Notes under the pieces: model-generated | The model's input: only the letters and a program-made list of their open reading frames with translations | Databases searched by the model: none | Told to the model about the DNA's origin: nothing | In this document: positions 1 through 64,000 of the stretch, one piece after another | Layout: every line of letters starts with the position of its first letter | Position numbering within the stretch: the stretch's first letter is position 1 | Assembly (NCBI GenBank): GCA_020740775.1 | Contig: JAHEWK010000007.1 | Location: 496,001-560,000, forward strand | Direction of reading: 5' to 3' | From: Ilyonectria destructans | Taxonomy: Eukaryota > Ascomycota > Sordariomycetes > Hypocreales > Nectriaceae | Length of the DNA stretch: 64,000 bases | Program-made: the position numbers and the translations under genes

Positions 1-430
1 TTAGTATTCCTCTAAATTTATATAAGTTTTCTTTATTTCGGTTTTATTTTTATATTTTCTTACTAAAATAAGAGTAGTAACTTAAATTATCTCTAAAGTA
101 AAGCGCCTTAGTAATAAGGAATTAAATCTAAAGGAAGAGTTCCTTAAGAAGTAGGCTGCTCTTTAGGCTGTCCAGACTGAATTTAATTAATCTTTAGATC
201 TTCTGGAATATACTTATTGCTAGTACTAATCTTTAGTTACTAGGGGTTATAAGATAACCTATTATAATCTTAAATCTTTAGAGGAGTTAGAGTTATTAAA
301 GCAGGCAGAATATAAGGCTACTATTAACCTTCAGTCTCTAGTTTATATTAATATTATTAACTGAAGTTCTATTAATTTTAATATTTTATTTCCTTCTAGT
401 GGTATTATTAAAAATTCTTTAGGAGATATT
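1..430 (+). pseudogene. RIP-ruined antisense coiled-coil gene of Gypsy-B (3' part)
   Basis: Plus-strand translation, reading through stops that look like RIP products (CAG/CAA to TAG/TAA, TGG to TAG/TGA), gives a Lys/Glu/Leu-rich coiled coil followed by a segment (about 270-430) matching, in order, the C-terminal half of the antisense Zn2Cys6-like protein of the intact Gypsy-A elements: a LEELE-type stretch against MDELDE, then an INW..SINF..SSGII stretch against IDWNAVGSSF..SSGVI. It lies just beyond the 3' end of the Gypsy-B pol and on the opposite strand, the same arrangement as in Gypsy-A. The N-terminal zinc module would lie outside the window. Homology was judged by eye on a decayed copy. 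Confidence 0.55.
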
Positions 431-2984
431 ATATATAGATAAGGTTTTTAGCTGGTTTCTACTAGTTATTACTTTTAGGGTAGTTTTTCTATTTAATAAG
501 ATAATATATTTATTTATTAATTTATTTCTTATTAAGGATTTTCTTAATTTTATATTTTTTAGGTCTTTTAACTTTAGTTTTAAGCTACTTATTAGTATTA
601 ATCTAAATAGTATTTTTTACTATCTTAAGAAGTAAGATATAGAAGATAGAGTAAATTCTAACTTTTAGTAGTAGGTTCAGTTTATAGTTATTTTTTAATA
701 TTTTTTCTATAATTTTAAAAAGTTTAATATACTTATAGTTTAGTTTTTTATTTATTTATTTTATTTATAGATTTTTTATAAATAGATAGACTATATCTCC
801 CTCTAAAAAGAATAGTCTCTTTATCTATTTTAGGTTATAGTATTTTTTTATTTAGTTTCTAATAAATTTAAGTTCAGTCTTTATTTCTTTATATAAATTC
901 TTTAGCTATTTAGTTATAAGAATTACTTTTAGGTTAATAAATTCTTTTTAACTAGTTCGGTAAGTATTAATATTAAATCTAAAGTTAGTATAGGCTGGGG
1001 TAATCTTTATGTTTTTATATTTTATAGTATTATAGCTCAGCTATATAATTAGAAGCTTCTTAACCCAGTTATTCTATTTATAGTTAATATAGTATTAAAG
1101 ATATTATTCCAGTATTTAATTTAATCTTTCTATTTAGCTATTTACTAAAAGGCACTAAGCTATAGTAAGTTAGTAGTTTAATTCTATATATAATATTAGT
1201 ATTTATCAGAACTTAAAAGTAAATAGTAGTCCTCTATTAAAAAGAATTTCTAAAGGGAGTTTATAAATACTGATAATATTCCTTAGGAAGATATAGGCAA
1301 ATTATTCTATATCTATTAATTCCTAATATAGTATAAAATAGGAAAACTTTATAAATCTATCTATAATAATAAGAATACTATTATAGAATATATTTATAGC
1401 TGGATTTTTAAATAGGGGTAGTTTTATAATAAAATCTATTATAATAGAGTTCTATAGTTACTTAGCGACTAATAGGAGCTGTAATTCTCTATATAGTTTA
1501 TAACGTTAAGTTATGGTTTTATTATATAAATTATATTACTTAATAGTATCTTTAACTATTTTTTTTATCTTAAGGAATTAGTATATTATTCTAACTTATT
1601 TAAAGGTTTTATTAACTTCTTAATATCTATATAAGGGGTATTTATAGACCTTCTTAACTAGTTATAGCTGCAGTTCTTTAGGCACTTAAAGCTTCTTACT
1701 TTATTCTTCTAGGGGTAATTTGTTATTAAACTTCTAGATCTACTAGTATAGCAGATTATTTAGTTATACTATAAGGGTACTTTTAATACTTTTTAATTAT
1801 TACAGCTTATAATTCTTATATTACTATATTTCCTTATATTTATATATATATTTATTAATAAGATATTAGGGATATTTCTTATATATACCTATATAGCTTA
1901 TATATATATCTATAATATCTCTATAGAAATACTAATTAAGCTCTCTTACTAGTATCTAGAGGTTTCTATAGTAATTCCCTCTATAGTAGTAGAATATAGT
2001 ATATAACTATTATAATTTAGTAGGTACAATTTTTCTATTATACTACTTAATTTCTTATAGTCTGGAGTGGGTATTATATATCCAGTCCTTAAAGCTCTAT
2101 TTAAGTCTTATTAGAGGCTTTATTAGTTCTTAGGGGATTTATTCTTAAGCTATTCTTATAATAAACTTCTATTTAAGGTATCCCTTAGGTATCTTAGTAA
2201 GAAGTTATTCCTGAGCGATAGATTTATTAGTATTAAAGTCGGATTATTAGCTGATAGTATCTACTTATCTATTCTTAATTCCTTTAATATAGATAATAAT
2301 ATAGTTAAATTTAAAGAGGTATTCAGTATATCTAAGTTATTATCTACTAAGTTACTGGATTATAGTAAAGTATAAGATGTTTTTATAGTTAGTAAATACC
2401 TTAACTTAATATTTACTATCTAGAAGGTAGTATTAGAATTTCTTAAATATATTAATAATTATAAGGAACTCTTTATTATAGATAGGGTAATTAAGTTTAA
2501 TATTATATATTTTATAAGAGAAAAAGGCAATAGAGTATAATAGGCTATTATTATCTTATTATTCAATTTGGGCTTCTTATATAAAGTCTGATAAGTTAGT
2601 CTTAAGCTTAATTTCTTATTCTAAGTTAAATATTACTAAAATGGATTCACTAAGAATTAAGTCTCTTATAGTATTAAATACTTTTTCTACAGTAGTATCC
2701 TATTAGAACTCTTCTCCTTTTTTAGTAAATTATATTAAAGGGGTAGTATAACTACTGAAATCCTTAAGGAAGTATTAGTAGTAGTTAGTAAAGCCTAAAA
2801 AGAATTATACTTTCTTAAGATTTATAGGTTAAGGCTAATTCTTAACTGCTGCAATTTTCTTTAGGTCTATCTTAATCTAATTATAAGAAATTATATATCT
2901 AAGAAATTTAACCTCTAGTATATAAAAGTGGCTTTTCTTAGGTTTAACTAAAAGTTTTATATCTTAAAGTACTTTTAATACTAT

Positions 2985-2999
2985 ATAGATATATTCTAT
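2985..2999. repeat. Left copy of 15-bp target-site duplication
   Basis: The 15-mer atagatatattctat at 2985-2999 recurs at 4095-4109, flanking the 3000-4094 insertion. The Gypsy-B reading continues without loss if one copy plus the insertion is removed (compare intact Gypsy-A about 12,020-12,060). Confidence 0.8.
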
Positions 3000-4094
3000 T
3001 TGGTTTTTTTTTTTTTAGCTCTACTTAATATTATCAGATAGATTAAAGCTATATAGTATTCTTAAATAGTAGAGATAAATAGTAAGTACTACACTTAGCA
3101 CCAGTAGATACAGTAGCTAAATAATAAGGTTATTATATACTAGTCTTTACCTTAAGCTTCAATTTAACCCTTCTAACTTTAACCCTACTATCTACAGACA
3201 ATAAAGTCAGTCAACAACCCTATTATCTACAGTTAACAACCTTACTGTCTGCAGTTAATAACCTTAAGATAGGAACCTTATTCCGAGCAATAAGATATAA
3301 GAGAGATATCTCCCGTCGTCAAGAGACCAACTTCCCTTCTAACAATCATCCCATCTCGACAACTTTCATCATATCGACTATCATTCATAAAGCTCTTATC
3401 GATAATAACCCTGCGTATCAGGGATACAAAACCGGATTCCGGCACAATACCGGATTCCTTTGGAATCCACAAGACGAAACAGAAAGAGGCAAGTTAAATA
3501 CCCACTGAAAATTCCTCCAGGAAAACAGCCTATTCGGCCTCTCACCACACCATCCAAAACGCCTAAATGCAAGCCAACGGATCGCATTAGCTATTTTCGG
3601 ATGCAGCTTATTTCTTAACGATAGGAATAGAGTCGATTCACAAGGAAATCCAGTTATCGGCATCGACATTATCTATATCCAGAGAGAGAAGGCCGCACTG
3701 CACAATTTGGCTGAAGACGTCGAAAACAGCAATGATAAAAGGGGCCAAAAGTTCATTAAGGAAATTGGCGGTAAGGTATATAAGCCCTAATTCCAGGAGC
3801 TGTTGGGTTGCGTCGAGCTGGTATGGATACTAGCCACCTAGGGCGCTGGCTAGAGGGCGGATTCGAATGACTTAAACGGGTTATCATGGGCGTTGGAGAT
3901 CTTGGGGCGTTTTATAGGTTGGGTTGTAGGATTTACAGGTTTAGATATTAAGGTTAGAATGGGTTGAAAAAGTTAGATAGAATTCCGGCAGAAGAAGAAA
4001 AAAAGCAGCTTAAAACCCAAACTTAGGCCTTGGCAACTGTGATATATATAACGAAAATACAGTAAATTTAAATATTAGGTTCCCTTATTGAGGG
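3000..4094. mobile_element. 1.1-kb non-RIPed insertion inside Gypsy-B, with 13-T tract at one edge
   Basis: This 1095-bp block interrupts the RT region of Gypsy-B and is bounded by a 15-bp direct duplication. The left edge carries 13 consecutive T (3004-3016), which on the minus strand is a poly(A)-like tail, so target-primed (LINE-machinery) insertion is the simplest reading. Base composition from about 3270 to 4050 is near normal, unlike the AT-rich surroundings, so this stretch was not RIP-mutated, as expected for single-copy DNA. Positions 3180-3266 hold three imperfect copies of a 22-bp unit resembling aacc-tactatctacagttaac. No known transposon protein was recognised. The source could be a host gene fragment, a SINE-like element or a truncated LINE tail. 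Confidence 0.6.
3180..3790 (+). pseudogene. Open frame with one internal TGA in the insertion (unknown protein)
   Basis: One plus-strand frame is open from at least 3180 to the TAA at 3788-3790, except for a single TGA at 3506-3508. There is no clear ATG at its beginning. Residue composition downstream of the TGA looks coding-like: an amphipathic helix-forming stretch with basic and acidic residues ends in a Gly-Gly-Lys-Val-Tyr motif. I do not recognise the family. The TGA would be a TGG tryptophan if caused by RIP. It may be a captured host gene fragment. The coding reading is inferred from frame openness in a near-normal-composition patch; the opposite-strand ORFs of 60-80 codons here look less convincing. 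Confidence 0.35.
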
Positions 4095-4109
4095 ATAGAT
4101 ATATTCTAT
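4095..4109. repeat. Right copy of 15-bp target-site duplication
   Basis: Identical to 2985-2999; the Gypsy-B RT reading resumes immediately after it. Confidence 0.8.
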
Positions 4110-7100
4110 ATATTCTTCTTTAGAGTTGGAGAAGATAAGGATATTATCTAGGTAGTATATAATAAAAATATTAAGGTGCTCTTAAAGTATATTATTAATT
4201 ATTTACTAGAATATTATTAATATATTTATAAGTCTAAAGGGCATAATAAGATATTTATAAAGTCCGAATTTTATTTAAAATACAGTTTTCTACTTATATT
4301 CTTCTTTAATATAGATAAGGTTATATACTTCTTTTAGGTTAAAAGCTATAAATACCTTCTTATTATAGAGTCAGTCCTTAAGCTTTATAATAAGAGGTAG
4401 TAGGATTCTATTTTTAATTATAATATTATTTAACCTTCTATAATCTATAATAAGTTTAAGCTTGCTATTCTTTTTAGAAATAAATATAATAGGGTATTCT
4501 GCTGATAACTTAGAAATCCTAATATATCCTTTCTTAAGTATATCTTTAATATATTCTCTAAGTATTTTAAGCTATATAATATTTAGGTTAAAATCTAATA
4601 GAATATAGATATTATTCTAACTTTTAGTATAATTTTATAGTTCTATTAACTGAATTTTAGTAGTTCTATCTTAAGTTCTTTAGTAAAGAGTTTTTAGTAT
4701 ACTCTATACTATATTGATATATTCTTAAGTTACTCTTCTTTAGGCAGTTTCTTATACTCCTTAAGGTCTTTATTTATCTATATAAACTATTACTTAATAT
4801 ATCTAATAGTTCTTTAAAGCTGGCAGTACTTATCTTTCTAATATTTATATTATATTCCCTTTAGGGGTTATAAAGTATCTATTATATCTTTACTATTATA
4901 TTTATTCTTATTATTAGAGATAGAATATTAAGATCTCTTATCTAAGTTACTTTTATTATTGCTAGAGAGTATATTATTATAGTTAATTTATATTTAGCCA
5001 GTCCTCCAGTTTAAATATAGGTTGTATTTCCGTAACTATAGGTACCTAAGGATAATATTATAATATCCTATTGGTATAATATTAAAGCTGATTTTTTAGT
5101 TTGCTCCTTTAATAAAAACCTTAAGGTAATTAACCTTTTAGTTTATAATTCTGCTGTTATAAGTAAAGAGGCTTTCTTTAAGGTTTATAATTAGGTAGGG
5201 ATTCCTTTTATCCTTCTATAGCAGCTACAGGTTATTAACTACCTATAGGTTAATATACTCCCGCTCTACTCTACTATCTACTAATATATTAAGCTATACT
5301 TTCTTAACTTAAATCTTTATTTCTAAGGTCTTTTATTTTTCTATATTCTATATTATATATAGAGCCTTACTAAGGGGTATCTTTCCCTTTTTATCTGTTT
5401 ATTACTCTTCTATAGATAGTATAGATCTTTTTCCAATCCTTAGAGTTATTAGTATTAAGCTTAATTATCTTTATTATCTCCAGTTCTATTATAAAAGTTA
5501 AATTCTTTTATATATATTTATCTAATATATTAGTTAATTTTCTATATCTTAATTCTATACTTTAGGCATCTAGATAGTATATAGGTTATTATGTTTCTTA
5601 CTAAATAGAATTAGGTAGATCTAATAGGTTCTTTACTCTTATAGTTTAGGCTTATACCTCTTTATTCTTAATTTTCTATCTTACTTTTTTAGGCTCAGTT
5701 AAGGCTGCTAGTTCCTCTATAGTTATTAAATTTATAGTTTCTTATTATTATATACTTAATATATTAGAACTTATCTTAGATTTCCTACTTATAGTTTTTA
5801 CAGTTCTTTATATTACACCTTAATACTCTAGTTATAATATATTATGTTTTTCTTTTATATTTTATAGCATGCTATTTCTATAGTTTTTCTTATTTATATA
5901 TATAGTATTTTTCTATTTTATAGTTACTAAAGGTAGTATCTAATACTAGATAACTTAATAGAAAAAGGTTTCCCTTATTATCTAGTTATATAACTTCTAT
6001 ATTACTATACTATATAGTAATACAGAAGTACTTAAGTTCCTTCTGTAAGTAGGGTTTCTAAATAGATTTATTACCTATATATCGGATAATAGTTATAGTA
6101 AATCTTTTCTTTTTTATATATTTAGTAGGTATAGATAATATATAATACCTATAAGATTTCCTTATACTATCGGTAGTGGATAGAGACTCTGGGGTTATTA
6201 TCCAATCTTCTTATTGCAGTAATATTCAGAGGGTTGTATTCTAGATATCTATTATCGGCGCAAATATAGATAGGGGCATTCTCGTTAGGGGCTTATCTCT
6301 TATTAGTAAGGTCGTTATACATTTCCATAGGGTTCTTCCATATATAGGTCCTATATATATCTTCTTCCCAGTAGTATTCTCGCCTTGTCTGGGGGCTTCA
6401 GTATAGTTCTTTAGAGTAGCTTGCTTCTTTATAGTAGTATTTATCCTCCGTTTTGGGGTACTTGTCGGCTGGTGAAATAATATCTTTATTATTTACCGGA
6501 AGTTCTATTTTTCTTGCTTGTTATGCCTTTCGTCTAGGGTGGACTTAGGGTTTTTCTTTTTCTCTGGTGTAGAAGTATTATTATAGTTTGTTATTTTTCT
6601 TCTGTATTCTAGAGATTCTTATTCTATATTTCTATATTATTAGAGGCAGTATAGCTAGTTTAGGTTATCTATTAGGGATATATATATTTACTTTAACTAT
6701 AGGTTATTATATATTCTTACCTTATCGGACTATAGTAATAGTTTATAATAGTTATATATTATTAGGTAGTTTTAGGGGGATTCTTTATCTGCTTATAGAG
6801 ATAGATTTCTATATAGTATTAATTCCCTAACTTAGCTTTTCTTACTATATCTCTATTCAGCTTATTATTTCAGCAGTTATTCTTTTTATTATTTTGGGGT
6901 CTTATTTTTTATTTTCTTTTTTTAGATAGTACTATTTTTTATTCTAATTTCTTTCTTTATTCTGGTTTTAAGTTTTAGTATTACTTAAAGTATTATTAAG
7001 GGGTATTTATTTAGATACTCTATTTTCTAGTTGCTATTATTTTAGGCTGCTCTATTAAAGTATCTATTAAACCTACTTTTAGTTATAGTAATAATTTGAG

Positions 7101-7902
7101 TTTATATTATATAAATTGTAGTTTATATATCTTTATTCTTATTAGTAAAGTAAATCTTATAGTTACCTTTTGGTATAGATTTATATTTTTAGTTGGTTTT
7201 AAGGCCTTAATACTTACTTTTAAAATAGTCTTTCTTTCTGTAATTTTAATACTGAACTTATAAATAGTCTTACTATATAGTATCTAATTCTATAGGTCTA
7301 ATTGCTATTCTATAGAAGGTATTTCCTTATTACTTCTTACTGCTATTAGAGTTATAGTTATTCTTTTTCTTCTAACTATTAGTATTTCCTTTTTTTCTTT
7401 TTTTTATATATTATTTAAATAGTTAGTTATTAATTATAATATACCAATAGATATATAAGTTAAAGTCTATAGGTAAATTAAGGATTTTATAAATCTTATC
7501 TTTTACTTTATCCTTTAATTCTTTATAAAAGCTATTAATTATATTTTTATCTATTTAGTTTAATTTAACAGTAAGATATTAGAACTTTATAAGATATTCT
7601 AATACTACTTTCTATTAGTAGAGTTTACAGATAGTAATAAGGGTATTATACTTTTTATTCTATTTTTTATAGGTATTATATAGAAGCTACTTATATACTT
7701 TAAAGCTATTAAATAGAGTAGTTATTTCCGGTTTTTATTCTTCTGGCACTTTCTCTATAAAGTCTTTAAGGATTAATACTATATTATTTTTAATATTACC
7801 TTTTAGAAGTTCTATAGTATATTATACCTTTAATTAATTATTACTAAAAGCAGTTAGATAGTATATATAGAATAACTTAAGTTTAATAAGATATCTAGCA
7901 AG

Positions 7903-8344
7903 TGTAACGGTCGTGTTCTCTGGACTGCCGTATACGTGGTATAGGGTAGGCGAGAGACGGGTTGCTGGTGGATAAACCGTAGGTTTATGTTAGCAGATCG
8001 GTTAGGGCGTCACTTACTGGGTAAATGTTACGTCTGGTAATAGTCAAGCACCGTGATGCGTAGCGAGTCAAGGTGATTGAGGTAACCAAGTTGTATTGAT
8101 AGCTGAGGTAGCTAAGAGTCTAGGAAAGTGCTAATGAACGTGTGTCTATATACTAGAATGATAGGTGAGGCTCACGGCGGTGAGCCTTGGAATCGCAGGT
8201 GAGCCGGAGAGGCTCACGCGTGAGCCGTAGAGGCTCACGGGTGAGTCCTTTAGTACGGCGTGAGCCGCAGTGAGGTGTATTTGATTGGGGGAAATTTGTG
8301 GGGTGCACGTGACGCCAGGCGTCTACGCGGCACGGGTCGTAACA
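7903..8344 (-). repeat. 3' LTR of Gypsy-A copy 1
   Basis: 442 bp, starting tgtaacgg and ending cgtaaca on the plus strand. It is identical to the 15,916-16,357 LTR except at offset 149 (C at 8052, A at 16,065). It shares the C with the 5' LTR of copy 2. Confidence 0.95.
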
Positions 8345-8457
8345 CGATGTCTCCCCTCCGTTGGTCCTTGTCCCCAATGCCAGCTACCAGGCCTGTTTCA
8401 AATTTCCTTCGTGCGTTCGCACTTAGTCCTGTATTCCCCTCATGGTTTGCTGACGAC

Positions 8458-9051
8458 ATGTCTACAGCTAAATCCACGAGAAACCGAAAAGCGCAGGCAG
8501 TCTTGATTGCTACTACGGGTTTCGTCGTCATGCCTTGTTCCTACTGTTCGCCGCGGAACTTGAAGTGCGTAATGAAGGAGGGCCACTCGAAGTGTGCCGA
8601 GTGCACGCGTCGTGGTCGCCCTTGCGACGGTCAGGGCATCTCCCTGGTGGCAGGTGAGGCTGTTCCGAGTTGTCCTGGGGTTTTGTTCGTTCTGATTTGT
8701 GGTGTAGCGGATCGTCTGGCGCTCGAAAAACAGCGTCTGGAAGCTGCCGAGGAGGCTACCGAGGAGGAACTGATCCAGCTACAACAACAACTGAACGAGC
8801 GTCTTTCTCGTTTGATGCGACTTCGTCGCCAGAAGCGACAGTTGGTCGAGAAGGGTACTCAGATGTTAAATCGTGGTCTCGCGTCCATGGACGAGTTGGA
8901 CGAGACCGAACGGTTAGAGTCGGAGGCGGTGGTTTCTGCGCAGTCCGTCCTGGTGACGGACCTTATTGACTGGAACGCCGTAGGTTCTTCGTTTGACTTC
9001 TCGTCTGGCGTTATTGGTGAAGGTTCTTCGGAAGGCGTTGCGCATGGTTGA
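8458..9051 (+). CDS. Antisense Zn2Cys6-like coiled-coil protein of Gypsy-A copy 1
   Basis: This gene is encoded opposite to gag-pol, between the 3' LTR and the pol stop; the two genes are tail to tail, 4 bp apart. I model join(8458..8653, 8708..9051), 179 aa: a 54-bp intron with GTGAGG donor, CTGAT branch-like site and TAG acceptor. The intron is a multiple of three without stops, so the frame is also open unspliced. The start was chosen as the ATG upstream of the MPCSYC motif; ATGs at 8531, 8349 and 8260 are alternatives. Cysteines 27, 30, 37, 46, 49 and 56 form a CX2CX6CX8CX2CX6C binuclear-zinc-like module, followed by a heptad-rich helix (about 65-120) and an acidic tail. Proteins of this shape occur widely near fungal Gypsy elements. 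Nuclear DNA binding is inferred; the function is unknown. Confidence 0.75.
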   Translation: MSTAKSTRNRKAQAVLIATTGFVVMPCSYCSPRNLKCVMKEGHSKCAECTRRGRPCDGQGISLVAGEAVPSCPGVLFVLICGVADRLALEKQRLEAAEEATEEELIQLQQQLNERLSRLMRLRRQKRQLVEKGTQMLNRGLASMDELDETERLESEAVVSAQSVLVTDLIDWNAVGSSFDFSSGVIGEGSSEGVAHG

Positions 9052-9055
9052 GGTC

Positions 9056-12000
9056 CTAGAATCTGTCCCAATGCATATTTCCTGGGGTACTTCTTCGTTT
9101 GAGGAAGTCCTTTAGTTTGGCTTGACAATGCGTGAGGTGTTCGTAGGGTTCCCATGTATCTTCTGAGGGGTCGCAGTCTTCCCATCTCACAAGATATTTC
9201 GTTTTGTTGTTTTCTCTTTTCATGTCGAGGATTGTTTTGACCGTGAATTCCTGGTCATTCTCGACTTCCGTTTCTTGATTGTTGTCCCATGTTTTGACGT
9301 GAATGGTGTCTGCTGCTGATTCGAGTAATGAAATGTGAACGATTGGATGGAGCTTGACCTTTGGTGGTAAGTCCAGTTTGTAGTTGTTTTCTGAGATTTT
9401 TTCCAAAATTTTGTAAGGTCCGATGAATTTGAAGTCCAATTTGTTGTTCGGCCTTTTTGTCTTGATGTTTTTTGTTGCGAGGTAAACCATGTCTCCTCTC
9501 TGGAAGATTGGTCCTTTCAATCTTTTCCTGTCGTAATATTTTTTCATTTGTTTTCTGACGAACTCCAGTTCCGTCTTCATTTCTTCGTGTAGCTGTCGTA
9601 GCTGGTCGGTGTTGAGGATTGCCTTAGCGTTCAAGGGTCCTTCTCGTGATGATCTGTAGGCGTCGGGGGTGAATCCGAAGTTGGCGTAAGCTGGTGTGAG
9701 CTTCGTTGTTCCTGAGGTGGATGTGTTGTAGGCCAGTTGCGCCGTAGGTAGCTTCTGGACCCAGTTGTCTTGCTCATAGTTGACGTAGCACCGTAGGTAC
9801 TGTTCGACTATTTGGTTGAGTCTTTCCGTTTGTCCATCCACTTGTGGTCTCCAAGCTGTCGTGAGCTTGTGGTTCAATCCCATTTGGGCCATCAGTCCTT
9901 GCCAGAACTTGGATGCGAATGTTGTTCCTCTGTCGGAGACAATCTCCATTGGCAATCCGTGTATGCTGACGATGTTTCTTAAGAATACATAAGAAAGTTG
10001 TTCTGCGTCGGTAGACTCTTGGTAGGGTAGGAAGTATGAGAACTTCGTAAGCCTATCCACGATGACGAATATGCTGTCGTAGAGTACTCCGGTTGTCGGG
10101 TCTTCAGATAGCGGGAGCTTGGTGATGTGGTCCATGGTGATGGATTCCCAAGGCCGTTGTGCTACTGGTAGTGGTTGTAACTGTCCATAAGGCTTGTGTC
10201 GTGGTGATTTTGACTTTTTGCACAAATCACATCCTTTGATGGTGTCTGAGACGGCTTTCTTCATTCGGGGGAATGAGTATGTTGTCCTGAGCCTCTCAAG
10301 GGTTCCGTTGATACCCTGGTGTCCGTGTACGGGATGTTCATGAACGTCCTGTACTAGTTGTTGTTGCAGTTCTTCGGGAACCTGCAATCGTTCCGTTCGT
10401 TCTTCCTCAGGTAGTGCGTCGTTGTACCCCTGGATTTCTTTTAGTAGTGGGTTGTCTGGTTCCACCGTGTGTGTCGCTGCGAGCGTTCTTCTGTCGAGCT
10501 CATCGACGAATCGTACTTTCTTCGCCGGTTCTGGGGGCTGTTGGGGTCCCATTTCTCTTTCTTCACAGATGTCGCATCGTCCAAAGTCTGCTGGGTTGGT
10601 GATGAATCTCCAATGAAACCTAGTGTGTGCTTGGTTGAGTGTGAGTCCTTGTTTCTGGTAGTCCTTTATGCGTTCCTGGCCGAATTCAGGCATGCATTCT
10701 GGGGGTATGAAGGCTCGTTTCTCGTGGGTAGGTATTCCATGCTGGTAGTCATACTCGTGGGGGTGGATGGCGTCGTTGTTATTCTCGTGACGATGGTACC
10801 GTCGTATCTTGTTTCGCCATTCTTCGTTTGGGGTTTCTAGCAGGTCTTCGTGTGCTATTCCGAGTTTCTTGTTGCACTCTGGGCATGCTGTCCGTGGGTA
10901 GTCGTCGTTTTTGGGTATCATGTAGTTGCGATGGAATCTTTCGTGGGCTTGGCTTTTTGTGAGCCCCTTGCTTTGGTAGCATTCCATTCTGTCCTTCAGA
11001 AAACTAGGTACTAGTCTCCGAGGTATGAATACTTGTTTGTGGTACGTTGGTATCCCACAGTCGTAGTCGAATTCGTTAGGAAACACTTCATCGTTGTTGT
11101 CGTAGAATGAGTGTTCCTTGCGGATCTTCGTCTGCCATTTCTTGCTGGGCATTTCGTTCATGTCGTGCCATTTTTCCTTGTACTTGTGGATGTTGGCGAT
11201 GTATCTCTGTTTGAGATGTCCTTCCGGGGTCAGCTCAAGGAGTTGTTCGTTTTCCTTAGTGATGCCGGTGTCGAAGTCGGGTCGTCGGCTGATGGCGTCT
11301 GCTCTGCCATTTTCCGATCCTTTCTTGTGGATGATGACATAGTCAAATTCCGATAGGTATTCCGCGTAGCGAAGTTGCCTGCCACTGAGCTCTTGAGTGG
11401 TTGCAAAGTGTGAGATGTTCTTGTGGTCGGTGTAGACCTTGATCTTATGCTTGCTCCCTAAGAGGTAGTGTCGGAATTCTTTGAATGAGTTGACTATTGC
11501 GAGGAATTCTTTGTCGTAGATGGGGTAGTTGAGCTCCGCTCCGTGGAGTTTGTGCGAGTAGAAGGCGATTGGGTGCAACTTCCCGTTGATGTCTCTCTGT
11601 CCTATTTGGGATCCCAGACCAAAATTAGAGGAGTCTGTCTCCAGCTCAACTTCTTTGTCGGGGTCGAACATGACTAAGACTGGTTCGCTGAGAATTGCCT
11701 TTTTGATGTCGTTAAAAGCCTTTTGCGCCTTGGTGTCCCATCTGAAATCCACTCCTTTCTTCGTGAGTTCTGTGAGGGCGTGTCCGATACTTCCGAAATC
11801 GCGAATGAACTTTCGGTAGTAGTTGGCGAATCCCAGGAAGCTCTGTACTTCCTTGACGTTTTCGGGTTTCGGCCAATCTTTGACAGCTTCGATTTTCTTG
11901 CGATCCATGCGGATCTCATTTGGACGGATGGTGTGTCCAAGGAAGTCCACTTCGTCCGTGTGGAACTTGCTCTTCTCCGGTTCAACGAGGAGGTTCGCGT

Positions 12001-13345
12001 CCTGTAGTTTCTTGAGTACCGCGTGGACGTGTTCCGTGTGTTCTTCTTCCGTGTCGGAGAAGATGAGGATGTCGTCAAGGTAACATACAACGAAGACGTC
12101 GAGGTGTTCCCGTAGCACATTGGTGATCATCCGTTGGAAGGTCGCCGGTGCGTTGGTGAGTCCAAAGGGCATAACTAGGTATTCGAAAAGTCCGTATTTC
12201 GTGCGGAAAGCAGTCTTCCATTCGTCTCCTGGTTTGATGCGGATGAGGTTGTAAGCTCCTTTGAGGTCGAGGGCCGTGAACCACTTTTTGCCATGCAGTC
12301 GATCCTTCAGTTCGTTGATGAGTGGCAATGGTGTTCGGTCCTTGATGGTGATGTCGTTGAGCTGTCGGTAATCCACAACTAATCGCAGTTTTCCGTTTTT
12401 CTTTGGGACGAACATGACTGGGTATCCTGCGGAGGACTTCGATATCCTGATGAATCCCTTTTTCAACATGTCTTCGAGGTATTCTTTCAACGTATGGAGT
12501 TGAACTTCGTTGAGGTTGTAAATTTTGTAGAACTTGGCTGTAGTCCCGTCTTTCAGCACTATCTCATGGTCCCATTGACCGTGCTGTGGTAGGCCTGTTT
12601 CCGTTTCTTCGGCAAACAGCTTCTCGTAGATTCGATAAGCAAGGGGTACGTTCTTGAGTCTGTCGTCTGCCTCCTTTGCTTTCTTCATTTCTTTCAGTTC
12701 TTCGTCGAGCTTTGTGAATTGTGCTCGTACTCGTGCGATGGTGCGGCGTGTCTTGTGTGTGTGGGCGTTGCGGTGTTTGTGTCTGGTGCCTCGGGGTGGC
12801 GAAGTATCTGTCGTGTCGTCGCGCGTTGCTTCGCTGGTGCCGTTGCCAGTCGAAGTTTGAGATCTCGTGTCGTCGTCTGAATCCTGTTCATAGGAGGAAT
12901 GATCGTCGACATCGTCGAAGGTCATTTGGCCAGTCCTCCAATTGATCAGTGGGTTCACTCGTTGCAGCCATGGATAGCCTAGAACCAAATCGTGTTGTGC
13001 CGAGGGAATGATATCAAAAGAGATACCTTCGTTGCGTTCGTTCACAAAAACTTTGAGGTGATCAATCTCCCTGGTGATGCGTCCGTTGTCGTAACTGAAA
13101 CTCGTTCCTTCGAGGTTCTGCACTCGGTACGGGTTCGATTTGTTCCTCCATGGTAGCTCCAACTCGTTCACCACTCTCGGGTGAAGGTAGTTGAGTTCTG
13201 CACCGCTGTCTACCAGCGCGGTGTACCAGCGTCCCTTGATTCGTACCTGGATTTCCAAGCAATCCGTTCGTGTGCTTCCTGTAGCACGTAGAGCTCTTAC
13301 TGGGAGTTCCGCTTCTCCTAGCTCTTGGCCCATCTGTTGCTCCAT
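9056..13345 (-). CDS. pol: Gypsy-A copy 1 pol polyprotein
   Basis: 1429 aa, identical by eye to the copy 2 pol. It carries out reverse transcription and integration of the element. Domains in order: aspartic protease (DSGAE, D46); reverse transcriptase with YLDD at 422-425; RNase H; a tandem pair of about 95-residue Cys modules (about 727-930); integrase HHCC zinc region (from about 1001) and DDE core (MDHI, VSDRG, GQTERLNQ); C-terminal chromodomain (about 1373-1418, YLVRWEDCDPSEDTWEP), which in chromoviruses directs insertion to chromatin marks. The annotated ATG overlaps the gag TAA (TAATG), but the frame is also open upstream as far as the A-AAA-AAC heptamer, so the N-terminus may be made by -1 frameshifting instead. 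Confidence 0.95.
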   Translation of the reverse strand: MEQQMGQELGEAELPVRALRATGSTRTDCLEIQVRIKGRWYTALVDSGAELNYLHPRVVNELELPWRNKSNPYRVQNLEGTSFSYDNGRITREIDHLKVFVNERNEGISFDIIPSAQHDLVLGYPWLQRVNPLINWRTGQMTFDDVDDHSSYEQDSDDDTRSQTSTGNGTSEATRDDTTDTSPPRGTRHKHRNAHTHKTRRTIARVRAQFTKLDEELKEMKKAKEADDRLKNVPLAYRIYEKLFAEETETGLPQHGQWDHEIVLKDGTTAKFYKIYNLNEVQLHTLKEYLEDMLKKGFIRISKSSAGYPVMFVPKKNGKLRLVVDYRQLNDITIKDRTPLPLINELKDRLHGKKWFTALDLKGAYNLIRIKPGDEWKTAFRTKYGLFEYLVMPFGLTNAPATFQRMITNVLREHLDVFVVCYLDDILIFSDTEEEHTEHVHAVLKKLQDANLLVEPEKSKFHTDEVDFLGHTIRPNEIRMDRKKIEAVKDWPKPENVKEVQSFLGFANYYRKFIRDFGSIGHALTELTKKGVDFRWDTKAQKAFNDIKKAILSEPVLVMFDPDKEVELETDSSNFGLGSQIGQRDINGKLHPIAFYSHKLHGAELNYPIYDKEFLAIVNSFKEFRHYLLGSKHKIKVYTDHKNISHFATTQELSGRQLRYAEYLSEFDYVIIHKKGSENGRADAISRRPDFDTGITKENEQLLELTPEGHLKQRYIANIHKYKEKWHDMNEMPSKKWQTKIRKEHSFYDNNDEVFPNEFDYDCGIPTYHKQVFIPRRLVPSFLKDRMECYQSKGLTKSQAHERFHRNYMIPKNDDYPRTACPECNKKLGIAHEDLLETPNEEWRNKIRRYHRHENNNDAIHPHEYDYQHGIPTHEKRAFIPPECMPEFGQERIKDYQKQGLTLNQAHTRFHWRFITNPADFGRCDICEEREMGPQQPPEPAKKVRFVDELDRRTLAATHTVEPDNPLLKEIQGYNDALPEEERTERLQVPEELQQQLVQDVHEHPVHGHQGINGTLERLRTTYSFPRMKKAVSDTIKGCDLCKKSKSPRHKPYGQLQPLPVAQRPWESITMDHITKLPLSEDPTTGVLYDSIFVIVDRLTKFSYFLPYQESTDAEQLSYVFLRNIVSIHGLPMEIVSDRGTTFASKFWQGLMAQMGLNHKLTTAWRPQVDGQTERLNQIVEQYLRCYVNYEQDNWVQKLPTAQLAYNTSTSGTTKLTPAYANFGFTPDAYRSSREGPLNAKAILNTDQLRQLHEEMKTELEFVRKQMKKYYDRKRLKGPIFQRGDMVYLATKNIKTKRPNNKLDFKFIGPYKILEKISENNYKLDLPPKVKLHPIVHISLLESAADTIHVKTWDNNQETEVENDQEFTVKTILDMKRENNKTKYLVRWEDCDPSEDTWEPYEHLTHCQAKLKDFLKRRSTPGNMHWDRF

Positions 13346-15849
13346 TACAGAGGGCGAGTGTGGTTTTTTGTCTGTGTTCGAACCACCTCATACCATTCTC
13401 GGTCTTCGGCCTGTCCGCCGGTTCTTCGTGGAAAGTTGAATCCATCTTCGTGCATTCTGCGCATTCGTTCGTAGATGGTCCTTTTTTCTTGGCTGTGTTC
13501 TGCGCAATCTCTGTTGCTGCAATCCATTGCAAATGTTTCTTCGCAAACGTCGTTGGGCATGGGGACAGGTGTGTGTTTTTTCTTTGTTCTTCGTGCATGG
13601 AGAGAACTTTTCTTTGTCTTGTGTTCCTCCTTTATTTCCTGTCTGCTTGACGTTGCGGTAGTTTCGTTTCGTTGGTCGGGTGTAGGTTTTTCTTCCCTGG
13701 TCATCCCGAGCCAGTTTTCTATTTCCTTTCGCTGAGTGTCGTCGTCGGATGATCCGTCGTGTCCGGATTCTCCTGGTTGGAAGTATTTTCGTCCTTGCGG
13801 GAAATGTCTTCGTTCTTCCCGTGCTTGGTGCCAAAGATGTACCTTGGTTTTCATGTGGATTCGGCATTCCTGGTGTTGGCAATCCTGAGGGTCCTGTGAT
13901 CCTCTTACGCACTGTTGCGGGAATCTGGTGATTTTGGCCTCTAGGATTGTGACGCGGTACTTCGGGTAACCATTGGTGTTTTCGTAGTACTCCGTGTCGT
14001 TCTTCATGTGTGGTTGAGTGATGGGGATTCCTGGTAGTCTCAGGGGGTAACAGTTGTGAGTCCATTTGTCCTTCAAGTGGTGGTGGCATCGTGGGTAGTA
14101 GCACGAGATCCATGAGATCTGGTCGTGTCCTTCCACACTGGGGTGGAGAATAGGGTTGTCCCTGAACTCTCCTCTGGGTTCCACCGTGCAGTCTCTTGCT
14201 TCATATCTTGTCATTGCATGAAGGTAGATGGGTTCATGTTGTTTGGCGTTTTGTTGTTCCCTCATGAGTTGTTGGTGCATTGCTCCCTTGTTTTCCCATT
14301 GTCGGTTGCCTTGCTCATCGAGCGTGGCTTTGTCCCACCATGGCTTTTCTGTTGCCGATTGGCTTGTTTCTTCGGGGGTGCTGGGTACGCGTTCTTCTGC
14401 GTAGGGGTCCAGTCTTTCTTCGTCGCTGGGGTCAGGGTATTCGTTCCTGATGTCATAGTCGTCCAGCTGTCTGTCGGGGATGTCGTTCTGGGTGTCCGGT
14501 ACTTCCAGTGTTCCTCTTCGATAGGTTTCTGGCTGTTTCTCCCGTCGTACCATGGCAATGGTCCTAGGCCTGACTGCCAGTGGTTGAATGGTCGGGGGTT
14601 CCGGCACTGGTGTCCACTCCTCCGGTTTCCTCCTCTGGTTGAGTTTCGAGGTAGGTTCCTCCGGGTGGGGTGCTTCTGCTTCTTCTTTGGACAAGTATCG
14701 CTCTAGGCTGGGTAGGTACACTGGGCAATTCGTGCCAGTGTGGTCGTATGCGCCTCGTGTCATGGCGATGGTTCGCGTTCGTACCGCTGTTTCGGGTTCC
14801 TCCTGCCTCTGGATGGTGTTCAGTGACCGTTGTCCCGTGGGCACAGGTTGGAATTGTCGTTCCCGTTTGGGCTTGCGGCATTCTCGTGCGAAGTGTCCCT
14901 TTTTGTCGCAGTTGTAGCATGTGACATCCTTCTTGTCTCGAGGCTGCCTCTGTGCAGCTCCGAGTTCCATGGGTCCGGCGTGCGTTCCCCAAGAGGTGTT
15001 TCCGCGAGAGTTGCCCTGTCGGCCACCTCTCTGTCCTCCACCGTTCCCTCGCTGGTTGGGATAGTAGGGATTGTACGGAGTGTCTCGACCTCTCTGGCGT
15101 GTCGCAGCCTTCTCCCTGCGTCTTTCGTACTGTCGTTCGTCGATTTTGACGGCCATGGTGATGTATTCCGTGAGGGTGTCGGGTCGGTCAGCTTTGTAGA
15201 GCTCGTCTTTGACCTCGTCCTTCAGTCCCTGGTAGAATATTTCCATGAGTACCTCATCCTCCCAGTCCAACTTGGAGGCGACTCGTCGGAGTGCGATGGC
15301 GTAGGCGGCAGCAGATCGGATTTGTTTGAGCGTGTGAATTTTTGCGGCTGCCTGCCTTTCTTCGTTGACCATTCCGAACGTGTCTTTGAGGGCTACTTCG
15401 AAGTTCTCCCAATCCGCGAATAGGTTGACCGTGTCTTGGTCCTGGTCGGCCTCGTCGTTGTCGAGGAAATCTTTGAGGATGGGTTCGAACCAGTTCTTGG
15501 CGTCACCGGACATCAGATTGCTTGTGAACAGCAGTCGTGATTCCGCGGATGCCAACCGTCGTGGGTACCATTGGAAGTGTCCTTTCATCCTGGTGATGAA
15601 GGGTACGACGTCGCTGGGCGTCCCGTCGAATTTCTCTGGTAGCGGTGGTTTCATCACTTCCCCTGGGTCGCGTTCGTTGTTTCCGGCGACCGGTGCTGGT
15701 GCGTTCTGCACTTGCTGCTGCAGAGTGCGGACCAGGTTGCGCAGCTGTTCAACTTCGGCAGCCATGTTGGCATTGTTTGCCGGAGCCGTGTAAGCTGGTG
15801 GCGCAGGTGCGTTGCTTGGGGTAGCGGGAGTTCGGTTGGTTCCGGACAT
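13345..15849 (-). CDS. gag: Gypsy-A copy 1 gag polyprotein
   Basis: 834 aa, unusually long for a fungal Gypsy gag. Residues 30-60 form a short coiled coil, residues 65-245 are the retrotransposon gag (capsid-like) region, and 250-300 is Arg/Gly/Asn-rich. A CCHC zinc knuckle occupies C311, C314, H319 and C324. The long tail (about 340-834) is Pro/Glu/Arg-rich with repeated T(R)TIAM motifs and later Cys/His clusters. The gag stop TAA shares its last A with the pol ATG. An in-frame A-AAA-AAC heptamer lies 15 nt before the stop. It forms the particle and binds RNA, by analogy with the family. Intact, without RIP stops. Confidence 0.93.
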   Translation of the reverse strand: MSGTNRTPATPSNAPAPPAYTAPANNANMAAEVEQLRNLVRTLQQQVQNAPAPVAGNNERDPGEVMKPPLPEKFDGTPSDVVPFITRMKGHFQWYPRRLASAESRLLFTSNLMSGDAKNWFEPILKDFLDNDEADQDQDTVNLFADWENFEVALKDTFGMVNEERQAAAKIHTLKQIRSAAAYAIALRRVASKLDWEDEVLMEIFYQGLKDEVKDELYKADRPDTLTEYITMAVKIDERQYERRREKAATRQRGRDTPYNPYYPNQRGNGGGQRGGRQGNSRGNTSWGTHAGPMELGAAQRQPRDKKDVTCYNCDKKGHFARECRKPKRERQFQPVPTGQRSLNTIQRQEEPETAVRTRTIAMTRGAYDHTGTNCPVYLPSLERYLSKEEAEAPHPEEPTSKLNQRRKPEEWTPVPEPPTIQPLAVRPRTIAMVRREKQPETYRRGTLEVPDTQNDIPDRQLDDYDIRNEYPDPSDEERLDPYAEERVPSTPEETSQSATEKPWWDKATLDEQGNRQWENKGAMHQQLMREQQNAKQHEPIYLHAMTRYEARDCTVEPRGEFRDNPILHPSVEGHDQISWISCYYPRCHHHLKDKWTHNCYPLRLPGIPITQPHMKNDTEYYENTNGYPKYRVTILEAKITRFPQQCVRGSQDPQDCQHQECRIHMKTKVHLWHQAREERRHFPQGRKYFQPGESGHDGSSDDDTQRKEIENWLGMTREEKPTPDQRNETTATSSRQEIKEEHKTKKSSLHARRTKKKHTPVPMPNDVCEETFAMDCSNRDCAEHSQEKRTIYERMRRMHEDGFNFPRRTGGQAEDREWYEVVRTQTKNHTRPL
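13363..13369 (-). promoter_or_regulatory. -1 frameshift heptamer A-AAA-AAC (gag/pol), copy 1
   Basis: The minus strand reads AAAAAAC with the gag zero frame placed as A AAA AAC. A -1 slip enters the pol frame with no stop before the pol ATG. The heptamer is kept in the RIPed copy (36,851-36,857). Confidence 0.6.
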
Positions 15850-15904
15850 CTTGACAGTACGAGATATTGCTCAATGGTTGACGCGAGTAACCGTTCTGAA
15901 CAAG

Positions 15905-15913
15905 AGCTATCAA
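15905..15913 (-). promoter_or_regulatory. Putative self-priming primer-binding site, copy 1
   Basis: Two bases inside the 5' LTR. The element-sense sequence TTGATAGCT is the exact complement of AGCTATCAA inside the LTR (16,109-16,117 on the opposite strand), near the expected RNA 5' end. No tRNA-like TGG primer site is evident next to the LTR. Confidence 0.6.
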
Positions 15914-15915
15914 CG

Positions 15916-16357
15916 TGTAACGGTCGTGTTCTCTGGACTGCCGTATACGTGGTATAGGGTAGGCGAGAGACGGGTTGCTGGTGGATAAACCGTAGGTTTA
16001 TGTTAGCAGATCGGTTAGGGCGTCACTTACTGGGTAAATGTTACGTCTGGTAATAGTCAAGCACAGTGATGCGTAGCGAGTCAAGGTGATTGAGGTAACC
16101 AAGTTGTATTGATAGCTGAGGTAGCTAAGAGTCTAGGAAAGTGCTAATGAACGTGTGTCTATATACTAGAATGATAGGTGAGGCTCACGGCGGTGAGCCT
16201 TGGAATCGCAGGTGAGCCGGAGAGGCTCACGCGTGAGCCGTAGAGGCTCACGGGTGAGTCCTTTAGTACGGCGTGAGCCGCAGTGAGGTGTATTTGATTG
16301 GGGGAAATTTGTGGGGTGCACGTGACGCCAGGCGTCTACGCGGCACGGGTCGTAACA
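15916..16357 (-). repeat. 5' LTR of Gypsy-A copy 1
   Basis: 442 bp, with A at offset 149 (16,065), shared with the 3' LTR of copy 2 rather than with the other LTR of its own element. The right flank begins cctgg. Confidence 0.95.
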
Positions 16358-16879
16358 CCTGGGAATATAGACCCGACGAAAAGATATAGAGTTATATAGA
16401 GTCTCTTAATATTATAATTCCAACTTAGGCCTATATCAGTAAAGTTGCTAAGAAAATACCTCTATAAATATCTATTTACTGTAAAAAAATAAGGCTGATT
16501 TTATTACTTAATAGAGGGTAATAAAGATAAAAATAAAAATAAGAAATATAAGGCTGACAGTCAGTAGATCTTATATTCTATATTTATAATAATATTATAT
16601 ATAAATAATAATTTAATTTGTAGATAATAATAGCAATAAGAATAAGATAGAGAAAATAGAAGCCCTACTTATTATAAGATTAATCTGAAATTACTTTAAA
16701 ATTTATTAGGGATAGTAATATATATAAAATACTATAGAAGAGTATTCTTATTAAATTATTAATCTAAAGGGGCTAACTATAGCTAGTTGCTATATAATAA
16801 GATTTCTAGAAGGTAATAATTAAATCTTTAAAAAGTTATTTTAGGTGCTAAAGGTAGCCTTTAAGATATTAATCTTATA
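16358..16879. other. AT-rich RIPed DNA, unassigned
   Basis: The first 30 bases (to about 16,387) are less mutated; the rest is AT-rich with TpA excess. No reading frame or terminal repeat was recognised. Before the inversion this end adjoined the Gypsy-A copy 2 insertion site next to 50,683. Confidence 0.5.
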
Positions 16880-17700
16880 GTTATAGAATAATATAAATAT
16901 AAAAGGTATATAATACTAAAGCTTAAAGCAGAAAGTAATAGTATTTCTATATATTTTAGGTTAGAGCTATATATAGAGAGTTGTAATATATTTCTTTAAG
17001 ATATCTTAAAGCTTAATATTATTAATTATAAAATTAGTAGAAATAGTATTTAAAGCTCTATATTAGGTATTTATTATATAATCTAATAATAACTTTCTCT
17101 ATATAGAGATAGTATTACAGCCTGATATTTACTGCTATTATAGCTATATTAGTACTATTAATAGTATATATATTAATATCTTTATACTTAGTATTAAATA
17201 GCAGAAGTAATATAATAGGAAGTTTCAGCTTACTTAGAATATACTATATATAGTATAGCTAGATAGAATCTTCTTATATATATTAGCTGGAGTAGAAGGG
17301 TTAATTAATAATACTATCTTAATATAATTTACTCTATTAAAAAGCCTCTATATCCCTAAAAAGTATTTCTACCTTAGTAATATTAGCTTTAGCTTTTAGG
17401 CTGAGCTTTTAGTGCTTTATAGCAGCAGTATAAGATACTATCTCTAAAAGTAGGCAGCAGGAAGAGATAGACTGCAGACTGCTAAAAAGCTATATAATCT
17501 CTATTACTTATAGCTTTAAATTATAGTAGAGTTAGCCTTCAGTTAAATAAAGAGGAAGTTTAGAATTTTAAAATTAATACTGCTAGAGTATATAATTAAA
17601 AAGCAGATATATATTATCTATATATATACTGGCCTCTTTAACTTCCTCTAAGCCTTTAGATATAATAATAATAATAATAAGCTTCCAGAAGAAGATATAG
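16880..17700 (+). pseudogene. RIPed PIF/Harbinger-like DDE transposase
   Basis: Plus-strand conceptual reading, ignoring RIP stops, gives the DDE_Tnp_4 signature in order: an INSIHI segment (first Asp region, DGTH in live relatives) at about 17,160; a LAGxEGSINDARIL segment (second Asp) at about 17,285-17,340; a YFYLADAGFxFRAELLVPYR-like segment at about 17,360-17,430; and NLxxxxLRxVVERAFGVLKRxFRIL (Glu) at about 17,490-17,560. The terminal inverted repeats were not found and the element limits are unknown. Dead. The family call rests on motif order rather than a database match. Confidence 0.6.
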
Positions 17701-19566
17701 TATTTCTAGAAGATATTAGAAACTGAATTAATAAGTATATTAATATAAGTAACTTAAAGAAGCTATAAGAAGAGATATTAATCCTGCAGTAGGATAAATA
17801 TAAGGACTATTAGAATAATATAAAAGAGGTCTAGTAGCAGCTTAATAAATTTTTAAGTATTATTAAAGAAGGAAATTAAAGTTATATAGATATTAAAGTT
17901 AATAATAAAAAAGGAAAAATTAATTTAAAGCTTAGAAATTAATTATATTAATCTTATTAATTTAATATATCTTATAATCCTATTATATATTTATTACTAG
18001 CTTTTAGAATTATACCTAAAGTTAAAATATATATCTTTTTATAATTATAGAAGTAAGAATTATAAGATAAATACTAAAATATAGATTAAATATTAAATAT
18101 TATTTCTGCCTTAAAGATATCTATATCGGTAATTTTCTATATTTTATTATTTATATTAAAAGAAGGAGTAGGTATTTCAGTCTATAGATTATATAATTAT
18201 ATACTGCAGTATAATAGTAAGGCTGCTACTAATACTAAAAATAGGCTTAAAAATTAGTACTTATAGAGGTATTAATTTTTAGGCTTCCTGCTATAATATT
18301 AGCAGCTTTATAATTAAAAAGAGCTATAAGAAATACTTAACTTTCCCTATAAAAAATAAATTAATTTCTATTATATAATTTATATAAAAATCTCTATATA
18401 TAATTCTCTATATCTAATTTTAATATACCAGAAAGCTTAGGTAGTTTAAAGTATAATTTATATTATTTTTTAGATAGTATATATAGAGCTTTAATTATTA
18501 TACTTAAAATTACTTAATTTAGTAATAGAGTCTAGTAATAGCTATAAAGAGTAGGTATTATAACCCTACTGTAATTAATACTAATTTCTATTATAACTAT
18601 AGTAATTATAATATAGAATAGTATCCTCTATAATTACCTACTATAGTAGTTAGTAATTATATTTAATTTTATAGTATAGAATAATATACTTTCTAATATA
18701 CAGTCTATTTAAAATTTATAGTATATAATATTAGATAATTAATCTCTATACTTTTTAAATTTTAAGTAAGCTAGAATATAAATAGATTAATTTCTTTTAT
18801 AGTTTTTATATAGCAATTTATTAAGCTTTTAATATACTGTAATTTAATAATAGCAGTATATCTTATAGTAGCTATAATATTCTTACTATACTATATTATA
18901 GAGCTTACAGTATCTATATAGTAATTATATATTGCCTACCCTACTATATAAAAATATAAATTAAAAAAACCTAATTTTAATCTGTAGTTTAATATTAATA
19001 TACTAATTTAAATAATATAAAATTAAATATATAATCTTATAAATAGTAAAATATACTACCTACTGAATTTAAAGTAATTCTAAATATATTTAAGTAGTTA
19101 TCTTATAGTAAGTTAATATAGTATTTATTTAAATTTATAAAGTAGTAAAAAAGTCTAATAGTATTTTATCTTTCTATAGGCAGCTATTAATTCTACTAAT
19201 TTTAACTTTAAATCCAGCTTTTTTTATTTAGCTTTTTACTCTTTCTATAATATCCTACTAACTTTATATTATTATAACTATATTTATAAGGCTCTATATA
19301 TACTAACTATATATATAGAAAAAGGATATATTTACTATTTAGCTTCTTTAGATTTATTTCCTAATTCTATATTAATTTCTAACTTTATTTTAATCTTCTT
19401 AAAGTTTCTAAATAATTATACTTTAAACTTTTTATTTAAGTAATTATAGTAAATAATCTTTAATAGATTACTTTTAAGCCAGTTAATAAAGTTATTAATC
19501 TTATTATTAATAGTAGTTACTATAAAGTACTTCTAGATATTCTTAATTATAATTTTAAAATTCTAT
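17701..19566. other. RIPed AT-rich DNA between Harbinger relic and Copia
   Basis: The first about 400 bp are Glu/Lys/Asn-rich in the transposase strand and could be its C-terminus or a second, Myb-like gene of the same element. Beyond about 18,120 I recognise no protein, repeat or RNA gene. Confidence 0.4.
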
Positions 19567-19747
19567 TGGATTTATTACAGTTAATTCAATCTAATAGATA
19601 GAGATTAATATAGTAATAATAATATTAATAATTTCTCCTTTTTATTATTTAGATCGGCTAGAAGAGAAGTTATTATACTCCCCCTTCTAATTAAGGTTTA
19701 AATATTAATCTATTAGAGGTTTTATTATATAGAGTTATATTCTAATA
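19567..19747 (-). repeat. Copia 3' LTR
   Basis: 181 bp; differs from 24,949-25,129 at a few positions, most of them RIP-type. Confidence 0.8.
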
Positions 19748-22700
19748 TACCCCCCCAGCTTCAGCTAGATCAGCTAAAGCTACTATAATTATATCTCTGG
19801 ATTTTCTTTTTTTATCTCTTCTAGCTTTCTTTACTCTAGTTAGTCTATAATATCAACTAAATCCAGCTGCTAGATTAATCTTTAAAAGGCTAGGCCGGTA
19901 AGAATCTTTATAAGACTATTAGTAATTATTTCCTCTATACTAATATAGTCTACTTAAATTCTATTCCTTTAGGCTTTCTGCCTTAATTAATAATTATAAA
20001 TATTAATATATTACAGCTTAATTTACAGCTTATTAATATCTTAATAGATAAATTAAATTATTTATAGGTTATTATATTAAATATAGATTCTTTTCTTATT
20101 CAGTTAGATTTCTAGCTTTTTAACCAGCTGGAAAATAAATATAGCCTCTCTAGCTACTTAAGATAGAGTTAGTAATTCAGCCTCAGTTATTAATATTATA
20201 ACTATATCCTACTTATTAGCTCTCTATCTAATTATTCCTTTAACTAGTCTTATAATATAGGCTTAAAAGCTTTTCCAGTTAGAATTATCTATATAAAAAG
20301 TATTACTAGCTATTAGAAATAAATCCCTTTAGCTAAATTAAAAAGCTAGGCTATTAGTCTTCTTAAGATATAAAAGGACTTAATTAGCTGTATAATAATA
20401 TTCCAGTTTTAAGTTTAAATTAAATCTAGCTAGTTAAGAGACTAAAAATACTATATTTAGCCGGATTATAATAACTATATAGAGGATTAATCTAACTTTC
20501 TATTAGTATTATTAGATTAATAGAATTAAGGCCTATTACTTATATAGATATAGAGCTTTCTTTTTTATCAGAATATTATACTATTAATTTAGATTATCTA
20601 TAAGATTAGTAATTTTAGCTAAATATAAAAATTAAAATAACTAGATTAATTTTTTCTTTTAGTTTTAAATAACCTTAATCCCTAGAAACTATTAAAGATT
20701 ATTTTTACCAGTTAGATTATAATATAATTTAAGGTCTACTATAGCCCTCTAAATATCCTACTTTTTTTCCTTCTAGTAGATAAAGATAATATTATTAATA
20801 TAGAAAAAGATAATAATTCCTCTCTTTATTATATAGTAGGGCTTATATTAAATTAACTTAAAGTCTAAATCTTAAAGAGTAACTATAAGTTCCTTCTGCT
20901 AAAAAAGAGGGGATTCTTATAAACTGTATAGAGCTTTTTAAATTAATAGAACTTTTCCAGATAATCTATATTTAGGCGGTATTTTTATTAGGATATAATA
21001 GTCTAATTTAATATTAATAAAGATATTAACTGTATTATATTATATAAGATTTAAATTAAATTAAACTGTTATTACTATTAGAGTTTAGAAGAATCTTTTA
21101 GTAAGAGTTATAGTATAAATCTCTTTATCTAGCTCTTTTAGCTATTAGTCTTTTTAAATAATTAGTTTTATTTTATACTTAATAAAGTAATTATACTTAT
21201 TAAGCTTATAGATATAAATCTATATATAATTAAGAGTCTATTTCCCTAGGGTTCTAAAGTTATCTAAATCTATCTTAATTTATAACTTTATTTCCCTATA
21301 ACTATATAAGTAGTCTTATTTAGCCTATTTAAATTAAACTTCTATTAGATAATTCCTTAAATTCTAATAGTACTATAGCAGCTTAAGTAGCTAACTTTAA
21401 TAAATAGACTTAGGTTTCTTTAATAGCTATTATAGCTTAGCCTTATTAATAACTTTTCTATTAAGAATATCTATTAGACTAGCTAATCTTCTAGTATTAA
21501 AGGTAGCTTTTTAGATATTAGACTATTTAATTCTAAAGACTCTAAAGTTCCTAAGATTTAGTCTATTTAGTAAATTTAAGTTATTCTGAATTATTATTAC
21601 TAGAAGTATAGCTAGCAGTAAAAATATAGAAGTTAGATATCTAGTATCTTTAGTATTAGGGGTATTAAATTAACTGCCTTTAATAGTATTAATTTCTTCT
21701 CTATATATACTCTAATATCTATTCTTAACTCTATTATTAAAATACCTAATAATTTCAGCTAGTTAATTAAATTTAGCCTTTAATAGTATTATTTCTATAT
21801 CTCTATTTTTTAATCTATCTATATACAGAATAAAATTAATATTATTAACTTAATCTCTAGAGTTTAAATTAGTAATATTCTTCTAATTCTTATTATAGAT
21901 AATACTTTAATTCTTATAGTGGGATTTATTTTATCTAGAGGTCAGTCTACTAGCTATTTTTTCTAGTAATTAATCTAATTATACCTCTTCTATCTAATTT
22001 AGTAATTAATCTAATTTCTCTCTATTAATACTTAATAGATTATTCTATAGCTAATTAAGATCTCTATTAAATTAGTTATTCTTATAAAAAATAATATCTC
22101 TAGTAAAGATAATCTTTTCAGTAGTTAGATTCCAGATTTAATAGATATTTATTAACTGGTATTCTATAAGATAGCTAATTTAAATATAGGAATTTAGCTG
22201 CTACTGCTTATTTATACCCTTTAAGGTATTTTAAGTTAAGATAAATACCTTAAATCTATAGACTTATAGATAACTTAAATAGATAACTTTACTTTTCTTA
22301 CTATAGCTATTCTATTAGGCTATTACTATATAGAACTAGATATAGAGGGTATTCCAGTTATTAACCTCCCTAGGGGTTTAATTATAAAGATAAATAGCTA
22401 TTTAATAGATTTTAACTTAAAGAAAGAAGAAAAATTAAACTTCTAACTGTAGGGCTCTTATTTTAATCTTAATAATCTTACTAAATAGCTTAATACTGCT
22501 ATTCTAAGCAGCTATATCTATAGCTATTAACTCTATAATAATACTTATTCTAATAAAGAATTAATATACTAGCTGGGGCTGGTCTTTAGACTTTTTTAGA
22601 ATCTCTTTATTATACTTAATAACTTAGAGCTTTAGCTAATACTAATAGATTAAATAACTTAAAAAGTCCTTAAAGACTGTAATAAGCTTCTTATAATACT

Positions 22701-24948
22701 GAATCTTAAGGTAATAGTCCCAGATATAGCTAGAATAGCAGTCTATTATTAATAATAGATTAATTCTTCCTTCTGGATTCTCTTTCAGATTATAGAAGTT
22801 AATTACTAGTTTTAAGCTAAGTCCAGCTAAAAGGTCCCTTAGCTGGCAGCTAACTTATTAGGTTATCTTAAAAGTACTGCAGTTATTACAGCTAATAGTT
22901 ATAATCCCTTTAATCTGAGCCTCTATAACCTTATTAACTAGACTTTCTAGAGCTTAAGGCCCTAAATAACCTAATTATAAGTACTAATAGTAGGTATCTT
23001 ATTTAGTTACCTTAAGTTAGGTTAATAAGTTAAATTAGCTATACTAAATAGAGAAGACAGTATTATAAGAAATATATTCTAGAATAAATTAATTATAGTA
23101 ATTAGATAAGAAGTATCTAATTAGGCTATCTAAAAACCTTAAATAGTTACAGTCTGAATATATATTCTATTAATAGCCCTAATATAGCAGCCTCTATAGA
23201 GATACTAAATTATAAAGAAAGTTAGAGCAGTAGGCTATATTAAATAAGATAATAACCTTAGGGCCCTTAGGTCCCTTAGTTATAATATTAACTTAGCTAT
23301 ATCCTTAGACTAGAACTTTATATTCTTTAGCAATAAGAATATTATTAGCTCTAGCAGGCCGATATTCTAGAAACTAGCAGATCTTATTAAAGATATAGAT
23401 TATAATTCTAGAGTTTAAAATAGCTAACTTCTATAGAGGATATTCTAATACTAAAAAGGCCACTCTAATTGATATTATTAGGTTATTATAGCAGCTAACT
23501 TCCCAGTCTAATTAATTTAATTTAGTCAGTCTAATAGCTTCTTTAAGGGCTTTAAGCTTATTTTTTTACTTAAGTAGGGAAAGTCAGTATTTAATAGTGT
23601 TATAAATAAGAAGGTTAAATTTAAATTAAGTTGGGGCTTTATTAGAAAAAATATAATTGTATCTCTTCTATTTATAGAAGCTACTACTGTAGCCCTTATA
23701 GATTAAGCTGTTATTTTCTTAATTTTAATTTTCTTTAGGTCTTTTTACCTTAGAGGTCAGCTAAAAGGCAGGTTATTTAGGCTTATATTTCCTAGGGTTT
23801 TCTTTCAGCTAAAAGAGCTCTATAGATTTAGATAATCCAGCCAGCTGACCTTTTTTATCCAGATTCTATTTCTAATTTAATTAGTCAGCTTAATTAAACT
23901 CCTTATTATAGGTTAGTCTAAAGGCTCCTCTATTAATTTAACTTAAGGCCTTAGGGGGCTTAGTTAGCTATTATAAGCTATATTTATAAGCTATATTAAG
24001 CAGCCCCCTTTTATAGAGCCTTAGTAACTTCTTAAATTAATAGAGATTTTAATTCTAGCTTCTTTTAATAGATTCTATAATAGATAATAACTAAATATCT
24101 AATAGCTAGCTTAATAATCTTATTAAGGTTCTTAAATTAGATATTTAGATTATTTAGACTTTCTATCTCTAGAGTTTAAGCTTAATATATAGCTTATTTT
24201 CAGTCTACTAGCTAGTAAGAGAAATTCTTAATAGTCTTAAGTATAGCAGCTAAAACAGTCTGATATTTTATTCTAGCTTTATTTTACTATTAGATTTAAG
24301 ATACTCTAATATTTTCTTCTAGGTTAATATACTAATTTCTAAGATTCTATTAAGAAAAGAAAAAGCTATCTATTAAACCTATAGCTACTATTTTTATTAT
24401 CTATTTCTTTAGGCTATTAATTTAATTTTATTACTTTTTATATTTCTTATAATCTTACTTATAGTCTTTATAGCTAGACTGATAGAAGATTTTATTTTTA
24501 GCAGTTAGATTTCTAATTAATTAAGCTTATTTAATTAAATTAATAGTCTTAAGAATATAAGTTAGAGTAATAGTTTAAAATCTCTAACTCTTTAAGTAAT
24601 AGATCTATTAAGAAAGGTTAGGCTTAATTTAATATAGAGGGATTCTTTTATAATAGAAAGAAATTAATAGCTTTATTAAAGCTTATATTAGCTATTAACT
24701 TCCTTTAGAATCAGTAAGATTCTAAAAGCTAGCTATATTTATCCTCAGCTAGAAGGTTTTATTTTAAATCCTCTAACTCTTAAAGGTTTTAAAATAGATC
24801 TTATAATTAGATATAGTATTTTTAGCTAATATTGCGATTTTTTATAAATTTAGGTAGAATAAAGAAAAATTAATCCTAAGATAGAGAATAAAAGCTATAT
24901 AGATCTTAGTATAGCTAGCTTATTTAAGCAGATAAAACTCTTAATTAT

Positions 24949-25129
24949 TAGATTTATTACAGTTAATTTAATCTAATAGATAGAGATTAATATAGTAATA
25001 ATAATATTAATAATTTCTCCTCCTTATTATTTAAATTGGCTAGAAGAGGGGTTATTATACCCCTTCTTCTAATTAAGGTCTGGATATTAATCTATTAGAG
25101 GTTTTATTATATAGAGTTATATTCTAATA
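24949..25129 (-). repeat. Copia 5' LTR
   Basis: 181 bp partner of the 19,567-19,747 LTR. Confidence 0.8.
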
Positions 25130-28100
25130 GATTTCTTAAGTTTAAATATTATTATAATACTTTTTAATTTACTATTAGTAAGGCTATTACAGTCTTACAA
25201 AAGATATTACTATTACTGGAAATAATAGTATAATATAGCTACTTAAAAGAAGCTAAATTACTACTATTACTTATAAAAGCTAGAGATATTAAGTTATAAC
25301 TATATTTCTACTATATTAATAAGACTATAATATAAAAAGAAGCTAGCTATATTAAGAGTATATATTCAGTAAACTGACTGCTTTTTCTAGAATTCTTATT
25401 GCTATTATTATTATTATTATCTCTATTTTTATTTTTACTCTTACTATTACTTTTACTTTTATTTCTAATATTAATAGACCTTTTAGTAAGAAGGTTAAAT
25501 TAAAAAATTTAATTTGCTTTTACTGCAGTTAGCTTAATCTTCTTACTGCCTTTAAAGATACTTATATAGAGGTTATAATAAGAAAGATCTTTCTTCTATA
25601 AAATTCTAGCTAAATTACTAAATTACTTAATAAAATTCTTCTAATTTTCCTTATTTATATTAATCTTATCAGTATTATAATTATAGCTGCTCCTAAAGTA
25701 ATTAATTATAAGAAATATCTTCTAAAGCTTTAACTTCTTCTTTAGCTTTTAGGTAATTCTATCTATATTAAATATATAGCTAGACTACTATTTAAATAAT
25801 ATAATTATAATCTTAATATTTACTTTTCTATATTTAGCAGGCTTATCTATATTAAGATTATCCTTATTATAAGCCTCTATAATTAGCTTAAGTAATACTA
25901 TAACTTACAGTTTAACCTACTATAAATTCTTTATTAAGAGGCTTATAGTAGCAGCTAGCTTTTTAGCTTAATACTATAATAATTACAGCTTTAATATAAT
26001 AAAGAGTTATAATAATTACCCTTAAGTAGCAATATTAATTATAATAACCTTAAGGTTAAATTAATTAGAAAACTTTATATATAAAACTGAGATTATTAAG
26101 ATCTTTACAGTCTCTTAACTAAAATTTAATTTAATATTAAAATTAAAATCAGTATAAAAATCCACTTAGGTAATAATATTATAGCAGTAGCTATAAAGTA
26201 CTATTAAGATAGTAAAATTAATAGCAGTAAACTTAAATTATACTAGCCTTAAAAATAGTAGCTTCTATTTTAATATAGATACCTTTTAGTATAAATAGTA
26301 TTAATAAAGTAATATTATAATAGCCTTACTAACTAAAGAAAAAACTACTAAAGATACTAAAGAAGAAAAAATACTTAAGAAATTATTCAGCTTTATTTAG
26401 AGGGAAATTCTTAATAGAGTGTAGAAAATTATCTATACTCTAGCTAATATAAAAATTCTATAGTATTATAGCAATATTAATAAGGTAATACCGATATATA
26501 CCAAACTTAAAGAAATAATCTATAAGGTAGTATATAAAGCTATTTAAAGTACTCAGACTACTACTAATATATAGCTACAGTAAATATAGGCAGATATTAT
26601 ATTATTTAGATATAATACCTATTAACCCCCCTTAAAGTCTATTCCTACTAAATATAATTATAAAGTTACAGTTAAATAAAATAACCCCCTAAAGGAGATA
26701 TACTTATAAATTCCAGTTAAGACTGTAATAGCAGTTAATATAGTAATAGAAGACCTAAAGACTATAGTAGCAGCCTACTAATTTCAAAGTAAAGATACTA
26801 TTATTATCTTTTATAATCTAATAGCTAAATATATTATAATAGATAATTAAATCTAAAAGGCCTTTAGAGATAATATATTAATATTAAAGAGAGTATATAG
26901 TATAATAATAAAAGGTATACTAGCTAAAAGCTAATAAGTTAACTATAATAATCTTTATAAGAAAATAGAAAAAGAAAATAATATTATAGTTATTAGAATA
27001 AGCTTAATATAAAGCTAAAAGGATACTATAATAAAAATCAGAATAATTCTAGTAATTAATAGTATAAAGACTACTAATTAACTTTATAATAAAGAGCTAA
27101 TTTATAAATTAATAATAATAAACTGTAAACTCTTTAAAAAGTTACTATAGCTAAAGTAATATTTTAGCTGCTATAAAATAGACTATATTGCCAGATTCTA
27201 TAGAAAGAAAGCTTAATATAAATACTATAGTATTACTATATACCCTAAAGGTAAAAAAGACTATCTATTAGTATCTATTAAAGCAGTAAAATATCTTAGG
27301 TATTAAAGTAACTACTTAATATAGTTATAATAGTATTCTATAGTTAATAGCTATTAGTAATAGATAATCTATATCTATCTATACTGCTTTAGATAATTTA
27401 AGAATAAATAGAATCTATAGTAATACCCTAAAGACTCACCCTTTAGATAACTAAATTTAAAAGACTATAGATTTTAAACTCTTTCCTACTAAAAAAAAGA
27501 TTCCAGATACTCTTTAGGTATAAATAGAGCTACTAAAGTAGCTAGAACCAGCTTTAATACTATTATAGTAATATTATAAAAAGCTAATAGAATACCTAAA
27601 GATATAACTATTAAAAGAGTATTCTAAAGAATATAGAGCTTTACCTCTATAATATTAATAATTTAACCAGCTAAAACTAAAATAAATACCAGCTAGACTT
27701 AAGACTCCCCCCTAAGTATATAAAACTAATAATACTCTAATAGAATATAAATAAATAGGCTGCTTTAATACTTCTAGCTTTAAAAGGTAGTATATAATAT
27801 AATATTATATTTCTATAGAAATTATACTGAAATACTACTATAGATTAATTAGTCTATCTAGCTACTAGTAATTACTATATAGTATACTGTAGTAGCTACT
27901 TAATAATATATATATATAAAAAGTACTAAATTTAAAATTAAATAGTAATTAGAGGGATAGATTAAGAAGGAGTAATTTTTAAAATAATAGGCCTTTAAGT
28001 TATAAAGCTCTATAGCCTAAAAGAAATAATTAGCAGAAGGAAACTACTTAAAGAAGTTACTATAGCTATAAGAGGAAACCCCTTAGTAATTATAGATAAT

Positions 28101-31100
28101 ATTAACTAATATTACTCTATATAAAATAAATATAATAAAATATTAAAAGATATAGAGATAGTTATTAAACTTATTATACTTAATAGATAGAATCTATTAA
28201 CCCTAAGAGGGATAAAAATTAAAGGCTAATAAAAATATAGAGATAGTACTATAGATCTTATATAGATATTATAGAGGGTTTTAAGCTGCTGCAGTAAAAA
28301 GGTAGAATTTAAGAATTCTAACTATAAACTCTAATTAATTACAGTAAGTATCTAATTTATACTCTAACTAGAAGCCTAATAACCTTTAGATAATTCTAAA
28401 GGGGCCCTCTATAACCTTAACTAAAAGGAAATAAATTTAATATATCTAGCAGCTAAAATTAACTTATAGCTAAAGTTAAATAAAATAGAAATAAATATTA
28501 AAACTACTAAAAATCTAAATTAAGCTATAGAGATATTAACTTTAGCTTTTATTCAGATTATTATTATAGTAATATTACAGTATAAATAGCCTTACTGGCA
28601 ATTAGAAAACCAGTAGAATATAGAAATCTAAAAGACTACTAAATAAATTAAACTGGCTAGAAGATACTACTAATAATATAAAGGTACTATTAAGTAGGAG
28701 TATCTTCTTTTTATTAAATACCTTTAGAATTAAACTGTAAATAACTTATATAGGGAATATTAGAGGCTTTTCCTCTAAGAGGCCAGTAATAACCTAAAGA
28801 TATTCTAGAAGATAGAGAGATAGATAAAACTCTATAGCAGCCTTCTCTATAATAGCCTGTAAATCCCACCTTTATAAAAAAAAAGGGAGATAAATCTATA
28901 AATAACTATAGGGAGAAAGCTAGAATTCTAATAGAGTAATTCTTTTTAAATCTAGAGGCTAATCTTAGTAATATCCCTAAGGGGGCTATAGCTCTCTTTT
29001 TATTTACTTTAAATAACTCTAAAAATTAAAATTATAATAATAAAAAGATAGTAGAAATTCTAGCTAAAATAAAATCTTAAAAAGCCTTAGGTAATAATAA
29101 TATCTCTATAGGCCTTCTTAAGATATATAATAAGATTTTTAATAAGACTATAGCCAGATTAGCTTATATTAATATAAGATTAAATTACTTTCTATAGTAG
29201 TATTATAGTATAATAGTAGTAATACTTAAGAAAGTAGATAAAGTTTAAAAAGAGAGAAATTATATTAAAGCTTATAGATCTATCTTACTGCTTTATATAA
29301 CTAGAAAAATTATAGAGGTAGCTATTAAAAAGTACCTTATTATTACTATAGAAACTCTAGAATTTCTACTAAATAGCTAAATAAAAAACTAAATTAAAAA
29401 ATTAATTAAAATAGCTATCTAGCTAGTAACTAAAGTTATTAGAATAATATAAAACTGCTATAATATTATAATAATTCTATAACTGAATATCTTAAGTACC
29501 TTTAATACAGTTAACTTTATATACCTACTCTATATACTTAAACTAATAGAACTTAACCTTTAGATAGTTAAATAGATTTATAGCTACCTTATAAAAAGAA
29601 TAATATACCTTTATTTTAATAATAAAGAGTTTAATATATTTATAATTTATATAGAGATACTATAGAACTCCTCTTTTTTCTTTATTCTCTTTTTAATTTA
29701 TATTAATATACTCTATAAACTACTAAAAAGATAGAAGGAATTAATAATTACTAAATTTATAGACAATATTAATCTAATTACAGTAGGACTATTAAAGATA
29801 ATAATATAATATTACTTAAAGGCTATATAGAAAATCTATAATAATTAGATAAAGAGATATAGAATAATCTTTAAATTTAATAAATTTAAACTTCTTTACT
29901 TTACTAAAAAATACTAACTAACTTAAAACTTAATATATTTAAAGAATATAATAATATTATTAAATAGCAGCTTTAAAATATTAAATATTTAACTAGATTA
30001 AAAACTTAATTAATTAGTTTACCTTAAGAAGTTAACTATTAAGATACTATACTAATAGTATACCCTCAGTATAATTACTATATCTATATAAAAATATAAT
30101 ATCTATAAAAGTTACCTAATATATATAGTAGTAATTAAAACTATACTGGCCTATAATATCTGTATCTTCTATTAACCTATTAAATTAAATAGTAACCCCT
30201 AAGAGATAATTTATAAGCTAGCTATAAAGTAAATAAAGAGCCTCTATATTATAGCTAGAGTATATAAAGCTACTTTAATAAGAAACCTAAAAATAGAGCT
30301 TAATATACCTCCTTTAGATTTATACCTTAACCTATAGTTTATTTAATTTAAAGCTTATACTCTTATAGAATCAGCCTAATAGGTAATTAATAAGGTTATT
30401 ATTACAGTCTTAATAGCCTTATTAAAATATAGAGGCTCTTAAAGATACCTAAATAAAGTAAATATTAAATAGCTATAGAGGTAGCTAAAAGATAAAAAAG
30501 TAGCAGCTAATACTATAAATAGAAACTAAAAAGTAAGATAGATAGCTATAGCAGTAAAGTAAAAAGTATAAAAAGACTATAGTAATATTAATATCTTAAA
30601 TAGATCCCCCTTTACTATAGACTATAGAACTCTATATAGCAGTTAGCTAAGGTATATTAATAGCCTAATTATCTAACTATATATAGAATATATTAACCTT
30701 TAAGTTTTTCTCTTTAATAGAAAAATCCCTAAGGTAATATTACTATAATATTCTTATAGTAATAGTAAATAAACTATTAAATATATATTTACCTACTATA
30801 TACTCTATAAAAAGATCTACCTTTTAAAGCTTAAATTCTAAAACTATAGAAATATAGGTTAGTACCTTAGTAATAAATATATAGTACCTATAGTAGCAAT
30901 TTAATATAGTAGAATAATCCAGCTAGCTTAATTTAAATTTACTATATCTCTATAATAAAGATAGAAGATATAAAAGCCAGATAAAAGGGAAATAATATCT
31001 TAGTAATAATATATAGAGAACTACTTAAATTAATTAAAATATAGATAAAAGTTACTCTATAAAAAAATTAAGCCTATAAAGAAAAAGAGTCTATAAAGAG

Positions 31101-31396
31101 CTTTAGGCTGAAGCTAAAGTAATACTAATAGAATACCTACTTACTAATAATATTATTATTATTATTATCTAAAGAAACTAAAAGCTTAATATTAATAATA
31201 AGAATCTTATTAAGAATAATAAGATAATAAAGAAAATAATTAATTTTAATAGCTATAAAGCCCCTACTAAAAGCCTCTAAAGTCAGCTTAATAACTACCT
31301 TATTTTTTATCTTTTTTCTACTAAAAGCTATAGTAATAGCCTGCTAGTTATAATAGCTAAAAATCTCCTTAATTTTATTTATATTTTCAGGCTATA
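25130..31396 (+). mobile_element. RIPed Tad1-like LINE (non-LTR retrotransposon)
   Basis: The plus-strand reading through RIP stops shows an ORF1-like region ending in a CCHC zinc knuckle (about 27,150-27,230: a CYK.DYIARFYRKKA pattern); an APE-type endonuclease with its NLLTxRG...STIDLI motif (about 28,180-28,260); a reverse transcriptase (about 29,040-29,960) with the KAxGNNNISIGLLK motif, a RSILL-like segment and an FIDNINLITVG active site (FVDD in live relatives) at about 29,757-29,790; and a probable RNase H region at about 30,600-30,900. The 5' limit is uncertain (25,130-26,000 has no recognised homology). The 3' part may continue past the Gypsy-A insertion to the 27-A tract at 40,787. 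Dead. Confidence 0.7.
31392..31396. repeat. Target duplication (ctata), left, of RIPed Gypsy-A copy 3
   Basis: ctata at 31,392-31,396 matches ctata at 39,834-39,838, directly abutting the LTR ends. It fixes the duplication size of this family at 5 bp. Confidence 0.85.
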
Positions 31397-31829
31397 TATA
31401 ACAGTTATACTCTCTAGACTGCTATATATATAGTATAGAGTAGGTAAGAGATAGGTTGCTAGTGGATAAACTGTAAGTTTATATTAGCAGATAGATTAGG
31501 ACGTTACTTACTGGGTAATATTACATCTAGTAATATTCAAGCACAGTAATATATAGCAAGTTAAGGTAATTAAGGTAACTAAATTATATTAAAAGCTAAA
31601 GGTCTAGAAAAGTGCTAATAAATATATATCTATATACTGGAGTGCTGGATAAGGCTTACAGCAGTAAGCCTTAGAATTATAAGTAAGTCGTAGGGGCTTA
31701 TATGTAAGCTGTAGTAGCTTACAGATAAGTTCTTTATATATAGTATAAGCTATTATGGGGTGACTTTAATTAGGGGAAATTTATAGGGTATATATAACGC
31801 TAGATATCTATACAGTATAGGTTATAATA
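31397..31829 (-). repeat. 3' LTR of RIPed Gypsy-A copy 3
   Basis: 433 bp, tataacag...ttataata, aligned to the intact 442-bp LTR with a short deletion near the primer-complementary site. Confidence 0.85.
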
Positions 31830-31929
31830 TAATATCTCCCCTCTATTAGTCCTTATCCCTAAGGCCAGCTTATTAGGCCTATCTTAAATTTCTATTATAT
31901 ATTTATACTTAGTTCTATATTCCCCTTAT

Positions 31930-32535
31930 AGTTTGCTAATAATATATCTACAGCTAAATCTATAAGAAACCGAAAAGTACAGGCAGTTTTAATTACTACT
32001 ATAGGTTTTATTGTTATATCTTATTCCTACTGTTTGCTATGGAGTTTAATATATATAATAAAGAAGGGTTATTCTAAGTATGCTGAGTATATATACTGGG
32101 GTCGCTCTTATAACAGCTAGAGTATCTTCCTAATAGTGGGTAAGGTTATTCCGGGTTCCTTATAGTACTATTTATTCTGATTTATAGTGTAGCGAATTAT
32201 TTAGCGCTTAAAAAACAGTATCTAAAAGCTACTAAAGAAGCTACTAAGGAGGAATTAATCTATCTGTAATAATAACTAAATAAGTATCTTTCTTATTTAA
32301 TATAACTTTATCGCTAGAAGTAGCAGTTAGTTAAGAAGGGTACTTAGATATTAAACTATAGTCTTATATCTATAGATAAATTAGATAAGACTGAGCGGTT
32401 GGAGTTAGAAGTAGTAGTTTCTATATAGTCTATTCTGATAATAGACTTTATTAACTGAAATACTATAGATTCTTTATTTAATTTCTCGTCTGGTGTTATT
32501 AGTGAAGATTCTTCGGAAAGTATTATATATAGTTA
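31930..32535 (+). pseudogene. RIPed antisense Zn2Cys6-like gene in copy 3
   Basis: Collinear with 8458-9051 of the intact copy: the sequence around the zinc module (about 31,990-32,120) and the coiled coil (about 32,200-32,400) can be followed base by base, but codons are destroyed by RIP (CAG/CAA to stops, the zinc Cys codons partly to Tyr). Not functional. It shows that the gene was already part of the family when this older copy inserted. Confidence 0.7.
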
Positions 32536-35500
32536 AGGTCCTAGGATCTATCCCAATATATATTTCCTAGGGTACTTTTTTATTTAAGGAAGTCCTTTAA
32601 TTTAGCTTAGTAATATATAAGGTGTTTATAGGGTTTCTATATATTTTCTGAGGGGTTACAGTTTTTCTATCTTATAAGATATTTTATTTTATTATTTTCT
32701 CTTTTTATATTAAGGATTATTTTAACTGTAAATTCTTAGTTGTTTTTAACTTCTATTTCTTATTTATTATTCTATATTTTAATATAAATAGTATCTGCTG
32801 CTAATTTAAGTAGTGAAATATAAAAGATTAAATAGAGCTTAACCTTTAGTAGTAAGTTTAGTTTGTAGTTATTTTCTGAGATTTTTTTTAAAATTTTATA
32901 AGATTCAATAAATTTAAAGTTTAATTTATTATTCAGCCTTTTCGTTATGATGTTTTTTATTATAAGGTAGACTATATCTCCCTCCCGGAAGATTAGTCCC
33001 TTTAATCTTTTCTTATTATAGTATTTTTTCATCTAATTACATATAAACTCCAGTTCTATTTATATTTCTTTATATAGCTATTATAGCTAGTTGGTAGTAA
33101 GAATAGCTTTAGTATTTAGTAGTCCTTCTTATAATACTCTATAGGTATTTAGGGTAAATTTAAAATTTAAATAAGCTAGTATAAGCTTTATTATTCCGGA
33201 AGTAGAGGTATTATAGGCCAGTTATACTATAGGCAGCTTCTAGACTTAGTTATCTTACTTATAGTTAATATAGTACTATAGGTACTATTTAACTATTTAG
33301 TTAAGTCTTTCTATTTATCCATCCACTTACAGTCTCTAAGCTATTATAAGCTTATAGTTTAATCCCATTTAGGCTATTAATTCTTATTAGAATTTAGATA
33401 TAAAGGTTATTCCTCTATTAGATATAATCTCTATTAGTAATCTGTATATACTGACAATATTTCTTAAGAATATATAAGAAAGTTATTCTATATCAGTAGA
33501 TTCTTAGTAGAATAGAAAGTATAAGAACTTTATAAGTCTATCTATAATAATAAATATACTATTATAAAGTACTCTAGTTATTAGGTTTTTAGATAGCAGA
33601 AGCTTAATAATATAGTCTATAATAATAGATTCCTAAGGTTATTATACTACTGGTAGTAGTTATAACTATCTATAAGGTTTATATCGTAGTAATTTTAACT
33701 TTTTATATAGATTATATCCTTTAATAGTATTTAAGATAGCTTTCTTTATTCTGGGAAATAAGTATATTATTCTAAGCCTCTTAAGGGTTCTATTTATATT
33801 CTGATGTCTATATATAGGGTATTTATAAATATCCTATACTAGCTATTATTGCAGTTCTTTAGGAATCTATAATCATTCTATTTATTCTTCTTTAGGGAGT
33901 ATATTATTATACTTCTGGATTTTCTTTAGTAGTAGGTTATCTGGTTCTACTATATATATTGCTATAAGTATTCTTCTATTAAGCTTATTAATAAATTATA
34001 CTTTCTTTATTAATTCTAGAGGCTATTAGAGTTCTATTTTTCTTTCTTTATAGATATTATATTATCTAAAGTCTATTAGGTTAGTAATAAATCTCTAATA
34101 GAATCTAGTATATATCTAGTTAAGTATAAGTTCTTATTTCTAGTAGTCCCTTATATATTTCTTACTAAATTTAGGTATATATTCTAGGGGTATAAAGACT
34201 TATTTCTTATAGATAGGTATTCTATATTAGTAGTTATACTTATAGGAGTAGATAGTATTATTAGTATTATTAGGGCGGTAGTACTACTATATCTTATTTT
34301 GCTATTTTTTATTTAGTATCTTTAGTAAGTCTTTATATATTATTTTAAGTTTCTTATTATATTCTGGGTATACTGTTTATAGGTAATTGTTATTTTTTAG
34401 TATTATATAGTTATAATAAAATCTTTTATAGGCTTGACTTTATATAAGCTTCTTACTTTAGTAGTATTTTATTCTATCCTTTAGAAAACTAGATACTAGT
34501 TTCTAAGGTATAAATACTTATTTATAGTATATCGGTATTCTATAATTATAGTTAAATTTATTAGGAAATAATTTATTATTATCGTCGTAGAATAAGTATT
34601 CCTTATTAATTTTTATCTGCTATTCTTTACTGGGTATTTTATATATATTATACTATTTCTCCTTATACTTATAAATATTAGCAATATATCTCTACTTAAG
34701 GTATCCGTCTGGAGTCAGCTTAAGGAGTTATTTATTTTTCTTAGTAATACTAATATTAAAGTTAGATTGTCAGCTAATAGTATTAGCTCTACTATTTTCC
34801 AATCCCTTTTTATAGATAATAATATAATTAAATTCCAATAGATATTCTATATAGTAGAGTTACCTGCTACTAAGCTTCTATATAGTTGCAAAATATAAGA
34901 TATTCTTATAGTCAGTATAGACCTTAATCTTATATTTACTTTCTAAGAGGTAATATTGGAATTCCTTAAATAAGTTAACTATAGTAAGGAATTCTTTATT
35001 ATAAATAGAGTAGTTAAGTTTTACTCTATAGAGTTTATATAAATAGAAGGCAATTAGGTGTAATTTCCTGTTAATATCTCTCTATTCTATTTGAGATTTC
35101 AGATTAAAATTAGAAGAGTCTATTTCCAGCTTAACTTCTTTTCCAGGATTAAATATAACTAAAACTAATTTACTGAGAATTACTTTTTTAATATTATTAA
35201 AAGCCTTCTGTACTTTAATATCCTATTTAAAATCTACTTCTTTCTTTATAAGTTCTATAAGAGTATATCTAATACTTCCGAAATTACAAATAAACTTTCA
35301 GTAGTAATTAGCAAATTCTAGGAAGCTCTATACTTTCTTAACTATTATAGATTTCAGTTAATCTTTAATAGCTTTAATTTTCTTTTAATCTATATAGATC
35401 TTATTTAGATAAATAGTATATTTAAGAAAGTCCACTTTATCTATATAGAACTTACTCTTCTTTAGTTTAATAAGGAGGTTTATATTCTATAGTTTCTTAA

Positions 35501-36830
35501 GTACTATATAGATATATTCTATATATTCTTCTTCTATATTAAAGAAGATAAGAATATTATTAAGGTAATATATAATAAAGATATTAAGGTATTCTTATAG
35601 TATATTAGTAATTATCTATTAGAAGGTCGCCAGTATATTAGTAAGTCTAAAAAGTATAACTAGGTATTTAAAAAGTCTATACTTTATACAGAAGGCAGTT
35701 TTCTATTTATCTTCTGGCTTAATATAGATAAGGTTATAAGCCCCTTTAAGGTTAAGGGCTATAAACTACTTCTTACTATATAATTAATCCTTCAGTTTAT
35801 TAATAAGTAGTAATAGTATTCAGTCCTTAATAGTAATATTATTAAGCTATTAGTAATCTATAACTAATTGCAGTTTTCTATTTTTCTTTAGGATAAATAT
35901 AACTAGATATCCTATAGAGGACTTTAATATTCTGATAAATTCCTTTTTTAATATATCTTTAAGATATTCTTTTAATATATAGAGTTAAACTTTATTAAGG
36001 TTATAAATCTTATAGAATTTAGCTATAGTTCTATTTTTTAGTACTATCTTATAGTTCTATTAACTGTACTATAGTAGATCTATTTCTATTTCTTCGGCAA
36101 ATAGTTTTTTATAGATTTAATAAATAAGGGGTATATTTTTAAATCTGTTATCTGCCTTCTTTACTTTCTTTATTTCTTTTAGTTCTTTATTAAGCTTTAT
36201 AAATTATACTTATACTTATATAATAGTATAGTATATCTTATTTATATAGATATTATAGTATTTATATCTAGTGCCTTAAGGTAGTAAAATATCTATTATA
36301 TTATTACATATTACTCTGCTAGTATTATTATCAGTTAGAGTTTAAGATCTTATATCGTTATTATCTGAATCCTATTTATAGAAGGAATAATTATCAATAT
36401 TATTAAAAGTTATTTAGCCAGTCCTCTAATTAATCAGTAGGTTTACTTATTGCAGCTATAGATAGCCTAAAACTAAATTATATTATACTAAGGGGATAAT
36501 ATTAAAAGAGATATCTTTATTATATTTATTTATAAAAACCTTAAGGTAATTAACCTCTCTGATAATATATCTGTTATTATAACTAAAACTTATTCCTTTA
36601 AGATTCTATATTCAGTATAGATTTAATTTATTCCTCTATAGTAGCTTCAGCTTATTTACTACTCTTAGGTAAAGATAGTTAAGTTCTATACTGCTATCTA
36701 CTAGTGCAGTATATTAGCATCTCTTAATTTATATCTGGATTTCTAAGTAATTTAGTTTTATACTTTCTATAGTATATAGAGCTCTTACTGGAAGTTCTAC
36801 TTCTTCTAGCTTTAGGCCTATCTATTACTC
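32536..36830 (-). pseudogene. RIPed pol of Gypsy-A copy 3
   Basis: Collinear with the intact pol (9056-13,345). RT, RNase H, integrase and chromodomain segments can be aligned, but TGG, CAA and CAG codons have become stops throughout. The longest surviving piece encodes 86 residues of the integrase tail (32,772-33,032). Confidence 0.85.
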
Positions 36831-39335
36831 TATTATAAAGGGCGAGGGTGGTTTTTTATCTGTATTTAAATTACCTTATACTATTCTTAATTTTCAGCTT
36901 ATCTGCCAGTTTATTAGGGAAAGTTAAATCTATCTATATATATTCTTTATAAGTAGTTATAGATAATCTTTCCTTTCTATATATACTTCTTACATCCTGG
37001 GGTACTATAGTCTATTGCAAATTATTCTTTATATACTTTATTAGATATAGGGACTGGTATATATTTCTTCTTTATTCTTCTTATATAAAGAGAGCCTTTT
37101 CTAGTCCCCTATTAATTCTTACTGCTATATTTTTTTTTATAATTATATTATTTACTTATTATTGCCTCAGGGTTATTTTTTCTGGTTATTCCAAGCTAGT
37201 TCTCTATTTTTTTTTATTAGGTATTATTATCAGATAATTTATTATATTTGGATTTCCCTAGTTAGAAGTATTTTCAGTCTTATAGGAAATATCTTTATTC
37301 TTCCTGCACTTAGTACTAAAGGTATACCTTAGTTTTTATATAGATTCAGTATTTCTAATATTAGTAATCCTAAGGGTTCTATAATCCTTATATATACTAT
37401 TATAGAAATCTAATTATCTTAGCTTTTAGAATAGTAATACAGTATTTAGGGTATCTATTAGTATTTTTATAGTACTCTATATTATACTTTATATATAGTT
37501 AGATAATAGAGATTCCTAGTAGTCTTAGGGGGTAATAGTTATAAGTCTATTTATTCTTTAAGTAATAGTAATATTATAGATAGTAATATAAGATCCATAA
37601 GATCTAGTTATATCCTTTTATACTGGGGTGGAGAATAGAGTTATCCCTAAACTCTCCTTTAGATTCTACTATATAGTCTCTTACTTTATATCTTATTATT
37701 ATATAAAGGTAGATAGATTTATATTATTTGGTATTTTGCTATTCCCTTATAAGTTATTAGTATATAGCTCTCTTATTTTCCTATTATTATTTGCCTTATT
37801 TATTAAGTATAGCCTTATCCTACTATAGTTTCTTTATTACTATTTAGCTGGTTTCTTCTAAGGTGCTAAATATACCTTCCTCTATATAGGGGTTTAGTTT
37901 TTTTTTATTACTGGAGTTAGAGTATTTATTCCTAATATTATAGTTATCTAGCTGTCTATTTAGAATATTATTCTAAGTATCCAGTACTTTTAGTATTCCT
38001 CTTCAGTAGGTTCCTAGTTGCTTTTCTTATTATACTATAGCTATAGTTCTTAATATTTCTGCTAATAGTTAGACTGCTAGTAGTTTTAGTACTGGTATCT
38101 ATTCTGTCTGTTTTTTTTATTTATTTATTTTTACAGTAGAGTCTTTTGGGTATAGTACTTTTACTTCTTCTTAAGATAAGTATTACTTTCAGCTAGATAG
38201 ATATATAGGCCAGCTTAAGCTGGAGTGTTTATATGCACTTTATATTATAGTAATAGTTTATATTTATATTGCTATTTTAGTTTCCTTCTATCTCTAGATA
38301 GTATTAAGTAACTATTATCCAGTAGGTATAGGTTGAAATTATTATTCTTTCTTTAGCTTATAGTATTCTTATATAAAGTATTCTTTCTTATTGCAGTTAT
38401 AGTATATAATATTCTTCTTATCCTGGGGCTATCTTTATACAGTTTTAAGTTCTATAGGTTCAGTATATATTCCCTAAGAGGTATTTCTATAAGAGTTACC
38501 CTGTTAGCTACCTCTCTGTTCTTTACCGTTCCCTTATTAATTAGGATAGTAGGGGTTATATAGAGTATCTTAACCTTTTTGGTATGTTACAGCTTTCTTC
38601 CTGTATCTTTTATACTGTTATTCGTCGATCTTAATAGCTATAGTGATATATTCTGTAAGAATATTAGGTCGGTTAGCTTTATAGAGCTTATCTTTAACCT
38701 TATCCTTCAGTCTCTAGTAGAATATTTCTATAAGTACCTTATCCTTCCAGTCTAACTTGGAGGCAACTTATTGGAGTGTAATAGTATAGGCAGCAGTGGA
38801 ATAGATCTATTTAAATATATGGATTTTTACAGCTGCCTGTCTTTTTTTATTAACTATTCTAAATATATCCTTAAGGGCTACTTTAAAGTTCTTTTAATTT
38901 GTAAATAGATTAACTGTATTTTAGTTTTAGTTGGCCTTATTATTATTAAGGAAATCCTTAAGAATAAATTTAAACTAATTCTTTATATTACTAGATATTA
39001 AATTGCTTATAAATAGCAGTTATAATTCTATAGATACTAACTGTTATAGGTACTATTAGAAGTATCTTTTTATTCTAGTAATAAAGAGTATAATATTACT
39101 AGATATTCTATTGAACTTTTCTAGTAGCAGTAATTTTATTACTTCCTCTAGATTATATTTAGTATTTATAGCAACTGGTACTAATATATTCTGCACTTAC
39201 TGCTATAGAGTACAGACCAGATTATACAGCTATTTAACTTCGGCGGCTATATTGGTATTATTTACTGAAGCTATATAAGCTGGTAGTACAGATATATTAC
39301 TTGGGGTAGCAGGAGTTCAATTAATTCCAGATATC
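36831..39335 (-). pseudogene. RIPed gag of Gypsy-A copy 3
   Basis: Collinear with the intact gag, including the zinc-knuckle region (about 38,390) and the GTTTTTT complement of the frameshift heptamer at 36,851-36,857. Interrupted by many RIP stops. Confidence 0.8.
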
Positions 39336-39389
39336 TTAATAGTACGAGATATTACTTAATAGTTAATATAAATAACCTTTCTAAATAAG

Positions 39390-39398
39390 AGCTTTTAA
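39390..39398 (-). promoter_or_regulatory. Primer-binding site of copy 3 (covaried)
   Basis: Plus strand AGCTTTTAA, the position of AGCTATCAA in intact copies. Its complement TTAAAAGCT occurs at the homologous LTR position (39,593-39,601) and in the other LTR. One of the paired changes is a transversion, which RIP cannot cause. Confidence 0.6.
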
Positions 39399-39400
39399 TA

Positions 39401-39833
39401 TATAACAGTTATACTCTCTAGACTGCTATATATATAGTATAGAATAGGCAAGAGATAGGTTGCTAGTAGATAAACTGTAGGTTTATATTAGCAGATAGAT
39501 TAGAGTATTACTTACTAGATAATATTATATCTAGTAATATTTAAGTATAGTAATATATAGTAAGTTAAGATAATTAAAATAACTAAATTATATTAAAAGC
39601 TAAAGGTCTAGAAAAGTACTAATAAATATATATCTATATACTGAAGTACTAGATAAGGCTTATAGCAGTAAGCCTTAGAATTACAAGTAAGTCATAGGGG
39701 CTTATATATGAGCTGTAGTAGCTTATAGGTAAGTTCTTTATATACGGTATAAGCTGTTATAGAGTGACTTTAATTAGGGGAAATTTGTGGGGTGTATATA
39801 ATGTCAGGTATCTATACGGCATAGGTCGTAACA
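39401..39833 (-). repeat. 5' LTR of RIPed Gypsy-A copy 3
   Basis: 433 bp, tataacag...gtaaca, followed at once by the ctata duplication. Confidence 0.85.
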
Positions 39834-40786
39834 CTATAATAAATTAGTAGGAATACTATATAACTATAGGGATATCTATATAGTTAAGTATTTTATCTAT
39901 AGCCTTATAGATATAATATTAAATAAAGTAGGCTAAAAATAGAGCTTAAATAGAAGTAATAAAATTACTAAAATAATTAGAAATTTAAAGAGAGTAAGTA
40001 TTAATATAGAGTTACTATAAAGGCTACTTATTAAAATATAAATATACTTTCTCTTTATATAATAGATATAGTAACTACTAGAATCTTAATAAGAGTTAAT
40101 ACTAAAAAAAGAGAAAGACTATAGTAAAATTATAGAAATAATATATTATAGATAAAGTAAAATTAGCTAGAAGTATAAATTAAAACTATTAATTAAATAT
40201 AATAGATATAGAGAAGAAAATAATAACTACTAACTTTCTGTAAAATAGTTAGTAGAAATACTATAAGAATACTATAAAGAACTTATAAAAATAAAAAAAA
40301 AGCTTTTTTATATTAACTAAAAGAAATAGAGGCTTATTAAAAACTTCTAGTATAATAAATAAAAAGGTAAATATCTTTAGCTTCTTAAAAGCCTTAAGTA
40401 AACTCTCTATATTATTATTAAGAGTATATTTAGTAGTTATAGTAGCCTTTTTATTAAGATAAGTATACTTATAGATAAATACCTTCTTTTTTTCTATCTT
40501 CTTATAAAAAAGCTTTATAGCTATAGTAGTATCTATAAGAGCTTTCTTCTTATTAGCCTTCTTATAGTACTTAGCAGTCTATACTATTTTTTTCTTATTA
40601 AAAGATAAATAGAGAGTTATTATAGTAGAATTAAAATAAAGCTATAGTAGGTATATAAGTAAAAACTAAAAAGAAAGAGATAACTATCCTTAAGTTAATA
40701 GAAGTTCAGTAATAATATAGAGACTATAGAGGGAGAATTAGAAGATTTATAAGAGATAGCTATAGTAGGAATAGTAAAAAGATAAT
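39834..40786. other. RIPed AT-rich DNA to the right of copy 3
   Basis: It begins with the duplicated ctata, so it continues the sequence left of 31,397 (probably the LINE 3' region). No protein was recognised; it contains many Lys-rich, Ile-rich and Asn-rich spurious readings typical of RIPed DNA. Confidence 0.45.
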
Positions 40787-40813
40787 AAAAAAAAAAAAAA
40801 AAAAAAAAAAAAA
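40787..40813 (+). repeat. 27-A tract, probable LINE poly(A) tail
   Basis: 27 consecutive A bounded by t and ggcc. The polarity agrees with the plus-strand LINE. No matching target duplication was found at 25,130. Confidence 0.5.
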
Positions 40814-42227
40814 GGCCTTTTATAGAGCTAAGGAGAAATCTTAAGCAGGCTTTAAACCCCTAAGTCTTAGGTGTATAGAGATAATTATATAATAGAAGCT
40901 ATTAAGAGCCTAAAGTAAAAATAAAAAGAAAGTAAGAATAGAGGCTGCTAAGGTAATATAGAGCTTGCTCTATAATATATAAAGCTAATCTACCCCGGGA
41001 AATATAGAGCTGGAAAACTAAGTAAATATCAATTTAGATCCAGCATCTATATATATATCGATATATAAGGGTTATATAACTGGAAGAAGGAAAGGCCAAG
41101 CTTTAAGATACTAGTAGAAGCCTAAAGAGCTACTATAAAGGTATCTAGAGTATTATACTGTAAAGGGCTGCTATAGTACTGCTATAGTAGCTATAGAAGT
41201 AGATAAAAGCAGATAAAAATAGAGTGCAGTATATTACAGCTCGGGTTGGGACCAGGTAGTTACAACCAGCAGAACTAAAATATACCTACTTTTTTATATA
41301 ATACTAAGAGCCCAAACTCACCCTATATAAGTAAGCCAGAATAGCAGACTTACTTACCTATAATAAGCTATAAGATTGGATTTATTCTTATTTAATAAGC
41401 CCACCTAAATAACTATAGTATATAAATATACTTATTTAGCACTTTTATAGAAAATAGCCTTACTAGCTATTAATATAACTTAGTTATCTAGCTTATTATA
41501 CCAGCTATATATTACTAGATATAATACCCTCACTCTACTATATTACCCTATTTGCAGTAACTATATTATAACTTATATATAATATTCTGATTCCTACTAG
41601 AATCTAAACCCTACAATCTATACCTACTCTATACTAACAGTCCAGAATAAGCATAGCCATTATATATTAATAGCTCTTATTTAGTATATTACTATATTAA
41701 GTATAAGCTAGATAAGTTATAATAGCTCCCGCTACTTTATCCTTAAGTATATCTGCCTTATCTAAGGGAAAGAGTATTCTATACCCTAAAGTCCCTAAGA
41801 ATAGAGATAGAGATAATAAGATAAATATAGAGGAAATATCCAATAAAGAAGATACTATAGATAAATTAACCCAGCTCTATATAGAGAACTAACAACTTAG
41901 CAGCAATCTAATTAACTTAATAAACCTTAGTAAGGCTGCTAATAACTACTATAGTGCCAGATTTAAAGCTATAATCTAGCAGATAGAGACTATAGATATA
42001 GCTACAAATAATAATATATCTACACTTTAAGCTACTATTGGCGTAATAGAATAATAAACTATTAAGCTCAGTTAGAAGTTAGCTAATATTTAGGCAGAAT
42101 AAGCTTAATAAGCTGAATAAATTAATAGATTCTTAGTTATACTAAATATCCTAAGATTCTATAATATTAGAGAGACTATTAAGCTCTAATAGCTAAAGAA
42201 GTTTAATAAAAGCCCTAAGAAGCTTGC
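40814..42227 (+). mobile_element. Gypsy-B 5' part: leader and gag N-terminus (RIPed, inverted away)
   Basis: A gag frame begins at 41,722 (ATA for ATG, followed by APATLSLS) and runs to 42,227, with stops only at codons that RIP would make from Gln or Trp. It ends in ...SPKKLA at the junction with the intact element. The continuation of this frame is found on the minus strand from 7902 downward: removing Gypsy-A and one copy of the shared cttgc/gcaag keeps the frame. About 41,240-41,270 is GC-richer (ggttgggaccaggtag) and could be the LTR/primer-site junction. The LTR itself is not delimited. Confidence 0.7.
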
Positions 42228-42305
42228 TGTTACGACCCGTGCCGCGTAGACGCCTGGCGTCACGTGCACCCCACAAATTTCCCCCAATCAAATACACCTC
42301 ACTGC

Positions 42306-42403
42306 GGCTCACGCCGTACTAAAGGACTCACCCGTGAGCCTCTACGGCTCACGCGTGAGCCTCTCCGGCTCACCTGCGATTCCAAGGCTCACCGCCGTGA
42401 GCC
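42306..42403 (+). promoter_or_regulatory. U3 array of GGCTCAC/GTGAGCC motifs
   Basis: Seven copies of the heptamer in alternating orientation lie directly upstream of the TATA box, including a perfect 16-bp palindrome GGCTCACGCGTGAGCC (42,346-42,361). A CACGTG E-box lies further upstream (about 42,261). The array is repeated in all four intact LTRs. A role as an activator-binding cluster is inferred. Confidence 0.5.
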
Positions 42404-42419
42404 TCACCTATCATTCTAG

Positions 42420-42426
42420 TATATAG
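42420..42426 (+). promoter_or_regulatory. LTR TATA box
   Basis: TATATAG, 48 bp upstream of the AGCTATCAA site predicted to lie at the RNA 5' end. Confidence 0.5.
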
Positions 42427-42467
42427 ACACACGTTCATTAGCACTTTCCTAGACTCTTAGCTACCTC

Positions 42468-42476
42468 AGCTATCAA
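42468..42476 (+). promoter_or_regulatory. Predicted RNA 5' end / self-primer sequence
   Basis: AGCTATCAA is exactly complementary to TTGATAGCT at 42,672-42,680. In Tf1-type elements the first bases of the transcript fold back onto the primer-binding site. Confidence 0.5.
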
Positions 42477-42671
42477 TACAACTTGGTTACCTCAATCACC
42501 TTGACTCGCTACGCATCACGGTGCTTGACTATTACCAGACGTAACATTTACCCAGTAAGTGACGCCCTAACCGATCTGCTAACATAAACCTACGGTTTAT
42601 CCACCAGCAACCCGTCTCTCGCCTACCCTATACCACGTATACGGCAGTCCAGAGAACACGACCGTTACACG

Positions 42672-42680
42672 TTGATAGCT
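42672..42680 (+). promoter_or_regulatory. Putative self-priming primer-binding site, copy 2
   Basis: TTGATAGCT begins two bases after the LTR end and pairs with 42,468-42,476. The spacing and lack of a tRNA-like TGG start resemble Tf1-type self-priming. Confidence 0.6.
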
Positions 42681-42735
42681 CTTGTTCAGAACGGTTACTC
42701 GCGTCAACCATTGAGCAATATCTCGTACTGTCAAG

Positions 42736-45240
42736 ATGTCCGGAACCAACCGAACTCCCGCTACCCCAAGCAACGCACCTGCGCCACCAGCTTACACGGC
42801 TCCGGCAAACAATGCCAACATGGCTGCCGAAGTTGAACAGCTGCGCAACCTGGTCCGCACTCTGCAGCAGCAAGTGCAGAACGCACCAGCACCGGTCGCC
42901 GGAAACAACGAACGCGACCCAGGGGAAGTGATGAAACCACCGCTACCAGAGAAATTCGACGGGACGCCCAGCGACGTCGTACCCTTCATCACCAGGATGA
43001 AAGGACACTTCCAATGGTACCCACGACGGTTGGCATCCGCGGAATCACGACTGCTGTTCACAAGCAATCTGATGTCCGGTGACGCCAAGAACTGGTTCGA
43101 ACCCATCCTCAAAGATTTCCTCGACAACGACGAGGCCGACCAGGACCAAGACACGGTCAACCTATTCGCGGATTGGGAGAACTTCGAAGTAGCCCTCAAA
43201 GACACGTTCGGAATGGTCAACGAAGAAAGGCAGGCAGCCGCAAAAATTCACACGCTCAAACAAATCCGATCTGCTGCCGCCTACGCCATCGCACTCCGAC
43301 GAGTCGCCTCCAAGTTGGACTGGGAGGATGAGGTACTCATGGAAATATTCTACCAGGGACTGAAGGACGAGGTCAAAGACGAGCTCTACAAAGCTGACCG
43401 ACCCGACACCCTCACGGAATACATCACCATGGCCGTCAAAATCGACGAACGACAGTACGAAAGACGCAGGGAGAAGGCTGCGACACGCCAGAGAGGTCGA
43501 GACACTCCGTACAATCCCTACTATCCCAACCAGCGAGGGAACGGTGGAGGACAGAGAGGTGGCCGACAGGGCAACTCTCGCGGAAACACCTCTTGGGGAA
43601 CGCACGCCGGACCCATGGAACTCGGAGCTGCACAGAGGCAGCCTCGAGACAAGAAGGATGTCACATGCTACAACTGCGACAAAAAGGGACACTTCGCACG
43701 AGAATGCCGCAAGCCCAAACGGGAACGACAATTCCAACCTGTGCCCACGGGACAACGGTCACTGAACACCATCCAGAGGCAGGAGGAACCCGAAACAGCG
43801 GTACGAACGCGAACCATCGCCATGACACGAGGCGCATACGACCACACTGGCACGAATTGCCCAGTGTACCTACCCAGCCTAGAGCGATACTTGTCCAAAG
43901 AAGAAGCAGAAGCACCCCACCCGGAGGAACCTACCTCGAAACTCAACCAGAGGAGGAAACCGGAGGAGTGGACACCAGTGCCGGAACCCCCGACCATTCA
44001 ACCACTGGCAGTCAGGCCTAGGACCATTGCCATGGTACGACGGGAGAAACAGCCAGAAACCTATCGAAGAGGAACACTGGAAGTACCGGACACCCAGAAC
44101 GACATCCCCGACAGACAGCTGGACGACTATGACATCAGGAACGAATACCCTGACCCCAGCGACGAAGAAAGACTGGACCCCTACGCAGAAGAACGCGTAC
44201 CCAGCACCCCCGAAGAAACAAGCCAATCGGCAACAGAAAAGCCATGGTGGGACAAAGCCACGCTCGATGAGCAAGGCAACCGACAATGGGAAAACAAGGG
44301 AGCAATGCACCAACAACTCATGAGGGAACAACAAAACGCCAAACAACATGAACCCATCTACCTTCATGCAATGACAAGATATGAAGCAAGAGACTGCACG
44401 GTGGAACCCAGAGGAGAGTTCAGGGACAACCCTATTCTCCACCCCAGTGTGGAAGGACACGACCAGATCTCATGGATCTCGTGCTACTACCCACGATGCC
44501 ACCACCACTTGAAGGACAAATGGACTCACAACTGTTACCCCCTGAGACTACCAGGAATCCCCATCACTCAACCACACATGAAGAACGACACGGAGTACTA
44601 CGAAAACACCAATGGTTACCCGAAGTACCGCGTCACAATCCTAGAGGCCAAAATCACCAGATTCCCGCAACAGTGCGTAAGAGGATCACAGGACCCTCAG
44701 GATTGCCAACACCAGGAATGCCGAATCCACATGAAAACCAAGGTACATCTTTGGCACCAAGCACGGGAAGAACGAAGACATTTCCCGCAAGGACGAAAAT
44801 ACTTCCAACCAGGAGAATCCGGACACGACGGATCATCCGACGACGACACTCAGCGAAAGGAAATAGAAAACTGGCTCGGGATGACCAGGGAAGAAAAACC
44901 TACACCCGACCAACGAAACGAAACTACCGCAACGTCAAGCAGACAGGAAATAAAGGAGGAACACAAGACAAAGAAAAGTTCTCTCCATGCACGAAGAACA
45001 AAGAAAAAACACACACCTGTCCCCATGCCCAACGACGTTTGCGAAGAAACATTTGCAATGGATTGCAGCAACAGAGATTGCGCAGAACACAGCCAAGAAA
45101 AAAGGACCATCTACGAACGAATGCGCAGAATGCACGAAGATGGATTCAACTTTCCACGAAGAACCGGCGGACAGGCCGAAGACCGAGAATGGTATGAGGT
45201 GGTTCGAACACAGACAAAAAACCACACTCGCCCTCTGTAA
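42736..45240 (+). CDS. gag: Gypsy-A copy 2 gag polyprotein
   Basis: 834 aa, the same as the copy 1 product. The ATG follows a short leader of 66 nt after the LTR. Zinc knuckle C311-C314-H319-C324. Extra Cys/His-rich patches occur in the tail, around a SCYYPRCHHH motif (about 592-601) and a CQHQEC motif (about 659-664), which are not part of standard gag and may bind metal. The final codons contain the A-AAA-AAC heptamer, and the TAA overlaps the pol ATG. Confidence 0.93.
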   Translation: MSGTNRTPATPSNAPAPPAYTAPANNANMAAEVEQLRNLVRTLQQQVQNAPAPVAGNNERDPGEVMKPPLPEKFDGTPSDVVPFITRMKGHFQWYPRRLASAESRLLFTSNLMSGDAKNWFEPILKDFLDNDEADQDQDTVNLFADWENFEVALKDTFGMVNEERQAAAKIHTLKQIRSAAAYAIALRRVASKLDWEDEVLMEIFYQGLKDEVKDELYKADRPDTLTEYITMAVKIDERQYERRREKAATRQRGRDTPYNPYYPNQRGNGGGQRGGRQGNSRGNTSWGTHAGPMELGAAQRQPRDKKDVTCYNCDKKGHFARECRKPKRERQFQPVPTGQRSLNTIQRQEEPETAVRTRTIAMTRGAYDHTGTNCPVYLPSLERYLSKEEAEAPHPEEPTSKLNQRRKPEEWTPVPEPPTIQPLAVRPRTIAMVRREKQPETYRRGTLEVPDTQNDIPDRQLDDYDIRNEYPDPSDEERLDPYAEERVPSTPEETSQSATEKPWWDKATLDEQGNRQWENKGAMHQQLMREQQNAKQHEPIYLHAMTRYEARDCTVEPRGEFRDNPILHPSVEGHDQISWISCYYPRCHHHLKDKWTHNCYPLRLPGIPITQPHMKNDTEYYENTNGYPKYRVTILEAKITRFPQQCVRGSQDPQDCQHQECRIHMKTKVHLWHQAREERRHFPQGRKYFQPGESGHDGSSDDDTQRKEIENWLGMTREEKPTPDQRNETTATSSRQEIKEEHKTKKSSLHARRTKKKHTPVPMPNDVCEETFAMDCSNRDCAEHSQEKRTIYERMRRMHEDGFNFPRRTGGQAEDREWYEVVRTQTKNHTRPL
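45216..45222 (+). promoter_or_regulatory. -1 frameshift heptamer A-AAA-AAC (gag/pol), copy 2
   Basis: Zero-frame codons are AAA (45,217-45,219) and AAC (45,220-45,222), preceded by the A of ACA. After a -1 slip the codons CCA CAC TCG CCC TCT GTA lead straight into the pol ATG codon. Confidence 0.6.
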
Positions 45241-48200
45241 TGGAGCAACAGATGGGCCAAGAGCTAGGAGAAGCGGAACTCCCAGTAAGAGCTCTACGTG
45301 CTACAGGAAGCACACGAACGGATTGCTTGGAAATCCAGGTACGAATCAAGGGACGCTGGTACACCGCGCTGGTAGACAGCGGTGCAGAACTCAACTACCT
45401 TCACCCGAGAGTGGTGAACGAGTTGGAGCTACCATGGAGGAACAAATCGAACCCGTACCGAGTGCAGAACCTCGAAGGAACGAGTTTCAGTTACGACAAC
45501 GGACGCATCACCAGGGAGATTGATCACCTCAAAGTTTTTGTGAACGAACGCAACGAAGGTATCTCTTTTGATATCATTCCCTCGGCACAACACGATTTGG
45601 TTCTAGGCTATCCATGGCTGCAACGAGTGAACCCACTGATCAATTGGAGGACTGGCCAAATGACCTTCGACGATGTCGACGATCATTCCTCCTATGAACA
45701 GGATTCAGACGACGACACGAGATCTCAAACTTCGACTGGCAACGGCACCAGCGAAGCAACGCGCGACGACACGACAGATACTTCGCCACCCCGAGGCACC
45801 AGACACAAACACCGCAACGCCCACACACACAAGACACGCCGCACCATCGCACGAGTACGAGCACAATTCACAAAGCTCGACGAAGAACTGAAAGAAATGA
45901 AGAAAGCAAAGGAGGCAGACGACAGACTCAAGAACGTACCCCTTGCTTATCGAATCTACGAGAAGCTGTTTGCCGAAGAAACGGAAACAGGCCTACCACA
46001 GCACGGTCAATGGGACCATGAGATAGTGCTGAAAGACGGGACTACAGCCAAGTTCTACAAAATTTACAACCTCAACGAAGTTCAACTCCATACGTTGAAA
46101 GAATACCTCGAAGACATGTTGAAAAAGGGATTCATCAGGATATCGAAGTCCTCCGCAGGATACCCAGTCATGTTCGTCCCAAAGAAAAACGGAAAACTGC
46201 GATTAGTTGTGGATTACCGACAGCTCAACGACATCACCATCAAGGACCGAACACCATTGCCACTCATCAACGAACTGAAGGATCGACTGCATGGCAAAAA
46301 GTGGTTCACGGCCCTCGACCTCAAAGGAGCTTACAACCTCATCCGCATCAAACCAGGAGACGAATGGAAGACTGCTTTCCGCACGAAATACGGACTTTTC
46401 GAATACCTAGTTATGCCCTTTGGACTCACCAACGCACCGGCGACCTTCCAACGGATGATCACCAATGTGCTACGGGAACACCTCGACGTCTTCGTTGTAT
46501 GTTACCTTGACGACATCCTCATCTTCTCCGACACGGAAGAAGAACACACGGAACACGTCCACGCGGTACTCAAGAAACTACAGGACGCGAACCTCCTCGT
46601 TGAACCGGAGAAGAGCAAGTTCCACACGGACGAAGTGGACTTCCTTGGACACACCATCCGTCCAAATGAGATCCGCATGGATCGCAAGAAAATCGAAGCT
46701 GTCAAAGATTGGCCGAAACCCGAAAACGTCAAGGAAGTACAGAGCTTCCTGGGATTCGCCAACTACTACCGAAAGTTCATTCGCGATTTCGGAAGTATCG
46801 GACACGCCCTCACAGAACTCACGAAGAAAGGAGTGGATTTCAGATGGGACACCAAGGCGCAAAAGGCTTTTAACGACATCAAAAAGGCAATTCTCAGCGA
46901 ACCAGTCTTAGTCATGTTCGACCCCGACAAAGAAGTTGAGCTGGAGACAGACTCCTCTAATTTTGGTCTGGGATCCCAAATAGGACAGAGAGACATCAAC
47001 GGGAAGTTGCACCCAATCGCCTTCTACTCGCACAAACTCCACGGAGCGGAGCTCAACTACCCCATCTACGACAAAGAATTCCTCGCAATAGTCAACTCAT
47101 TCAAAGAATTCCGACACTACCTCTTAGGGAGCAAGCATAAGATCAAGGTCTACACCGACCACAAGAACATCTCACACTTTGCAACCACTCAAGAGCTCAG
47201 TGGCAGGCAACTTCGCTACGCGGAATACCTATCGGAATTTGACTATGTCATCATCCACAAGAAAGGATCGGAAAATGGCAGAGCAGACGCCATCAGCCGA
47301 CGACCCGACTTCGACACCGGCATCACTAAGGAAAACGAACAACTCCTTGAGCTGACCCCGGAAGGACATCTCAAACAGAGATACATCGCCAACATCCACA
47401 AGTACAAGGAAAAATGGCACGACATGAACGAAATGCCCAGCAAGAAATGGCAGACGAAGATCCGCAAGGAACACTCATTCTACGACAACAACGATGAAGT
47501 GTTTCCTAACGAATTCGACTACGACTGTGGGATACCAACGTACCACAAACAAGTATTCATACCTCGGAGACTAGTACCTAGTTTTCTGAAGGACAGAATG
47601 GAATGCTACCAAAGCAAGGGGCTCACAAAAAGCCAAGCCCACGAAAGATTCCATCGCAACTACATGATACCCAAAAACGACGACTACCCACGGACAGCAT
47701 GCCCAGAGTGCAACAAGAAACTCGGAATAGCACACGAAGACCTGCTAGAAACCCCAAACGAAGAATGGCGAAACAAGATACGACGGTACCATCGTCACGA
47801 GAATAACAACGACGCCATCCACCCCCACGAGTATGACTACCAGCATGGAATACCTACCCACGAGAAACGAGCCTTCATACCCCCAGAATGCATGCCTGAA
47901 TTCGGCCAGGAACGCATAAAGGACTACCAGAAACAAGGACTCACACTCAACCAAGCACACACTAGGTTTCATTGGAGATTCATCACCAACCCAGCAGACT
48001 TTGGACGATGCGACATCTGTGAAGAAAGAGAAATGGGACCCCAACAGCCCCCAGAACCGGCGAAGAAAGTACGATTCGTCGATGAGCTCGACAGAAGAAC
48101 GCTCGCAGCGACACACACGGTGGAACCAGACAACCCACTACTAAAAGAAATCCAGGGGTACAACGACGCACTACCTGAGGAAGAACGAACGGAACGATTG

Positions 48201-49529
48201 CAGGTTCCCGAAGAACTGCAACAACAACTAGTACAGGACGTTCATGAACATCCCGTACACGGACACCAGGGTATCAACGGAACCCTTGAGAGGCTCAGGA
48301 CAACATACTCATTCCCCCGAATGAAGAAAGCCGTCTCAGACACCATCAAAGGATGTGATTTGTGCAAAAAGTCAAAATCACCACGACACAAGCCTTATGG
48401 ACAGTTACAACCACTACCAGTAGCACAACGGCCTTGGGAATCCATCACCATGGACCACATCACCAAGCTCCCGCTATCTGAAGACCCGACAACCGGAGTA
48501 CTCTACGACAGCATATTCGTCATCGTGGATAGGCTTACGAAGTTCTCATACTTCCTACCCTACCAAGAGTCTACCGACGCAGAACAACTTTCTTATGTAT
48601 TCTTAAGAAACATCGTCAGCATACACGGATTGCCAATGGAGATTGTCTCCGACAGAGGAACAACATTCGCATCCAAGTTCTGGCAAGGACTGATGGCCCA
48701 AATGGGATTGAACCACAAGCTCACGACAGCTTGGAGACCACAAGTGGATGGACAAACGGAAAGACTCAACCAAATAGTCGAACAGTACCTACGGTGCTAC
48801 GTCAACTATGAGCAAGACAACTGGGTCCAGAAGCTACCTACGGCGCAACTGGCCTACAACACATCCACCTCAGGAACAACGAAGCTCACACCAGCTTACG
48901 CCAACTTCGGATTCACCCCCGACGCCTACAGATCATCACGAGAAGGACCCTTGAACGCTAAGGCAATCCTCAACACCGACCAGCTACGACAGCTACACGA
49001 AGAAATGAAGACGGAACTGGAGTTCGTCAGAAAACAAATGAAAAAATATTACGACAGGAAAAGATTGAAAGGACCAATCTTCCAGAGAGGAGACATGGTT
49101 TACCTCGCAACAAAAAACATCAAGACAAAAAGGCCGAACAACAAATTGGACTTCAAATTCATCGGACCTTACAAAATTTTGGAAAAAATCTCAGAAAACA
49201 ACTACAAACTGGACTTACCACCAAAGGTCAAGCTCCATCCAATCGTTCACATTTCATTACTCGAATCAGCAGCAGACACCATTCACGTCAAAACATGGGA
49301 CAACAATCAAGAAACGGAAGTCGAGAATGACCAGGAATTCACGGTCAAAACAATCCTCGACATGAAAAGAGAAAACAACAAAACGAAATATCTTGTGAGA
49401 TGGGAAGACTGCGACCCCTCAGAAGATACATGGGAACCCTACGAACACCTCACGCATTGTCAAGCCAAACTAAAGGACTTCCTCAAACGAAGAAGTACCC
49501 CAGGAAATATGCATTGGGACAGATTCTAG
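45240..49529 (+). CDS. pol: Gypsy-A copy 2 pol polyprotein
   Basis: 1429 aa: protease (D46), RT (YLDD 422-425), RNase H (TDSS, DKEF, TDHKN and NGRADA blocks), duplicated Cys module (repeat 1 about 727-825 ending in CPEC; repeat 2 about 836-930 ending in CDIC), integrase HHCC (HPVHGH...CDLC) and DDE core, GPY-like region (IGPYKI), chromodomain at the C-terminus. All catalytic residues I can check are present, so the protein should be active. It lies in the -1 frame relative to gag, with one nucleotide of overlap. Tail to tail with the antisense gene. Confidence 0.95.
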   Translation: MEQQMGQELGEAELPVRALRATGSTRTDCLEIQVRIKGRWYTALVDSGAELNYLHPRVVNELELPWRNKSNPYRVQNLEGTSFSYDNGRITREIDHLKVFVNERNEGISFDIIPSAQHDLVLGYPWLQRVNPLINWRTGQMTFDDVDDHSSYEQDSDDDTRSQTSTGNGTSEATRDDTTDTSPPRGTRHKHRNAHTHKTRRTIARVRAQFTKLDEELKEMKKAKEADDRLKNVPLAYRIYEKLFAEETETGLPQHGQWDHEIVLKDGTTAKFYKIYNLNEVQLHTLKEYLEDMLKKGFIRISKSSAGYPVMFVPKKNGKLRLVVDYRQLNDITIKDRTPLPLINELKDRLHGKKWFTALDLKGAYNLIRIKPGDEWKTAFRTKYGLFEYLVMPFGLTNAPATFQRMITNVLREHLDVFVVCYLDDILIFSDTEEEHTEHVHAVLKKLQDANLLVEPEKSKFHTDEVDFLGHTIRPNEIRMDRKKIEAVKDWPKPENVKEVQSFLGFANYYRKFIRDFGSIGHALTELTKKGVDFRWDTKAQKAFNDIKKAILSEPVLVMFDPDKEVELETDSSNFGLGSQIGQRDINGKLHPIAFYSHKLHGAELNYPIYDKEFLAIVNSFKEFRHYLLGSKHKIKVYTDHKNISHFATTQELSGRQLRYAEYLSEFDYVIIHKKGSENGRADAISRRPDFDTGITKENEQLLELTPEGHLKQRYIANIHKYKEKWHDMNEMPSKKWQTKIRKEHSFYDNNDEVFPNEFDYDCGIPTYHKQVFIPRRLVPSFLKDRMECYQSKGLTKSQAHERFHRNYMIPKNDDYPRTACPECNKKLGIAHEDLLETPNEEWRNKIRRYHRHENNNDAIHPHEYDYQHGIPTHEKRAFIPPECMPEFGQERIKDYQKQGLTLNQAHTRFHWRFITNPADFGRCDICEEREMGPQQPPEPAKKVRFVDELDRRTLAATHTVEPDNPLLKEIQGYNDALPEEERTERLQVPEELQQQLVQDVHEHPVHGHQGINGTLERLRTTYSFPRMKKAVSDTIKGCDLCKKSKSPRHKPYGQLQPLPVAQRPWESITMDHITKLPLSEDPTTGVLYDSIFVIVDRLTKFSYFLPYQESTDAEQLSYVFLRNIVSIHGLPMEIVSDRGTTFASKFWQGLMAQMGLNHKLTTAWRPQVDGQTERLNQIVEQYLRCYVNYEQDNWVQKLPTAQLAYNTSTSGTTKLTPAYANFGFTPDAYRSSREGPLNAKAILNTDQLRQLHEEMKTELEFVRKQMKKYYDRKRLKGPIFQRGDMVYLATKNIKTKRPNNKLDFKFIGPYKILEKISENNYKLDLPPKVKLHPIVHISLLESAADTIHVKTWDNNQETEVENDQEFTVKTILDMKRENNKTKYLVRWEDCDPSEDTWEPYEHLTHCQAKLKDFLKRRSTPGNMHWDRF

Positions 49530-49533
49530 GACC

Positions 49534-50127
49534 TCAACCATGCGCAACGCCTTCCGAAGAACCTTCACCAATAACGCCAGACGAGAAGTCAAACGAAGAA
49601 CCTACGGCGTTCCAGTCAATAAGGTCCGTCACCAGGACGGACTGCGCAGAAACCACCGCCTCCGACTCTAACCGTTCGGTCTCGTCCAACTCGTCCATGG
49701 ACGCGAGACCACGATTTAACATCTGAGTACCCTTCTCGACCAACTGTCGCTTCTGGCGACGAAGTCGCATCAAACGAGAAAGACGCTCGTTCAGTTGTTG
49801 TTGTAGCTGGATCAGTTCCTCCTCGGTAGCCTCCTCGGCAGCTTCCAGACGCTGTTTTTCGAGCGCCAGACGATCCGCTACACCACAAATCAGAACGAAC
49901 AAAACCCCAGGACAACTCGGAACAGCCTCACCTGCCACCAGGGAGATGCCCTGACCGTCGCAAGGGCGACCACGACGCGTGCACTCGGCACACTTCGAGT
50001 GGCCCTCCTTCATTACGCACTTCAAGTTCCGCGGCGAACAGTAGGAACAAGGCATGACGACGAAACCCGTAGTAGCAATCAAGACTGCCTGCGCTTTTCG
50101 GTTTCTCGTGGATTTAGCTGTAGACAT
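49534..50127 (-). CDS. Antisense Zn2Cys6-like coiled-coil protein of Gypsy-A copy 2
   Basis: Mirror of the copy 1 gene: complement(join(49534..49877, 49932..50127)), 179 aa, 54-bp intron, identical protein. The one coding-region-proximal difference between copies (C50,207) lies upstream of the chosen start. Transcription would have to start in or near the 3' LTR on the opposite strand to gag-pol. The six-Cys module plus coiled coil suggests a dimeric DNA- or RNA-binding protein; whether it regulates the element or the host is unknown. Confidence 0.75.
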   Translation of the reverse strand: MSTAKSTRNRKAQAVLIATTGFVVMPCSYCSPRNLKCVMKEGHSKCAECTRRGRPCDGQGISLVAGEAVPSCPGVLFVLICGVADRLALEKQRLEAAEEATEEELIQLQQQLNERLSRLMRLRRQKRQLVEKGTQMLNRGLASMDELDETERLESEAVVSAQSVLVTDLIDWNAVGSSFDFSSGVIGEGSSEGVAHG

Positions 50128-50224
50128 GTCGTCAGCAAACCATGAGGGGAATACAGGACTAAGTGCGAACGCACGAAGGAAATTTGAAACAGGCCTGGTA
50201 GCTGGCCTTGGGGACAAGGACCAA

Positions 50225-50240
50225 CGGAGGGGAGACATCG
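50225..50240 (+). promoter_or_regulatory. Polypurine tract, copy 2
   Basis: A purine-rich run (cggaggggagacatcg) immediately precedes the 3' LTR at 50,241, the usual plus-strand primer position. Confidence 0.65.
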
Positions 50241-50682
50241 TGTTACGACCCGTGCCGCGTAGACGCCTGGCGTCACGTGCACCCCACAAATTTCCCCCAA
50301 TCAAATACACCTCACTGCGGCTCACGCCGTACTAAAGGACTCACCCGTGAGCCTCTACGGCTCACGCGTGAGCCTCTCCGGCTCACCTGCGATTCCAAGG
50401 CTCACCGCCGTGAGCCTCACCTATCATTCTAGTATATAGACACACGTTCATTAGCACTTTCCTAGACTCTTAGCTACCTCAGCTATCAATACAACTTGGT
50501 TACCTCAATCACCTTGACTCGCTACGCATCACTGTGCTTGACTATTACCAGACGTAACATTTACCCAGTAAGTGACGCCCTAACCGATCTGCTAACATAA
50601 ACCTACGGTTTATCCACCAGCAACCCGTCTCTCGCCTACCCTATACCACGTATACGGCAGTCCAGAGAACACGACCGTTACA
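50241..50682 (+). repeat. 3' LTR of Gypsy-A copy 2
   Basis: 442 bp; differs from the 5' LTR at 50,533 (T versus G at 42,520). It shares this base with the 5' LTR of copy 1. Confidence 0.95.
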
Positions 50683-53064
50683 CCAGGTTTACTATTATTT
50701 TTACTGCCTAAAGGGGAATAGTACTAATTTTTAGCGACAAAATTTATTCTTATCCTCGTTCTCGTCGCGAGCCGATCAGGGCCTAAGGCGCAGTAGTAAG
50801 GCTTCTAGTGTTAATGGGACTACAATAAGGGACTCAAGCGATATTCTCTAATAATGAAATAGGCTGTGATCATCGATGGACTATAATAATGAATTCTGAG
50901 GTTGGATGGGAAATTCACGATTACAGGCCGATACCATCTGGGAGCCGAAATAAACTTAACTTTAGGGTTAAAGATGGTCGTAGATTTGCTCCCTTAGGCG
51001 CTGAAAGCCCTGTCTAGCTCCGTAGAAGGAGGATTTCTGAAACCCAGCTCTATGATCAACAGGGGCTTAATTGGTTGCTCATGTTGCTATGGTGAAACAG
51101 GAGAATCCTTGCGTGCTTGACTGATTGATCAATGGCACAGAGGAGCTACGACCAGTATGACGCCAAGCGTTTGCGGAGATGCGGAGTGAAACCAAGGAAA
51201 CTCCTCTTCCGCTCAGCGTCCGGTTTTGTCCTGAACCTCAAGGGCGCGCACGGAGCCTAAGGTTTCATAATGGCTCCCATCTTTGGTTACCTTCTGTTTC
51301 GGAGGCCTCAATTAAGCGCGAGAGATTGGGCCGGTATCGCATTCAGGGGTCATCTTCAAACATCGGGACGTACCCTTCCGAGCTAGGATCTTCGGGATCT
51401 ACATCTCCCGGCCAGAACCTCAAAACCGACTTCTCCAGACCAGCCGTCGTCATCTTCCTCTATAAGACTAACCCTTAGGCCATCAATGGAAAGAGGTGAA
51501 ATCAAGAGCCTTGAAGATCAGACCGCGCTCATTACGTCTGACGGTTTTTGATAATATTTTAAGATCACAGCCTACTCGGCTACTCGGGCAGAGACTTTCG
51601 GCCGAAATGGACAGGGTTATTGAAACGTCCGCATAGCTAGAGATCCCCCCGTTTGATCTTCAACAGCCCAATGATGTTTCATCCCTGCTTTCATCAACCG
51701 GGGTTTGGAAAATCTGGTCAGAGTATAGGGTAGGAAGGAGTAAATTCATGTCGGCTGGCAAAAGTTGAACGCTCCACTCGAAAGCTCGGGTATTGTCGAA
51801 TATCACTGTTTAACAATTCACGCACATCTGCAACTTAATTGCACACTATTTTGACCTGTATGACATCTAATATTGGTGTAATCAAGGTGGTCTAGTCTAA
51901 ATTTCCATTCCCTTCTGCGTCACTCGCTAGCTGCGTGTAAAGAGCGGCGATAGACTTGGCTCAAAGCTAACGTCATGCTTAACTGCAGGCGCCCAGCCTC
52001 CATATCGACAAATCGCCTTGGCCATTGGAAACGAATAGCTTATTTTTGAATAGGCTCTAGCCGAGATGTGGATTGTTTGCTTAAATTAGCTGCAGTGAGC
52101 ATCTTGTGAGCATCACTCGGCATCACGCGACCACCTACTATAATTAGACAGAATCGATATCTCCAGGTTGCGCACTGCTGCTGCTAAGTGTTTTAAGCTT
52201 TTAAAGTTGACTGTTTTATCTTTCTCGCGTGGATTTTTCTTGCAGGGGGTCTCGGAGAATACGCGTAGACAGAGTGGTAGTGGTGACTACAGTGTGAGAC
52301 GAACCCCTGTTTCACCACTTCATCCCTTCCCCCGCCACCTGGTGATCCCGTCTGGTGTTTGGCAGTTGTTCTGGAACTGAGAATGACGAGGCCTATCGTT
52401 GAAATTTTGGTCGAATTGAAGAAATTTACGTGTTTGTTGTGATGGTTCTTTATTTTCTGGCACTTGTGTCTGTAGATGGGGTATTTTCTGTGGGCCGAGG
52501 AGGCCATGCCGGATCTCATTTAAGCTCGTGGGCACGACTCTTGGCCAGTTATCTCGACCAATTGCTATGAGACGTCAAGAACTAATAATAAAGACATTCT
52601 TGGCGTGTTGGGTTACGTTTGTGTCAAAATCGATGCTCATTCTGGGCATTGGGACTATTTTTGGTGGAGCCAAGCAATACGCCGTTTTGGAAGTCTTGGC
52701 TCTCTACCAACATTGCTCAGTGACGGCCTTGGCGATAGTTTCACTGAGTTTCCAGGGCGTGTAACGTCCCTGGGGACTGTCACAGCCAACACAGCGATGC
52801 GCCCAAGGCCCATTATTCTTAGCGATCTTAAACATTGGCACGGAGTACTACGACAATGTCTATAAAGCCTTTTTGACTTCCGGTGAAAACGTTTCTTCCT
52901 TCCTCTTCATCCACTTCAAGCACAATATTCACTTTGCATTTCAACCCATTTCTTCTCTTCTCTACTCTTCGCAGGTTCGAAGATTGTTTATTTCCGGTTA
53001 TTTTTAACCCCTTCGTCCTCTTCAACTTCCCAACACCTTATCCGTCGCAAGCCCTTCTCTCAAA
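50683..53064. other. Gene-poor interval at the edge of the repeat block
   Basis: Base composition returns to normal within a few tens of bases. Only short open frames (60-100 codons) without recognisable motifs, conserved codon pattern or introns are present. I see no RNA gene or repeat. The last 200 bp hold the promoter and leader of the 53,065 gene. Confidence 0.6.
52861..52867 (+). promoter_or_regulatory. TATA box of the secreted-protein gene
   Basis: TATAAAG about 200 bp before the ATG, followed by a CT-rich leader (about 52,890-52,975) of the kind common in highly expressed fungal genes. Confidence 0.4.
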
Positions 53065-54181
53065 ATGCGTTTCACTCAAGCCGCCGCCCTCGGGCTCTCG
53101 CTGATTTTCGCCACTGCTACCGCCGCCCCCACTCACCAACACTCTGCTCGCATGGCCATCAAAGTCAGAAATGAAACTGAGACCCCGGCTGGCGAGGAGG
53201 CTGGTGAGGCTGAAGGCGAAGAGGGCAATGAGGTTGAGACCGAGGGAGCTTTCGGGACTGCTGTTGCCCTGACCGGAGGCGATATCAAGCAGGATGTGCT
53301 TTTCCCTCCAGGAGTAAGCTTCAGGCGATTCACCTGAAATATTAACATTGCTGACAATTGCCTAGACAAATGGAGTCTTGGAGGTTGAGTTCCAGAACGC
53401 CGAAGGGAGAACGCTCACAGTCACTGAAAACACGGCTCCGGCCCCTCCCCCAGATGGCTTTGTCGCCGCCGAGGCCGTCTCTTACAAGATCGACCTCGCT
53501 GAAGGCGCCGATAACCTCACGCTATCGAAGGTGGACTACATTCTCAACGCAGGAAGTAAGTACCCCTCAATTTGTCTGCTAGAAACATTGTATAGGGCGA
53601 ATACTAATCTCCATGATTTAGGCACTCTCGACATTAGCCAAGGCAAGATTGGCCGATTGTGCACTGAGGCTGGTGCCTTCTTGATCGATTCTGCAGTTGG
53701 CGAATTGGAGTTCGAAGCAGAGGAGAATGAGCTCACTTTGTCAGTCGCCAACATGAACGGAGAATGGGCTATCTTCTTGCCCGCTGAAGCCGGTGCAGCT
53801 GATCCTGCGGCTGGGGAAGAGGCCGCAGCAACTGAGACTCCTGCAGCTGGGGAAGAGGCCGCAGCAACTGAGACTCCTGCAGCTGGGGAAGAGGCCGCAG
53901 CAACTGAGACTCCTGCAGCTGGGGAAGAGGCCGCAGCAACTGAGACTCCTGCAGCTGGGGAAGAGGCCGCAGCAACTGAGACTCCTGCGGCTACGGCTAC
54001 CCCTGCCGCTGGAGAAGAAGCTGTTGTGGAGCCTCCTGCGGCTACAGCTACCCCTGCCGCTGGTGAAGGGGCTGAAGAGACCCCTGCCGCTGACGAGGGA
54101 GCCGAAGATACGGAGTCTACGCCCGAGTCCAGGCTCATCGATGCTATCACAGAGCTACTTAGCGGAAACCAGGCCGCCTAA
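53065..54181 (+). CDS. Secreted Ala/Glu/Pro-rich protein with tandem repeats
   Basis: Model: join(53065..53313, 53366..53555, 53622..54181), 332 aa. Introns of 52 bp (GTAAGC, branch CTGAC, TAG) and 66 bp (GTAAGT...TAG) join exons in frame. Residues 1-21 are a signal peptide (MRFTQAA..., cleavage near ATAAP). An acidic linker is followed by a folded-looking region (about 75-235) with one Cys, then five perfect 12-residue repeats PAAGEEAAATET, degenerate copies, and a C-terminal helix. There is no GPI signal, as the C-terminus is not hydrophobic. Probably extracellular or cell-wall associated. I do not recognise the family. The start is supported by the signal peptide and the upstream TATA. Confidence 0.75.
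53804..53983 (+). repeat. Coding minisatellite, five 36-bp units
   Basis: Five tandem 36-bp units (53,804, 53,840, 53,876, 53,912, 53,948), nearly identical at the DNA level (the first has gcg where the others have gca), encoding the 12-residue repeat. Degenerate related units follow to about 54,090. Confidence 0.9.
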
Positions 54182-54887
54182 CTCAGAGGTAGTTGGCTTG
54201 GAAGAGGAGAAGGGTAAGGGGAGTGTTTGGTCTTTGAAGCTGTCGGTGCATTTCAACTACGGCGGTGGTGAGCAGCGTTCCCCAAAAAAAATAGGGCTGG
54301 CGGTTGTCAAGTGCAGAAGTAGAAGTACGACTGCTGTGATTCGAGTGAGAGCCTGTTGCCCCTACCAGTCACGATGTGGGTGGGGTTGTATCTAGATACT
54401 TCGTGCTCAATGTCAATAAATAGAAACCTCAGCCTGGAGAAATAGCAGTCTGGCCTTTTTGTTACATTTTCTTTACGATTTAAATTAAAAATTGGTTCCC
54501 ATCCACTTTGCTTATCTACACGGGGATAGACGATTTGGGTGGCGTCGGCAAATTTAACCCAATTCAGTCGTGTTAAGGTGCAGATTCATCGCGCTGTTTG
54601 ACATGCCAGACTAACCCTTGGAAGCTTTAGCGCCGGATTATGCCCATTGCCGTGCTAAGGTGAAATCAGATCGGTTATCAGTGCCCATTTCAAAAGAATG
54701 TTTGTCGGCTTTAGTGGAGGCTATCTGATCCTCTTCTACGCTCTCGATATAGTCTTGAAACATATTTGTACATATTTGTAGAGAAAATGATGCAAAAGAG
54801 TTCCTATGAAATACCTTGCAACACATCCACTCACTCATCTGTTCAATTCTACCATACCTAAACTTCGGCCCAATTTGTCACGCCACC
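54182..54887. other. Intergenic: 3' region of the secreted-protein gene and MFS promoter
   Basis: AATAAA at 54,415-54,420 is a plausible polyadenylation signal for the upstream gene. No other gene is visible. An open frame from 54,816 runs into the MFS start, but the Kozak-like ccaccATGg at 54,888 is the better initiator. Confidence 0.5.
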
Positions 54888-56748
54888 ATGGGTCACTCGC
54901 AAGCCCAAACCTCTACGGAACCCGAGATAGTGGACAGGCCTGTCGAGGGCGCTCTATCAGTTATCGAACGGGTGGCAACCGCACCTGCACCTGAACCACT
55001 CCATCACACCACCGAGTCCTTCGAGATTGAAGCGCCTCCTCACCTGAGCAACCGCAGGAGAATGATAATTATCTTTCTGATCATACTCTGCAACCTAACG
55101 CAAGTAAGCATTTGCCACGATGAAATCCATCGAGTGACGATCATGTCTGATACTTTACAGTTCATCTCCATGTTCACGACAGTAGCAGGAGGGTTCAAAT
55201 TCAGCTCAGAGCTTGGACGCGATGTTGGACCCGGACAGGCGAACTGGATGGCTGCGGCTTACTCGTATTTACCACTTCTCGCCAGAGATCTATAAGCGTT
55301 ACTAATTTGGTGTTCAGGTTGACACAAAGTGCCTTTGTGCTAATAAGCGGGCGCCTTGGTGCAATGTTTGGCCACCACAGGTTGCTACTTCTTGGAGGCG
55401 CAATCATTGTTGTCTTCTCTTTGGTCAACGCCTTCTGTACTACGTATAGCTCATTCGTAGCCGTGCGTGGTCTAACGGGTGTAGGAGGTGGAATTCTGAT
55501 GCCTAATGCCGTCGCCACACTCATGATCATGGTTCCACCAGGTAAAGCACGGAATGTCACGCTAGCTACCTTTGCTGCCTCACCTCCGGTCGGTGCATTA
55601 ATCGGCGCATTACTTGCCGGAGTGTTCCTTGAGAAGGCGGAATGGAAATGGCTGTTCATTTTAATGTGAGTAAGTCCTGACATTTGTACAAGAGAGGTGC
55701 TGACTGCCCATAGCGCGCTTTTTGGCCTGTTGGTTTTCTCTGCCCTGTTCCTTGTCCTTCCACACGAAGTACCGGTGGATAAGGAAGGCAAGATTGACTA
55801 CGTAGGAATTTTCCTAGGCCTCAGCGGCCTCTTGCTTTTCAACTTCGCCTGGAAGTGAGTTGCCCAAGTCTCTACTCACCCAGTCAAGTTCGCTAACATC
55901 GCGCTCACAGCCAAGCACCCTCTGTTGGGTGGGGCACACCGTACATAATTGCCATCGTCATCTTATCGGTCGTGTTTCTTGCTGCATTTTTCATATGGGA
56001 GAAGAGTTTCGCCCAAGAACCAATAATGCCCCTCACCATCTTTGCCGCACCAACATTCACAGCTTTGCTTTTCGTTGTCCTTTTAACGTACATGTCCGTT
56101 GGGATTTCCCTCTGGTATATGGTTGCTTGGCAACAACTACTTCGAAATTGGACGGTGTTGCAACTTGCAATTGGCTGGATACCCTTCAGCATTGGAGCCT
56201 CCATGGCCGTGGGTCTTGCCGCTTGGCTTATTCCTCGGATGGAGGCACAGTATATTATGGCCATTGGTGTTGTGACTTCCTTTCTTTCTCTATTACTCCT
56301 GGCAACGATGCCCGAGCAGCAGAGCTACTGGATACAGACGTTCCCTGCTGTATTCATCGGCAGCATCTGTCCCGATTTCGTTTACGTGGCCGCCCAAATT
56401 ATTGCTAGCAATAGTGTTGGGAAGCGTGAACAAGGAGTAGCCGGCAGTCTCATCGGAACTTTGAATCTGTATGGAAATAGTCTGGGGCTTGGTATCGCTG
56501 GGACGCTGGAGGTGCAGCTCGTGAAAAATGGAGCAAGCGAAGTCATGGGTTTCCGCGCCGCATTGTACTTCGGAGCTGCATTGACCGTGGTAGCTCTAGC
56601 CTTGGATCTTGCATTTGTTAGAATGCCAAAGGACGATCGACGAGGCTGGAAATCTTCTGATTCTCCAGATATCTTGGAAAGCTCGATCGAGGCGAGGACG
56701 GCGACGGTCGACGGCCAAAGAGATCATGTCAGTGAGAATCGTGTTTGA
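54888..56748 (+). CDS. MFS drug:H+ antiporter, DHA2 (14-TMS) family, Atr1-like
   Basis: Model: join(54888..55103, 55161..55264, 55318..55665, 55714..55854, 55911..56748), 548 aa. The four introns of 48-57 bp all have GT...AG ends; intron 2 has a perfect TACTAAT branch site. The cytoplasmic N-terminus (about 60 aa) is followed by about 14 hydrophobic helices. The WMAAAYSLTQSAFVLISGRLG stretch with the motif-A loop GAMFGHHR (about 115-127) and a motif-C-like ASPPVGALIGALLAG are typical of DHA2 pumps related to yeast Atr1. It would export small molecules across the plasma membrane by proton exchange. Beside two dioxygenases and a Zn2Cys6 regulator, export of or self-protection from a metabolite is a reasonable inference. 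The substrate is unknown. Confidence 0.88.
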
Positions 56749-57291
56749 GGTGATGGATGGGTGGGACGAACAAAGAGACTGAAAGCTCAACGGGTCACTC
56801 GAAAGGCAAATTGATAATGACTGCCGGGGTGATGCGTCTGCAGCAGTATGGAAGGCTTAGATTGAGGACAGTGGAATAGACAAAATATCACAGATACTGC
56901 TATCAGTACCGTCTGGTCAAATACTTCACAAGAGGGTGCCGCAGCAATGAGCTAAAACATCTTATCAATTGAGCATGATCGTGATGGTGCCTGCTGATGA
57001 AGGTGGGCAGTCTATATCTCTGTCCTAAGAGCATGTACGGTAAGCTTCTAAGACTAACTAACTGGGTCGAACCAGTAGCCCAAAGGCAAGCTGGAACTCC
57101 AACATCCCTTGTATCCCTAAACAAATATTCCCGACACACCGCATGTTCTACATTTGTGACGACTCGTTAAACATCACTGTTAACCGGACTAGACCACCTC
57201 GGACATGATGCAACACATTGTTAATGTTGGCATTGCTATTTAATTAAAGCTAAAATATGTTTGATATGGAGCCCAAGACATCCATTGCCAT
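56749..57291. other. Intergenic between convergent genes
   Basis: The 3' regions of the MFS gene (plus) and the PhyH-like gene (minus). I see no additional gene or repeat. Confidence 0.6.
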
Positions 57292-58175
57292 TCAAACAAG
57301 ATCGACAGGGATGTACTTCGACCAATCCCCCTTCGCCGCCAGGAAATCGAGGGGTTCCATGTGCTCTACTGCACCGCCATACGGGCGACTAACGTAGTAG
57401 CCCAGCAAGCGCTGAATCTCCGCCGGGAAGGTTTGAGCCACCTCCAGAGGAACAGCAAGGTACTGGTTCTCTTCCTGGCGACACCAGCCAGGAGTCATGG
57501 AGGCACTCAGAAGCACGCTCGTTTGGTTGGTGGTGTTTGCAGTTTGACCGCAGTACGTGGAACCGAGGCTATTAAGAAGGTCAGCAGGTCCTCTTCACCA
57601 CCTGGCGGAGATACGTACCTGATAATTGCATCGCCCTTGCTAAGCGTGACCAAGTATTCGTCTTTATCAGACGGGTCACGAACGTCATTCCAATGGTTAG
57701 AACCAATCACCACTCTGACCGCGCCCTCGTCTTTCCCAATATCAGTGGCTGCGAATGCAATGCCGAAATCAGTCTCCCTTTTCGCGGGGTGGCGGGTATG
57801 GTGGCACTCGTCTTGCCTGCGAAGACCCCAGCCTTTGGAGCCTGGCAGCGACGTCAAGACAGAAGTCATTGAGATCTGGGGCTCTGCAGTGGACACGGTT
57901 CTCTCATCGGAATAGTAAATGATACATGTGTCGGTGAGAAGACGTTTGGTGAGATCCAGGTATAGGGAGTTCATCACCAGTTTTGTCGTGAAGGTTTGAC
58001 TCTTGCCCGCGAGGCCAAAGGTTTGTCCTCCAGAAACCGGACCCAACTCAGCCAATGCTGCATCTAACGTTGTGGTGGATGCAGCGCCTTCAATGACAAC
58101 GACGCCATCTGCCTTGAGAGCCTGGAGAACATCATGGGCGTCAGCGTCGGCTGGAAAGCGATTGACAGTGGACAT
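57292..58175 (-). CDS. PhyH-family protein lacking all catalytic residues (pseudo-dioxygenase)
   Basis: Model: complement(join(57292..57568, 57619..58175)), 277 aa, one 50-bp intron (GTACGT...TAG). The fold signature of phytanoyl-CoA dioxygenase-like proteins is clear: an N-terminal DGVVVIEG segment, FGLAGKSQTF, GAVRVVIGSNHW, KGDAII, PGWCRQEENQYL, and a C-terminal LLGYYVSRPYGG. Aligned with the neighbour at 58,791, the metal ligands His141/Asp143 are replaced by Arg119/Gln121, the distal ligand His219 by Cys192, and the 2-oxoglutarate Arg pair 229/230 by Thr202/Ser203. The frame is intact and splicing is normal, so it is not a decayed gene. It may be a pseudoenzyme, a regulatory subunit or a non-oxidative catalyst. 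Confidence 0.85.
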
Positions 58176-58790
58176 CTTGAGAGATCAGGGACCTTAGAAG
58201 GGCGAATAATAAACAAATAATAGTATGAGTTGCGGAAACTTTTATTTCTGTCGGAAGTTGACTTGCGATACGGGGTTGGTGAGGTTCCAAAGACGATTTT
58301 TATGCATCTTCTAATTTAAAACCACCCAGTCACAATCAAGCGTCTGTTTATCTGTAGTGAGTAACCGCTTACGGAATGGCTGTCTCACTTTGTGGCGACA
58401 GACGGGTCATCTCTTATCATTTCCGAATCGGGTTTCTTTCAGACATCCGCTAGGGAGATTGAGCGACGAGATTTAGTGCCTGATTAAAACTGGTGTCGAT
58501 AGGCTCACTAACCCTTCTTGAGAATGTCCTAGTTGGAGTGCGACGTAGGCTACAGAACCCATCTGGGGTGAACAGAGACAATTGCCAGCGCAGCCACATG
58601 CTGCCCCAGACTCTTATCACTCGTCTAGAGATTGTCCACTTCTAGGTTGTGATGATAGCGACTAAATATATTTACACTGCTCTACCACACCCTAGATTAG
58701 CGGCATCTCGCCACACATCACATCAAACTACGCGTCGTCAGCCATCTATTTCACATCGATATCTGTCTTAACCACACTCGAACAGTCAAG
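58176..58790. promoter_or_regulatory. 615-bp bidirectional promoter of the two PhyH genes
   Basis: The two start codons face away from each other across this interval, so the paralogues probably share control. A CCG-N4-CGG everted triplet (58,365-58,374) is of the kind bound by Zn2Cys6 dimers; the regulator at 60,053-62,305 is a candidate but this is unproven. A TATA-like taaatatat lies at about 58,663 on the plus side. Confidence 0.4.
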
Positions 58791-59899
58791 ATGCCGAACC
58801 CTCCCCACCAAGCCAAGAACCCCGAGGTTACTTCCCTGCCTGCCTCGGCGCCCATTGAGGATATTGTCAAAGTCATTCAGCGAGACGGTGGCATCATCAT
58901 CAAGGGCTTTCTCACTGACGCGGAGGTGGAGCAGATCCACAAAGAAGCCGCTCCTCACTACGAGAAGGTCGGCAAGTATGTGGGCACGCTGTTCCCCTCC
59001 GGAGACCCTCCTTTGAGGTTTGTTTTCCCCACGGGCCGTAGAGTACTTGGATTTTGGCTGAACTTCGATCTAGCGGATTTGCCGGCAAGTCGCCCACCTT
59101 TGCTCACAAGGGAATCAACCACCCCACGTACCGAGAGACCGCAAAGGCTCTGCTCAGAGAGGAATCGTCAGTGTACCCATGCCAAGTTCCGTGCAGTCCA
59201 ATCGCTAACTTGAGTATAGGTACCCTTTCCGTGATGGCAAGCGATACAAGTGTGTTTCGAACCCTGTCTTGGCAGTTTCGGAGGCCTTCTCCCGTGGTCG
59301 GTCAGCCGCCCAGCCTCTCCACCGTGACGACATGGCTCAGCACTTTGATCACATTGAGGGAAGTGGAGAGAGTTCTCTACTGGGATTACTGGTGGCCGGA
59401 ACTGTAAGTTGACGGCATGCGTTCCACGGGCTCGACATCCAAGTTCCGTTACTAACCCGGTTTTTGTCAGAAATGTACCTTTGAGAACGGCGCTACTCAG
59501 GTGATTGTTGGCTCTCACCTATGGCCCGAAGGTGCTACAACAGGCCCTGCCAACCGTGCGCTGTGTTCCACCTGCGAGATGGAAAAGGGGGACGCCGTTT
59601 TTATCATTGGCAGTATCTGGCACGGCGCAGGTGCGAACATCACCGACGGTCGACGAGACATATTTTCCTGCCACATGGTCCGTGGTTCCTACAGAGCCGA
59701 TGAAAATCAGTACCTGGGTATCTCCACTGAAGTCATCAAGACCTTTGAGCCCGAGGTTCAAGCTTTGTTGGGATACTCAATCAGCCACCCGAACTGTGGC
59801 CATGTCGACATGAAGGACCCAATTACCATCTTGGGTAGTGAGGAGGACCCTTTTAAGTATGGAAATTTTCAAGGAGAAGTCATTTCGACGAAGGCGTAG
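58791..59899 (+). CDS. PhyH-family Fe(II)/2-oxoglutarate dioxygenase, intact
   Basis: Model: join(58791..59017, 59074..59166, 59220..59403, 59471..59899), 310 aa. Introns are 56, 53 and 67 bp; the second uses a GTCAGT donor, chosen because it alone keeps the frame into the YPFRDGKRY exon. The catalytic set is complete: His141-Arg-Asp143 (PLHRDD), distal His219 (GSIWHGAGAN) 78 residues on, and Arg229/Arg230 for 2-oxoglutarate. Relatives include FtmOx1 and AsqJ-type enzymes that oxidise fungal alkaloids and meroterpenoids, as well as phytanoyl-CoA hydroxylase. The substrate cannot be told from sequence. Probably cytosolic (no signal peptide). Confidence 0.88.
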
Positions 59900-60052
59900 T
59901 TGCGGTTTGAAGGATACAATAGCTTTTGCTAGTTGAACTTGCCTGAAATTGATGACCTTATTCTCACTCAGCACCCCCAATTACTCATGCTACATAAGGA
60001 ACAGAGCCATTCAGCCTCTAAATCTTTCTTTGGACAGTTATCTCGATGAGCC
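59900..60052. other. Short convergent intergenic region
   Basis: 153 bp between the stop of the dioxygenase (plus) and the stop of the regulator (minus). No structure noted. Confidence 0.5.
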
Positions 60053-62305
60053 CTAAAGAAGTATGTTGAGTTCCATGCCCAAGTCTTTGACAATGCCCTT
60101 CCATCTTGCTGCGCCTGTTGTGTCATGGTCCGATTGCTCCCATATCTTTTTGAGAATCAGCACAAGGGATAGAGGTGAAGTGAAACCCAGCGTTGTATGC
60201 ATATTCATCAGACCGGTTTCAAAGCATGTCCGTGATTCTGCGCTTCGAGCGTGCACTGCAATCATGAACACAGGCCAAAGGCATGCCTGAAGCCAAGAGA
60301 GACTTTTAAATGACTCCAGTGACCCTTGTACACATTCTTGTATTCTCTGGTTGCTTGAGTCAAGGAAATATACGTCGTGATAGACAAAACAAAGCATGCC
60401 ATTCCTCCACAGTTCGTTGAAGGGTGTGGCAGAAGATAAGTAATCAGACGTAACCGAAGAAACATCAGGATCCCAATGATGGATCTTGTTCACAAGCTCG
60501 CCCACTTGTGGCATGAGTTGGAGAAGTTCTAAGTTCGAGCCTTTTGCAGTTTTGAGTCTGTCCACTGCGGCAGAAAGGTCCGTCGCTTCGCGTAGAAAGA
60601 GATGCATGCGGAAGTCTGGCGAATTAGCCCACCAGTGATCTTGTTGACTGGCCATGTCTGCGTCTTCGAAGATCTGATCAAGGGCTGGTACTGAGTGTGT
60701 GGGTAGTCGTTAGTATGAAAGACTTGGATAAAGGTATAGTGTGCACAACTACCTCCACAAATACACTTGAGCTCATCAAGAGACGCCGGGGATTGGTATC
60801 CGATCAACAGTGTCCGCCCCATCGTGACCATCCAATTAAATTGTTGCAGCACACACTTCATCGCTGGGCCAATGCGGCCTTTAGACTTTATTAAGCCCAG
60901 CACGAGTAATCGACGGCATCCAATGAGCTTTGAGCTCCAAGTATCCATTCCGGTTCCGATAACCTATGACATTTAGCCAACATTGTGTGAAGAGGTAAGG
61001 GAGCATTTACATCAAATATAACTGAAAGAAGCACCGTTGCGCCAAGGCCCCAAGCTTCATTATCCGATTGCAGGGCATCACGAAACGAGTCCTTTAGAGC
61101 CGCGCGATAAGTCTTGATGACATAATTTGGAAGCTGGCCCAGTTTAGTGAGATGAAGGGCTGATGCGAACAAGATCGAATTCAGCAACGGCTTGGATTCT
61201 TTTGCCAGAGAACAGTATACGGCCCTGTAAGGGTTCCGATCTGGCTCAACTGGATAGAGTCGTAAGGCAAGATTGTTGATGACTAGACAATAATGAGATA
61301 GCTTCAGAGTTTGAACCAGGGGACCTAAAACTTACAATGGCTGAACAAGTGCTGATCAAACGGAGTACTTGGCTGTGTCGTAACCAAGCTTTCGCTGATA
61401 AATCCGTTGATAGTTTCCTCAGCCACAATTTCCTCGTCGGCGACTTGATCTCCACCAAAAGAACTCTCAACGTCATCTATGCTGGTTGGAGAGCCTTGGG
61501 AATCGGAGCTGCTTTGTGTGAAGCACGACAGACCCAGAAGGGAAGGTCCTTCCGCGAAAGGCGACAAGGACAATTCCATGGACTCAAGAAATGGTGCTCC
61601 CTCATTGCTTCCGCTTGGGTCGGCAAAGCCTTGCCACAATCTCCCCATGTCTCTATTGAGTTCATGGGAGCTCAAGCCGTGGAGGAATGAATCTATGGTG
61701 TGTGGTAGAGAACCGGTAGCGGTATAAGAATCGGTCGTCATGAAATCGGTATCGTTTTCGGGGGCGGCACGTGTCTCTTGGAACGATTCGATGGGGACGT
61801 TTGGATCCTGTGTACCTCTAGCAGCCAGGTGCTGTGTTTTGGGGGACGTCTTGGCTGGTGGATACCCTTGTTCGTGGACAAACACGATGGTACATTGATC
61901 AGTGTCTTTAGGGGTATTTGATTCGAAAGAGGAATCAGTGCCATGGGTGGTGTCATCCCCAAAGCTGTGCGGCTTCTTCGGCTTGGTTAAGCTTGCATGA
62001 CCTGAGCCGCGAAGCCGCGATTTACGCTGAGGCTTTCCACGTCCATTCTGGGCAGGGCTACCTCTCGTGGCCTTGGACACCATTTGACCGTCGAGGCCGT
62101 TACAGGCCATGAAATCAGTGAGTCTGATACCATAGCCCCCGCATTCTGCGCCTCGCAAGCGGCAGTTCCCACATGATGGCTTTGCTTCGTCGCATTTCTG
62201 ATGTCGCTTGCGGCAGGTCCAGCAACCTGGGATGCAGTGAGAAGGCTTATCTGGGAATCGGGTTTCATTGGGTCACAAACCAGTTCTAGACCTCGTACCA
62301 TTCAT
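60053..62305 (-). CDS. Zn2Cys6 transcription factor with Fungal_trans_2 domain
   Basis: Model: complement(join(60053..60690, 60753..60963, 61011..61282, 61336..62226, 62281..62305)), 678 aa. The first exon is only 25 nt; its end (RSRTG) splices over a 54-bp intron to CWTC, restoring the classic fungal N-terminus. Cys10, 13, 20, 27, 30 and 37 make CX2CX6CX6CX2CX6C. Basic residues follow the cluster (about 55-85), then an acidic/Ser-Thr-rich linker (about 100-300), then the Fungal_trans_2 (DUF3468) region from HFINNLALRLYP (about 306) to a C-terminal ...IWEQSD..RWKGIVKDLG. Nuclear regulator, possibly of the neighbouring oxygenase and transporter genes. All introns are 47-62 bp and in frame. Confidence 0.87.
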
Positions 62306-63212
62306 CGTTGCAGTGAGTCGATTCTGGTCACTCGATGCTCTGGCGAGAGGGATACGGTTGGACCCAGCGATGCCTGCTCAACAAAATGATAAGGTGACGG
62401 ACAAGGAGCTGGACAAAGAGATGCTGGGGTCTACCCATGGCGGTAGATTTAGCGTATAATTCGCAGCGAGTTAGTCTTATCTTGATCCCCGCAATTCTCA
62501 TTACATGCTCTCCTCCTGTCCCTTGTCTACAGATTTCCCCTCGCACACAGCCATTGCCACAGATCTCTACCACTCCCTGGAGATGAGAGCCAATGGGAGT
62601 ATTTCTGGAGTCTATTAATAAGCGCCTCAAATCTCCAATCTGAGCAGATATCCAAGAGGCGGGAATGGTACAGATACAGATGAAGATCGTGTCGCGCCCT
62701 GATAGCGTCAGGAATATTTCAACGATCCACATTGGCCGAGATAAAGGTCAGAGATAGCGATAGCAGGTCAGATAGCCTTAGTTTAACCCAAATGGGATGC
62801 GATGGAAACTGTTGCAAGCTCCAAGACACTAAAGTACTTGGCTAACCACCAAAATGGAAAAAATAAGCTACGGTTGGCTTTTAGGGATAGCCTTGAGCCT
62901 TGATGAATGCTTGCCATCTGATAGCGATCCAACAGTCGTCGGTTCTCGCAATTCTGTATCCGCACTCTCCAGCAAGTGAACATGTCGAGAATTGTAGACG
63001 AATCAGAGCAATTGCAATAATCCCGTTACCGACATCGATAAGCATGGCAGCTATCAATGCGACGAGATAGACAGTCCAGAGTCATCACCCCTCTGTCTCC
63101 TGGGATACTGGGCCAACCTTCGGCTGTAAGATGTGTTTAAAAGCACGCGGCATCCATAAATCCATCCTTCCAACTCACAAGAAAGTCACAATTTTAGCAT
63201 CGCGCCTGCATC
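62306..63212. other. Intergenic: divergent promoters of regulator and permease
   Basis: About 900 bp between two start codons facing outward. No gene, repeat or RNA was recognised; small open frames here do not show coding character. Confidence 0.55.
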
Positions 63213-64000
63213 ATGTCTCCGACCACCATGCAAGAAGACCACCTTCCGCACACATTTGGGCTGTGGAGCGGCATCAGCGTTGGCTGGCTTACCCTTAACG
63301 TTTTCGGAGGCCTGTCGTTTATTCTGTTTGTCAGTCTTTCTGCAGGAGGTATTCCGGCTCTTCTCTATGGCTTGTAAGTTCTCTCGAGGGTCCATCTGTA
63401 CGGTCTACTAATTTACGAAGCATTGGTTCAACTGTTTGTGTCTTCTGTATCATCTTGGTGTTTGCGCAGTGTGCATCCAGATTCTCGACGGCCGGTAAGC
63501 CCACGTGTCAACCAGTCCATAAGACCTTACTGACATAATCGCAGGCGGCGCCTACCATTATGCAGTGTTTCTATTCCCTGAAAAGTACAAACGCCAGTTT
63601 GCCTACCCGCTTGGCTGGCTGAACTACCTCGGTTGGGTCTTGACGCATGCAGCTTGTTGCGCGATTGTGGCAACCTTGACCCTGGCCGTGGTTAATTTGT
63701 GTCGCCCGGAATTCGACGTGTCGACCCGATGGCAACTCTTTCTCGTCTATTTGGCCGTGGTCTTGATTTGTTGGGTCATCAACCTCTTCGGACTCAAGGG
63801 GATCCCTACATTAGAACTCTTTGGATGTTGGTCTCATGCCTGTCACTAATTTGCAAATATGATGCTAACTTTCTTTTAGGTTGGGCCACGGTTCTTGGAT
63901 TTGTTGCATACACCATTGCTCTTCTCGTCAAGGCACCTAAAGCGTCAGCGGAGTTTGTTTTTGTCGACACAAACAATGATACGGGGTAATAAACCCTCTC
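63213..64000 (+). CDS. APC-family amino-acid/GABA/choline-type permease, 5' part
   Basis: Runs off the window. Model: join(63213..63373, 63421..63494, 63545..63826, 63880..>63991), with a probable further donor (GTAATA) at about 63,992. Introns are 47, 50 and 53 bp; the first has a CTACTAAT branch site. The short N-terminus (about 15 aa) is followed by hydrophobic segments. The signatures GLWSGISVGWLTLN, SAGGIPALLYGF, AGGAYHYAVFL, WVLTHAACCAIVA and NLFGLKGIPTLE resemble fungal Uga4/Hnm1-like permeases (bat1 type). It probably imports amino acids, GABA or choline at the plasma membrane. The start was chosen as the first ATG giving an intact first helix; ATG at 63,228 is possible. Confidence 0.8.

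Follow-up and report, generated by a model that had tools for sequence, protein, structure and literature searches.

Evidence for a 25.9-kb inversion by exchange between two inverted Gypsy-A retrotransposons in Ilyonectria destructans

Flanks of two inverted Gypsy-A copies

The window analysed here covers 64,000 nt of Ilyonectria destructans (contig JAHEWK010000007.1, positions 496,001 to 560,000); coordinates below count from its first base. Protein similarity places the host near Nectriaceae: its RNA polymerase III subunit RPC2 matches Stylonectria norvegica at 95% and Fusarium at 94%, while a transcription-factor fragment gave matches at 98% and, to a named species, at 61%. It carries two copies of a retrotransposon, Gypsy-A, facing each other across a long spacer. 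Has this spacer been inverted by exchange between the two copies and, if so, did the exchange take place in the organism or in the assembly?

The elements proper, copy 1 (7903-16357, minus strand) and copy 2 (42228-50682, plus strand), are 8,455 bp each and inverted to each other. Comparison of the inverted arms (7902-16357 and 42228-50683) gave 3 mismatches in 8,456 bp, in agreement with the near-identical 8.45-kb inverted repeats described in the initial annotation. In copy 1, the gag ORF (13345-15870, minus strand) encodes Retrotrans_gag and zinc knuckle domains and the pol ORF (9056-13387, minus strand), open as it stands, encodes protease, RT, RNase H, integrase, SH3_Tf2-1 and a chromodomain. 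Pfam matches on pol follow the order protease-RT-RNase H-integrase, and the chromodomain (PF00385, 2.3e-13) lies C-terminal to the integrase at residues 1381-1431 of 1443. The LTRs are 442 bp long with TG...CA ends, and a 5-bp duplication of its own flanks the element in 9 of 15 full copies. Judged by this domain content and by its LTRs, Gypsy-A is a Ty3/Gypsy LTR retrotransposon of the chromovirus type (protein search with Gypsy-A: 7,971 candidates scored, best 120 of 6,603 listed).

Neither copy 1 nor copy 2 has its own 5-bp target duplication. Instead, the flanks are complementary crosswise: on the plus strand, the outer flank of copy 1, GCAAG (7898-7902), corresponds to the inner flank of copy 2, CTTGC (42223-42227), and the inner flank of copy 1, CCTGG (16358-16362), to the outer flank of copy 2, CCAGG (50683-50687). 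The first two can be read as the halves of one duplication, made by an insertion X, and the last two as those of a second, made by an insertion Y. This pattern had been pointed out before, and our flank comparison bears it out, together with the CTATA duplication (31392-31396 and 39834-39838) around an older, RIPed copy 3 (31397-39833, minus strand; ends placed by eye from the printed sequence). Copy 3 lies within the spacer (16358-42227; 25,870 bp), which has a GC content of 0.23 and RIP-type dinucleotide indices; the inverted block is old, RIP-mutated repeat DNA.

LTR variants and empty sites

Each of the two copies has LTRs that are mismatched at one site. In copy 1, the 5′ LTR (15916-16357, minus strand) is of variant b, with A at 16065 on the plus strand, and the 3′ LTR (7903-8344, minus strand) of variant a, with C at 8052 on the plus strand; copy 2 displays the opposite arrangement, a at its 5′ LTR and b at its 3′ LTR. 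When the exchange was undone in silico, the LTR pairs became b/b and a/a. Copies 1 and 2 are thus hybrid elements by their internal variants. At LTR site 293/8306, hybrid LTRs were found in 3 of the 15 full copies, all three without a duplication of their own, and in none of the 9 copies with one. The diagnostic sites confine the crossover (or mis-join) to 8379-16064 in copy 1 (sites 8378 and 16065) and to 42521-50206 in copy 2 (sites 42520 and 50207), and the arms are identical over the 7.7 kb between them.

We further searched for relatives of the two target sites by BLAST of the flanks, with strict scoring for AT-rich DNA. Parts of a Gypsy-B gag pseudogene lie to the left of copy 1 (7303-7902, minus strand) and to the left of copy 2 (41628-42227, plus strand). 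Among the matches listed, ten other Gypsy-B copies reach at least 82% against the outer flank, and 9 of these carry the left empty site uninterrupted (the best 40 of 49 candidates were scored for one gag part and the best 40 of 77 for the other). The right empty site is uninterrupted at C14:38393-38397, with an identical CCAGG, and C14 is the only locus matched by both right-hand flanks (2 and 3 non-self matches, respectively). Since both empty sites exist uninterrupted and the LTR variants are swapped, the assembly displays a post-exchange state; this state, and the interval that holds the crossover, can be regarded as established at the sequence level.

The adjoining of the two gag halves in these relatives confirms the earlier proposal that the gag of Gypsy-B is split at this locus. 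The further claim that inversion restores its reading frame stands in part: the halves are collinear and their best frames are in the same phase, but an open gene is not recovered, as judged by 19 and 14 stops in the best frame of 200 codons in the two parts. The proposed 25.9-kb inversion itself is supported by the target duplications, the LTR variants and the relatives with uninterrupted sites. The phasing of LTR variants and the genome-wide pattern described below come in addition to the evidence of the initial annotation.

Taken together, these results suggest the following course. Two Gypsy-A elements would have inserted recently, in opposite orientation and about 26 kb apart, into an old RIP-mutated repeat block: insertion X, with LTR variant a, into the Gypsy-B gag, and insertion Y, with variant b, into another old repeat. 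The near-identical interiors of the two would then have undergone a reciprocal crossover (ectopic, or non-allelic homologous, recombination) that inverted the 25,870 bp between X and Y and left two hybrid elements with flanks and LTR variants swapped. We infer that this exchange took place in the fungus rather than during assembly and, between real ectopic crossing-over and misassembly, consider the former the probable origin of the structure.

The close inverted pairs might be favoured by a chromodomain integrase that steers new copies to AT-rich heterochromatin. Over 100 bp the flanks are indeed AT-rich; over 10 kb, however, two full copies, L010 and L016, have flanks with a GC content of 0.43-0.49, and the DNA around 2 of 4 lone LTRs has one of 0.47-0.54, which argues against such steering.

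Gypsy-A copies across the genome and alternative readings

Among the 15 near-identical full-length copies in the genome, 9 retain a duplication of their own, two crosswise pairs account for 4 more and 2 show neither pattern; only two private substitutions were found in the whole set. The second crosswise pair, on C1, surrounds a 1,429-bp spacer whose orientation disagrees with that of the Gypsy-B matches to its left and right. Inverted pairs on the same contig are swapped at spacings of 1.4 and 25.9 kb; the members of the pairs spaced by 463 kb and 3.5 Mb show no such swap between them. A 16th copy, on C12, is broken: its two parts lie on opposite strands, about 79 kb from each other, with scars like those of end joining, and an element fragment of 65 bp and 274 bp of filler were found at the break. 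One genome search scored the best 40 of 122 candidates, so that the numbers given for diverged copies are minima, and the flank table leaves out one unplaced locus (L028, 90% LTR).

The two remaining copies, L010 (C45) and L016 (C11), have unmatched flanks and no partner among the 15 full copies. A swap between them, or with another full copy, was ruled out by an all-against-all flank comparison. Each left host repeat has three relatives that run on in the same way beyond the joint, and no match to these continuations was found within 20 kb (C45) or within 10 kb (C11) on its right side, which makes a simple insertion without duplication unlikely. Parts of these continuations were matched elsewhere: 556 bp from L050 lie at C45:13.6-14.2 kb, to the left of L010, and recur in inverted orientation within the left flank of L016; inverted stretches of 88-90 bp from L051 and L052 lie to the left of L010; and 754 bp from L054 occur only in the first 756 bases of C45. 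The right flank of L010 starts with CACTA, and a CACTA-type element is expected to end in TAGTG. A nested insertion was rejected at this locus, where a single TAGTG was found within 2 kb and not beside a second AATAG.

Both orientations could coexist in the culture if the twin elements flip repeatedly and one state was assembled. This is a sub-case of real exchange, with overlapping probability, and we hold it to be possible without favouring it. The arms are near-identical over 8.4 kb, so that exchange is reversible in principle, and the flipped state is seen at both close inverted pairs; against this, a single exchange is enough to produce the present LTR phases. Extended to the family, it could tentatively be proposed that close inverted pairs of young Gypsy-A act as reversible inversion switches in RIP-silenced heterochromatin, where new pairs would form steadily and flip within the lifetime of an element, keeping the orientation of TE islands polymorphic within the strain.

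Alternatively, the culture may have the original order, the wrong arms having been joined across the 8.45-kb inverted repeats during assembly. An error at such a near-exact repeat would leave identical traces at this locus. The arms differ at 3 positions, and reads shorter than the identical 7.7 kb between diagnostic sites cannot phase them. There is also a precedent in Candida albicans, where, in the accessible portion of the report, only the non-reference orientation was amplified across an inverted repeat (PMC6591007). Both close inverted pairs are affected (2/2), which a random choice of orientation would give one time in four. Nevertheless, 9 of the 13 other full copies have kept their own duplication. 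Near-identical copies moreover show no unpaired LTR end in genome scans of LTR ends, for which no candidate limit is reported, and no unpaired interior, since the 16 interiors all pair within contigs (401-bp probe, best 40 of 47 candidates); a fragment at the end of a contig that contained neither LTR end nor the probe would escape these scans. Misassembly also fits poorly with the rearranged L010 and L016 and with the broken C12 copy: a mis-join normally leaves a reciprocal product, and none was found for L010 or L016 among the 15 copies, while the fragment and filler at the C12 break are not readily made by repeat-driven misassembly. We therefore consider an artefact unlikely; across the family, the data tend to favour real exchange, short of settling the matter of artefact or polymorphism.

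Could the crosswise flanks arise by chance? From the base composition of the flanks, a double 5-mer match is expected at about 4e-6 per pair; random 5-mers from the AT-rich DNA of the window give 2.7e-5. These values are too optimistic, as targets are non-random: 2 of the 36 pairs of copies with their own duplication share an identical 5-mer (TATAC and TATAG). GCAAG and CCAGG were found at no other full copy in the all-against-all flank comparison of the 15. An absence of any exchange, in which duplications were never made or were lost and the match reflects coincidence or gene conversion, draws on this recurrence and on L010 and L016, full copies likewise without duplication or partner, and can be practically dismissed, as the squared recurrence rate still gives a double match of only about 0.003 per pair, the LTR variants are swapped in the same sense, both empty sites exist elsewhere in the genome and gene conversion does not exchange flanks.

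Known systems and significance

Inversion between inverted retrotransposon copies is a known kind of event; its documentation here is unusually detailed. Exchange between HERVs was reportedly detected by Hughes and Coffin (2005) through LTR relationships and target duplications. Those elements are primate proviruses with a history of millions of years, whereas Gypsy-A represents a very recent fungal burst.

In Saccharomyces cerevisiae, a crossover between inverted Ty1 elements on one chromosome arm inverts the intervening segment (PMC9879454). As at the Gypsy-A locus, inversion involves inverted elements and hybrids are recognised by their variants, the Ty1 hybrids having been mapped by SNPs; in contrast, double-strand breaks were induced in the Ty1 study and structures were confirmed by Nanopore, whereas the Gypsy-A event is natural and known from assembly sequence alone. 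As far as the available part of the Ty1 report goes, an event between same-arm inverted repeats was detected in none of the four isolates detailed.

The available text on C. albicans describes inversions, about 4 to 103 kb long, whose breakpoints fall in long inverted repeats, as in the Gypsy-A case, and which are attributed to NAHR; at one locus the reference orientation is possibly wrong (PMC6591007). That system differs by its shorter repeats (about 1.7 kb at a 32-kb inversion), its diploidy and the PCR validation of two cases; target-duplication evidence, present at the Gypsy-A locus, does not appear in this portion of the text. The 2Rj inversion of Anopheles gambiae, in the accessible part of its description, likewise has long near-identical repeats at both breakpoints and a putative target duplication that is inverse complementary and flanks different copies (PMC1952172). 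For 2Rj, one of the two expected duplications is noted there, whereas the Gypsy-A locus offers both, together with LTR phasing and empty sites.

If the exchange is an artefact, crosswise target duplications and swapped LTR variants would provide a cheap, read-free check for misoriented segments in assemblies. If it is real, 6 of the 15 full copies of a very young family have exchanged or lost their flanks and a 16th is broken, and Gypsy-A would offer a natural, dateable gauge of the rate of retrotransposon-driven rearrangement in fungal repeat blocks.

Crosswise flanks and LTR variants of the inverted pair

The genome searched comprises 71.67 Mb in 74 contigs, in which the window corresponds to G000:C67:496001-560000. 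Judged by its RPC2, the host belongs to the Hypocreales close to Nectriaceae, Stylonectria norvegica being the best named match at 95%. Gypsy-A copy 1 (7903-16357, sense minus) and copy 2 (42228-50682, sense plus) are each 8,455 bp long with 442-bp LTRs and, aligned as inverted arms around a 25,870-bp spacer, show 3 mismatches over 8,456 bp. Their pol carries protease, RT, RNase H, integrase, SH3_Tf2-1 and chromodomain, their gag a zinc knuckle, and Fusarium and Metarhizium elements are among the named protein relatives (best 120 of 6,603 listed).

The 5-mers adjoining copy 1 are GCAAG and CCTGG; those adjoining copy 2 are CTTGC and CCAGG. As proposed in the initial annotation, these 5-bp target duplications match crosswise only, between the copies and not within either. 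A double match would arise by chance at about 4e-6 per pair given flank composition, or 2.7e-5 for random 5-mers of AT-rich window DNA. Since 2 of the 36 pairs among the nine Gypsy-A copies with their own duplication have a 5-mer in common, a cautious estimate is about 0.003. Taken alone, the crosswise duplications would be good, not overwhelming, evidence of exchange; LTR phasing and empty sites carry more weight.

Alignment of the 15 near-identical full-length copies revealed seven sites with substitutions and a single 63-bp deletion (3' LTR of L012, a copy on contig C1). Two of the seven sites, sense 293 and 8306, are a single LTR position (variant a, G; variant b, T). Both LTRs carry the same variant in 12/15 copies, as expected from retrotransposition. 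The three copies with mismatched LTRs all lack their own duplication: copy 1 reads b...a, and both copy 2 and L010 on contig C45 read a...b. If the window exchange is undone, one of its two elements becomes b/b and the other a/a. Copy 1 also has a private site, 7980, on its a side. The crossover interval is sense 294-7979, corresponding to positions 8379-16064 (copy 1) and 42521-50206 (copy 2).

Each of the four flanks was searched separately against the genome. Ten other Gypsy-B copies match the copy 1 outer flank (7303-7902) at ≥82%; in nine, it directly adjoins the copy 2 inner flank (41628-42227), confirming that the Gypsy-B halves align to one element. In the tenth (on C27), a diverged Gypsy-A match separates the two, which are ~8.5 kb apart. 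The copy 1 inner and copy 2 outer flanks come together at a single locus, C14:38393-38397, where they overlap exactly by the 5 bp CCAGG (68% across 205 bp and 83% across 105 bp); among their other non-self matches (1 and 2), the two sides never occurred together. Flank differences from these relatives are mostly transitions (40/44, 59/63, 14/18 and 12/17, the last side with 60 bp compared). The claim that re-inversion restores the gag frame held only for phase, which is the same across the joint: there is no open frame, both parts being pseudogene, one with 19 stops and the other with 14 in 200 codons. The repeat at the C14 site corresponds to locus L038 (C14:38187-38497).

A young family and its other rearranged copies

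LTR-end scans without mismatch gave 36 starts and 35 ends, and the interior query 16 copies at 100%, the next being ≤81% (40/47 candidates scored). The near-identical set contains 15 full copies plus a single split one; the remaining members are four lone LTRs, each with its own duplication and one of them 97% identical. Nine of the full copies keep their own duplication, and private substitutions amount to only two in the full copies plus one in the split copy. The gap in interior identity suggests either a recent burst spared by RIP or a period in which RIP paused. Inverted same-contig pairs 463 kb and 3.5 Mb apart are not swapped with each other.

A second inverted pair, L012 and L013 (G000:C1:7343651-7361926, with L031-L033), encloses a 1,429-bp Gypsy-B spacer and has duplications crosswise like the window pair (CTAAT/TAGAG). 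This spacer matches Gypsy-B in one direction, and the outer DNA on either side matches Gypsy-B in the other, so that spacer inversion would bring back collinearity; on the left, the matches run for only 64 to 220 bp.

L010 (C45:15426-23880, with hybrid LTRs) and L016 (C11:252948-261402) are full copies without their own duplication, and no partner copy was found for either. Their right flanks do not carry on the left host repeat, three relatives of which, in each case, run past the joint into further sequence. To the right, no match to this continuation was found within 20 kb on C45 or 10 kb on C11; parts of it do match elsewhere in the vicinity of L010 and L016. Such a pattern would be expected from a deletion, or from a translocation, of which one product was lost. 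One relative, L054, continues into sequence that resembles contig C45 over the contig's first 756 bases.

The split copy (L029, L030) lies at C12:5681796-5684131 and 5760712-5766785, on opposite strands (sense 1-2336 and 2382-8455), with break ends ~79 kb apart and TTGTA outside both parts. At the break lie a 65-bp piece of the element and 274 bp of unplaced filler. We infer an inversion here from orientation, not from an intact relative.

Biological exchange versus assembly error

The 7.7-kb core of copies 1 and 2 has no diagnostic site, so the locus alone cannot separate biology from the assembler. The assembler could have produced the flipped order: there are just two close inverted pairs and both are flipped, an outcome that random orientation gives one time in four, and in a published C. 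albicans case the reference is possibly wrong at such a repeat (PMC6591007). The family data nevertheless favour biology, since the near-identical copies were recovered whole and every detected end and interior has its partner, duplications are correct in 9/13 other full copies, and three further copies are damaged in ways that mis-joining does not readily make. A real exchange between copies 1 and 2 is, in our judgement, probable.

Inversions mediated by TEs, with exchanged duplications and hybrid elements, are a known kind of event (Ty1 in S. cerevisiae, PMC9879454; Anopheles gambiae inversion 2Rj, PMC1952172; C. albicans inverted repeats, PMC6591007). What is unusual is to find all marks of exchange together, in so young a burst, and again in the same genome.

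Composition and insertion context

GC content is 0.51 in the Gypsy-A element and 0.23 in the spacer, where TpA/ApT is 1.49 and (CpA+TpG)/(ApC+GpT) 0.33, values typical of RIP. The respective indices are 0.75 and 0.98 in copy 1 itself, and 0.71 and 1.29 in the DNA to the right of copy 2. At copy 2, RIPed DNA gives way to DNA of normal GC, where MFS-like, Fungal_trans_2 and Zn-cluster ORFs occur from 50683 on.

The 100-bp flanks of the 15 full copies have a GC of 0.12-0.40. They no more than suggest that AT-rich DNA is preferred, since GC is 0.43-0.49 in the 10-kb flanks of L010 and L016 and 0.47-0.54 in the DNA around 2/4 lone LTRs. Three Gypsy-A insertions seemingly fall within ~45 bp of the same place in three Gypsy-B gag copies (window 42183-42227, C1 near 7353471 and C27:261512-269979, the last being old), and their near-coincidence suggests a target preference.
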